Shown: positions 1 through 64,000 of the stretch, in pieces
How positions within the stretch are numbered: the stretch's first letter is position 1
How the letters are laid out: each line of letters starts with the position of its first letter
Assembly: GCF_026151205.1 (NCBI RefSeq)
Contig: NC_087074.1
Coordinates: forward strand, 16,040,962-16,104,961
From: Bolinopsis microptera
Lineage: Eukaryota > Ctenophora > Tentaculata > Lobata > Bolinopsidae
Direction: 5' to 3'
Length of the DNA stretch: 64,000 bases
Position numbers and translations under genes: made by a program
The notes under the pieces: generated by a model
Database searches by the model: none
What the model was told of the DNA's origin: nothing
The model's input: only the letters and a program-made list of their open reading frames with translations

Positions 1-842
1 TATATATTGTATAGCGACACCACGATATGGTGTCTGTAACGGCTCAGAATATTCTATGAGTCCTTTCTTTAATCCTCCTAACACCTTGTAAACTGTAAAG
101 CTATAATTTTTTCTTTCCTGTAACCATCCAATTATACTCTAGACAATCGAACTTCGAAAACGCCAAGAAATCTCAAAACGAAATGAAAGCACAAAAATTA
201 GATTATTCGAATACTAATAAGGTAATCGTTGTCCTGCCCCAGTGCCCTCACGCTCCAAAACGATGCGCGCTAGGACGTCGTACCAGATAATTTAGCTACA
301 GGATGGACCAGAATTCGCTAACCCCACTCGACCCCTCGAATAACTCACGTTATTCGTGTCGAAATTGTTCAAATATGGGGTCGAATAAGATTCCCTAATT
401 GTTCCTTAAACATTTTAAGATAACAATGGGTGTAGCTCCTGCCAGTCACTCTCTTTTTTCTTCTTTTTCTCTCCTTTTATAATTTAAAACTATTTTCCTC
501 ATAAATGACAACGTTTTGAACAAGGAACTCAAAATTTGTTGGATATTAATAAATATAGTTTGTAACACTAACAATCATAACATAAGATTCCACATCTTAA
601 AAACTAAAATTTGAACTGAGACATTTAAACCGTTTTATTCAACCGTTTTATTCAACAGATAAACCGTTTTACGAGCAGTAGAAATCAAACTGAGGGTATA
701 TAGCAAGTTTATTACGATAGTGTTCATGATTTCTCAAAAGATTCAACCAATGGATCGTTTTCTTAGATTGAATACGACAGTTATGTTTAAGAATACAATT
801 ATCATCAATATCAAACAACATTTACAAATAAAATCTAATAAA
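1..842. other. non-coding, nothing recognised
   Basis: AT-rich sequence with no convincing exon on either strand. I looked here for the missing 5' exons of the C2CD5-like gene (a C2 domain) and did not find them. Confidence 0.4.
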
Positions 843-926
843 GCTTCCTTTGTTTCTAGTCCGTATCTCTTGCGGTGAGATTCGACTGCTTGAACTAGTT
901 CCTGGAAGGACTCCTCAATGAGGGCT
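843..926 (-). pseudogene. short C-terminal coding remnant of the repeated gene family at 1414-3549
   Basis: On the minus strand about 28 codons stay open and read like the C-terminal helix of the repeated family nearby, with a stretch similar to QELVQAVESHRKRYG. Family members often end in a Gln/Val-rich helix followed by His-Arg-Lys. The sequence on either side is interrupted by stops, so this is a decayed piece. The match is by eye. Confidence 0.35.
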
Positions 927-1413
927 CGCCGATTTTTTTAACCCCTATAGGCCCTACCACCAGGCCATCAATAATTTCATCATGGACACATCTGCCAAGG
1001 GATAAGACTTAATTTTCATTTTTAAGGACCTTTCGGCCACGTTCATTTTTCCAAAAACTGCCACGCGCGTTAGGACGATCGTACGTGCACCGCGCGAAAA
1101 AATATGACACTTTGTTTGATTAATCACCGCTGCGCCAGCCGCGATGCGTGGTAGTTTCCATGGTTACGGATATATCGGATTCCTTTCTCTCGGGTTTTTA
1201 TTTTCCATGAATCCATGAGTATGGTTGCAGGTTGGTACAGTTTATGTAGTCAATTAGGGTTGTCAAGTAAGAAACACATGTGATGTCAACAACTAGAAAA
1301 CAGGTTCTGTACTGATTTATAGCGACATTTACACTCAGATAATAACATTAATCGAATAAACTTGAACTAGGATAATCTCCATAGCAAATAGATAACTAGC
1401 TTTTCATCAATAA

Positions 1414-2731
1414 TTACTTATTCTTCGTCTCCTTACGTCCCAAAAGAACTAACATACCTTCAGCACTTTGGTTTACCCTACCACACACCCTCTTGGAAGC
1501 GTCGGTCGTGAGCTTGACCAGGCGTTCCACAGACTGTGTGTGAGAGGGTAACTCCGTCTTCAATGGGCAGGTCAAAAACTCACTCACATCTAATCCAACA
1601 GTAAGAGGCGGTTCAGTTACGCTAACAAGATCTCCCGAAAATGACTTATACATCCAGCGCCCATTAACTTCACTTAAATTACACAAATCAGCATATCTCT
1701 TGGCTTCACAATTCATCAAAGGTAAATAATAATCTAAGTCTAAACTTTCTTCCCCATATCTCCTCAAATCTAATATAATATCAACTGCCTCTTTCCTAAG
1801 TTCAAAACTATCATCTCCCAGCATTGCTATTAAAATATTGTGTGGATGAGCAAAATAACTGTTAGTCTGAAGGCACCCCAAAATAGTATCTAAATCTGAC
1901 TTGCTTTTCATAAACTTCTTAACTAAACTTATTTCCTTAAACAGATTTACTGAACCATTAACTAAAGAACTGCGATACTTAATAAACATGTGCATTGGAA
2001 AATAAATATTCAAAATATAAGTAGACAGTTTTCTTAACTTAGGCATTAAATACGAAGGTACCCCAGCTGCAGACATATATAATCTCAATACTCGACTCTG
2101 TAGTGTTATCCAACGGGCGTGGCAGAGCGGGCCAATTTCCGTCTTTCCAAGTTGAGCCGGCAGCGATCCTGTAAAGAAATGAATTTAGATTTGAGAAACT
2201 TTAACCTGCCGTCAACACCGTCAGACAGTCGTGTACAAATCAATTAAGGATTTCAAGCAAATGAATCTTTGGAACAATTTGTGATTCTGAATTTTCAAGA
2301 TCAAGAAATTAACTTACCACTCTGAACTGCCACCACGAAGCGGAATAGGACCTTTTGGTCCCAGCTGAGTTTCTTAACAACAGCATCCGGCAGAGGTGGA
2401 GCGTCAACTTTGAGCGGAACAAATCTCCGAGGGGTCATGAGGTGGACGGGTCCTGCAGCAAGCTTCCCAATTGGTCCTGAGAAGGAGTTGGGTCCCGATG
2501 TGACTCCGTCTAAAGAGGTAAACAAGTGTCGGAAGGGAAGTTCAATACGGTGTAGAGAGCAGATGCTCCGTTGAAGAGAACGGTTCAGCTTCTTCTCAAG
2601 AAGAGAAACTACTCCGGCGTGGCGTCCTGTGTTGGTTGAGGTACCGTCACATCCACAGCACTTGATGTTGGTTATGTCGATGCCGAGTTCCGAACAGTGA
2701 TCTTCGATTGCTCTAACTGTGGACTCGGCTC
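1414..2731 (-). CDS. two-exon fragment of a multicopy invertebrate gene family, probably mobile-element derived
   Basis: Two exons read in one frame: 2731-2318 and 2168-1414. The first is preceded by a 3' splice site (AAATTTCAG) and ends at GTAAGT; the second begins after TTTACAG. Visible blocks are CCGCDGTSTNTG, the Leu-rich LPFRHLFTSLDG, GPLCHARWITLQSRVLRLY, FAHPHNILIAMLGDD, TEPPLTVGLD, SHTQSVERLVKLTTDASKRVCG. These blocks recur, in this order, in a large set of uncharacterised proteins in cnidarian and arthropod genomes. The copy number and an RNase H-like feel suggest a transposase origin, but I cannot name the superfamily. The stop at 1414 is preceded by a Lys-rich tail. No first exon is found upstream in phase, so the copy is probably 5'-truncated. 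Confidence 0.5.
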
Positions 2732-2852
2732 CTGAAATTTAAAATGTGTCAGGTAAAGGCATAGAAACAATTTTACGATAACAATGAGTCATGTGGTTAG
2801 TTTACACATACAGATTAATTGAATTAAAAAGGGCGTGAAAAATATTACTAAC

Positions 2853-3549
2853 CGCTTCCACTTTCTGGGGTGGCGAATCCGAGATAGCGAGGAGTCCTCA
2901 TCTCTCGTGATATGAGAGTTAAGTCTTGTAGCTAAGGCAAGTGCCCGTTCTGAGGAGTCGTTCAGAGGAGTCAGTTTCTGTAGTATCACTCCTGATTCTC
3001 TGTAGGAAGACGTAGAGATCCAATCTTCAGCATCCAAGAATGAGTGGGGCACTTCAAGGATACTGAAGAGCAAGGTAGAGTGAGCGCCAACGAAATCTAT
3101 CAGGGATGATTCCTTGGTGAGGGCGGGAAGAGTAGGTTTTCCGATGTCAGGGAGGACTGATGGCAGTTGACTGATCTTCTTTGCGATGTTGTTCCTCGTC
3201 TCCAACGATAAAGACTCGTCAAACAAAGCCAGAGGGACGAGATCTTCTGTCAGGTACCAAGTGTGCCTGTTTATTACAGTCGCTGTTGAACAGGATACCC
3301 TCATACCTTGTTGACCTTCGAGAACTTATGGATTCGGCTGTACAGCTTTAGGTCGTTGGATGCAGCTGAGAAGAGTGACCCAGAGGTAAACCATGCTTCC
3401 AGGTACACGAACACGGCAAACAGCGCCATTTGGTGAATCTTCTTTTCGTCCTCCAGTGAAGCCCAAGCTGATGGCGAAGAAGAATGAGCAGATATCATGA
3501 AGTTGAGTATGGCAATTCCTTCGCCTCTTAGCGGGTGTCTTACCAACAC
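2853..3549 (-). pseudogene. second fragment of a related multicopy family, frameshifted
   Basis: The minus strand encodes blocks such as YLEAWFTSGSLFSAASNDLK, NRHTWYLTEDLVPLALFDES, LNDSSERALALATRLNSHIT. These match the C-terminal half of uncharacterised invertebrate repeat proteins in which a WYL-(S/T)-E-(D/E)-LV block is followed by a VND-AERG-like block; here the latter is LNDSSERA. The reading shifts between 3549 and 3300 and could only be joined through a 24-bp gap at about 3280-3303, too short for a normal intron. The exon end at 2853 (GTTAGT) does not join in phase to the exon at 2731, so this is a separate, damaged copy rather than the first half of that gene. A further shifted stretch (DFHIDRL) lies at about 3550-3637. 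Confidence 0.4.
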
Positions 3550-3774
3550 TCAACCTGTCGATATGAAAGTCAGTAATGACCTGCTGCTCTTTAATAGCTT
3601 GCACATACTCTTGAACAGAGGGCTTTGGGCAATGCACTCGGGATTTAAATCCTCTATGAAAGAGAATTGTCTGAGAGGGAGAGATAGCACCGACAGGGAC
3701 ACTTCGTAGGAAGGAAGAAACTCATGTTTGGATAGGAAGGTATGGTACTCGCCGAGTAATCCCCGACGCTCTGG

Positions 3775-4248
3775 AGGTCAATGGCGATCTATTTACGTTC
3801 TGAATATTCAAGAGAATAATGTGAAAAGGCCTCAGCCTTCTCAGAATATTTCTTGCAGTCTCTAAGAGGTTTCCCATCATTAGACACTGCTTTCCATGCT
3901 TCTCCCTCGATGAACTTCTCTACAAAAAAATGTTTCCCCGTGGAGGGAGCAATTCCAAGCATTACTTCATTGTACACGATTCCAAGCTTCAACTTAGCAG
4001 CTAGCTCAAGCACTATCTGGTTGACCTTGAAAGTAAATTTAAACATTACATGAATAAATGTCCCTATGACAGGGTCAATCCACGTCTCCCTGACGCCCTG
4101 GAGGTCGATTACGATCCACTTACGTTCTGAATATTCAAGAGAATAATGTGAAAAGGCCTCAGCCTTCTGAGAATATTTCTTGCAGTGTCTAAGAGGTTTC
4201 CTGTCATTAGACACTGCTTTCCATGCTTCTCCCTCGATGAACTTCTTT
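3775..4248. repeat. direct duplication of ~150 bp, offset 317 bp
   Basis: Positions ~3775-3931 and ~4095-4248 are nearly identical, both running from a CTGGAGGTC(A/G)A start through the block that encodes AEAFSHYSLEYSERK. The few differences are point changes, so the duplication is fairly recent. Confidence 0.85.
3789..4248 (-). pseudogene. alpha-kinase (MHCK/eEF2K type) domain fragment with internal duplication
   Basis: Read on the minus strand, 3789-4214 is open for 141 codons and carries hallmarks of the atypical alpha-kinase fold: FVEKFIEGEAWK, AEAFSHYSLEYSERK, WIVIDLQGV and TWIDPVIGT. In the family these blocks lie in the catalytic core, with the DLQGV segment near metal and ATP binding. 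The block from FIEGEAWK to SLEYSERK occurs twice, once upstream and once downstream of DLQGV, so the domain cannot fold normally. The C-terminal part expected in the family (a GNxGxxGIxxF-type zinc module) is not seen. Upstream on the same strand, 4540-4740 contains shifted, possibly N-terminal coding sequence. I read it as a dead or partial copy, perhaps carried with the repeats beside it. Confidence 0.6.
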
Positions 4249-4282
4249 ACGCGACCACGTCTTCTTCTTCGTGAACGATTAC

Positions 4283-4432
4283 GGGATGTAGCTGCACTGC
4301 GGGAAGTAGCTGCACTGTGGGAAGTAGCTGCACTGCGGGATGTAGCTGCACTGCGGGAAGTAGCTGCACTGTGGGAAGTAGCTGCACTGCAGGAAGTAGC
4401 TGCACTGCGGGAAGTAGCTGCACTGTGGGAGG
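4283..4432. repeat. 18-bp minisatellite, ~8 copies
   Basis: The unit is close to GTAGCTGCACTGCGGGAA. It is a multiple of three and leaves several frames open. On the minus strand one frame gives a Ser/Ala/Thr-rich linker. It sits upstream of the alpha-kinase fragment in its reading direction. Confidence 0.85.
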
Positions 4433-4813
4433 AGGCTGGAGGAGTGGAAAAGGGGTTCTCTTCGTTAGATGTTGATGGGATAGTTCCTCTGGAACGAGGA
4501 AAGGTTTACTCTATCTGCTGCTAGGCCCAGTTTCTTCACGAACTTCCTGGAGATTTCCAACGTAGTTCCCCGGCTGATGCAAAGACGTAATCTTCATGAA
4601 GAATGGTATCCAGGTCAAACAGAACTTTTTCAACGCCTCCTCGAAGGATCACACAAACCAGCTAGAAAAGTTCCTTGTAGTCACCTCCAGGTTTGAGGGT
4701 TGCATTGTCAAGACACTCGTCGACAGAAAGTTTAGGTGCATCATTCATGACTCTGTCCGAGCCCCTAGAAAATTGTGTGATAAGAGATAGAAGTGAAAAA
4801 GAAAAAAAAATAT

Positions 4814-5413
4814 CAGTGGTCGACCGGGGCCCCGGCCCGGCCAAAATCACAACCCCGGCCCTTCCCGGCCCTGGCCAAAATTTGGCAATTCGCCGGGGGT
4901 AAACCCCGGCCAATAAATTTACCCCCGGCCCCGGCCAAAACCATGCATTTACCGGAGGCACAGCCGGGGATTACATGAATGATTTTGGCACATTTTTGAA
5001 AAAAATCAAACACAATTTAATGGTAATTATGAGATTTCAAATTAATTGGCCGGGGGTAAACCCCGGCCAATAAATTTACCTCCGGCCCCGGCCAAAACCA
5101 TGCATTTACCGGAGGCACAGCCGGGGATTACATGAATGATTTTGGCACATTTTTGAAAAAAATCAAACACAATTTAATGGTAATTATGAGATTTCAAATT
5201 TTTTTCAAATTTTTATAAAATATTTTCAAAATTATTATCAAATTCATGTTTCAATTTCTGACTACAGTTTGGTAAACTACCCTCGGCCCCGGCCCCGGTA
5301 AAATGGAAGATTCCCCGGCCCCGGCTAATTCTCAGTGGCCAGCCCCGGCCCCGGCCCCGGCTATATTGGGGCTCCCCGGCCCCGGTCAGAATCCTGCCCC
5401 CGGTCGACCACTG
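4814..5413. mobile_element. hAT-like non-autonomous element rich in CCCCGG words
   Basis: The ends are inverted: CAGTGGTCGACCGGGG on the left and CCCCGGTCGACCACTG on the right. A CAGNG start is typical of hAT transposons. The 8 bp outside the ends (AAAAATAT and CAAAAGAT) match at 6 of 8 positions, consistent with a decayed 8-bp target duplication. The interior is AT-rich DNA with islands of repeated CCGGCC/CCCCGG words, and it contains a ~155-bp direct duplication. No transposase is encoded. Confidence 0.7.
4886..5199. repeat. ~155-bp tandem duplication inside the CCCCGG-word element
   Basis: 4891-5040 and 5048-5199 are almost identical, from the GGGGGTAAACCCCGGCC word through GGAGGCACAGCCGGGG to an AT-rich tail. 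Confidence 0.85.
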
Positions 5414-6422
5414 CAAAAGATAGTAGGAACTAGGAATACATGAAATAAAATCAAAACGTAGGCCAGCTGATAAAAAATGCGCTTTGGTGATGACTGGAAA
5501 ATTAAAATTCTCAATCTGAGTTAATAAACAACGTACAAGCTGCAAACCAAACAGTCACTTTATTTGAATGTAATTAGCTATCCCTTATCAGTTATCACTG
5601 TAATAAAACATATACTGAAAAGTGTAATTTGAATGAAATTTTATTTATCACTGGCTTATCAGTTATCATGCTTATTCGTAAAGATAAGCTGCAATTTCAT
5701 CGGTAATAAGTAATAGTTTTTATTAGTGCTGCTGGCCATTTACAAGAATTCAAGAAAGCTGCCGATAAAAATGTTTTCGGTGTATTTTCACGCAAATTTA
5801 GATGAGATTCAGTGTGACAGTTCTTCAGGTGCTCCTGAAATTTTATAGAGAAATAGTTTATCAAGAGAGTCTCTGAGTTAAGATATTTTGAGTTGCTGCT
5901 CTTAAAAATGTGTACTCTTCTAAGTATCGGATGAAGCGTCCTATGTGTAACTTAGGGCTGGTGGCCAGTTCTGGATTACCCTTCATAACTTACGAATCAC
6001 GGGTTACTACGGGTGTACGTGGTTAAGACTGTAGGTTTTGAATAGTCATGTGCAGTTAACAGTTGTTTAAAAACGTCCGTGTCCCAGCGGCTAGTGGTGA
6101 AAGTTTTTAGCGTTGGCTTTAAGTCAAAGGATGAGCAGGTGATATTTCTGCGTCCTTTCGAGTTCACGAGTTTGGCTCCAATTTTCTTTGTGATGGGCGG
6201 AAGGCTTTATTGTAAACGTTAAGAAATGGTTTTTGTACCAAATAAAGAAAAACCCAAACCGTACATCACACTGGTATTCTGCCGCATAATTATCGCATAA
6301 TTACCGCATAATTCATGAAAAGTTCCACCATATAATTGTTTAAAATTGACAACAGATTATTTTCTAAAAATCTGCAGCTAAACGGCAGCTCTGGTGCTTT
6401 CCTCACTGTTATATGTCTGCAG
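5414..6422. other. non-coding, probable intron of the C2CD5-like gene
   Basis: No exon with coding character and matching splice sites was found. It ends at the 3' splice site TGTCTGCAG in front of the first supported C2CD5 exon. Confidence 0.4.
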
Positions 6423-9400
6423 GTTCTGCCCCTACTGTTGAAGCAGAGTTCTGTCTCCAAGAGTTCTGTCACCAAAAAGCACAGCTGTACGAGTGACTCT
6501 CTTTCCGATACGGTTAGTAATGGAAATATTTTTCAGTTACAACGACACAATTGATAGTTTAATTTTTTTCCTAGGAAAAGATTAATGCGTTGAGAGATAG
6601 AGGAATGGATAAAACTCTAAAAATTGAGACTTTAATATTGCCGATTTGATATTTTCAGGGTATGTCATTTCCAGACGCGACGAGTCCGGTGCAATTTAAC
6701 CTTCCCATCATCCAACCGAAGATGGCATCCAACTACGCTGATTTTCCATTTTATACTATGGGTTCATTTCCCCCTGGGTAAGTTGAACTTAAAACAGAGT
6801 TTTAAATAAGGTAATAGATATCTACTTTATATTTAGAACTTTGTTTAAAGTGGCAATATCTTGATTGAGTAGGACTTAGGGCAGAGTTTTCAACAAGGCG
6901 TCAAACGTATAATTTAGTATTTTGTTTAAAATGGCAACGTGGCGTTTTGCTTTATACGCTTCAGTTTAGAATAGCTGAAAGTCACGCTAAATATTATTAT
7001 GTTAGGTTCCTGCTAAGTTATGATCCAAATAAAATTATATTTACATCACACTTATTATACATAGCATTCAAGGATTGATCAGTGATCAGATAAATCACCT
7101 TTTATCACCATTAAATAATGGCGAAATGACGCGATCGGAGAAATTCTGACCGATAATTTGATGACATATATCCCGAACATATCAAAATGTGGAGGGGCAA
7201 TGACTATAGGCCACTCTCCCCACCTCTGCCTTTTAAGTTTTAACAAAATACTGCGCTGTTGCCAGCTCGTGCTTTCGTCATAGCTGCGCAGTACGACGAA
7301 TAGTACACACGTGATATTACTAACTTACGTTGTAAGACACATGTTTTCACCACCACCAAGTCAAGCTGTCCAATTATTACTTTTTCAGTCTTAACCCTCA
7401 ACAAAAAATCTCTTTAAAACAAAAACTGGCTAACACCTAAGCCTTCAGTTTCCCGACAAAAATTCCAAAGTTTCAATTTTGCATATCACATGAGTAGACA
7501 TTGTTCCTCGTCCGACTGAACCTGAATATTAAATCGCAAATTTTTTGTACACGTGTCTTTATCAGTTTATCTGAATTCTGACGAATAAAATATCTGAATG
7601 AGAAAATAACTGATTTAATGAGACTGTCACCCATACAATTTATCATAACCATCGATCGTAATACCTTTTTTTGATGGACATTTTGTGGGTGATCGCCTCC
7701 GTAATGTCTGCCCAAATTGAAGTTCATTTGAATTTTCGGCGTCCGTCGTCCAATTCCAAAGAAAATCTTGCACCCATAATATTGTCCGCCTAAAATAATG
7801 TATGTACAGCGTTTAGAGATCACTTCCCGAATAGTTTTTCATACATTACAAACCGTAATGTATGTAATGTATGTAACTTCACAGGTTTGTAACGTATGTA
7901 ACCTCATAGGTTTGTGACTAATATAGGTGGCCTGGTGTCGTCCCGTTCAGTGCGACTTCTCGACAAGTTAGAGACCATGTCTGAGGAGAGTGATACGAGA
8001 GATAAGCTGTGGTTAGAACTGAGGAAGGAAGTTAGGACTCACATGAAAACCTTGGGCTGTACCGCTGTTATCGGTTACAGGTCTGTTTTTGTACTGCCTT
8101 CACGTATTTTGCTTTTTTTCTTTCTGATAAAATTTCATTCAGATCACTTTGTTTTCCAACAATTAATTGAACCATTAACTCACACTCAATACCGATCGAT
8201 TCCAATCGGTTTTAGCTCAATTCTAGGGGGATTCTAGGAAAATGTTAATTTTATGTTCATTTCGTTCATTCTATGAACCAGGGGAATATTTTGCACTTCT
8301 AAGTAGCTGGAAATGTTAGTACATGTATCCCTCTACCATACCAGATAGATTTCAAGTCAGTACAAGCATAAACACGGCTACAAAAGTGTGGTTCCAAATT
8401 TGTCTCAAATGTTTCCAAAATCTCGGATTCATCTTCTGAACCATTAATAAAGTTAATTAATTAAATTAGCTCACACTGAACCTCAGCGAACAAAGTACGA
8501 TATGTGATAAGCTGTGCGTGTTATCAGCCATAGGAACTGCAGTTATTCTCAACCCTTCTCCTAGTCTGGCTGACGAGTTCATTGCTTGTAAGCCGTGTCA
8601 TATCCCATACAATGTCCAGTCTTCTCCCTTTAACATTACTCCTCACAACTGTTCAGTGAGTAGGCGACTAGGAGTGATAATATCTAAATAGTGGAGTATT
8701 GTGACTCCTTCTTTTATCGTCAATATTAGTTCAGCGAATAAATTAATTGATCACTGTGTGTGTTAATGATAATTTAAACTAAGAGATCTAGATGTTTACC
8801 CCACATATTATGATGTAACATTATTCTTGGTAGGTGTGTGGTTCAGGCAAAGTGCCAGATATTCTCCTCACAACTATTGATATTCTTCCTAATACTCCTG
8901 TTAATGGGAATGGCTGCTTCATTCAGGTATTCTTATTTGAAGATTCTATGTATTTCACATATCCCAGGTGCCATGCATCTGAATTATCTGTTGGTTTTTT
9001 GTTGTTCTGATCAGTAAAAGCCATCTAGCAGATTATCATTAAGCTTTAATTTTTAGGGATAATAAAATTAAGTAAAATAAAGGAAAATCTACCTATTGAT
9101 TAGGTACAAGCGTTTCGGACGAAAAAGAAACAAACTGGGGAGAACAGCGCGCGTGATATCGGACAACAACTTCCATTCCTTGAGTACGAGATTCATCAGC
9201 AGCTGTCTCACAAGCTAAAAATAAAGGGAATGAACGCTGTTGTCGGCATCAGATATGAACTATGTGTGGGAGAAACTGCAGTAAGTTCTCTTTCAGTATC
9301 ATTTATTAATTATTATGGTTTTAGTGCCGCTGTTAGATTTAATATGCTATGTTTGTTATGTAAAGTATGTAAGATATGTAACCTTTTTAGAGCAGTCACC

Positions 9401-11908
9401 AACATCCTTTCAGATCCTGTACATAGCATCAGGTACAGCTGTTTACCTGTCTGCATTACCTCCCGCCTCCCCACTCAGAGTTAGATGTGATACTGCTGAA
9501 TCTACTCAGGTATTAATTAATTAATCAATTTATTGGTATTAATTAATATTAATTGATATATGGTATCTATTCATTAATCACCTTATTATTACTTAGTAAA
9601 TTTGTTAATAAATTTATCAATTAAATTACTAAAAGTGTACCGGTCCTCTATCCAGGATTGGACCTGGAACTTTTACTGAGATTGTATTTCTCGGTATTAA
9701 TTTGTTTTCTAAATCCCTGCGTTATAAATCACCACTTACACTGAAACAGTCTCCTGACCAGGTAGACAAGTTACAGGAAGCTATCCAGGCAGCTTACGAG
9801 AAGAATGTCACGTGCTACAACATCTCCCGGAGTGAGTCTATATCCGGACCTGCTCCGGATCTCAACCTCTCTGTTACCAATAAGGTTAGTGGGTATTATA
9901 ATTTTGATATCCTGCCCATTATTTCAAATCACGGTGTAGAAAATTGAAGCTCATATTCTGTATGTGGTACACTGGTCTCTTGAGAGAGAATTTGGTCACT
10001 CTGATGTAGCCTAAAAACTGCCTTTTTTTTGTCTGGCAAAGCTTTTTATGGGATCATCAGACTATGGCATTACATGATTATAGAATTCTTATATACGGTA
10101 TTGTTATATTATATCATTCCTTGATTATAGCATTCTTACTGAAATCATTAAAAAGACATTCAGATATTTAACCAGGATGTAATAGTAGTGGATATAGAAG
10201 ATCCCAAGGATGAAAAGAAGATAGAGAACTCTCTTAAATCTCTCTTTCTTGATCACATGTTCACCTCCAGTTCAAGTACAGTTCCAGGGGTGAATGGTAA
10301 GTTCTTAGGACACTGCACTTTCAGTTTTTAAAATATTGCGCATCAATTGTGACACGATGTTCTCAAGAATCGATAAATTACCATTTAAGTTGGTAATTGC
10401 TCCTCTGGAATAATCGAAATGTCTCTTCAGGAGACATGATTCCTTGTGAAGCTGCCCACATCATGACTCAGATATGTAGAATAGACACTCCCGGCTTGGA
10501 AACAGCGGATCTAGATAAGATTATCAACAAGAACATGCAACTTCTCTGTTTCAAGCTGCGGAAGTACAAATCTTGCTTCCTCAGCAATATCAGGTACTGA
10601 TTTCAGCTCTTTATCAGCAAGATCAGGTACTGATTTCAGTACTTTATCAACAAATTCAGGTACTTACTCGAGGTATTCCTTTAATGAAAGGCGAACTTTG
10701 AATTTGTTGTTGCCAGTTTTGGAGTGGCTAAAACCTGGTTAAAACTTAAACATGTCCCATCCCATTATAAACTTCACTCAACAGAAGTAATTATAGATTT
10801 GTAGTGTATAAATATTTTAAAATTTGTGTTTAAAATTTGAAAGACTTAAACTTTGTTAATGGCCGGTTGACTGACTACTTGTTCGAGCAGGCTTCCAGTT
10901 CCGGTTTTCTTTGGACCAATGCCAACTGCAATGGTTTCACAAAAAATTCAGTCCACAGAAGCACTGGCACCCCTAAAATAGTTAACTAGGCAGAGTTTTT
11001 GTAACCCTAAGGCAACCATTAGTCGGCCTCCCCCTTTCTCCACTATGATACCCTAATTAGTGGTCAAGGAGGTTTAAAACAGACCTTTATATAACTTTGC
11101 GTAGGTTTAACGTGCACATGCCTGATGATGACGAACTAGTGATCCTGATATCTGCTATCGGAACTATTTCACTTCCTGTTTCACCTGTTGTACGAGCAGT
11201 CGACACTAAACGCCGCTTTCACAGGTACTTTATTTAAACACATTATCTTTAAATTATATCTACAAAACCAGCAACAATTTTAGATATAATTTCCTATTGC
11301 GTTTCACATGATGAATGATGATTGTTAGCATGTGTTTTATATTTCCAGGTTCCTAAGTTCGGCTAGCAATGAAATAAGATTCTGTGAAGAGGAACTTAAT
11401 TCGAGTTTAGAAAGTTCCGGATCTCTCAATAACACTGCAGTACAGCTCACTCCAGCTGATCACATTCCAGGTACCAATATTTAGTCTATCATTTTAGAAT
11501 TGTGTTCTTGTTCTTGAAACTGAAAATGTTTAAGAAATGACGAGAAAATATCATTATTCTATATTCCATGAATCAGGATTTACCTTCGTACGTAATACTA
11601 TAACAACTCATTACTCCTCAGGTGCCACGGTTCAACACTGTTTCGGTCACCTCAGCGTGTTCCTGATCCGCGAGAGTGCTGATGTTCGGGACCTTAGCTC
11701 CTTCACCAAGAACTTCATCATGGAGGCCCAGGCTATCATGCGCGCGCACGTGGCCTCACTCGGCGGGAATGTACTTTTTGAGTTTAGAATCAGTGAGCTG
11801 GTACTGATTGACGGTCCTCAGAAATTCCAGGCACAGATTCTTCTGAGTATATCTGGAGATGCTGCTCATGTTATTTATGAGAATAGACCTTCTTCAAGTT
11901 CTGGATGA
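6423..11908 (+). CDS. C2CD5: C2CD5 (CDP138) homologue, C-terminal ~616 residues
   Basis: Thirteen exons join in phase with GT-AG introns: 6423-6512, 6659-6777, 7910-8080, 8487-8655, 8834-8926, 9104-9280, 9414-9509, 9762-9884 (or from 9750, same frame), 10176-10296, 10431-10593, 11105-11224, 11349-11470, 11622-11908. Recognisable blocks are FPFYTMGSFPPG, GGLVSSRSVRLLDKLET, LGCTAVIGY, KVPDILLTTID, PFLEYEIHQQL, LKIKGMNAVVGIRYEL, MRAHVASLGGN and the end LLSISGDAAHVIYE. They appear in the same order as in vertebrate C2CD5, a Ca2+-dependent membrane-binding protein and Akt substrate implicated in GLUT4 vesicle exocytosis. The recurring G-x-N-A-V-x-G motif resembles YbjQ-like domains (inference). 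The N-terminal C2 domain and the following ~300 residues are missing from the window; they lie upstream or are lost. Identity is secure, the 5' end is not. Confidence 0.88.
7880..7915 (+). repeat. duplicated 3' splice site in front of C2CD5 exon 7910-8080
   Basis: The sequence around the acceptor occurs twice, 25 bp apart (ACAG|GTTTGT at 7884/7885 and ATAG|GTTTGT at 7909/7910). Only the second keeps the frame; use of the first runs into TAG. Confidence 0.7.
10579..10672 (+). repeat. imperfect triplication of a 5' splice-site region
   Basis: Just after the exon ending at 10593, the segment around ATCAG|GTACTGATTTCAG recurs twice more in the intron (about 10616-10645 and 10647-10672), giving extra candidate donor sites. 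Confidence 0.7.
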
Positions 11909-12569
11909 TTTGATTGGTCAGGCTCATTAGTCATTGATGAGAACTTCATTTGTAGCGAATAACCCCCTATATTATTGTATCTGACAATACGGGGGCACCA
12001 AATCAATTACATACTATGAGTCATGGCCTATATCCTAGAAAAATATTGTTTTGGTTTGTCAAAACAAGCGCAGATAATGAGATTAAGTCAATAATGGAAG
12101 TCTAGTTATGATTATGTATTTGATCGTAATTGATTATGATTTCATTCCTGATAATTGTAATTATACAAAAATCAAGAGTACGCATTGTAAATAATTTCGT
12201 AACTTTATAGTAATTTATTATTAGATATTACTTATTTACGTGTGAAGCTATATTACTTGTCAGCTATTTTGACTTTGTTTTATAATTTATCTATTATTTT
12301 TTAGAAACAGATTTGTTTTCCTCTCCAAAACTGAACAATAAAGTTTAGAAATTCATCGTCATGTTGTGTCAAGTTAAGTTTTGAAATTTACAAAAGTTTC
12401 ATTTATTATAACACGTTCACTTTAACGTCAAGCTTTAACCCAAGCGATTATGGAGAAATTAAGAAGTAATCTGCTGAATTGGTCAAGCTGAAAAAAATGA
12501 ATTTCTATAAAGTACAGTAGACTTACTCCAGATTTGATCCCTATCGAATCCAATAAAAACAGCCCGTTT
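11909..12569. other. 3' UTR and intergenic spacer between the two plus-strand genes
   Basis: AT-rich sequence holding the likely poly(A) signal of the C2CD5-like gene. An ATG at 12450 opens only 13 codons and could be an upstream exon of the next gene only through a 36-bp intron, which is unlikely. Confidence 0.5.
12337..12342 (+). terminator. poly(A) signal AATAAA, C2CD5-like gene
   Basis: A canonical AATAAA 429 bp after the stop codon, in AT-rich 3' sequence. It is the first good match before the next gene. Confidence 0.5.
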
Positions 12570-15500
12570 ATGGATCTTTGTAACGACTTTATCGAGCTCA
12601 ATGTGGGTATCTTTTATAGAACATTACAAAGGGTCACGGCATATTTAAGTAATTTTTTTGTAGAACTTTCTCAATGTTATTAATATTAACCAATAACCAT
12701 CTTGTACGAAAAATAAATTTAGCCTTTAATCTGTATTTGTTTACGCCCCCTGTGTAAAAATGTATTTTTTCAGGGCTTTGGAAAAGTGTACCTCGCTGAC
12801 TTGCTCTCTATCACGAAGGGTGAAGATACTTTTTGGTCGGTAAGAAAATCTGTTTTATTGTAGTACCTGTAGGGGGATGGTGGAGTATCTGGTTTTCTTT
12901 GGATCTTAAAATTCAGTCCGCAAAATCACCGATGACGTCATTCAAGTAACCGATGACGTCATTCAAGTAACTCTTTTCAGGTTCTCTCCGACAGGATCAC
13001 CTTGAAGGAACTGAACGATGGAGCAAGAAGACTGCATGAGATCGTTACTCCTGATAATCACAAGTTCACCTTGGTTTTTTGGAAGGTTTATCTACTTTAT
13101 TATATAGTTCATACTATGACAGACGAAAACTCCTAAATTTGTGGCCGATTACTCGTATCTTTTTTTTATCATGTTACCTTATAGAATATAGATACTGTTT
13201 AAAAAACGTTAGATAAAATAAAAATGGCAAATGAGGGAAGTTGGTTTAAGGGGGCATACCCCAAAACTGTGGTTTGTGCCGTCCAGACCAAATGACCTCA
13301 TAGGCAGTTCAGTGACCTTCTAGCGCACCGTTTCCACACCAAAAAAAATTATTTTGAGAATACCCATTTTTGTAATCGAGCATTTCCTGGTTAAGAGTGC
13401 AATTTTCAGAAAAAATTATTTTGTGGTTGAGACGCTATAAGTTAATCATTTCTTGCGGTATCGGGTTGAAATTTTGCTCGCCGTTTATTCACATCTATGT
13501 CAAGGTGTGTGTAAAATCTTGATATCGTATCTAGGGGGGAGCCAAGTGGATATTTGTAGATATTTGGATAATGTCATCCACTTTTTTCGTGAATTATCCA
13601 TTACAATAATCTACAAATATCTACATTTATCTACAAAAAATGTATATCTCAAATATGTGCCCAGAAATTCTACTGAATTTTTGGAGATAAATGTATAAAT
13701 TTGTAGAATTTGTAGAATTTACGTGAATTATCCATTGACAATAATCTACAAATATCTACATTTATCTACAAAAAATGTAATCTCAAATATGTGCCCAGAA
13801 ATTCTACTGAATTTTTGGAGATAAATGTATAAATTTGTAGAATGTCATCCACTATTTTCGTGGATTATCCATTCTACATTAATCTACAAATATCTACAAA
13901 TATCCACCTGGCTCCCCCCCTATCTAAAAAGGCTGGTGTGTTATGAATTTTTAAAGTCAAAAAGCTAAAATTGTCCTTTTCAGGCTTATTTTAACAAAAA
14001 GTCAGTCAGGGAAGATCAGATTATTTGATGCTTGACATCAAATTGTTCTCTGAATTCTGGCGCAGTTTTTGATGCCCTCAAAAATGTTTTTACTCATTCA
14101 CCTTCTGATCTATTGGACCTTAAAGCCAAACAACAAATTTAGGCACATTTTTCGTTTTTAATATTTACTGATTTTTCTAAACTTTTGATAGGAATGTGCT
14201 AGTGACTTTTTGAAGGGTGCAAAATAACCGCAACTAGCACATTTATATATGAGTTATGAACAACAAAACACCCTAGAATGCTTCCCTTTGAAGTTATGGG
14301 AGAAAATGTGATTTTTTGGCTTTGCAGTTAAAAAAATCACATTTTCTGATTACTAGCACATTCCTATCAAAATTTTAGAAAAATCAGTAAATATTAAAAA
14401 CGAAAAATGTGCCAAAATTTGTTGTTTGGCTTTGAGGTCCAATAGATCAGAAGGTAATGAGTAAAAACATTTTTGAGGGCATCAAAAACTGCGCCAGAAT
14501 TCAGAGAACAATTTGATGTCAAGCATCAAATAATCCGATCTTCCCTGACTGACTTTTTGTTAAAATAAGCCTGAAAACTGAAAAGGACAATTTTAGCTTT
14601 TTGACTTTAAAAATTCATAACACACCAGCCTTTTTAGATACGATATCAAGATTTTACACACACCTTGACATAGATGTGAATAAACGGCGAGCAAAATATC
14701 AACCTGATACCGCAAGAAATGATTAACTTATAGCGTCTCAACCACAAAATAATTTTTTCCGAAAATTGCACTCTTAACCAGGAAATGCTCGATTACAAAA
14801 ATGGGAATTCTCAAAATAATTTTTTTTTGTGTGGAAACGGTGCGCTAGAAGGTCCCCGAACTGCCTATGAGGTCATTTGGTCTGGACAGATTTGGGGTAT
14901 GCCCCCTTAATACTGTTAACAGAATGAGCCGCTCTATCCGTACAATTACAAAATTAGTAACATTTTCAGGTTCATAACATGAATTTTCAGGAAATATTGA
15001 AGTGGCAAGAGACAGTTCCCGGACCAGAGATGAAACATTTTATCTCTATGTTGGGGCACACTATTCAACTGTATCTATCTTGGGACCTTAATGACCAAAA
15101 CATCTTTAAGATTCTCAGATATCTCGCGTCAGGGTTTCATAAGGTATTTAAAACTGAAAACGTTACAAATTAGTGACAAATTAGTGACAAATTAGTGACA
15201 AATTAGTGACAAATTAGTGAGCAGTACTTCTTTTAAACCAATAGCATTTTTGTTTTACTTAATATTAAACCACAAAATCTCGAATCACTGTTACCTGTTG
15301 AGAATAATCACCTCAAGATTCTTCATTGCAGTTGGTAAAGTTGACAGACGACCAGGAAGCTATTGTAGGATTATTGTACAAACTTCACCAGACAGGAGGA
15401 GAGAGAAATGTTACAACCTTTCTGCTGCTCTTCAAAACCAGTGTGGGTTACTTAGACACGTTTTACTTTTATCTATATTCAATTTAATGTATCACGTGAT

Positions 15501-18327
15501 ATATCTCGGTAAAATGTTCATTGTCAGTCGGAACTCATCTCGTTAAACTCTTCCTGCTTTTTCTCAGATGGAACGACTGGTAAAACCTCTTGATAGTGAG
15601 CCCCTGGATCCGGACTCCTCAACTCCTGACCCATTAAAATATCACGTGACACAGCTACTCCAGACTCTGGAGACAGTCAGCTGCCAGACTATTGGGCAGG
15701 TGTTCCACAAGCTTCATCGTGTTGAGATCTGTAGCGCTATTAGCGCCGGATTCACGTTATATTGGGAGGCTCGCGTGGACAGGTCATTACAGTTATTTGT
15801 GCTAACAATTAACATATAAAATGTTACTTGGTAAATCCGTCTTTCCGAGTAAAATCTTATTTATTATTTCCGATCTGTAGGTGTTCAAATGTACTTTTAA
15901 TCTCTAATACTCCTGACCCCAGGCCGATGTCTTTAATTCACCGTGTTATCTACAAGCTGAGTTCTCTATGTACACTGATAAGAGATAACGAGGAGCTAAA
16001 AGTTGTGGAATGTGTCCTGGTCACCAACCTCCTCTCCTACAACTATCTCCAGAGTGCTGTAAGCGCCAATGTTCTCGTCTTCCTTGCCAGGTGATTTCTC
16101 AGTTTCATGACTTCTTGATGTTGCACAAAAGTGTTTTTTATTTATTTATTTAATTTTTAAAATTATCATTTTATTATTTTTTTAATTGACACAAAATTGT
16201 TGATAGTTTTCATTTCAGCTGTTTTATGTAACCTAATGTTGACAGGTTGGCTCCAGGAAAGTACGTTACCCAACTGGTTAACTGTAACCTAATCTTGACA
16301 GGTTGGCTCCAGGAAAGTACGTTATCCAACTGGTTAACTGTCTCAGCGACCTGGTTACGATAACTCGCTGCCAGATCAGGTCTTCTTCGCTTAAACTCGC
16401 CATCTCGCGTCTTCTTCCTGTCATGGATCAGGCTGACTCCGCTCATCTTCAGTCCAAGTTTGCTCGGTGAGCTTTGCTGTCGACCTTTTATACCCGTCTT
16501 GGCTCTTGGTTAATAAACTTTGTTAAATTATCTATCCGAATGTTAGATTTGCGTTCTCTTTTCACTTTTTTAGTCGCCCTGTCCCTCTAGTTTAGATGGC
16601 GGGCTACTGCAGTTTCTTGGAAATGACCAAAAGAAGGAGGAGATAACAAGTTCAACATTGCAGCACTGGAAATCCTCCAAGATTAAAACAGGTTCGGTAC
16701 TCAATATTATTTTTCTCACACTTTTCTTAAACGATAATAAAAAAGTAACAGTATTACTTCCTGCATCTAATAACACCTCTATAACACCTCCCCTAAGTCC
16801 TAACACCTAACACCTCTACAACACCCCTATAACACCTCCCCTAACACCTCCTCTAACACCTCCCCTAACATCTAGCACATCCGCTCTGCAGGTGATTTGC
16901 TAAAAGTTCTGCCGGTCTGCCAGAAGACTCTGCCTACTTTAACCGAGCTATCAGATCTGTTGCTTGATCTCCCCAAGTGTAGGATGAACCGAAACAAGCT
17001 GGATAATGTATATTGTTCAGTAGTCGGTTGTCTGGAGAGAGATAGTTGGAGGGAGTACAGACATGACCCGAGCAATGTTATACAGGTAATGTGATAAAAT
17101 CAGTAGTTTTTATCATCATTTTTCTGAAACTGGTGTAGTATCATTGCTTCATTGGCTTTATTGAAATGATGAATTGCCCAAACATAGTTTTTATCATAAT
17201 ATTTTAATGTAGTCTTCAGGTTCAAAGTTGTAACTTATTCATATTGATTATCATTTTAAATGTTTAGATTTTTTTGATAAATTATTAATTCAGTTGTTCC
17301 AACTGCTGCACCGTCTTCTGTCTGTCAACGATCTTTACATATCTACTCTGATTTTAGGTAGGTGATTTCCAGTAAAAAGATAGTTCCATTCTTTAACATT
17401 TCTCCTCTGCTCTTCGATTTATTTGATGAACTGGCCAATGCAAGAACGTTAGTTCTACTTATTAATGATTCGATCCATATCACTAACCGGTTGATTTGTT
17501 TAGATGTGGTGTCTAAGTTTTCCTCCTACGCTACACCAGACCCCACCATGTTCTGCCAGCTTTCCAACCAGATATTCTCCAAACTTATGAAGTGTAAACA
17601 AAACCCTTACTCGGAAAGAAAATGTCTCTTCGTGATTGCAACGTATGCTAAGGTCCGTTCTGATCGATGTATCCTATTGATGGTTATTGAAATTAAACGT
17701 TATCACGATAGTAGATCAATAATGATAAATTTTTTGCTAATAATTTGTATTGTTTTCTATTATACGTCAGAGTAGGATAAATATAAAATTAGTAAAGTAA
17801 ACATCGTTTCTGATTAAGTAAACATAAACGTTCTATATTCTCTAATCTCTCTCCCTGCCAGATGACACCATACCCCGAGTTACTCAGCAATCTGGCTCAG
17901 GACCCGGACATAAAGTCTAAACTCACAAACTTCTTCCAACACAAAGAAAGACCCTCTGATAAGACTACAGACACAGTGGCCTCCACTGAAAGGAACTCTG
18001 GTTCCAGTACTAAATTTGATGTGGAGAATATTTTGGATGTTATCAAGACCACTCCTGGACAGAGGTTAATTCGTTATTGCTTTAAGTTATGATATAATCT
18101 ATAAATGTGGATTCTATTTTGTTTTACTATCCTGTGGAATGTTGATTCTGCAATAAGTAATACCAGTATTTTAGACCTAGTTTAGTGCATAGAGTTTCAC
18201 AAACGCTAAAACTCAGCTAATTTGTTTCAGGTTGATATTACATGCCGCCATTGAAGAGATACAAACACATCCTAAAATACCCTTCTACGCTAGACAGCTA
18301 TTGTCAGCTTCAACCCCTTCAACGTAG
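12570..18327 (+). CDS. alpha-helical-repeat protein, possibly FASTK/OPR-like
   Basis: Exons join in phase: 12570-12602, 12774-12839, 12981-13085, 14991-15143 (or from 14970, same frame), 15332-15442, 15568-15782, 15923-16090, 16302-16466, 16591-16691, 16892-17085, 17294-17357, 17504-17652, 17862-18064, 18231-18327. They give at least 607 residues. The start is the first in-frame ATG of the first supported exon; coding-like sequence continues upstream to a possible acceptor at 12517, so the N-terminus is uncertain. The protein is a series of ~35-residue amphipathic helical hairpins rich in Leu, for example MSLIHRVIYKLSSLC and LDVVSKFSSYATPDPTMF. No signal or membrane segment is clear. The pattern recalls FASTK-family mitochondrial RNA-binding proteins, but I see no C-terminal RAP domain. 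The exon chain is secure, the family is a guess. Confidence 0.7.
12929..12970. repeat. 21-bp direct repeat with two perfect CRE octamers
   Basis: CCGATGACGTCATTCAAGTAA occurs twice in direct contact, just before the 3' splice site at 12980. Each copy contains TGACGTCA (12933-12940 and 12954-12961). Confidence 0.9.
13250..14906. mobile_element. TTAA-flanked foldback element, ~560-bp inverted arms
   Basis: The element begins GGGGGCATACCCC and ends GGGGTATGCCCCC and is flanked on both sides by TTAA (13246-13249, 14907-14910). Target duplication of TTAA is typical of piggyBac-type (also Kolobok) transposition. The arms are inverted almost along their whole length: 13250-13533 plus 13927-14207 pair with 14353-14906, leaving a ~145-bp unpaired centre. 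There is no transposase. It lies in the third intron of the helical-repeat gene. A second element interrupts the left arm. Confidence 0.88.
13534..13920. mobile_element. G-capped 10-bp-word element nested in the foldback arm
   Basis: Flanked by a perfect 6-bp duplication, TATCTA, at 13528-13533 and 13921-13926. The intact right arm of the host shows the empty site with one TATCTA, which proves the insertion. The ends are GGGGGGAGCCAAGTGGATAT and ATATCCACCTGGCTCCCCCC. The right end carries the 10-bp word ATCTACAAAT in tandem and the left end its complement. Inside, a ~125-bp block is directly repeated (about 13590-13706 and 13723-13842). There is no coding capacity. Confidence 0.88.
15165..15219 (+). 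repeat. 11-bp tandem repeat, 5 copies
   Basis: Unit ACAAATTAGTG, exact, in an intron of the helical-repeat gene shortly after a donor site. Confidence 0.95.
16227..16338 (+). repeat. 56-bp tandem duplication across a 3' splice site
   Basis: Two copies, 16227-16282 and 16283-16338, each with GACAG|GTTGGCTCCAGG. The second acceptor (exon start 16302) keeps the helical-repeat protein in frame. The first (16246) would shift the frame and meet a TAA. Confidence 0.9.
16776..16872 (+). repeat. minisatellite of TAACACCTC(CCC) words
   Basis: Irregular units of 10-14 bp (CTATAACACCTCCCCTAA and variants) fill the intron in front of the exon at 16892 and form a pyrimidine-rich approach to its splice site. 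Confidence 0.8.
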
Positions 18328-19074
18328 AAAATTAAACGTAGAAAACTAAACTTCGGAGTGTATTCCTCGTTCAACTTTGGCATGAAAATTCAGCTCTATA
18401 TACTAGCTTTTAGGTTAATTTCTATGAATGTTCTTGAAGTTTGAATTTTTTCAAGAGAATACCTGATTTTTTTTCTGATTAGACTCATTAATGACCATTT
18501 TATGATGTACATATTATAATATAATTATATAACATTCTCACTTATATTATTATTAGTCTAATATGCAGAAAAAAAAATCAAATATTCTCTTGAAAGAATC
18601 GTCAAATGAGAGTTAATGACTGTATAGAGTGTATACTATATCTACTACTTAATCAGAATTCTGATTGTTCTTGTATAGTTCCTAATCATTGAAATTAAAA
18701 AGCTGTAATAAGTTCAAAGGTTATCAAATGTCAGCGATAAATGAAACGCTCATCAAAACTGTTGTGCAAATGTTGCTATGTTTTGTCGTCGTTTTCATTA
18801 TTGATGATATTGACATAGTTGATTCTGTGCCTTGTGTTTTCCCTCATTTTGTAATTTCATTCGATTCTAACCGCACATTTTAAGCCGGTTTTAGTCGACA
18901 GTAGATGACATTTTTTTATGCACTTTAATTTATCATTTTTATGCAAATATTTGATTACTTATTTACTCTATTTTCTATAAACGGTTAAGCTAGAATCAAT
19001 CTTTTACTTATTCAATAAGTAAAACTAATATTGAAATGTTAATGTTATAACATTTATGAGGCCGACTTGCAAAC
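18328..19074. other. 3' UTR and intergenic sequence
   Basis: AT-rich sequence following the stop of the helical-repeat gene. No clear canonical AATAAA close to the stop was noted and no further exon is supported. Confidence 0.4.
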
Positions 19075-20048
19075 TAATATTTTCTTCATCCTGGTCGAGC
19101 AATCTAGATTGATCCAGCTTCCTCACGTGCCAATATTTTCTTCATCCTGGTCGAGCAATCTAGATTGAGCCAGCTTCCTCACGTGCCAATATTTTCTTCA
19201 TCCTGGTCGAGCAATCTAGATTGAGCCAGCTTCCTCACTTGCCAATATTTTCTTCATCCTGCTCGAGCAATCTAGATTGAGCCAGCTTCCCCACATGCCA
19301 GTGTTTTCTTCATCCTGGTCGAGCAATCTAGATTGAGCCAGCTTCCTCACTTGCCAATATTTTCTTCATCCTGCTCGAGCAATTTAGATTGAGCCAGCTT
19401 CCCCACATGCCAATGTTTTCTTCATCCTGGTCGAGCAATCTAGATTGAGCCAGCTTCCTCACATGCCAATGTTTTCTTCATCCTGGTCGAGCAATCTAGA
19501 TTGAGCCAGCTTCCTCACATGCCAATGTTTTCTTCATCCTGGTCGAGCAATCTAGATTGAGCCAGCTTCCTCGTATGCCAATGTTTTCTTCATCCTGGTC
19601 GAGCAATCTAGATTGAGCCAGCTTCCTCACATGCCAATGTTTTCTTCATCCTGGTCGAGCAATCTAGATTGAGCCAGCTTCCTCACATGCCAATGTTTTC
19701 TTCATCCTGCTCGAGCAATTTAGATTGAGCCAGCTTCCCCACATGCCAATGTTTTCTTCATCCTGGTCAAGCAATCTAGATTGAGCCAGCTTCCTCACAT
19801 GCCAATATTTTCTTCATCCTGGTCAGTGGTCGAGCAATCTAAATTGAGCCAGCTTCCTCACATGCCAATGTTTTCTTCATCCTGGCCGAGCAATCTACTT
19901 CTAGATTGAGCCAGCTTCCTCACATGCCAATATTTTCGTCATCCTGGTCGAGCAATCTAGATTGAGCCAGCTTCCTCACATGCCAATGTTTTCTTCATCC
20001 TGGTCGAGCAATCTAGATTGAGCCAGCTTCCTCATATGCCAATGTTTT
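19075..20048. repeat. 57-bp minisatellite, ~17 copies
   Basis: The unit runs AATGTTTTCTTCATCCTGGT followed by CGAGCAATCTAGATTGAGCC and AGCTTCCTCACATGCC. It contains a CAATCTAGATTG palindrome. Copies differ by a few substitutions (ACATGCC/ACGTGCC/ACTTGCC, TGGTCGAG/TGCTCGAG) and two have short insertions, so the array has been diverging and exchanging blocks. Confidence 0.93.
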
Positions 20049-22309
20049 CCTGATCGTCGTCAAATGAACTGCTCTGACGTTTCTACACGACCTGCGTCAG
20101 AAAACTTTGAATATGAGATTTGGTATTACTATTGACAAAGACAAGGATGAGGTGAATCGCACTTAACAACAGGGTTGACTAATAAGGCGATGCTAGCCCC
20201 TCACTAAAATTCAAACTAATGAATTATTCTTTTGTCCTGTACTATGCTGACGCAGCTCCGAAAATATATAATAGCTAAAGCAAGTTAGCTTGATACCAGA
20301 AAGAATATATTTTAAACAATATGATACAATAATTGCGGAAGCAGGAGCGCCTTATTTGTTATTGTCCAAGCTGCACAACCAATGGCAATAGTTGGCAGCT
20401 GCCTGCGCAAGCAGCAACTCAAAAATGCTGCAAGCCACGCCAGATCATCTTTTCAATGATACGGTGCCGGAAATGCCCGATTTGCTATATTAACTACTTT
20501 GCATACCTGTGCAAATACTACAGCTTACAGTTGCGCGTGTATTTGTTACGCTGCCTTGCCGCTCTCTCCCCAGATGATCAATATACGAAGTTACTCATGC
20601 TTGTCGAGTATGCAGACTAAAGGACTAAGCCTGTGAACCACTGTTCTGCCTAAGTGGCTGCTCCGGCTTGTCATGATTTGCTAGTTTTATTTCATGTTTC
20701 CAGTCGTCCAGTGGTTGCTGGTTCAAAATCAGTAGTGCCAGTGGACATTTTAATTCAGGAATCTCGAAACACACTTCATAACTTTACCGTCAATATTTTT
20801 TGCGAAAGTTTCCAGTTCAATGTACATTACAAATGATCATACACCAAGGGTAATGCAGATTTTCGGTCACATTCCTCCTAGTCCTTACAGTATGCTAGTA
20901 TGTGACGGTACCAATACCATACAAAACTAACATCTAGGAACGCAGCCACAGAGTAGTAGCTTTCAGATTGTTCTGCCTCGTGTAGAAATATTGGTGAGTG
21001 TGTTTAGTAATAGTATTGCCCCCCCCCCCCCCCCCCCCCCCCATTTAGCTCGACAATTTAATGATTGAGCTCGGCAAGAATCAAACTTCATACATTCATA
21101 ACTGCAATTAACGTAATTTCGTAAAATCAAAACCAAAAACAATACAATTGATTTAGAAAGAACAAGTGAACAAGAAAGTTTTTAGTTTAGTTTTATTTAG
21201 ACAGAAGAGCTTTTTTGCGTTTTGATGACAGGATTGAGGATGATGATGAAGCATTAGCAGGTGATTTAACTTTAAACGAAACTTATGAACTGTCTGTGTC
21301 ACAAACACACAGTATTGCAGTAGCCACCTTCGGCACACGTTAACATCAAACAATGACCGAAGTTGGTTGAATTGTTGGTCACAGTAAGTGGTAAGGGATC
21401 TTTCAAAACTAACATAACATCTTTCAAAACTTAGCAAGTTAAATCAATATAACTGCAACCTGTGATGTTTAAATATATCTGCTATTTTTAGATTAAGTTT
21501 ACCTTATCCCTTAATTGAGAGTTATCCCGTTTAATATCCCTTCATCTTATGTCTCTGAACTCCAAGGCTGTTATAGTACCCTTGTAATCATCAATATGTC
21601 AAATTCGTGGCCGGTGGCCACGTATAGTGTATCAGTATAGTAAGCCTAATTTTTACTTTTTGGCCGGATACCAACAATTCCGACTACCGACTAAGATGTG
21701 TTCACTGTTCAGAAGTCAGTGATGAGTGTACAGTTACTGTGTACCTAACCGGTGGTCAGTGTATAAAAGATATAAATAACAACATCCGTGATTTGAAGTG
21801 TGACTAGTAATAACACGTGACGTCACGTCCTAGTGAGGCGCGCACCTTACACGCGCACGTGTAGTATAGCGTTATCATTAATTTTATTAAAGTTCAATTT
21901 TTCTGGTTGACGTCCATCAGCAGGGGGAAATGTATACAGAATACATTTGCTAAGTACGCTACAGTTCCAATTATCAGTTTGCTTCGGTGTTTGTTCCTTG
22001 TCTTTTGCCAATCGGCGTTGTCCTCTTGAAGTTGAACTTTCAGATTTTCATGCAAATGCCATGATAAATGATTATCTTGTAAACGCTTTTTTGTCGAGTA
22101 AGAAAGTAAAATATTGAATAAAACGCGTATCAACTTATAAAACGAGGTCGCACTGCAAAGAGGAACCATCTTTTATTCTAAGCACGTTTATACTGACGTA
22201 CCCCTTTTTATATAAAATGTAAGTTACATCATGCGGATTTTATCTCCAACTTTGAACTTTCCCATCTCTACTAGAACAAGTTGGTACTATAACTCTCATT
22301 ACAGGATAT
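20049..22309. other. non-coding; 24-bp poly-C tract at 21019-21042
   Basis: Scattered open frames of 60-95 codons show no family resemblance, splice structure or codon character. The poly-C tract resembles the right cap of the G-capped elements, but I found no matching G-run or target duplication to its left. Confidence 0.4.
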
Positions 22310-22315
22310 AGAATA

Positions 22316-23007
22316 GGGGGGGGGGGCCAACCATATTAAAGTATATTAAAGTATATCCCCGGGTCAAAATCGGAAAAAATCCTACATTTTAATATACTTT
22401 AATATACCTACAATTAGAAGATTTATATTCTTCGTTAAGATTTACATGATGAACTATATTTTTCACTCAGATTCGCAAGATAAGCCTGTTTTAGGACTAG
22501 TACATGAATTTCCATCAAGATTGGTCAAAAATTGGCTGAGCTATGAGCTTAAAAAAATATGCCCATATTTGGGCATACGCTTTTGCCCAAATTCGCTTTT
22601 GCCCAAATTCGATAAAATTTCAATATTTTTTAATGAGACTAACTCTATGTGAAAGATATAACTCAGTGTTTGTTGAATATAGTGGATACTAAGTAAAAAG
22701 ACCTCCATGAACAAAATTGGGAAAATTGCACATAATATCTCGGTTCGGAATACTAGCCAAAATGACTTCATTAAAATTGAAATAACTCCATCAGTTTTCA
22801 ATATTTTTTCAAGAACTTTTTGGAATCGATAAAGAATTGCATTTCAAGCTTATTTTGGGCAACAATTTTTGATGTAGGCCTCCAAGGAGATAGGGATATA
22901 TTAAAGTATATTAAAGTATATTAAAGTATATTAAAGTATATCCCCGGGTCAAAATCGGGAAAAATCCTACATTTTAATATACTTTAATATGGTTGGCCCC
23001 CCCCCCC
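22316..23007. mobile_element. G-capped 10-bp-word element, complete
   Basis: Flanked by a perfect 6-bp duplication AGAATA (22310-22315 and 23008-23013). It starts with 11 G then CCAACCATATTAAAG and ends with its complement and 11 C. Each end is a module: tandem ATTAAAGTAT words, a ~30-bp core beginning CCCCGGGTCAAAATCGG, then inverted words. The core has the same orientation at both ends (22357-22386 and 22940-22970). The right module has more word copies than the left. The ~480-bp middle has no convincing ORF. Confidence 0.88.
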
Positions 23008-23013
23008 AGAATA

Positions 23014-23648
23014 TGACTGCGATATATATTATTATATTTCAATACGTACAAGAGATCAGTTCTTGTAGTTATTGATGCATTTCTTCAACCCTCATACAGT
23101 GCAATTTATAGCTATATTGCTGCATCGTTAAGCCATATTCATTGATTATATAACTAGTACATAGTAGTAGTGCTACCTTATCGGATATAATTTGCACGGC
23201 AATATAATGATTTGCACGGCAATAATTTACACAAACGATCAAAGCGTGCACAATCTTAGCTATGCGTAATTTATTGTGACCGCACTGAATTTTCAAATTT
23301 TAAAGATGTATCCGCCAGTTGCATCAATAACGCTCAAAAATTTCCAGACGTAACTCACTAAATTGAATTCTTATCAAAAATTGACATAGCCGGTTTGGTC
23401 TACACCATCCGACAGCTCACACTCGAATTATACTCCTGTATTGTGTCCTTATAGTTATATTAGCCTTTTCTTTGTTTTATTAATTTGACCTATTGCTCTT
23501 CATCTTTTGTCCGAGTGGGCTACATCAGATACACATTTAGCTAGCAGGTCACATTGTCTTTCTCCTGACCTAGTGTTGTCACGTCGAATGCTATTTCGTT
23601 GAGATCCGCGTATATTTCTCATATTTCTCATAATTTTCTGTGCTCATC
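23014..23648. other. non-coding, nothing recognised
   Basis: AT-rich sequence without supported exons. Confidence 0.4.
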
Positions 23649-23819
23649 ATGGAAGAGGGGTTGTTGCAGAATGAGAATGATTTGGGTCTGCCTGATGGAG
23701 ATGAGAATGATTACGGAGCATCTCAATTTGCTAACACACTTCTTGGCAATATGGACCCCGGATGGGATGAGGTTTTTGAGTGTGTAACTGTTTTTGAGTG
23801 TGTCACTGAGTGTGTATAA
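23649..23819 (+). CDS. short acidic ORF, possible first exon
   Basis: An ATG opens 56 codons rich in Asp, Glu and Asn: MEEGLLQNENDLGLPDGDEN, then a Gly/Asn stretch ending near NMDPGWDE. After that it enters a repetitive TTTTTGAGTGTGT stretch that reads as VFECVTVFECV. The first ~41 codons look like real coding sequence, for example the N-terminus of a nuclear protein. The tail looks like intron or repeat read-through, but no strong donor lies at the junction. No family is recognised and no following exon is identified. Confidence 0.2.
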   Translation: MEEGLLQNENDLGLPDGDENDYGASQFANTLLGNMDPGWDEVFECVTVFECVTECV

Positions 23820-26277
<2,458 letters not shown>

Positions 26278-26330
26278 TGGTATGACAAGTGTACCTACAA
26301 TAAAACGTGCAGCAGCAGGAGCAGCAGGAG

Positions 26331-26402
26331 AAGGAGAGAGAGAGAGAGAGATGCAGAGAGAGAGAGAGAGAGCTGAGAGAGAGAGCGAGAGCGAGAGAGA
26401 GA
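26331..26402. repeat. (GA)n tract
   Basis: Interrupted GA repeat following the TG array. Confidence 0.9.
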
Positions 26403-27016
26403 AAGTTAGCGTGTATTATATCGAGGTTTATTTTGTCGTTAACAAGGCCGTGTTGTGGTGGTAATTATCGGACCTGGCGTGGAATGAGAGAGGAGGAGAG
26501 AAGAGAATTTGTAGTGTCCTGTTTGTGTGTAGGGTGAGATGTTGTTTGATTGTGTCTGTCGTGTGTGGGATTTGAGATGTTTTTGTTGTTATACTTACTT
26601 ACTTTTACTTTTGTTATTTTTGTTGGTAAGAGCTTTTGCTTTTGTGGAAGTTGACGTTTTGTTGGGCTGGTTTCTGTTGTGTAAATTACTTTTCAACGCT
26701 TCGTTTTAAATAAAGTTCGGCTCTTGTATATGTAATACATCACTGAAGTTATATAGATCATGTTCGTTTCCTCGCTCTGAATGTGTATTATTTGAACAGC
26801 ACTCAGCAGGGAACAAAAGCTAGTCAATTACCGTAGTCAGTATTTTTAATTCTCGGCTCAACCGCCACTTAAGACTTGGACTGAAAAACCTGCTTAAATA
26901 ATACAACAACCAGTACCACCATGCCAGTACCACCTTCAAGTAAACGTGATAAGTTGCTCTGAACAAGCGTTCAGAAAACAGCATGCGCGCTTCCCAGTAC
27001 TGGGTGGTTAGTGGTT

Positions 27017-27156
27017 GTAAACGATGACGTCACTTTGTAAACGATGACGTCACTTTGTAAACGATGACGTCACTTTGTAAACGATGACGTCACTTTTTAA
27101 ACAATGACGTCACTTTGTAAACGATGTCGTCACTTTGCTATGACGTCACTTTGCTG
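27017..27156. repeat. 20-bp tandem array carrying CRE octamers
   Basis: About seven units of ACGATGACGTCACTTTGTAA. TGACGTCA is intact in six (starting at 27025, 27045, 27065, 27085, 27105 and 27141); one unit reads TGTCGTCA. TGACGTCA is the full CREB/ATF binding palindrome. No nearby gene start was identified. Confidence 0.92.
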
Positions 27157-27194
27157 CTTTAGTTAAATAGTTTTAATCGTTACAAGACCGAAAC

Positions 27195-27850
27195 ACAATG
27201 TCTTTACTTAGGATCTCCATCAATCATAAATTCCTCTCAGATTCCCAGGCTGCATATAAAGCGCTTAACAGCACCACTTTTAACTCCATGTTCGTTCTGA
27301 ACATCTCAGACCAACTCAACTCACTAGGTATTTTCATCGAGTAGAACTTCGTTCCAGGACATGAAGGAGTATGTGGTAAAGAACTAGCGGACGAATTCGC
27401 AAGGGACGATCAATCCAACAACATCCCCATAGGACCAGAACCCTTCCTCCCAATTAGGCCACACTCAGTGACAAAGGAACATTCCACTTGAGATGTTCCT
27501 CCACCTATTATATAAATACAGGATCTTTAATTTTTTGGAACTCACATTAGATGGCTAACATGGTCGCTTTCAGGATAGGTCACAGCCCACTAGTTTATTT
27601 TCAGAACGTGGCAAACAACGTCAACTTCGAGACGCAAGATTGTGAACACTTTTCAGGAGAAGCAGAAACATCCCAGCACCTACTCTGCAAGTGCATCCAC
27701 ATCATGACATTCAGAATGAGGATAATTGGTAAACTCTACCTTAACAACAGTAAACTACAATAATATCTTCAAATTTGTGGAACAGTCGACAAGACTGGAT
27801 AGGGAAAACCCTTTTGGGTAACCTTCTAGGATTCTTCACCAGGAACTTTC
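27195..27850 (+). pseudogene. dead LINE 3' end: RNase H and terminal zinc-knuckle remnant
   Basis: The plus strand encodes FLSDSQAAYKALNSTTFNSM, a stop, then FVPGHEGVCGKELADEFARD, which is the RNase H pattern (SDSQAA ... PGH-G-GxE-AD-LAR) of Jockey/I-type non-LTR retrotransposons. Further on, QDCEHFSGEAETSQHLLCKC resembles the C-terminal cysteine cluster of these elements. In-frame stops and frame changes show that it is inactive. No reverse transcriptase lies upstream. Confidence 0.75.
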
Positions 27851-28130
27851 GCTAAATCCCATACTAGGAACTCAACATATCTCCCAGGCTTTGACCTTGC
27901 TCGGAAGTCCCTTGTCTGCCTGCAGAAGTACTACAACGGAAGTGGGTTTGCTCTGAGACAGGTAGTGACAGCTTCAAGACTCCAGGGGTCTGTTGCATTG
28001 ATATTTATTATTTTATGATTTCGTATATACTTTGGGAGTCCTGGCGTGCAGCTAGCAGGAGTTGCATTCTGTGGGCACGGTGATAAGACCTCCCTCTTAT
28101 AGTAGGAGGCCAGAAACCGTTGACCAGAAC

Positions 28131-29288
<1,158 letters not shown>

Positions 29289-29296
29289 TATCATCT

Positions 29297-29908
29297 CAGA
29301 GGCGGCTATTTAGGGCGTTCAGGCGTCCGTGGACGCCCTAAAATTATTATCTGGTGGCTGGTGCTTGAAAATAGAAATAGTGATTAGTAATGGTATTCGG
29401 AAATATCTAACCGCAATATAAAGCTCTCTATTCATTCAAACGTTCGAATGTAAGCGCAGGCATGATCTTTGTGAAATTTTGTGTTGTTGGGTTCCAATCC
29501 TCGTTTGGACAACTTAGACGCGCAGTTTTAACGCATAGTTAATTGTAAACGGTACAAAGCACATCAAGCGCATCTCACTACAGGTAATCTATGATTTGGT
29601 TGTCCAGGACACCTTGCAATCTGAACTGTTATGATACTGCGCGGCTGAGATCGTACACGTGTGTGTCCTGTTTCACTCATGTTATAAGTTTTTGTTTATT
29701 TGCTGTCGCCTGTGACACATTACATATACATGAGGCACTGTGGCCTGTGTGTAACTGTAAAGTGTAATGTACGTTGGATTAATTTAATTAATTAATTAAC
29801 TCTCTGCTATGGGTATGGTATTGTATGCAGTCATCGTGAATAGACATCGGCAGTTTGTCGGTCGGACACCCAACAAAACTGCCAGCCAGCTCCCACGAGC
29901 CGCCTCTG
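29297..29908. mobile_element. hAT-type MITE with perfect 8-bp target duplication
   Basis: Starts CAGAGGCGGCT and ends AGCCGCCTCTG (short terminal inverted repeats; one extra base lies before the right copy). TATCATCT lies immediately outside both ends (29289-29296 and 29909-29916). The CAGNG terminus and 8-bp duplication place it in the hAT superfamily. The 612 bp has no ORF of note. Confidence 0.88.
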
Positions 29909-30230
29909 TATCATCTACATTTACATCTGATTTACTTCATGGAAGAACCTTAGAACAAGCAATTCGAGGCTGATTGGTTTGAATCCCCTCCATTTGATAC
30001 CATTGTTGCTCACTTGCATCGGTCACTGTCCCCGGATGTCAGATTTGTTGGTCACAGACCTTGGGTGGCAAGTTTGCTGGTCACAGCCCCAGGATATTAA
30101 CCAAATTAAAATTTAACTAGTGACATTCCCCAATTAGTGATACACGTCGAGTCACAATGACCACACTTTCATCTTGTCTACTGAATCTGATCCTTCATCA
30201 TGCCAAAAGTATGCGGAGAATGCTGGAGCA

Positions 30231-30417
<187 letters not shown>

Positions 30418-30571
30418 GATCCCCTCATGAACTCTTCAATTAATTACTGTTACATTCCATCCCTACCACAGTGTTAATTTACACGTTAGTACACATCTTT
30501 TACAAAGTGTGCTGCTGCCCGGTAAATATACAAGAATACACGTTATTATTATTAAGCTTACATTCACACCG

Positions 30572-30577
30572 CTCACA

Positions 30578-30616
<39 letters not shown>
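30572..30616. repeat. (CA)n microsatellite
   Basis: Short CA run with one interruption. Confidence 0.93.
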
Positions 30617-30853
30617 CACTGATGTAATTCTCCCAGACATCCTGTGTGGTCGACTACAAATTTGGTGGCTAAATAGTTCGTTTGTTACACTGGGTAAGAG
30701 TCGCCACTTGTTCACAGTAGACCCCAGTGCGCGCGGTGTGTTCTGTGCTTAGAATACTAATAAAATCAAGCATTATACACTTATTTTACTTTGCTGAGTT
30801 TCGTTTGGCGTATCTATTACCTGTGCTGCTTTGCTTAGTTAAATGTATTTGCA

Positions 30854-30858
<5 letters not shown>

Positions 30859-30902
<44 letters not shown>

Positions 30903-30932
30903 TGCTCTCTCTCTCTCACTTGCTCTCTCTTC
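30859..30932. repeat. (CT)n microsatellite, interrupted
   Basis: CT run with two ACTTG interruptions. Confidence 0.93.
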
Positions 30933-31906
30933 TAATGTTGTCTTGTTACAATCCTTGTTACAGAGCACAAAGTGTAGCTCACCACTGTCATTAGTATCAT
31001 GCTGGCAATCACAAACCTATAATCACATTTTATGCAGAGCTGCTTGGTGTCATATATCATTTCTAAACTGCGTTCTGAGTAGTGCCCGTTATATTGTCGT
31101 CCTCCCTCCCCGCATTTTTACTTTTCTCTTACTTTTCATACATATAATTCCCGTTGTATTGCCACAAAACTTATCGAAGTAATTAAAATTTTGATAATTT
31201 GGTCATCTTTAGTAGAGCTCGGTGTAATTATCTGATTAGCTGTTTCCAGTTTTTTGTACACACTCACACTCACACGTGTTTGTTGCATGATAAGGTGAGC
31301 GAGTCACGGTAGCCCTACTCCCGGTACTCATACCTTCTGTTGTCAGCTGTGCTCTTCTCCTCCACCTTCTTCTTCTCTTCAACCTAGCTTTGTTGTGCGA
31401 CGTGTTACTAATGTGTAGATTGTAACACTACACTCTTCTAAATATAGTCTTTATTGTGTTGTTCAGTTTTCGTTGGTTCAGGTGCAACTTGAGAGTGCCC
31501 ATCTGTGAAACTCTGGTGAGAACTTGTGATCAGTACAAATTACAAATTACAATGGTGAGCGCATTTTATACTCACCCAACAAGTTGAGGTTCCCGGAATA
31601 TACACTAACTTCTACCTTCTAACCTTGTACCCGTTGTAACCCAGTATTCTATTAATCAATGCTGTGTACCTGTACTATGACTCGCCGTTTAAGCACATGG
31701 TTCCGCGCTACTGTTCAGTGCACAGACTTCTCTAACTACACACTCTAACAAACTGGACAAATCATTCCTTATTCGATCCCAACCTCTGTAACCACTAATC
31801 ACTAGAAATAATTCTTGAATTATCTCTGTTTACAACTACCATAATATCACAATTTGAACTCCCGTCCGGCATCTTATTTCCGGACAAAATTCTCGTCAAA
31901 CCAGCT
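30933..31906. other. non-coding between arrays
   Basis: No exon or repeat family recognised. Confidence 0.35.
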
Positions 31907-34900
31907 TATTAAGACAGTCCTGGTGCTGGTCCCTGTATTCAGGAGACGTATTAAGATAGTCCTGGTGCTGGTCCCTGTATTCAGGAGACGTATTAAGATA
32001 GTCCTGGTGCTGGTCCCTGTATTCAGGAGACGTATTAAGATAGTCCTGGTGCTGGTCCCTGTATTCAGGAGACGTATTAAGATAGTCCTGGTGCTGGTCC
32101 CTGTATTCAGGAGACGTATTAATACAGTCCTGGTGCTGGTCCCTGTATTCAGGAGACGTATTAAGATAGTCCTGGTGCTGGTCCCTGTATTCAGGAGACG
32201 TATTAAGATAGTCCTGGTGCTGGTCCCTTTATTCAGGAGACGTATTAAGATAGTCCTGGTGCTGGTCCCTGTATTCAGGAGACGTATTAAGATAGTCCTG
32301 GTGCTGGTCCCTGTATTCAGGAGACGTATTAATACAGTCCTGGTGCTGGTCCCTGTATTCAGGAGACGTATTAAGATAGTCCTGGTGCTGGTCCCTGTAT
32401 TCAGGAGACGTATTAAGATAGTCCTGGTGCTGGTCCCTGTATTCAGGAGACGTATTAAGATAGTCCTGGTGCTGGTCCCTGTATTCAGGAGACGTATTAA
32501 GATAGTCCTGGTGCTGGTCCCTGTATTCAGGAGACGTATTAAGATAGTCCTGGTGCTGGTCCCTGTATTCAGGAGATGTATTAAGATAGTCCTGGTGCTG
32601 GTCCCTGTATTCAGGAGACGTATTAAGATAGTCCTGGTGCTGGTCCCTGTATTCAGGAGACGTATTAAGATAGTCCTGGTGCTGGTCCCTGTATTCAGGA
32701 GACGCATTAAGATAGTTCTGGTGCTGGTCCCTGTATTCAGGAGACGTATTAAGATAGTTCTGGTGCTGGTCCCTGTATTCAGGAGACGTATTAAGATAGT
32801 CCTGGTGCTGGTCCCTGTATTCAGGAGATGTATTAAGATAGTCCTGGTGCTGGTCCCTGTATTCAGGAGACGTATTAAGATAGTCCTGGTGCTGGTCCCT
32901 GTATTCAGGAGACTTATTAATATAGTCCTGGTGCTAGTCCCTGTATTCAGGAGACGTATTAAGATAGTCCTGGTGCTAGTCCCTGTATTCAGGAGACGTA
33001 TTAAGATAGTCCTGGTGCTGGTCCCTGTATTCAGGAGACGTATTAAGATAGTCCTGGTGCTGGTCCCTGTATTCAGGAGACGTATTAAGATAGTCCTGGT
33101 GCTGGTCCCTGTATTCAGGAGACGTATTAAGATAGTCCTGGTGCTGGTCCCTGTATTCAGGAGACGTATTAAGATAGTTCTGGTGCTGGTCCCTGTATTC
33201 AGGAGACGTATTAATATAGTCCTGGTGCTGGTCCCTGTATTCAGGATACGTATTAAGATAGTCCTGGTGCTGGTCCCTGTATTCAGGAGACGTATTAATA
33301 TAGTCCTGGTGCTGGTCCCTGTATTCAGGAGATGTATTAAGATAGTCCTGGTGCTGGTCCCTGTATTCAGGAGACGTATTAAGATAGTCCTGGTGCTGGT
33401 CCCTGTATTCAGGAGACGTATTAAGATAGTTCTGGTGCTGGTCCCTGTATTCAGGAGACGTATTAATATAGTCCTGGTGCTGGTCCCTGTATTCAGGATA
33501 CGTATTAAGATAGTCCTGGTGCTGGTCCCTGTATTCAGGAGACGTATTAAGATAGTCCTGGTGCTGGTCCCTGTATTCAGGAGATGTATTAAGATAGTCC
33601 TGGTGCTGGTCCCTGTATTCAGGAGACGTATTGAGATAGTCCTGATGCTGATCCCTGTATTCAGGAGACGTATTAATATAGTCCTGGTGCTGGTCCCTGT
33701 ATTCAGGAGACGTATTAAGATAGTCCTGGTGCTGGTCCCTGTATTCAGGAGATGTATTAAGATAGTCCTGGTGCTGGTCCCTGTATTCAGGATACGTATT
33801 AAGATAGTCCTGGTGCTGGTCCCTGTATTCAGGAGACGTATTAAGATAGTCCTGGTGCTGGTCCCTGTATTCAGGAGACGTATTAAGATAGTCCTGGTTC
33901 TGGTCCCTGTATTCAGGAGACGTATTAAGATAGTCCTGGTTCTGGTCCCTGTATTCAGGAAACGTATTAAGATAGTCCTGGTGCTGGTCCCTGTATTCAG
34001 GAGACGTATTAAGATAGTCCTGGTGCTGGTCCCTGTATTCAGGAGACGTATTAAGATAGTTCTGGTGCTGGTCCCTGTATTCAGGAGACGTATTAATATA
34101 GTCCTGGTGCTGGTCCCTGTATTCAGGATACGTATTAAGATAGTCCTGGTGCTGGTCCCTGTATTCAGGAGACGTATTAAGATAGTCCTGGTGCTGATCC
34201 CTGTATTCAGGATACGTATTAAGATAGTCCTGGTGCTGGTCCCTGTATTCAGGAGACGTATTAATATAGTCCTGGTGCTGGTCCCTGTATTCAGGAGATG
34301 TATTAAGATAGTCCTGGTGCTGGTCCCTGTATTCAGGAGACGTATTAAGATAGTCCTGGTGCTGGTCCCTGTATTCAGGAGACGTATTAAGATAGTTCTG
34401 GTGCTGGTCCCTGTATTCAGGAGACGTATTAATATAGTCCTGGTGCTGGTCCCTGTATTCAGGATACGTATTAAGATAGTCCTGGTGCTGGTCCCTGTAT
34501 TCAGGAGACGTATTAAGATAGTCCTGGTGCTGGTCCCTGTATTCAGGAGATGTATTAAGATAGTCCTGGTGCTGGTCCCTGTATTCAGGAGACGTATTGA
34601 GATAGTCCTGATGCTGATCCCTGTATTCAGGAGACGTATTAATATAGTCCTGGTGCTGGTCCCTGTATTCAGGAGACGTATTAAGATAGTCCTGGTGCTG
34701 GTCCCTGTATTCAGGAGATGTATTAAGATAGTCCTGGTGCTGGTCCCTGTATTCAGGATACGTATTAAGATAGTCCTGGTGCTGGTCCCTGTATTCAGGA
34801 GACGTATTAAGATAGTCCTGGTGCTGGTCCCTGTATTCAGGAGACGTATTAAGATAGTCCTGGTTCTGGTCCCTGTATTCAGGAGACGTATTAAGATAGT

Positions 34901-35677
34901 CCTGGTTCTGGTCCCTGTATTCAGGAAACGTATTAAGATAGTCCTGGTGCTGGTCCCTTTATTCAGGAGACGTATTAATACAGTCCTGGTGCTGGTCCCT
35001 GTATTCAGGAGACGTATTAAGATAGTCCTGGTGCTGGTCCCTGTATTCAGGAGACGTATTAAGATAGTCCTGGTGCTGGTCCCTGTATTCAGGAGACGTA
35101 TTAAGATAGTCCTGGTGCTGGTCCCTGTATTCAGGAGATGTATTAAGATAGTCCTGGTGCTGGTCCCTGTATTCAGGAGACGTATTAAGATAGTCCTGGT
35201 GCTGGTCCCTGTATTCAGGAGACGTATTAAGATAGTCCTGGTGCTGGTCCCTGTATTCAGGAGACGTATTAAGATAGTCCTGGTGCTGGTCCCTGTATTC
35301 AGGAGACGCATTAAGATAGTTCTGGTGCTGGTCCCTGTATTCAGGAGACGTATTAAGATAGTTCTGGTGCTGGTCCCTGTATTCAGGAGACGTATTAAGA
35401 TAGTCCTGGTGCTGGTCCCTGTATTCAGGAGATGTATTAAGATAGTCCTGGTGCTGGTCCCTGTATTCAGGAGACGTATTAAGATAGTCCTGGTGCTGGT
35501 CCCTGTATTCAGGAGACTTATTAATATAGTCCTGGTGCTAGTCCCTGTATTCAGGAGACGTATTAAGATAGTCCTGGTGCTAGTCCCTGTATTCAGGAGA
35601 CGTATTAAGATAGTCCTGGTGCTGGTCCCTGTATTCAGGAGACGTATTAAGATAGTCCTGGTGCTGGTCCCTGTATT
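31907..35677. repeat. 42-bp minisatellite, ~90 copies, with higher-order structure
   Basis: The unit is TATTAAGATAGTCCTGGTGC followed by TGGTCCCTGTATTCAGGAGACG. The array covers 3.77 kb without losing register. Because 42 is a multiple of three, all copies stay in one frame. Plus strand 31854-35693 is open for 1279 codons (14-residue unit VLVLVPVFRRRIKI); minus strand 35836-31874 is open for 1320 codons (unit NTGTSTRTILIRLL). Variant units recur at fixed distances: 966 bp (23 units; GTATTGAG at ~33631 and ~34597) and 2604 bp (62 units; GACGCATT at 32701 and 35305, GACTTATT at 32911 and 35515). This shows block duplication. I treat it as a non-coding satellite, not a gene. Confidence 0.93.
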
Positions 35678-37317
35678 GATGGGAGTTGGGTGAGACACAA
35701 TGCCTGCCCTGTCCTTCGTCCCGGGCCGTGCAATGTCAGGGTTTACTACCTCACAAAAAGAGGACTTCTTTCTTGGGCCCGCCAGGTGCTGCACTGTACA
35801 TACCATGTCCCTATCATGGCGACCGGTCTCGTTCACTCATCAAATCGACCAATTAGCTCATGTCAGATCCAAGTTCAGATCCAGCCCGGCTAATATTTTA
35901 CACCGATCGTATACGCCAACTTACTACAGTTATATTTGTGAAGGAGCACCTTTTAGCCCACAATTTCTTAGCCGCGCAATTACACGACTAAGTCATATAC
36001 ATACGCAACTCCGGGCTGCGTCTCGCAAAGCAACGCATACTCAAATTATATGCCTGATTTTCTGACAGCTTGCTGTTCTTTGTGTAGCAGGAGGGTATTA
36101 TACTATGTTATCGACTTTTAATGACCGCCTGTACTGCTACTACAATTTAACCGGTGTCAATGCTGGCTATACTTAGTAATATAAGCAATATAAGTCTTGC
36201 TCGCGCTTTTTGGGGGCGCTCACAGGAAGGTTAAATAACGGGGAGAGAAGGTCGCTATAATAGTATAATAGCAATCATTTGTGTTCTAACCTTCTCATTG
36301 GACATTGTATTAGATTTCCCAAATGTACGATCTATTTCTACCGTTACGGGTGCATATTATGGTAAGCGCATTCCCAAATCATTTAGACATAAAAGTGGAA
36401 CTAAATCTCTAAAACATCTGATGGTATTTTGCTCCGGTTTTCTTGACGTAGTGCGTTTAGTATTGTGACAGTTATTGTGTGAAGTATTTTGTGAAGTGAA
36501 ATGTTGAGTTACTGTGAAGCATTACCTGAAGTACAATGAAATGGGAGCCAGGGAGTGGTTCGGTTATATGGCGTGTGTTTATTTAAAGCAGCTCCAACTT
36601 CCCATGTAATGTAAGATTCAGTTGTTGTAGGGTCGTCATAAAGCTGAGCACTTTCTTTTTTTCTCTCTCTCTCTCTCTCTCTCTCTCCACCTGTTCACAC
36701 AGTGTGTTGTGTTAATTGGTTGATGAGATGTGCTTGTCTTGCGTTTTAATAATCATGCATTCGAATCAATTTAACGATTTATTGAATGTTACGTTTTCTT
36801 TTAGTCATCCATCTTCGCTCTGCGGCTCAAAACGTGTAAACTAAGATTTGAGCAAGGTTTAAAATTATGAAATTCCACAGAAATTCGCCGTTGATTTCTC
36901 TAACATGTAGTAGATAGTGGTATTTTATCCGCATGGCAGTAATGATGATCTAATTAACAGATGATTAAGTTCAGAGACCGCTACTTTCTAAAAGTGGATC
37001 GGTTTATCAGGTACACCAGCTGCTTCCAGCTCCTTTCATTCTTTTAACATGTATTAATATATCCTGCGATAAGTCTCTCTATCTCCCTTTGTATTATTGC
37101 ACTAAACAGTTACAAAGACCATGATAATGAGAGCTTTTCTCTCTTTCTTACTTTTTTTTCTAGAATCCGAGGGAAAACTGAACATTCAACACTACCTTTA
37201 CTCCATCGTGTACCGTTTAATTATTAAAGCTTATACGCGAACATGTCAGAAAACAGTCTGCCTTTTTCAAACCCTGCTGACATTACTGCGACACTCCCGT
37301 TAAACGAACCAATTTGA
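35678..37317. other. non-coding; short (CT)n at ~36661-36688
   Basis: No supported exon. Open frames directly after the 42-bp array are not convincing. Confidence 0.35.
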
Positions 37318-38834
37318 TTATTACACTGGGGTGATGTGTGTCGGGGCCCCACCATTATTACACTGGGGTGATGTGTGTCGGGTCCCCACCATTATTACAC
37401 TGGGGTGATGTGTGTCGGGTCCCCACCATTATTACACAGGGGTGATGTGTGTCGGGTCCCCACCATTATTACACTGGGGTGATGTGTGTCGGGTCCCCAC
37501 CATTATTACACTGGGGTGATGTGTGTCGGGTCCCCACCATTATTACACTGGGGTGATGTGTGTCGGGTCCCCACCATTATTACGACTGGGGTAATGTGTG
37601 TCGGGTCCCCACCATTATTACACTGGGGTGATGTGTGTCGGGTCCCCACCATTATTACACTGGGGTGATGTGTGTCGGGTCCCCACCATTATTACACTGG
37701 GGTGATGTGTGTCGGGTCCCCACCATTATTACACTGGGGTGATGTGTGTCGGGTCCCCACCATTATTACACTGGGGTGATGTGTGTCGGGTCCCCACCAT
37801 TATTACACTGGGGTGATGTGTGTCGGGTCCCCACCATTATTACACTGGGGTGATGTGTGTCGGGTCCCCACCATTATTACACTGGGGTGATGTGTGTCGG
37901 GTCCCCACCATTATTACACTGGGGTGATGTGTGTCGGGTCCCCACCATTATTACACTGGGGTGATGTGTGTCGGGTCCCCACCATTATTACACTGGGGTG
38001 ATGTGTGTCGGGTCCCCACCATTATTACACTGGGGTGATGTGTGTCGGGTCCCCACCATTATTACACTGGGGTGATGTGTGTCGGGTCCCCACCATTATT
38101 ACACTGGGGTGATGTGTGTCGGGTCCCCACCATTATTACACTGGGGTGATGTGTGTCGGGTCCCCACCATTATTACACTGGGGTGATGTGTGTCGGGTCC
38201 CCACCATTATTACACTGGGGTGATGTGTGTCGGGTCCCCACCATTATTACACTGGGGTGATGTGTGTCGGGTCCCCACCATTATTACACTGGGGTGATGT
38301 GTGTCGGGTCCCCACCATTATTACACTGGGGTGATGTGTGTCGGGTCCCCACCATTATTACACAGGGGTGATGTGTGTCGGGTCCCCACCATTATTACAC
38401 TGGGGTGATGTGTGTCGGGTCCCCACCATTATTACACTGGGGTGATGTGTGTCGGGTCCCCACCATTATTACACAGGGGTGATGTGTGTCGGGTCCCCAC
38501 CATTATTACACTGGGGTGATGTGTGTCGGGTCCCCACCATTATTACACTGGGCTGATGTGTGTCGGGTCCCCACCATTATTACACTGGGGTGATGTGTGT
38601 CGGGGCCCCACCATTATAACACTGGGGTGATGTGTGTCGGGTCCCCACCATTATTACACTGGGGTGATGTGTGTCGGGGCCCCACCATTATTACACTGGG
38701 GTGATGTGTGTCGGGTCCCCACCATTATTACACTGGGGTGATGTGTGTCGGGTCCCCACCATTATTACACTGGGGTGATGTGTGTCGGGGCCCCACCATT
38801 ATTACACTGGGGTGATGTGTGTCGGATCCCCACC
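37318..38834. repeat. 37-bp minisatellite, 41 copies
   Basis: The unit is TTATTACACTGGGGTGATGT followed by GTGTCGGGTCCCCACCA. Variation is very low (GGGTCC/GGGGCC, ACTGGGG/ACAGGGG). The unit contains CCCCACC and GGGGTG blocks that can pair across neighbouring copies. Confidence 0.95.
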
Positions 38835-40140
38835 AGTGCCACTTCATGCCATTTAACTGTGACTGCTGGCTTCTATATTGTATATAAGTATATAGTTTCA
38901 ATCGAGCTGATTTGATAACCCATCAAATGTGTTGCGTTGCAAAATTGAGATTTTGGTGGTTTACGACTGAATATGTGTCTTGGCAGGTTGCAGGTTGCAG
39001 GTTGATGTCAAAATTTGATTGCATCAAGTGAAGGTTGTATCGTTTTGGAAATTGTTATTTAATTGAATTTCTTCATTCCTTGAGTTAGGGGCAGTCATTG
39101 CGAAATAACTAAACCTCTTATCTAGTATCTTGTAGTTTGCGCCCTTATATATTATCATGTTGTCGATAAGAAATAATCGTTTACCATCTATTCGAGTGAT
39201 TGTTTTTCTCGCAAGTGTTTTTACTAAAAGTATTTCAATGTTGATATGATTCAGTGTAGCAAGGTATTCTGCTAATTAGCGCAGAATTTGTTAGAGGTTG
39301 GATAAAGACTGTTAGCCTTAACAGGCTTAATTACCGAACTTTATCACTAGTGCCCCTATGTTAACTGCAACTAATAGAACAGCCTGCCAGTTTCCAAGGA
39401 ACACTTTTTGATCTCCAGTAATTGCAATGATTGGGGAGCCTTTTACACCAATTTACTCACTTGCCCTGCTTGAACGCCTATATCCCTTGAGTTATAAATT
39501 ATTTGGTTTCTCATACTTACAGAATACAGAGCCAGGTTCAGAATTACTACACTCGGCTCGCCGTTCTATCCAGTATTTTATTCCCAGGGTCGGAAAATAG
39601 ATTACATCCAACTGCAGTCTGTGTATATAACCATATTATTGATAGGTTTAACTAATTTCAGTGTAGCAGTAGTATACACCAATATTGATAGGATTGTGGT
39701 CGGACTGAAGTCTGCACAAATACCGCAATGCTGTGCAGCTCTTAATTAGGCTGGAACGGAAATGGGAAACATGAAACGCTGGCTGTTTCAACTTTCAACT
39801 CCATTATCGGTATTATAAACTGCGGATAATTGCGACTCTAAGCCTCCAAGCAGATAAAAAGCTGATTGAGGACGGCTTTGTAATTATATTCTTCCCTGAC
39901 AAAAGACAGGTTACTCTACCCCGAACATATGTATACACATTGTCTCCCCCGTAGTAGTAGTAGGTATAGTACACACATTTCCTGAGTTCGGTGCGGTGGC
40001 CAGCCTTCTGTGTGTACAATGTAGATCATGTGTACAATGTAGATGTGTAGGTTTTTTGGTTTGTGTGTATGTGTGTCTGTTTGTTTGCCTGATTGTGTAT
40101 TTGTTTGCATGTAAGTGTGCATGTGTGTACCTCCAGTATG
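38835..40140. other. non-coding, nothing recognised
   Basis: AT-rich intergenic-type DNA. Confidence 0.4.
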
Positions 40141-40407
40141 TACACACACTAACTGTGCACACACTAACTGTGCACACACTAACTGTGCACGCACTAACTG
40201 TGCACACACTAACTGTGCACACACTAACTGTGCACACACTAACTGTGCACACACTAACTGTGCACACACTAACTGTACACACACTAACTGTGCACGCACT
40301 AACTGTGCACACACTTATTGTGCACACACTAACTGTGCACGCAATAACTGTGCACGCACTAACTGTGCACTCAAACAAGCACACACTCACTGTGCACTAA
40401 CTGTGCA
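40141..40407. repeat. 15-bp minisatellite, ~17 copies
   Basis: Unit ACTAACTGTGCACAC with a few variants (GCACGC, TTATTG). The 15-bp length keeps several frames open. Confidence 0.93.
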
Positions 40408-41680
40408 CACACTCCCTCGTCCATCCTCCGCACAGCAAATAAGGAGGACGATTTGTCATGCAAGAATTATCATTACATAAAGTGAACGGGATTGTTAAAC
40501 ATGGCTTGTTACGGAGAATGAGCAGTTTGCAAACATCGGTTAAACTGGTCAGCTGCATTTGTTGTACGTGAATGTGTGTGTGTACTTGTGTTTAGCTCTA
40601 TTTCCCCTGTCTAGTTTATTCTACCCTGTATTGTTGTGTTTTCAGTGCGGTTTTTAACAAGCTTTCTCTTGTGCAGATCTCGTTCTGTTGTTCGTTATTC
40701 AATATCAAATTTCGCCTGTTTAGTACATTAGTGTTTAGTGCACACTACTGTTAGTGCTTCTCTGCTGAGATGCTGCGAAGGCGGTGGAATTTTTGTGGGA
40801 AGTACTTAGACACAACATCTGAAGTTGAAATGTAGATTGTATACAAAGGTTGTAACCCACGTGACTTAGTCACATGTCCCACGTGCCAAACCCACACATT
40901 ATAACACACACTTCACACTCATTTCATCTACATCACACAGTTTACATTTCTCTGCCACACTGCACACAAGTAAGTACACTGTATTATTATTGTACCGAAC
41001 ATCTAGCTAGCTATATACTTATATAAGACACTTGTCAGGCTTTCCTCCATCCAGCTACTACTCTGCCAGTTGTTACCCACCAATACGACATATGTATCAT
41101 ACGTTCTCAACATGACACGTTGTTTAGGCTGTAGTGTTGCTATGGTAACGGTGCACAGGGTATGTAATCGGATGAGTTGTGAGCCAGTAGCTTAAATCAA
41201 TCAACCAGTGACCCCCCGTGTCCCATCTTGCTCCAGATTAAATAGAGTTTGGTTTTTTATTTTCTCATTCCGTTATTGCTCCCTATATTTACTCTTCTTT
41301 CCTCCCGATTTGTATGCTGTGTAATGTGTATGCAGTTATAAGTTGTATGTGACTGTAACATTCCTCATCGTTTAATGCCGGATTTCACGGTTATCACATT
41401 ATTACCAAACGTAAATATTGCTTACGCTGAGTGTATTTACTGTTTTACTAATCGTATTGTACTCGCTCAACAATACGCCCTGGCCCCTCAATCTCCTCAG
41501 CGATAGACTTTCTTTTCTCTTTTTCTCACAGAACGATGTGTGTCACAGCTCTGACAATGTTTTGGCTGTTTTGCAACAAACAGTGTGTAATATAGTTGCG
41601 AGCAGTAGAGTCATCATCATACTGTCTCAGTGTAATATATTGTCCTGCTGTATATCACTATAAATAATAACACGCTAATA
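40408..41680. other. non-coding, nothing recognised
   Basis: No exon or named repeat is supported. Confidence 0.35.
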
Positions 41681-42140
41681 TTAAACCAGTAATCTGCCTA
41701 CTCTTCTTACATTTCACTTTTCACGTTGTGCTTCCTCGAGAGAGTGAGTGTGAGTGAGTGTGAGTGAGTGTGAGTGTGAGTGAGTGAGTGTGAGTGTGAG
41801 TGTGAGTGTGAGTGTGAGTGTGAGTGTGAGTGAGTGTGAGTGAGTGAGTGTGAGTGAGTGTGAGTGTGAGTGTGAGTGTGAGTGTGAGTGTGAGTGTGAG
41901 TGTGAGTGTGAGTGTGAGTGAGTGAATGTGACTGAGTGAGTGTGAGTGAGTGTGAGTGTGAGTGTGAGTGTGAGTGTGAGTGTGAGTGTGAGTGAGTGTG
42001 AGTGTGAGTGAGTGTGAGTGTGAGTGTGAGTGTGAGTGTGAGTGTGAGTGTGAGTGAGTGTGAGTGTGAGTTAAACGAGTAATCTGCCTACTCTTCTTAC
42101 ATTTCACTTTTCACGTTGTGCTTCCTCGAGAGAGTGAGTG
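41681..42140. repeat. GTGAG/GTGTGAG array flanked by a 70-bp direct repeat
   Basis: A ~330-bp array of mixed GAGT and GTGA words (41741-42070) lies between two near-identical 70-bp copies (41681-41750 and 42071-42140) that start TTAAAC(C/G)AGTAATCTGCC and end in CTCGAGAGAGTGAGTG. Confidence 0.9.
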
Positions 42141-42555
42141 AGCTGCATTATTATTGATACATCGCGCTATCAGTACATTTGTATTTCTCTCTCGCTGTGT
42201 AAATCTAATTATTTCTCTCCAATAATATCTTTGTGATTTGCCTTGATCGGTAGCTTGGGGGTATTATGTAGTGTTTGGTATGTTACACGAGCGTGATTTG
42301 TTTGACAGTTCATCCAATTTTAATCCAATTAGATCCAATTTCAATGTGCACTTCTGTTTAACCTACAGTTTTCTTAAATTAAGCAGGTGTCGGAGTTGTT
42401 GTGAATGACTGAGATTTGAATATCAGGTGCACTTTATTTGGAAACACTAGACCCCCTGCTAGGTGACCTAGAAAATCGCTGAAAATATTCAAAAACTAGA
42501 GAGCAGTGTAACTAGATACTGTGAGTCATATTATTATTACTTCCTTCTGTTGTAT
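42141..42555. other. non-coding between arrays
   Basis: Nothing recognised. Confidence 0.35.
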
Positions 42556-43306
42556 GAGTGAGTGAGTGAGTGAGTGAGTGAGTGAGTGAGTGAGTGAGTG
42601 AGTGAGTGAGTGAGTGAGTGAGTGAGTGAGTGAGTGAGTGAGTGAGTGAGTGAGTGAGTGAGTGAGTGAGTGAGTGAGTGTAAGTGTGAATGTGAGTGAG
42701 TGTGAATGTCAGTGAATGTCAGTGAGTGAGTGAGTGTGTTAGTGAGTCAGTGAGTGAGTGAGTCAGTGAGTCAGTGAGTCAGTGAGTCAGTGAGTCAGTG
42801 CGTCAGTGAGTCAGTGAGTGAGTCAGTGAGTCAGTGAGTCAGTGAGTCAGTGAGTGAGTCAGTGAGTCAGTGAGTCAGTGAGTCAGTGAGTCAGTGAGTC
42901 AGTGAGTCAGTGAGTCAGTGAGTGAGTGAGTCAGTGAGTCAGTGAGTGAGTGAGTGAGTGAGTGAGTGAGTGAGTGAGTGAGTGAGTGAGTGAGTGAGTG
43001 AGTGAGTGAGTGAGTGAGGGAGTGTGAGGGAGTGTGAGGGAGTGTGAGGGAGTGAGTGATTGACTGAGTGAGTGTGAGTGAGAGTGAGTGAGTGAGTGAG
43101 TGTGTGTGAGTGAGTGAGTTTGAGTGTGTGAGTTTGAGTGTGAGTGAGTGAGTGAGTGAGTGAGTGAGTGAGTGAGTGAGTGAGTGAGTGAGTAAGTGAG
43201 TGAGTGAGTGAGTGAGTGAGTGAGTGAGTGAGTGAGTGAGTGAGTGAGTGAGTGTGAGTGTGAGTGTGAGTGTGAGTGTGAGTGTGAGTGTGAGTGTGAG
43301 TGTGAG
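42556..43306. repeat. (GTGA)n / (GTCA)n tetranucleotide array, ~750 bp
   Basis: GAGT units with blocks in which GTGAGTCA alternates (~42740-42940), then GAGT again and finally GTGTGA. Minus-strand Thr-His-Ser-Leu frames are artefacts. Confidence 0.95.
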
Positions 43307-43806
43307 TCTCTGTTGGTGGTGCGCAAGTGTGAAACATGCGATGTCTATGTTAAAAGTTAATTTAACTTTGTTTACACTCTTTATCATTAGTCGCAGTGAA
43401 TTCATACCTGGTTATTGTTATTGCAACAACAAAAACATTCCACATGTACACACGAGGTTTAAATGACAACAAGCTGTGTTCTTTGTTTACATTCGTCGGT
43501 AAATTAATCTAATTATTCATCAAATTAACCACCATCGACTTCCTACATTTCCTACATTTTTTGATTTGTCTCCGTTGCGTTTCTTCCCTTCTTCTCCCCC
43601 CGGCGCTCCCGGGACCACATTGCCGAATGTTTATATCTGGGAACAATGATGTACGTACTGCAGCCGTTCCCACGGAGTAATCAAGCTACCCTCGCTCAGG
43701 CAAGTCACGTGATGCCCATATAAGGGAGCAGCTCAGGCAAGGCATTTTTGCTAGATCTCGGTTGAGAACTATTTCTCTAATTCTCTATCCGTGAGATTAT
43801 AAAATC

Positions 43807-46469
43807 GGGGGGGGGGGGGGGGGGGGGTGTAACCCAAAAAAAACCCAACTCCTACCCAAGAAAAGGTAATACTGGGATTGGGTTTTTTTGTGTTTTTTTG
43901 GGTTTTTTAAACAAAATTTAAACAAAATTCTAGCCATTTCATTAATTGTATTGAATGTGAATTATTTCCCACTGAGTCTTACCTACGTGTTGTCCTCATG
44001 TCTTAACTTAATAGATAGTTTACATAGTATATAAGTGTGTTTATAATTATATTGATAGTATGTTATAACGATAGCAAACATGATGTCTCGTTCATCGAGA
44101 TATAATCCATATGAATGCACAAAGTGGAAATGTGCCAAACGTGGCAAATGTGTTCCCCTGTCATGGAAGGAGGCTATGACGAAGGTCAAGGGCAAGTCAA
44201 AGCACATGACTTAAATTACTTGACGGCTTCAGAGTCCGAGTCTCGATGATGTGTCTCCAAAGCTTTCTGTCCACCATAAGCTCCTTAATCTCCCCAGTGT
44301 TCTTGAATCCAGTGTCACTTATTAGGTTATCGACGAAGGTGAGCGGTGGTCTACCCCTCCCTGGTTCCCAAAGGAGAAGTTGGTGTGCTGCCAGGTCATC
44401 ATGTCGCTGGATGTGCCCAGCCAACCTCATTCTTCTGGCCTGTATCTTCGAAATAACTCTTGGGAGTGATCCAAAGACCTCCTTGTTGGTGCGATGTCCT
44501 CTCCAGTCCACGTTTAGGGCCATCCGAAGCATTCTACTGTAACATCCGTCTATTCTTTTCTTCAACGATTCTGTTATTGTCCACGTTTTCGTTCCATACA
44601 GGAAGATTGATTCAACCGTAGCTTGAACAGACGGATCTTTAAATCTCGGCGCAAATTGGACCTCCACATAGCCTACATTTTGTGGTAGGCAGCCCATGCC
44701 TTGGCCTTGCGTAACTTAAAGTCGTGCTCCGTTGTACTAAAATCCTCAACTTTTTCTAAGGCATGTCCGTCCTTAGAAACTATTGTGTGTGGCTCCTCTC
44801 CTACTAAATTAACTGTAAGATGCTTGGTTTTAGACAAAAAAGATTTCATGCCTCCTCATCAGATGAGGCTTTTGTAGGACTGTAGCATGTGATGACAAAT
44901 GACAATGAGCCTGGGCTCTCCATTAAGAGACATGGTGAGGATCCTTGCGCTGTAAGATTTTATAACTTTATAAGACTTATAGCCTCATTTGCGCTGCTGT
45001 CCTCGTCAAGATGATTTCTACTCTCCCATTAGAAGCGCCAGCTGCGTTTCTCCACGCAGATGAGATCACTGGATGAATCCCTTTGTTCATCTTTTCTATT
45101 CTGGTATTCTCAGCAATCAGCATGCACTACCCGATGTTCGATTCTTGCAGGGCAAGGATGTGCAGCTTGCTTCGAGAAAATAGTTCTGCAAGTTCGATGC
45201 GTTTGTGCTGTTCTCTGGCTGTTCTTATGTTAAATGTGCTAACCTTAGCAGTCCTTTTACATGATACAATACAATTGATGTTCATATTTTTTTGATGTTT
45301 TCTTGTTTGACTTTCTGTAGAAATAGGTTGTCGTGTTGTGGAGACCGAGTCATCAGCTTCTGTAATAGCAGCGTAATTACCCCGGCAACCACTTCCACTA
45401 GAAAAATAAGGGGCTTTAACCCTTAAGCTGTTGATAAACTTCATCTTGACTTTTCAGTTGGCTCACAATCCTGTGCAGTGCCCTGCACATTGGCAGTGGA
45501 TTGTGTTCTTAACTCTTGCGCCACTAAAAGGTTAAGGGCATCCGCTTGAACAATAGCCATCTTTAACTCTCACCATAATATCTTGGGTATCTTGAGCATG
45601 TAATTGCACGAACATATGCTATACAAGACAAATGTGACACTTCCTTTTTCTACCCAACAGTATCAGTTGTAATCCTTACCCAATCGTCACCTGCTCCAGT
45701 GTGGGACTTTCCGATTTTATCCCAAAGCATAAGGAGGTTAGATAAGAGTGAGAACAGAGCTACACTTTAGCGGGGACTAACCCTTCCCTTGACTACCTCG
45801 TTACCCGGTACCCCGGGCATAGGGATTAGGGAGCCGTATCCTGACTACCAGAGTGTGGTCCAGTCTAGCTGGGTCATAGTAGACTAGGTTGAACAGGGTA
45901 ACAGCCAACACCTCTTTAGCTACTGTGCAATCCACAGTAAAGATTTACGAGTCTCAAAGCCTCTTGTAGACCAAGAGTTAAGGAGTCAATAGATCAAATT
46001 ATTGAACTTCCGGGGTTCGATGTCTCCCGTCGACTGTCCTGCCTTTAGCCTGGACCCCCTGTCCAGTATCCAGTCTTCACCACGCGGAGGTAGTGGCTTT
46101 CATCATGCTGTCCGATGAGTGTCTGGAAGAGGGCACCAGCAGGATATCCCTTTTCAAAGTTCTGGGAGCCTCACATCAGACCAGGGCTTCCACCCAGCTT
46201 CTATCCAGCGGTGACGCCTTGGGCCACCTAAGCTTCACACAACCATTGAAAGACCACCTGCCTACTTGTAAACATTTTGACGATGCGAATATTACAGTCG
46301 AGGGTCTGATGCTGTACATTCTCAGTGTACAGCATCATACCCAAATGAAAAATTTGTAAAAAACCCAAAAAAAACCCAACTCCTACCCTGAAAAAGGTCA
46401 TACTGGGATTGGGTTTTTTTGGGTTTTTTTGGGTTACACAGCCCCCCCCCCCCCCCCCCCCCCCCCCCC
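43807..46469. mobile_element. G-capped 10-bp-word element enlarged by an internal LINE
   Basis: A perfect 6-bp duplication AAAATC flanks it (43801-43806 and 46470-46475). It starts with 21 G then TGTAACCCAAAAAAAACCC and ends with GGGTTACACAGC and 28 C. Both ends carry a module of ~85 bp in the same orientation: AACCCAAAAAAA words, a core beginning CTCCTACCC and ending ATACTGGGA, then GGGTTTTTTT 10-bp words. The left module is ~43828-43915 and the right ~46358-46437. Most of the ~2.4 kb between them is a broken minus-strand LINE. The original element was probably only a few hundred bp. Confidence 0.82.
44197..45444 (-). pseudogene. broken LINE inside the G-capped element
   Basis: Minus strand. 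45444-45127 holds the start of an apurinic-type endonuclease (STFNIRTAREQHKRIELAEL, ending LALQES). 44697-44197 holds the region downstream of a reverse transcriptase (TKTWTITESLKKRIDGCYSR, RMALNVDWRGHRTNKEVFG, RRMRLAGHIQRHDD, GRGRPPLTFVDNL), typical of non-LTR elements related to RTE/craTE-like sequences in marine invertebrates. The catalytic reverse transcriptase core between them is missing; 44700-45120 has only traces. Sequence up to ~46100 (for example the stretch at 45800-46080) looks like the element's 5' region. It cannot be active. Confidence 0.8.
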
Positions 46470-46475
46470 AAAATC

Positions 46476-48638
46476 CTGGTGTTGTAATTCTGTTGGTGGC
46501 GTAGCTTTAATATATTCCAAATTGTCTCTTCGGTTTTCACAATTTGCATGACCATCCCTCCTCAAATTTAAAACTCTGGTCAGTGAGAAAGTTTGGTACT
46601 GCAGCTTTTTAATAACTTAACTTTCAAAGCTAATTTTTTCGGTCATGAAATTTACGAAAACCAATATTTTTCAAGGAAAGAAGTCAGTTTTTCGTTATCG
46701 ACTAATTTTCTATCAAAGGACAACAAAAAATGTCACGGTACGTCGTGAGCCAAAATGACACAATATGTTGGGTTGCTATTAACAGGCAATTATTTCAGTA
46801 TTTCTAGCCCAGTCAGGTTGACAGATGATTTATCTGCATTGTTAGTCTTATTGTAGAAATCTTTTAGTAGTTATTTGAGACCATTTTAGGGGTAAAGATG
46901 CACTAAAACTCATAATTCATCACTTCATCCACTTTAACAGGTGTAATGAATATCCAAGCAACCCAAATAGGAATAATGTGAATGCATTGTAAAATATGGC
47001 AAACCATTTACTCTTTAAGCCTCAAGTTTACTGCAGGTTGGGTAGAAGACATTTCCACTTACTTCGCTCGACAGTTATTTTCTTACATTATAGTATATTT
47101 AATTCGCCATAATATGTTGTCAATTTGATCGCGTATTTACTCCACTGCTTATTAAAATTTTGACTTTAAGAGTTTAAGTATTGATTGAGGGATTATATAA
47201 CATGTTGACTTTATTCTGATGAAAAGGCAAACTGTGACTACTTACCACAAACATGCTTATACTTTCTGTGCTGGTTTTTAAGTTTTCAAGGTTTTGATAT
47301 TTCGTCTTTCGCTCTCTTGTTACCAGGTAATGAGATAAATGCCAATCTAGTCTTCCTCGGTTTAACCATTAACTTAGTCCCATTTTAATGTGGTGTTCAT
47401 CTATAAATACACTCTGAACGTAATAATTTCCTTAAAAGGTATGTTTTATAAGCAGTTAACAACGTTATGTGATGCTAAGTCTATTAATCCATAACTGATA
47501 TGGAACTAATAATAAATCTTTAATAGTTAGGTTGTTAGAACAGTTACAGTTCTTAAAACTCATCCTGAAAGTTGATTTCCAGAATATTTATTAACAGCTA
47601 GGTTACTTCTGTAACTAAGCAAGGATCGCTTACTGTTCTTCTTCCCAAAATACTAATCGGTGGATTTATGGCAGCAGTTTAGTGTCAGTCAGAGTGCCAA
47701 TAAAGACAACCAACAATTACTGATTGAACTCATTATTGGTTGCAAATCATAGTTTTATCACGGCAGCACGAACTTTCTTGAACAAACTCTAGTCATAGAA
47801 TATAGGCAACATAGTAAGTTATTATTAGTAATTATTGGCATTAGACTTCACCAGCGTAGCCGTATATATATATATATATTATATATTATATTAAATTTGA
47901 CGTTATTATCCGATTATAGCTGTGTAGACCGTGGCCCACTGATGTACATCCTTATTTCATAATTAAATGCATCCCCCTCTCTCCTCATGTCTGAATTGAT
48001 GTTTGTATTTTCTGTGTAGTAATAATATTTTCCTTTCAGATTGAGCTCCATGAGTGGTTTATATTTGAAAACAGTTTTTCCTCCCGTACATTATTGTCAA
48101 GTAACTTATGCTTTAAATTAAACATCGCAATACTGTATGCATACAAAGTAAAAGCTTATCACGCACTAATGCTCCTATCTTACGGAGTAAGCTTGTGGCA
48201 TTTTGTTTCTGCTTTCCAGCGGTTCATCTCAATTGTGATGGTGTCGTCTATTGTTGGTTTGTGAACGATTCTGTTGAATAGGAAAGTTTGGATCTTTGCC
48301 TGAAGCCATTCTGCTCTAGCGTTGGATTAAAAGTTAACGCATCTTTGCTGTTATAACCATATCACTTTAATCTCCAAACAGGGATCTTTGATGCTTATAT
48401 TTATTATTGATTTTCAAGATATATCTCGACCAAACTGTAAGCACCTGTCAAAGTGCCCACAACTTGACGACATAACTTTATCAATTAAGTTGTCAGGCAT
48501 TTTGACTTCATATTTTTACTCTTTGCCACTTTGTTGTGAGATTGTGCTATTCTCCTAGAGTTGAAACTATCTTGCAATTTACAAGCTCTTTAAGTTTAGG
48601 ATCCGTTTATTCTGCTGTTATAGTGTTACTTATATTTC
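46476..48638. other. intergenic, probable 5' flank of the G-beta gene
   Basis: AT-rich DNA with a short TA run near 47868. No exon is supported, although a 5' UTR exon of the G-beta gene must lie upstream if the acceptor before 49134 is used. Confidence 0.4.
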
Positions 48639-49064
48639 CCTTCCTTCCCTTCCTTCCCTTCCTTCCCTTCCTTCCCTTCCTTCCCTTCCTTCCCTTCCTT
48701 CCCTTCCTTCCCTTCCTTCCCTTCCTTCCCTTCCTTCCCTTCCTTCCCTTCCTTCCCTTCCTTCCCTTCCTTCCCTTTCTTCCCTTTCTTCCCTTTCTTC
48801 CCTTCCTTCCCTTCCTTCCCTTCCTTCCCTTCCCTTCCCTTCCCTTCCCTTCCCTTCCCTTCCCTCCCCTTCCTTCCCTTCCTTCCCTCCCCTCCCTTCC
48901 CTTCCCTTCATTCCCTTTTTTCTTCATCCCTTCCCTTCCCTTCCCTTCCCTTCCCTTCCCTTCCCTTCCTTCCCTTCCCTTCCTTCCCTTCCCTTCCCTT
49001 CCCTTCCCTTCCCTTCCCTTCCCTTCCCTTCCCTTCCCTTCCCTTCCCTTCCCTTCCTTCCCTT
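48639..49064. repeat. (TTCCC)n pentanucleotide tract just upstream of the G-beta start
   Basis: About 425 bp of almost pure pyrimidine on the plus strand, TTCCC with CCTTCC/CCCTTTC variants, ending ~70 bp before the ATG. Such mirror-symmetric homopurine/homopyrimidine tracts can form triplex DNA. It also makes an extreme polypyrimidine run in front of the 3' splice site at 49133. Confidence 0.95.
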
Positions 49065-49136
49065 CTCACCTCCTGACTCCTATCTCCTGTCCATTACCTC
49101 TTTCCCCTATCTTACCAGATCATTTAATTTTAGGAG

Positions 49137-52100
49137 ATGGAGGATCCAGGAGTAAACCTGGCTGACCTGACTCCCGAGGAGAGGGAGGCTTACGAACTGA
49201 AACTGCAGTTACAAGAAAAGAGGCAAGAAGTCCGCGATACGTCGCTCTTTGATGAGGCTCAAACTGCAGAACATGTTAATGTCAAGATAAGGAGGAGACG
49301 AGATCTCAAGGGTCATCTTACCAAGGTTTGGGTTAAGTACTTGTTTTAGGACACCAACTTTCAACTTTTTCCAACTTTTTCCAACTTGAAGTTTCGTGAT
49401 CTTGCATTTACATCCTGTCAGGTTCATTTTAATCAGCTGTGTGTCTGCAGGTTTACGCGATGGACTGGAGCGCAGACGCGCGACACGTGCTGAGCGCTAG
49501 CCAAGACTCCAGGCTCCTCGTCTGGGATACCTACAGTGGTAACAAGATCCACGCTATTGAGCTGAAGTGCTCCTGGGTCATGTGCTGCTCATACGCACCC
49601 TCCGGTAAGTCTGCAGTCATCTAGCCATTGGCATTACCAAGTCATTTACCAGTCACAATTCAGTCATCTAGCCAGCTCCCACAATCTACATAAATCGGAC
49701 ATATTTCATTGCAGCGCTGCTTGATGCTTACTCTCGCGGGCTTGTGCAATAAAATGTTCTAACTGTAACTTCTAGTCCAGCATATTTACAAGTACATTCT
49801 CATGCGTACACTGTAATTCTACCTTCAAGCCTTACAGACCAGAATCGTACAAGTAAAATGTTAAACTCATAATGGTAGAGAATTCCCATTAAAAAGCCAC
49901 TAATAGCTGTCTTTTGTTGCGGCGTCTGTTGTCGCTTCTGTAATTACACGTGCAATGCTATTTCAGGAAATTTGGTCGCATCCGGCGGACTTGATAACGT
50001 GTGTTCGGTGTATGATCTGAACGATGAAGACGCAAATCTAAGCGGAAAGGTAAACTAACAATAACGCTGTCGGTATTTCCTTTATTATTCTGTGCAGCTC
50101 TGTGCCAATAACTGCAAAATACTCTGCAGATAATGACGATGATTTGTTAGGGCTTATGGAAACCATAAGTAGTGCGATAGTGACTCTCAAGAGATTTAAA
50201 CGCAATTAATGATTTACCCGATGGTTACCCCGTGTGTGTGCTCTCTCCTGGTACCTAATGCATAATCTTATATATTAGTGATAATAAATCGAATCTTTTC
50301 CTTAGGCTATCAAAGTGCTGACGGGCCACGACGGATACCTTGGAGAATGCCAGTTTCTCTCTGACAAACAGATACTGACAAGTTCAGGTAGTTATACTTC
50401 TCTTTATACTTAACATGCACAACTCTCTCTATCTCTCTCTCTCTCTGCACAACTCATGCTGCAGCTCAGCGACCGCGGCGTCAAAGTATAGTACTCTAAC
50501 AGCTGCAGTTGTCAAAGTCATGTTGCTATTGTTCTTGGTGTAACAGGACTTCAGCACATATTCCGACCGGGTACCGAACAAAATTGTCATAATGCAAAGG
50601 GAAACCTGACAAGTTCAGAATGCTGATATACTTATATTGTGATTTGTGAAGCAGTAAAGTTGGGAAGCAGCCGCTTTTAGTTTTAGAGACAATATCATTT
50701 TGCAGTTTAACATTCTAATATCGAATGTTGGGGGCCAAAGGTGTAGGTCACTACCCTAGTGTTCAAGTCACCCCCGTCGATTAAATTAATATTACTCATG
50801 ATAAGTTATAAATATGTAATTTTATAATATGTAATATTATAAAGGGAACTATGAATTAAGTTCACATTAAGCTTGTCACATTAGATGTTAATAGCCCTTA
50901 GATCCAGTACGCCAACGTTTTGAAATTTTTCTGGGATTGAAACGATTTACAAAAACATCAAAAAGTTTCTACTTTCAAATAGCTAAGTCGCAAAGCAGTT
51001 TAAATTGAACGGTTCTGTAGAAATTCACACCAAATATTTAATAACATGCTTCATGACGTCAGTACCAAAATCTTCGCACGATTACAGCAAAGTCAGTAAA
51101 ACATTAAATAGGTGACTGGTCAAAGACATTAAAACCAATTCATGATGACGTCACAGTTGAACGATCCATAAAACGTCGAAGAACTAAGTGAGAAATCTGA
51201 TAAATGTTTGTTTAAATTGGGGAATGTTTTACAGTTGTTTAAAATGGCTAATATTTTACAGGCGATCACATGTGTATTTTGTGGGACATTGCAACTGGAC
51301 AACAAATCACAACCCTCAAAGATCATCTGGGAGAGGTTGACTGTCTGAGTATCCTGCCCGATAACAACACTTTCCTCTCAGGTAACCCACCTTTATATTA
51401 ATTTTATATTTCCTTGTGTTTTGAATCAACAAGTTTGCCTCCAGTGGTGGTATATAATCTTCATAATTCACTCCTTTGTCACAAGGATAACAACTCCTAA
51501 CTAGAGTACTTGAGATGAACGTGACCGGATCTTAACTGAATTATTGGATTTAAAATATACATGCTACGTCTGTAGTCTGGTCTGCAAGTTACCATGAAAG
51601 TCCATGATATCTAATACCTCGGCAGCTCTATGTAATGAAATTAAGTAGTTGCCCCGTTCCACTTCCACCTCACAACTAAATGGTGAACTGGAACTACAAA
51701 AATGACTGTTCTAAACACTCTCGACTAGTCGTCGTAACAGAGCAGAATTTATGACAGTATATTGTTCTAAAATGTTTAACCCTCTCATTATTTAGTGGAT
51801 TTGTAGAATGAGTTATCCAGTTACAAAACATAATCGGTAACAAAGACCCCCAACCACTTAATTAGCGACACACCTTCAGTTTTAAGGTTTCGAGGGCAAA
51901 ATTGGCAAATTAACAAGAATTTAAAATTAAAAAATAAATGTTTGCGTAACTGTAATGTCTCCTTCAGGATCAACGGACGCTACAGTGAAGTTGTGGGATC
52001 TGAGAGAAGGAATGTGCAAGCAAACCCTTGTGGGCCATTTGTCGGACGTCGTGGACTGCAAATGGCTGGCCAACGGATTAAACTTCGTGACAGCTAGTGA

Positions 52101-52386
52101 TGATGGAATCGTACGATTATTTGACATAAGATCCGACCAAGAAATCGCACAGTATAGTTACGAATACCCACAAGCGGGTGTCTCCTGTGTCGATACCTCG
52201 CTCAGCGGGAGGATCATATTCGCGGGTTACGACGATTTTAATGTAATATTGTGGGACACGCTGCTCGGAGACCTGTTGTATGTGCTCAGTGAACACGGAG
52301 CCAAAGTCAGCTGTTTGGGTGTCGATAGAGATGGCGTGGCGCTGTGTACAGGTTCCTGGGACAATTTACTCAAGATTTGGAACTAG
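49137..52386 (+). CDS. heterotrimeric G-protein beta subunit (WD40), Gbeta1-4 type
   Basis: Six exons join in phase: 49137-49325, 49451-49604, 49967-50049, 50306-50387, 51262-51381, 51968-52386, giving 348 residues (the usual length is 340). Residues 1-50 form the N-terminal helix that pairs with G-gamma. Then come seven WD40 blades: [108 protein letters not shown] and the end [11 protein letters not shown]. It acts at the inner plasma membrane with G-alpha and G-gamma. The N-terminus ([20 protein letters not shown]) is longer and more acidic than usual, and blades 5-7 are divergent. A 3' splice site three bases before the ATG implies an untranslated first exon upstream. Closer to Gbeta1-4 than to Gbeta5 by its C-terminus. 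Confidence 0.95.
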
Positions 52387-52805
52387 GATATTATCATTAT
52401 ACTATCATTACATGATGTCTGTACGATGGATTTTTCGGAAATTAGAGTTTCATCAGTGAGAAGAGAAGGGTCAGTCAGCAGTATAACCGTAATATTATCC
52501 TTCCTTAATTTCTGGTAATTTTGAGAGTTTTATACGAAATTACCGGCCACTAACTAAACACTTGTCACGTTACCTGTGCGGTAATATGCTTAGATTTGGT
52601 TCCACGAACAAGGGAATCTTCCTTTATCTTGTCAGATACTCAGAGCAAGAATACGTTCCTGGTAGAAAGCTGACAGAACCAGGCAACTGATCAAAACGAC
52701 AGACTAAAATCTCCATCAACCTGATTCATGGATAAAAGTCCACTTTTTACAGAAAAGGCCGTCATTCTCTGACCGCTCTATTTAAAGAACTGTTCCAAAT
52801 GTGAA

Positions 52806-52811
52806 AATAAA
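52806..52811 (+). terminator. poly(A) signal AATAAA, G-beta gene
   Basis: First canonical AATAAA after the stop (420 bp); a second lies at about 52924. Confidence 0.55.
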
Positions 52812-52929
52812 GCTTGTAGCAATGAAACAAGCTTCACACACTCTTCATTTATAAGACTGAGTCACATTAACATCTCAAACCGCATTTAAATCTCTTTGTA
52901 CAAGTTCACCAAAACATTAGACAAATAAA

Positions 52930-54618
52930 TAGCGAATATTTACTTTTAGCTCAGTAGTTCCATTCAGTCCAATTTCTAGTTTTTTGCCTGTTTGCACATT
53001 TTGCACACTAGTTAGTTTTGCACATATTGATATCATGTATTAATTAAAGCTTGGTTTTTTTGCCGCTCTGTTGCAGTAGTAGTAGGTAGGTTTTTTTTGG
53101 AGAAAGCGAAATTATTTTCAGTGATGAGTTTTCAAAATATCATCATCTTTTGTGCACGTTCTGTGTCAAGTATAATGCAATCATTAAGTTAAAATAATAC
53201 ACAGTATGATCCAACTCCGCTTTAATAAGATTTATGAAAAGTTTAACCTCTTTTTTAGTATTAAATTTAAAATAATTTAGTACAATGTAATCACGGAAAC
53301 AATTTAAAGGCGTTTTCACTCATTTGAAACTAATGATGGAGAATCTTTATATCAAGTTAAGATATAAGATATTTAATGAAGGAGCATTAAACTGAGAAAC
53401 TGGTTATGTGGTTAAAGAAATTCTTATCTTTAACGACCGAGTTTTTATGAATTTTTGATCGCGTATAATAGACTTTTGGTTTGTGTTATTATGTCTCAAT
53501 ATTATATTTGTAATTGAATCTGAGTTTAATGTTTTGAACAAAATCCAATTTGTTTGTTTCTTCTGATTATAGGAGGTTTCTTGTCCAACTCTATACTAAT
53601 ACAGTTTAGGCCGAACACCATAATATAAGCATTAGTAACCTAGGTTGTAGGTCTAGAAACATAGGGTTGACAAAATGTGAATACATGAATTATCCTGTTT
53701 CAATTCTACAAAACAACCAAATTAGCAGCGCAAACTCAGCATTTGTTTTTTTAAAACCATTCAAAATTTGTGATTGAGAATAAAAGATTTTCCGGGGTGC
53801 GGAATCACTAAATTCGAATGTCTAATGATATAGCCTCCAGGTTAATGGTTAAGAGACGATCGAAGTATCTCCAAATCACCCCACAATACAGACCTATCTA
53901 TGTACTATGACTAGCAAACCTGTAATATATATTATAATATTTGGTTTGTCGTTAAGGTCGACTCAGATACAACAAATACACCGAAGACTCCTGGCTAGGT
54001 GAACCACGTGACCGCCGAAGACTCATGGCTAGGTGAACCACGTGATATACTATCAACCAATTACGACGTCAGAATTTCATCATCTGAGATGATGGATATG
54101 TCATATGGTATATTTAAGGACGCGCTGCATAGATTTTATCAAATTTTGGTAAATTCGCAATATGTCTAGGGGGTGCACGATAAAAATAACAAATAAACTT
54201 GCTCGGATTTTAAAATTTTTGTACCACTGTTTTCTAGAGACTGTGAGAATTTTCACAATACCAAATTTGTTATACCTTTTTGGAAAGATCAGTGAGTGTC
54301 GCCTACTCGCCTAGGTGCCATATTTGATGGTGCGCGGCTTTTGGAGCAAAAGTCGCGTAATTTGATCAAAATTGATCAAATTCGTTGATTTTTGTCGTAT
54401 TATTCGGATATATCTTCAGTTCCTTGAATGGGATCATTCTGAAAATTGGCGACGACCTTCCAATAGGGCTTTCACAGCTGTCTGAAAAATTTGGTGGATA
54501 TCGGAGTTGATATAGTGATCAAAATGAGGCAAAATACGCTGCTTTTAGCTGTAAGATATTGTCTGATGGTTTGATATGCTTTAAATTTTTTGGACACTTT
54601 CCTTGTAAGTCTATGAGT
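52930..54618. other. intergenic; 32-bp direct repeat at 53981-54045
   Basis: Mostly AT-rich. CCGAAGACTC(C/A)TGGCTAGGT followed by GAACCACGTGA occurs twice, at ~53981-54011 and ~54015-54045. No exon is supported. Confidence 0.5.
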
Positions 54619-54650
54619 ATTGGTAACCTTACTCGAGTAAGGTTACCAAT
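54619..54650. repeat. perfect 32-bp palindrome
   Basis: The left half ATTGGTAACCTTACTC is followed at once by its exact reverse complement, centred on CTCGAG, with no spacer. Confidence 0.95.
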
Positions 54651-54906
54651 TTTTGTTGCAATCGGAGGTCGGGAAAAATGCTTAATATATATTTGTTTGA
54701 AGAAAATTGTGCTGGCCGAAATTAGCGCTAAAGAACTATCCTACAGTCGGCACGCGCGGCTCACTGTCGATGGCGCACTACCTAATCTGTCCCATTGACA
54801 TTAGTTCAATTTTAATTGACGATGTCAATTCATCACAGCTCGGTGAGGCTCCTGGCTCAGTAGCACATCGCGCTACAAGTTCAATTATTCACATAGCCAT
54901 GTGCCT

Positions 54907-55155
54907 CACAGGGGGAGCTGAAACCAGGTTTTCGATCCAACGCTGCCATGTGTAGTCAAACGTCGTCAAAAGTTGCTCTCGTCCAATGAAATCGCTGCAT
55001 TATGTAAGCCAAGCTCCGCATATGAATATATGTAATTCAATTATGCATACTAACTTGCAAAATGCAGCGATTTCATTGGACGAGAGCAACTGTTGGCGAC
55101 GTTTGACTACAAATGGCAGCATTTGATCGAAAACCTGGTTTCAGACCCCCCTGTG
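54907..55155. repeat. foldback with ~95-bp inverted arms
   Basis: Left arm 54907-55003 (CACAGGGGG ... GAAATCGCTGCATT) pairs imperfectly with 55065-55155 (AATGCAGCGATTTC ... CCCCCTGTG) around a ~60-bp AT-rich centre. No clear target duplication was found. Confidence 0.8.
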
Positions 55156-55378
55156 GCCTACGCGTACTGCGTGACGCGCTTGTTTCACGGTCGCGCGCTA
55201 CTGCAAGCGAGAGGGCTCTGGTTAGAGCAACGGGTCATACAACGTATGACAAAGTGAAACGACCGTGGGGGTCACAACGTGATACGTACAAGTCATTCCG
55301 CCGAATCTCTATTTATGACAGGCTGAGCGCGGCCAGCAGTTGTAGCGTGATGCACTACTGGACTGCGCCTTAACGTTC

Positions 55379-55771
55379 ACATAGCCATGTGTCTACGCGT
55401 ACTACGTGACGCGCGCTACTGCAAGCGAGAGGGCTCTGGTTAGAGCAAGCCTTAACGGGTGATACTCGTAAAATATCTGTCATGTTCCATATATTGGACC
55501 GTCGACGAGTCCAACTTGGCGCGCGTCCTGGTAGGTTGTAAACCTACAAGGTCGCGCCGCGCATCAAATAATTCTTCTCGCAACCCTTCGGTAGATCGGC
55601 GAGATGCACCACTGTGCCTCACCGGGAATCTCCCCTTACCTGGGATCATTTCGTCCGTAAAATTTTACACAATATAAAAGCTACAATAAGTTTGCTCTAA
55701 CCAGAGCTCTCTCGCTTGCAGTAGTTGTGAAACAAGCGCGTCACGCAGTACGCGTATACACATGGCTATGT
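55379..55771. repeat. inverted-repeat element with ~85-bp termini
   Basis: Begins ACATAGCCATGTG and ends CACATGGCTATGT. The termini also share TACGCGTACT(A/G)CGTGACGCGC and a Leu-like GAGAGGGCTCTGGTTAGAGC block in opposite orientation. A third copy of the same end sequence lies at ~55160-55240. Target duplication is unclear. Confidence 0.7.
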
Positions 55772-55863
55772 AAACATGTATACTGTATACGTCTAATAAT
55801 ATTTATATGTTTTATTCTCTAGCAAGCATTCTGTAAATGGGAGTTTCGCATTTATTATAATAC

Positions 55864-55953
55864 AATAATACCTTGGCCGCTTCGGGCCGCTCGAAATAAT
55901 TCCCGACAGCTTGCTAGAGGGAATTTGCGGCCCGAAGCAGCCAAGGTATTATT
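55864..55953. repeat. strong GC hairpin, 27-bp arms
   Basis: AATAATACCTTGGCCGCTTC continues to CGGGCCGC at 55890 and pairs with 55927-55953, with one mismatch. Inside, AATTCCC and GGGAATT extend the stem. Confidence 0.85.
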
Positions 55954-57547
55954 TTTTATAATACGTTCCGGTTCCGATAGGAAGGGGTGTAATGTGATAC
56001 GTGCCCTTACCTGAGGACCCCAGGCTATTATGTTCATTAACAAACGAATAAAGATTTGGCGGAATGACAGGCTGAGCGCGGCCCAGTAATACGTGCCCAT
56101 GATACAATATAGTGTATAATATATAAAACGCCAGTGTTATTTGTTTTGAAACTTGCCGCCAGTTTCCGAGTTTTAGTGGATATAATTCCCGGAAGGTATT
56201 ATAAAACAACCAGCCAGCCTCCGCATTACAATCTTTTTGTATCACGTTGTGACCCCCACGGTCATTTCACTATGGTGGAGTTTCTACGATACAGGGGAGC
56301 CGCGCACTGCACTTGTGCGCAGCGGGTCATACAACGTGTGACAACGTGATACATGTTTCGTATCCCAATATCGGCGGCGCGCGCTTCGCGTGCGAAAAGT
56401 GGCATGCAACGTATGTCAAGTGACAACAATCTTTCGGGTGCCAAGTTCGTTTATAAAATCTAATCATATAATAAAATTGATCCAATACTTTAAGATGAAC
56501 GGTATATCGTTGACCATTGTTAATGATCTGGCCCGGCGCGCGCTACTTCGTAGCACTTGCCGGCAAGTACTATAACATTTCGAGAAGAAAGCGGCGCGCG
56601 CTACTTCGAAGAAAATTAGACGAGTAACATCCGTCAAATATTATGTTATTGACACAATCTGTTATTTTTTGTTATTTACCCAGAATGTAGAGGAGTAACT
56701 GTTCATACAGTTGTACTTATATAGTTTTGCATGGTTTAGTTGCATAGTAGTGTCCGAATTGCACTGATTCTAGCCCGAGTAGTGTTCGAAAGGGCGCCCT
56801 GTTTTGACATACCTCCTGAGCCGGTACTCATTTCCTCTCTGAGCTAGCTAGTGTATATCAGTTTCTTGTTGGTGTTTTGTCTGTGTTTGTTTGTCCGTAG
56901 TAGTGAGTAGGAATTTACTGTAACTTTGGAGACTGGGCGCAGTAATGTCCCAGAGGGTTTGTAACATCATGGATGCTGACTAAGCTTACCTGATCCTCTC
57001 CAACTTGTATTAGTACACTACTTTATTCACACCAGTCATTTCACTACATTAAACTGATTGAGGTTATGCCCTTTGTACATGCTGAAGCGATATGCTATGA
57101 TGGGTGGAATATGAGTTAGGATCAGTTTGGTCCGTTTCATGGCAAAAACATTTATTGAACTGTTCATACAATGGTATAACAAAAATCAACTTTTTTTCCC
57201 CTTGAAATAAGGTTTAATGTGGAGTGGACATGTAATAACAGAAATGATGAATGATGTCATATCAGAGCGAAAATAGATGAGAGCAACAAAATAATCGGTA
57301 ATATAAAAACAGATCGAAGAATTTAATTTTTTGTCATGTTTATTTAACTTTAAAGATGTTATGTGTGTGCTGTTATTGTTTTGCTAATTTTACTAGCATC
57401 TTGTCCCCTAAAAATATACCATTAAAGTTTACTAAACTTAAACAGTTTATATTGTGCCCAATTTATTAAATTTAATTATAATTATAATTATAATTCTAAT
57501 ATCATACCTGATAACGATGATAACTCTGTAACACACTGTTTTTACAG
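55954..57547. other. mosaic of short inverted pieces, then non-coding
   Basis: Pieces of the upstream cluster reappear here in opposite or same orientation: the segment around GTGGGGGTCACAACGTGATAC (55265) is inverted at ~56241-56268, and GACAGGCTGAGCGCGGCC (55318) recurs at ~56067. GGCGCGCGCTACTTCG occurs twice near 56535 and 56595. After ~56650 nothing is recognised. Confidence 0.6.
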
Positions 57548-57558
57548 AAAAATCACAG

Positions 57559-58394
57559 AAAGATTACCAAAAAGCCATCGCGATGGATATTTATGAACAC
57601 GCAGCAACAGTCCTTTGTCAGTTATTAGACGCTCGTTACAAAGATGGTAGTAAGCTCATGAATTTTATTATTAATTGAGGGATTTTTTGCATACAATGTC
57701 AGCAAGAATATGTAGATGTATGCCTCTACACCCCTCAGCGAGTTTACTTTCGGTATTAAAGGGTGGGGACAGACATTGTATGTGAACAATCACTAATGGG
57801 GCAAGGGGTCTTCATGTGATAATTCACGGAATTTGATGACCTTAATCTCATCTTAAGCTTAAGTTATAGCTGGTCGAAAGTTTCACAACGGAATAGAATA
57901 AGGCATCAACAACATTGTTTGAAATGGAGTTTAAATGCAGAGAATGACTTCTTTATCTTTCAGACTGGCTGAAGAAAACTGAAGTGCTTGGGAGGTTACT
58001 GATTGATTTTCATTGTGTAAGTTGTGGACAAGAACAATGGTATTAACCATCTCGAATTTAAGATTTGGAACGGTTGTATTTGAAAACTAGAACATATAGA
58101 ATAAAGATTATAAGTTGATTATATTGTATAATATATATGTCAAAAATATGTCAAAACCGCTTTATTGTGTAGAAGTTCAGCAATGAAATATGTATATATA
58201 TTTTTATATCTCCTTATTATAATTCCATTGCCTGTGCTTGCTCGCTCACATGCAATCTTTTAATGGTAAGTTTATAAATGATCTTTCAGAGGATCACAGA
58301 ACTGAAACTGAAGAAGAGTGTTTCAAACAGCGAGACAACTCTGACACCCTCCACCTTGATGTCGAAAAAAAGAAGCTTAGAGGATATTTCATAG
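57559..58394 (+). CDS. last three exons of an unrecognised gene
   Basis: Exons 57559-57649 (or from 57548), 57964-58016 and 58290-58394 join in phase with GT-AG introns and end at TAG. They give about 82 residues: DYQKAIAMDIYEHAATVLCQ, then LLDARYKDGNWLKKTEVLGR, LLIDFHC, a basic stretch RITELKLKK and a Ser/Thr-rich tail ending SLEDIS. The first part looks like one or two amphipathic helices. I do not recognise a family. The ATG within the first exon could be a start, but the open frame continues 5' to the acceptor, so earlier exons are likely upstream, beyond the foldback cluster. A different phase of the last exon is also open but would not match exon 2. Confidence 0.45.
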
Positions 58395-58520
58395 ATTATT
58401 ATTTGAACAATGACTTGTATCAAGTTTGTTGTGTTTTTAAAACCTATTTATACTTTGGCCCGACTCAAGCGAACATTTTATTTTGTTTGATTTTATTTCC
58501 TGGCTCGTCTTTATCACAAT

Positions 58521-58776
58521 CAGTGGAGTAACGTTGCCTGTTGGCGCCTCTGCTGAAAAAGCGCCCCTAGCCTGTTGGTGCCCCCTTCCCTTTTGGCGCC
58601 CCTCCCTAAAATTGAACAGATTATATTATTTTAGAGGATACGCCGGTAAAATCTCTAAAAAGAGCAAAACGCGCAGTTTTGCTAGTACCGTAGTTGTCCC
58701 ACATTTAAACAACAATTTGGCGCCCCCCCCCCTAAGATTGCACAGCGGGGTCGGTTGGCCCTTCGTTATGCCACTG
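58521..58776. mobile_element. hAT-type MITE with perfect 8-bp target duplication
   Basis: Starts CAGTGGAGTAACG and ends CGTTATGCCACTG. ATCACAAT lies outside both ends (58513-58520 and 58777-58784). The 256-bp interior contains several GGCGCCCC(T/C)CCC words. Non-coding. Confidence 0.92.
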
Positions 58777-60597
58777 ATCACAATTGTTTTTATTTATTAT
58801 TATTTTTATTCTTATCAAATTATGTTCATATGGTTATTCAGTCTGATAATTTAATTTGGAAATTGTACTGAATCTGTTTGTCAAATTAAACAAGTACAGA
58901 TGCAGCAACACATTTTAGTGTATTGCTTAGACTTTAGACGGACTCAACTTAAACGTATTTTGAAAAAGTCTACCGTTGTTGGAATTCATTTTTGGGGTGC
59001 TGAACTTTGATATTAAATTATTTTGAAACACTAGCAAAAGATAGAATGCAAAATGTTTTAGCAAGCAACTATTAAGTAAAACAAAATTTAAGTAAAACAA
59101 AATTTAAATTTTATTGCCATTACAATGAATAATGATATCATAATAAATATAAGTAGACATCCGATAATAAACTTGTTACATCCAGTACAACCCAAGATGT
59201 CAGCCGACGCGACTTACAAAAATAAAGAAAGCTAGCATGTTATGTTCATTGTTCATAGTTTTTCTAACGAGCATGCTTAGCACTTAGGCTGTACTACGGA
59301 AATAGCTTTAATTCTACGTCATATTAAAAACTTTACATCATTTTTGAGATACAAAAATAAATTTTAAAATAAATAACTCTTTTGCTGTTTAGGCGCGGCA
59401 CCGCGCTTGACCCACATGCTATACAGTGTGTAGCAACACAGCGCTGAAAACAGAAGCTGAATGAGCTATAACATATAAGCGGTGCGTGCGCCGCGCCTAA
59501 ACCTAAAACCATAAACTTTAAATATTGTCAAGATATTAAACGAGTTTTGCAAAATAATATAGCATGCTGACTTCGTAGGATATTACAATTATACCAGTGC
59601 CAGTTCCAAATGTGAGTCAGCGCTTAAACCAAAAGCAGTTGGCAAAAGGAGCCAGTTGCCTGCAAGAGCTTTACTAGCACCCGATTTACCACTTTTGGAG
59701 CACAAACTCAAACCTAAAACCGGCCAAGCACAAAAATATGTTATCGCCACGATTGGGTGGATTGATTCCCAGGATATTTATCAGCATGCTGATAAATATT
59801 CTGCTGCAGCACGCGGCACTAATAGTATATGAAGTTCATTATCGAATTTTAGATATGCCCTGGATCGTTTAACACATATGTAAAAGGTTATTAAAGAATA
59901 ATTAATGTTTGGTTCGTATATAAATCGATATTAATCAATTATTTAAAATAGTATTTGTGTTTGTTATTATTAACTATTGAGTTGCGTTCGATTTAAATAT
60001 TAAAACACTACTACAATACATTTCACAAAACAAAACGACGGGGACACAGAAAGGAGAAGGACAACACATCACACGTAAGGAAACTGCTGCTGTTGACGAG
60101 TATCTGATTATATTAATTATGGGTCTTTTGTTCATTAAAATAAGTGTGATCATACTTCTAGAGTATATTGGGCTGACACAGTTGCTGCAAGGTTAACATT
60201 GGGGTCCAAAACCGGGAGTGTGATACAACTTAATTTCGCGTTACGTAGTAATAATATAAGAGATACAAAATATAAAATATAAGTCACTGTAGGTTCACGG
60301 ATATAGCGCGGCTTCATTTCATTATTCTGGCGCGGTAAATCACGCTGGGTAATGAAATGATAGAGTTATACAATATTTAAGTTTCGCGCGCTACGTTTAC
60401 ACAATATATTTGTGAGTCCGTCCCACGTTCCAGACGAACACTCCAGACAAGTCCAGACACCAGTGTAAAGCGGATGATCAGTGTTCTGTGTTATATGTGT
60501 GAATATATAGTTTCTATGTTTGACTGTGGTGTGTATTGTGTGTGTTATTTTGTGTGTGTAGTATGAAATCTATATGGACTAGTTTGTGTGTTCTTAA
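58777..60597. other. non-coding; small GC foldback at 59398-59501
   Basis: AT-rich DNA between the MITE and the LINE 3' end. No LINE poly(A) tail is visible next to the stop at 60598; the adjacent sequence is GT-rich. Confidence 0.5.
59398..59501. repeat. short foldback, ~20-bp GC inverted ends
   Basis: TTTAGGCGCGGCACCGCG on the left pairs imperfectly with GGTGCGTGCGCCGCGCCTAA on the right in AT-rich surroundings. MITE-like, without a clear target duplication. Confidence 0.6.
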
Positions 60598-63500
60598 TTA
60601 TAGGCACATGTCATTTCCATCAAAGTTGAGTTCTGACCATTCATCAGTGTTTCCAGCTTTTTGAGCATTGAGTAGCATAGATTTAATGCGACCTTTAACA
60701 AGTGCAATTGGGGACGAGAAGTCAATCTTACTAGAAGGTTTAAGGAATTTATTCCACATATTCGAGGTTTTATATACAAACAAATTGGTTGCAGCGGGGT
60801 TAATAAAGTAGTTATCACGTCGGGGTGACTTTTGAAATAAATTGTACATCGGTATTGGAGTGTGAAGTTTGATTATTTTAAACATTTCAAGTAGACAGTG
60901 GTACTTATACAAATTATGCACGCAGAGTATTTTGTTTCTGCTGAGAAGGGGTTTACTTGATTCTCGTTTATAGAAGTCGGCTCCAAGTTTTTGGGATCCA
61001 ATTGGGCGGGTTCTAGCACATGTTTTGAACTTATTACTGTATGCCTCTTGATCACCAAATAGAATACAAGTGCACTTTTTTTGAATTTTAAATATTGGTT
61101 CAAGCCTATTGTTCGATATGCCTCCCCACACTGAGATCCCATATCCTAGATGAGATTCGAAGAGGGTGTGGTAGAGGTCATTATACAGCTCTTTAGGTAT
61201 AAATCTTCTCATACGGCAGAGTTTACCGACTTCACACTTTAATTTAGAACTAAGATATGCAGTATGAGGTTTCCAGTTAAGGTTTTTATCTATAATAACG
61301 CCGAGGAATTTAGTTTCATCAACACGTTTAATGACTGTGTTATTCAACGTTAAAATAAGATCATTACTATTACTACTACTACTAGTTACATCCTTCTTTC
61401 CTGGTGTAAAGTGAATGTAACAGCATTTCTTGATGTTAATGTGGAGAAGATTGCATTTCATATAATTGTAAACAGAATTCATTATAGTATTAGCTTTTTG
61501 GTAGAGATTCTGGACAGATTTGTCGACTACAAATATATTGGTGTCATCAGCGAAAAGTATAAATTTTCCTAGGTCTGATGAGTTATAGATATCGTTTATG
61601 TAAATTATAAACAGTAGCGGTCCTAAAACACTACCTTGTGGTACTCCACAAATAACAGGGAGTTTATCAGATTCCTCACCTATAACTGAAACGTACTGCT
61701 GTCTGTTCGATAGGTAACTTCCAATAAGCTCGTTTGCGTTACCTCTTATACCATATTTGTCAAGTTTTATGAGAAGTTTATCGTGACTGATAGTGTCAAA
61801 TGCCTTTGATAAGTCGATAAAGATACCTAATACATGTTGCTTTTCCTTTATATGGGAGTTTACATAGTCAACTGAGTAATTAAGGGCGTGGTTAGTTGAG
61901 TGACTCTTCCTAAAACCAAACTGGTTCTCAAACAAAACGTTCTGCGACACAAGAAAACTGTACAAACGGGAGTAGATTACTTTCTCAAATAACTTTCCGA
62001 ACACAGCTAGGGTAGATACTGGCCTATAGTTTTCGAGATATTCTGTACCGTCTTTTTTGTATATAGGGCTAATTTTACCAATTTTCAGTCGGTCTGGAAA
62101 AGTTCCATTTCTCATGTGTTCATTAAATAATACTGACAGGAGTGGGCTTATAATCTTAGACGTTCGTTTGATGACGTGAATAGGGATGTCACTAGCTTTT
62201 CCATTCTTGAGTTCGCTAATGATTTTCTCTATTTCTTCTGGTGTACAATCGCTGAGAAATATACTTGAGGTATTTGGCCTTGGTAAGTAGTCCGTAAAGC
62301 ATTGAATTGGACTTAGTCTAATTTGACCGGTTGTACTGTATGATTCATTCAACTTAGGGGCAAGAGATACAAAGTAATTGTTAAATTCGTTAGCTATAAT
62401 TCTACGGTTCATTATTTTCTCATTATTAATAACAAACGGGGGTTTAATTTCTCGTTTCCCTTTGCCGCGTATCTTATTGATTAGTTGCCATGTTTTCTTA
62501 CTGTCACCTTGAACTTCATTAAATTTACCCATATTGTACGAAGTTTGAGCCTTTTCACGTATAACTTTGAGTTCTTTTCTATAATATTTATAAGTTAAGT
62601 ACTCACTGCGCTTTTTGTTACATACTGCGCAGTGACAGAAGCCACCTTTTGTGTCAGTATCTCCTAGATTACACTTGACTTTGCGAGCTTTGACCCAGTT
62701 TTCGTATAGTTCGTGACAGTGATTTATTGATGTTATAATTGCTGGTGTAATCCATGGATTGTTTTGCATAGTGCGTTTTGTACATTTCGGGGTTTCTAAC
62801 TTGAAACATTCGTCAAAAGCAACGTTAAATGTGTCAGCAAAGGTATCAAAACAATTTATTACAGTGTTATCAAGACTATTTGATAGTTTGTCGGTGAACT
62901 TATCTACGTTAGAGTTACAGTAGTCATAGAACTGTTCATACTTAATCTTGCAATCGTTCTGGTCAAGGTGTGTGTTGAGTGCTAAGAATATGGGGTGATG
63001 ATGTGTGATTTTGTCTTTGAATGTGCCAGATGTTATAATGTTGTCTAAATCATTGGTAATGATGTTATCGATGCATGAAGGAATACAGCCGGGTTTTTCA
63101 TGGGTCATTACAGATATGAGAGGATAGAAGCCTCGACTGTAAAGAACGTGTTCATATTTAGCAACCTTGTTGCTGTCGCCGTGAAGATTGATGTTAAAGT
63201 CACCAGCTATATACGAGTGTCTGGGGACTTTGTCCAGAGTGTCGGCTAGTTCACTTAGCGCTAAGTCAAAATTGCCACTCGGAGGGCGGTATAAAACTCC
63301 AACAAAGGTGCTTGAGTTACCATTGTTGAATCTTAAAAATAGGATTTCTAGGTTTTCACTTACATAGGAGAGGGTATTATCGATTGTTGCATTTAGTGAC
63401 TGGTGGATATAAATTGCAACTCCGGTGCCCTTCTTTTTCTCTCGAAAGGTTGCTTGGTAAAAACTATTGTATTCGGTTAATTGATACAAGCTACTTAATT

Positions 63501-63948
63501 CAGGTCCTACATTTGTTTCAGCAAGTGCAATTATGGAAAACTTTTTGTTATATCGGCGAAGATCTATACACATAGTATCAAAGTTACTTTTGTTACCGTC
63601 TATGTTTTGAAACATCATTGACATTTGACCTTCGGTTAAAGTTTCTAGAGTTTGATTAATTTGACTTCTGTTAAGCTGAGAACAGCAGTTTAAAATTTGC
63701 GAGAGCTTAGTTATCGTATCGTCTAGATCGATTTCTTCGTCGGAGATATCATATTTGAACGGGTTGTATCGTTTAACAGCAAGATTTACACATGTATTGC
63801 AGAGAAAGTTACCGCATAAATCGGTATTGACAATATTGTAGCATTTATGATGAGTTGCATGGTTACATTCGGAACACTCGACTATGGCTTGGCCCACATA
63901 GATACCCTTGCAGCAGTGTTTACATACCTCTTTAGTTAGAGTAGTCAT
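60598..63948 (-). mobile_element. intact non-LTR retrotransposon ORF (CR1/L2-like), 1116 residues
   Basis: One uninterrupted frame. Residues 9-53 form a PHD-like zinc finger (C-x2-C, C-x2-C, H-x2-C, C-x2-C). An apurinic/apyrimidinic-type endonuclease spans ~110-325 with QNIDGN, ALAETN (Glu144), YIAGDFNIN (Asp250) and the terminal THHHP (His near 317). The reverse transcriptase spans ~620-880 with ENYRPVSTLAVFGKLFEKV, FIDLSKAFD (Asp712), GVPQGSVLGPLLF and the catalytic FADD at 799-802. A cysteine-bearing region at 438-443 and a helical C-terminus follow. Single-ORF PHD-EN-RT order fits the CR1/L2 group; no RNase H is seen. All catalytic residues are present and no stop or frameshift breaks it, so it may be recently active. 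Start chosen at the Met 36 nt before the first cysteine motif. The 5' UTR runs to the window edge. Confidence 0.93.
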
Positions 63949-64000
63949 GACGGTTGGTAGCCGTCAGGATCACCAGATACTCGTTTATCAGCAGGAAGAG

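What the first reader, a model, noticed from the sequence alone, without database searches (positions are those of the whole stretch)
13534..46469. Three unrelated-looking elements share one plan: G/C-run caps, 6-bp target duplication, 10-bp word arrays, and a same-orientation core at both ends
Seen: 13534-13920 (TSD TATCTA, word ATCTACAAAT), 22316-23007 (TSD AGAATA, word ATTAAAGTAT) and 43807-46469 (TSD AAAATC, word GGGTTTTTTT). Each begins with a G-run and ends with a C-run. In each, both ends are modules made of word array, ~30-bp core, inverted word array, and the core keeps the same orientation left and right. The word period is 10 bp, about one helical turn, in all three, yet the word itself differs. 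Known: 6-bp duplications occur in a few DNA transposon groups (for example Polinton and IS3EU-like), but I know of none with this end structure. Inference: one transposition machinery recognises architecture, or the words are rewritten by slippage or templated repair while the caps and core are kept.
Basis: partly seen in the sequence, partly recalled or inferred. Interest (0 to 1): 0.88.

Follow-up and report, generated by a model that had tools for sequence, protein, structure and literature searches.

The report
G-capped transposons in a comb jelly
Three DNA segments in this comb-jelly genome are real jumping elements of several families that share one unusual end design and probably one kind of transposase that current protein-family libraries do not recognise.

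Summary
The window lies in a 264.65-Mb genome, the comb jelly Bolinopsis microptera by a contig-length match. In the window, 3 of 5 G6+/C6+ pairs within 10 kb have identical flanking 6-mers; 0.002 were expected. Empty sites for families 1 and 2 show one TSD copy and put the caps inside the element. Families 1 and 2 have at least 40 copies each; family 3 has 155 core matches. Two further families share the plan, one of them weakly. End modules are direct repeats inside inverted caps. Cores lie on one strand in 44 of 44 family-3 pairs among the 100 listed matches, 12 of 12 family-2 and 19 of 19 readable family-1 copies. Caps look like slippage of a short G terminus. Families 3 and 5 keep parts of one protein without Pfam, NCBIfam or convincing PDB match. 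Best reading: one unassigned group of cut-and-paste transposons. The transposase role is inferred; no intact autonomous copy was read. The nearest published design, KolobokP, differs in TSD and repeat length.

The parts
13528..13533 (.). family 1 left target duplication TATCTA
   Evidence: empty sites in L035 and in window 14508-14754
13534..13920 (+). family 1 element, 387 bp, caps G6 and C7
   Evidence: 40 scored of 180 candidates, all 40 full or near-full length at 98-100% identity
13573..13599 (+). family 1 left core
13844..13870 (+). family 1 right core, same orientation
13921..13926 (.). family 1 right target duplication TATCTA
14508..14754 (-). second copy of the host repeat without the element (empty site for family 1)
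   Evidence: 237 of 247, contiguous across the junction with a single TATCTA; the only gap (7 bp) is 53 bp away from it
22310..22315 (.). family 2 left target duplication AGAATA
22316..23007 (+). family 2 element, 692 bp, caps G11 and C11
   Evidence: 1345 candidates, 40 scored, 98-100% identity
22333..22405 (+). family 2 left module (words, core 22357-22382, inverted words)
   Evidence: 72 of 73 identical to the right module in direct orientation
22918..22990 (+). family 2 right module (core 22942-22967), direct repeat of the left one; two extra words upstream
23008..23013 (.). family 2 right target duplication AGAATA
43801..43806 (.). family 3 left target duplication AAAATC
43807..46469 (+). 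family 3 element, 2663 bp, caps G21 and C28; internally deleted and interrupted
   Evidence: (155 core matches genome-wide)
43831..43904 (+). family 3 left module (core 43850-43882)
   Evidence: 69 of 74 identical to the right module in direct orientation
44146..44211 (+). remnant of the element's gene (P0003 residues 126-147)
   Evidence: (50% identity, E 0.06 in the window copy; 55%, E 0.008 in L049): weak on its own
44197..44715 (-). LINE-like reverse-transcriptase fragment lying between the two gene remnants
   Evidence: no Pfam hit, LINE-like by recalled resemblance only; in L049 a neighbouring ORF has a weak Exo_endo_phos match, E 0.11
46255..46323 (+). continuation of the element's gene remnant (P0005 residues 33-57, P0003 residues 145-167)
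   Evidence: 80% identity to P0005 over 46255-46329, E 1.3e-5; P0003 E 0.54
46362..46435 (+). family 3 right module (core 46381-46413)
46470..46475 (.). family 3 right target duplication AAAATC

Best explanation
These are non-autonomous members of one group of cut-and-paste DNA transposons of a comb jelly. Shown: they insert at AT-rich sites, duplicate 6 bp (sometimes 7, once 5), start with a G run and end with a C run, and carry at each end a roughly palindromic array of words of about one helical turn around an asymmetric core. The two end modules are direct repeats of each other (clear in families 1-4, weak in family 5), while the cap and outermost words are inverted. Inferred: the words are family-specific transposase binding sites on one face of the helix, so any array fits its own transposase while the plan stays. 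The enzyme is likely the P0003-like protein whose pieces remain in families 3 and 5, acting by a DDE-type mechanism. The direct orientation was fixed in each family's master copy, by tandem duplication of a palindromic module or a composite-like stage. The long caps arise by poly-G slippage once the interrupting base is lost.
For: TSDs and controls. Empty sites for families 1 and 2. High copy number. Direct alignment of the 150 bp inside the caps: families 1-4 give 74/88, 72/73, 69/74, 99/101 identities with scores 59, 71, 64, 95.5 against 48.5, 37, 29, 36.5 inverted, while a TTAA-flanked element of the same genome is a plain inverted repeat, 109/110. Cores on one strand in 44 of 44, 12 of 12 and 19 of 19 readable copies. 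Word periodicity. Cap length: 23 ends with the A interruption have median 7, 19 without have median 15; long G/C runs far outnumber A/T runs outside the listed elements (137 against 8 per Mb at 10 or more). Protein: the family-3 remnant matches P0003 at 50% over 98% of the query region, E 1.8e-82; family 5's ORF matches the C-terminus of the same protein (family-3 read-through against family 5 E 9e-6 with BLOSUM45 and no composition adjustment; 111-aa part alone 1 of 2000 shuffles; P0003 against family 5 E 0.001, 2 of 5000 shuffles, 0 of 480 control translations).
Against: The catalytic residues of the presumed transposase were not seen. The structure prediction failed (mean pLDDT 33). Families 1, 2, 4 and 7 show no trace of the protein and family 6 only a borderline one (3 of 300 shuffles). 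Family 5 has period 9, its direct (36.5) and inverted (37.0) end scores tie in L036, 39.5 against 36 in L047, and 2 of its 4 fully read copies have no TSD of 5 bp or more. The left gene remnant of family 3 is weak on its own (E 0.008 and 0.06). Part of the cap difference is trivial, since losing the A joins its neighbours to the run.
Confidence: 0.6

Rival explanations
1. The elements belong to an already named superfamily (a lineage of hAT, P, Kolobok or MULE type) whose ends are merely unusual in this animal.
For: These groups generate TSDs between 4 and 10 bp (passage in PMC3706591); GG...CC termini fit the 5'-RR and YY-3' rule stated for Kolobok (passage in PMC9587614). A weak hAT dimerisation hit (C1:4702499, E 2.2e-5) lies 4 kb from an unpaired family-3 core (C1:4698439).
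Against: P0003 has no Pfam or NCBIfam match up to E 10. None of 88 MULE matches and none of the 150 scored hAT matches (of 365 candidates) lies inside one of the 44 family-3 pairs (compared by eye); but family-3 copies are deletion derivatives, so this is weak evidence.
Confidence: 0.3
2. The P0003-like protein is a captured passenger and the real transposase is something else.
For: Family 3 also carries LINE-like pieces, and P0004 and P0005 are Bolinopsis gene models in which the protein is joined to other genes.
Against: Two families with different words keep homologous C-terminal pieces in the same orientation next to the right end. In family 3 the LINE-like stretch lies between two parts of the gene, which suggests that the gene was there first. 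Relatives with open frames of 529-590 aa occur at 5 places in the genome.
Confidence: 0.2
3. Non-autonomous IS3EU or Polinton relatives moved by an integrase-type enzyme, since both give 6-bp TSDs.
For: TSD length.
Against: [quoted passage not shown] here the termini are GG..CC. The coding remnants and P0003 match no rve or DNA polymerase B model in Pfam. Polinton termini are recalled only and were not tested.
Confidence: 0.05
4. Simple-sequence coincidence: chance G and C runs with chance flanking matches in a repeat-rich region.
For: Long G runs are common in this genome.
Against: Controls, P about 1e-9 in the window alone, empty sites, many near-identical copies.
Confidence: 0.01

Closest known systems
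KolobokP (composite-like Kolobok lineage, PMC9587614; passages read)
   Same: DNA transposon with direct repeats at both ends that contain their own inverted repeats; GG..CC fits its 5'-RR and YY-3' termini. Solo repeats and multimers exist there; here one solo-sized family-5 unit and one head-to-tail family-3 pair are known by position only.
   Different: Its repeats are about 450 or 660 bp with 11-18 bp TIRs and TSDs of 3-5 bp; here they are 73-101 bp in families 1-4, palindromic word arrays, caps only on the outside, TSD mostly 6. The seven phyla listed do not include Ctenophora.
IS3EU / GingerRoot (PMC10045372; passages read)
   Same: TSD of 6 bp.
   Different: TA..TA termini (GingerRoot occasionally TG..CA) and an IS3/IS481-related transposase.
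Dada (PMC3706591; passages read)
   Same: TSD of 6-7 bp.
   Different: No terminal inverted repeats, and insertion in specific small RNA genes.
KDZ (Kyakuja, Dileera, Zisupton; PMC12730594; passages read)
   Same: TSDs of similar length (7-8 bp).
   Different: Kyakuja 7 bp with CA..TG and no TIR, Zisupton and Dileera 8 bp.
Foldback / Galileo (P superfamily; abstract starts in search listings, otherwise recalled)
   Same: Long internally repetitive ends; multiple transposase binding sites in them are reported for Galileo.
   Different: There the long ends are inverted repeats; here the modules are direct repeats and the TSD is mostly 6 bp.

Membership tests
IS3EU | 6-bp TSD | tested here: met
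   32 of 40 copies exact 6 bp
IS3EU | TA..TA termini | tested here: not met
   GG..CC termini fixed by empty sites in families 1 and 2; rule from a passage of PMC10045372
KolobokP | direct repeats at both ends with inner inverted repeats | tested here: met
   clear in families 1-4, weak in family 5
KolobokP | repeats of about 450 or 660 bp | tested here: not met
   73-101 bp in families 1-4
KolobokP | TSD of 3-5 bp | tested here: not met
   6 bp in 32 and 7 bp in 5 of 40 copies
KolobokP | Kolobok-type transposase | tested here: inconclusive
   P0003 without any Pfam match; the N-terminal half was not read
Dada | insertion in small RNA genes, no TIR | tested here: not met
   32 TSDs are AT-rich and varied; caps and outer words are inverted
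KDZ | 7- or 8-bp TSD | tested here: not met
   6 bp in 32 of 40, 7 bp in 5 of 40; rule from passages of PMC12730594
hAT | hAT dimerisation domain in the element | tested here: inconclusive
   none of 150 scored matches (of 365 candidates) inside the 44 family-3 pairs; copies are deletion derivatives
MULE | MULE domain in the element | tested here: inconclusive
   none of 88 matches inside the 44 family-3 pairs
Polinton | rve integrase and DNA polymerase B genes | not tested
   no genome search was run for them; the coding remnants have no such Pfam match

The most novel reading that the evidence does not exclude
A new superfamily of eukaryotic cut-and-paste transposons in comb jellies, with a transposase outside all curated families, which recognises the architecture (helically phased palindromic word arrays in direct orientation inside inverted G caps) rather than a fixed sequence, so that each family runs its own word while the machinery stays the same.
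Probability: 0.4. Interest if true: 0.75.

Novelty: new variant of a known kind. Interest (0 to 1): 0.6.

Why it matters
End recognition is among the strongest constraints on a DNA transposon. Families that share plan, TSD and probably enzyme ancestry but not end sequence would let one ask directly how a transposase and its binding sites change together. Long direct-repeat ends were reported for KolobokP as unlike any other DNA transposon (PMC9587614, passage); a second, independent case would make their origin testable. The caps also expose a striking poly-G expansion tendency in this genome, with the same terminus present at many ages.

Tried and rejected
Chance or simple repeats: rejected. 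The 8.67-kb family-3 copy as the autonomous one: the 2.5 kb read from it hold a retrotransposon pol frame on the other strand with reverse transcriptase, RNase H and integrase domains; the rest of that copy was not read. The protein search with family 5's ORF found nothing; the one with the 186-aa family-3 ORF found two short pieces. MULE and hAT searches gave no autonomous copy. A common core sequence was looked for and not found apart from families 5 and 6. Structure prediction of P0003 gave mean pLDDT 33, so no fold search was made. Viral contigs: one stretch matched a pattern, none encodes a relative of P0003. A palindrome scan of G-run ends was too weak to be used as a classifier. An apparent empty site for the family-4 copy lacks 7 bp and is not counted. 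Rows left out of counts: the divergent family-2-like copy in L027 (no TSD) and the doubtful pair in L032.
Full report
Where it is. The window is G000:C3:16040962-16104961 of a 264.65-Mb genome in 232 contigs. A protein found later (P0004) is an NCBI record of Bolinopsis microptera on a contig of 20,932,313 bp, exactly the length of contig C6; the species is a lobate comb jelly. The identification rests on this length match.

Observation. The three elements are as described. The window has 3 G runs and 8 C runs of six or more; 5 G...C pairs lie within 10 kb, and 3 of them, the three elements, have identical 6-mers outside (0.002 expected; P about 1e-9). In 264 kb held, identical flanks peak sharply at 6 bp and do not occur in the wrong order at 6 bp; 17 of those 22 pairs are copies of one family, because the stretches were fetched around them. 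Over 40 copies of families 1-5 with both ends read, 32 TSDs are exactly 6 bp, 5 are 7 bp, 1 is 5 bp and 2, both of family 5, have no match of 5 bp or more. By family the exact 6-bp count is 17 of 21, 10 of 12, 2 of 2, 1 of 1 and 2 of 4. A divergent family-2-like copy in L027 without a TSD is left out of this count.

Insertion proven. The flanks of the window's family-1 copy, joined with one TSD, match an uninterrupted host repeat in L035 (237 of 240, no gap) and a second arm of the same repeat inside the window at 14508-14754 (237 of 247, with the only gap 53 bp from the junction). A family-2 copy (L010) has its empty site in L022 (166 of 167, no gap). So in these two families the caps belong to the element and the TSD is real. 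No such site was found in held DNA for the window's own family-2 and family-3 copies.

Copy numbers. Family 1: 40 of 180 candidates were scored, all 98-100% identical to the query. Family 2: 1345 candidates, 40 scored, 98-100% identical. Family 3: 155 core matches with up to 2 mismatches; an exact 22-base end pattern had given only the window's own copy. Family 5: 67 ends. These are lower bounds. Two more families with both ends were found in fetched DNA, family 4 (L022:2798-4381) and family 5 (L036:553-3533), and two with one end, family 6 (L014) and family 7 (L023).

End anatomy. The 150 bp inside the caps align better in direct than in inverted orientation for families 1-4: 74/88, 72/73, 69/74 and 99/101 identities, direct scores 59, 71, 64 and 95.5 against inverted 48.5, 37, 29 and 36.5. 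Family 5 is a tie in L036 (36.5 against 37) and slightly direct in L047 (39.5 against 36), though the direct match there includes the core; its left module is not clearly palindromic. A TTAA-flanked, G-capped element of the same genome is a plain inverted repeat (109/110) and serves as contrast. The modules of families 1-4 are themselves roughly palindromic, and caps and outermost words are inverted between the ends. Core strand: family 3, 44 of 44 pairs among the 100 listed of 155 matches, all in left-right order, 12 unpaired, none opposite; family 2, 12 of 12; family 1, 19 of 19 in which both cores were readable, of 21. Left and right cores keep fixed differences in these copies, so the arrangement is inherited from a master copy. 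Five families out of five (four if family 5 is set aside) is suggestive, not proof, of a rule between families.

Words. A direct period of 10 bp (families 1-4, 6, 7) or 9 bp (family 5) exceeds all of 100 shuffles at each of 12 ends. The words differ, and so do the cores apart from a likeness of families 5 and 6.

Caps. Family-1 ends in which the A of GnAGCC survives have a median of 7 G (n = 23); ends without it have a median of 15 (n = 19; Mann-Whitney P 3.7e-6, copies not independent). About two bases of this difference are trivial, because losing the A joins its neighbours. Outside the listed elements 248 kb hold 137 G/C runs of 10 or more per Mb but only 8 A/T runs, in AT-rich DNA; other G-capped elements were not masked. 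The caps are best read as the ordinary G start of a TIR plus a tendency of uninterrupted G runs to grow. Assembly or sequencing error at homopolymers was not tested.

Coding remnants. Of 44 family-3 core-to-core spans, 25 are 3.1-3.6 kb. The copy L049 (TSD AACGAA, caps 8 and 10) has a 186-aa ORF and, after one stop, 111 more residues. The read-through finds P0003 (464 aa, ENA, organism not given) at 50% identity over 98% of the query region, and Bolinopsis gene models P0004 and P0005. The left part of family 3 encodes a stretch like P0003 residues 126-147 (weak, E 0.008 in L049) and the right part of the window copy resumes at residue 145 (E 1.3e-5 with P0005), with LINE-like sequence between. 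Family 3 is thus best read as an internally deleted, LINE-interrupted derivative of an element with a P0003-like gene running left to right. Family 5's ORF, also ending near its right end, aligns with the C-terminus of the same protein. Relatives at about 25-40% identity, many with open frames of 250-590 aa, occur elsewhere in the genome (150 of 161 candidates scored). P0003 has no Pfam or NCBIfam match; three of its four PDB matches are to an acidic stretch and the fourth has E 0.61. From memory only, the motif series (QD..H..KK.RN, later PWL....CE..F...R) resembles DDE transposases with a helical insertion; this was not tested.

Mechanism. Shown: insertion with 6-bp duplication, defined termini, plan, copy history. 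Well supported: cap slippage. Inferred: DDE-type cut and paste by a P0003-like enzyme; words as phased binding sites that change together with it; direct orientation from duplication of a palindromic module. A 120-bp family-5 unit with both outward ends (C3:11618839-11618958) has the size of a solo module, and C8:6259539-6266008 looks like two family-3 elements head to tail; both are known by position only. They recall the solo and multimer forms of KolobokP (PMC9587614). The search for solo family-2 modules did not complete (last try).

Comparison with known kinds. IS3EU has 6-bp TSDs but TA..TA termini (PMC10045372). Dada lacks TIRs and targets RNA genes (PMC3706591). KDZ lineages give 7- or 8-bp TSDs (PMC12730594). 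KolobokP shares direct terminal repeats but with other lengths and TSDs. Only passages of these papers were read. Searches for comb-jelly transposons, terminal direct repeats and 6-bp TSDs listed no title or abstract start that describes this group; passages of two comb-jelly genome papers (PMC12221973; PMC11797021) do not either. Repbase and Dfam could not be searched, so a library entry is possible.

Verdict. A real, well supported set of transposon families with an unusual and consistent end design; probably one group with an unassigned transposase; not shown to be a new superfamily.

Noticed in passing
L022-L041 and window: Great excess of long G/C homopolymers over A/T ones outside the listed elements (34 against 2 runs of 10 or more in 248 kb).
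   Followed up: partly
L013:503-1314; L028:9674-9689; L040:6018-6390: G-run termini next to TTAA; the first is an element with a 110-bp true inverted repeat: another transposon type whose termini also carry long G runs.
   Followed up: partly
L030:7557-7696: Tandem array of TCACCCTGATAAACATTAA units separated by G runs of 7 to 21.
   Followed up: no
L048 (G000:C4:8922300-8924799): Retrotransposon pol frame (reverse transcriptase, RNase H, integrase domains) nested in a family-3 copy; a second family-3 pair on C2 has nearly the same 8.68-kb span.
   Followed up: partly
P0004 and P0005: Bolinopsis gene models in which pieces of the P0003-like protein are joined to a 7TM-like protein (weak Pfam match) and a DUF3517 protein named FAF-Y: transposon exons or annotation chimeras.
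   Followed up: no
window 1414-3721 (-): Transposase-like open frames (by recalled resemblance; the two tested have no Pfam match); the frame 2301-2735 has relatives at 78-79% identity elsewhere in the genome, one in a 717-aa frame.
   Followed up: partly
window 60598-63963 (-): 1121-aa open frame of a LINE (endonuclease and reverse transcriptase).
   Followed up: no
window 31845-35836: About 4 kb of tandem repeat open in several frames on both strands.
   Followed up: no
G000:C8:6259539-6266008: Two family-3 elements head to tail, the right core of one 82 bp from the left core of the next.
   Followed up: no
L010:2426-2637 against L022:2750-4430: The site matching the family-4 insertion lacks 7 bp at the junction: older deletion or excision footprint.
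   Followed up: no
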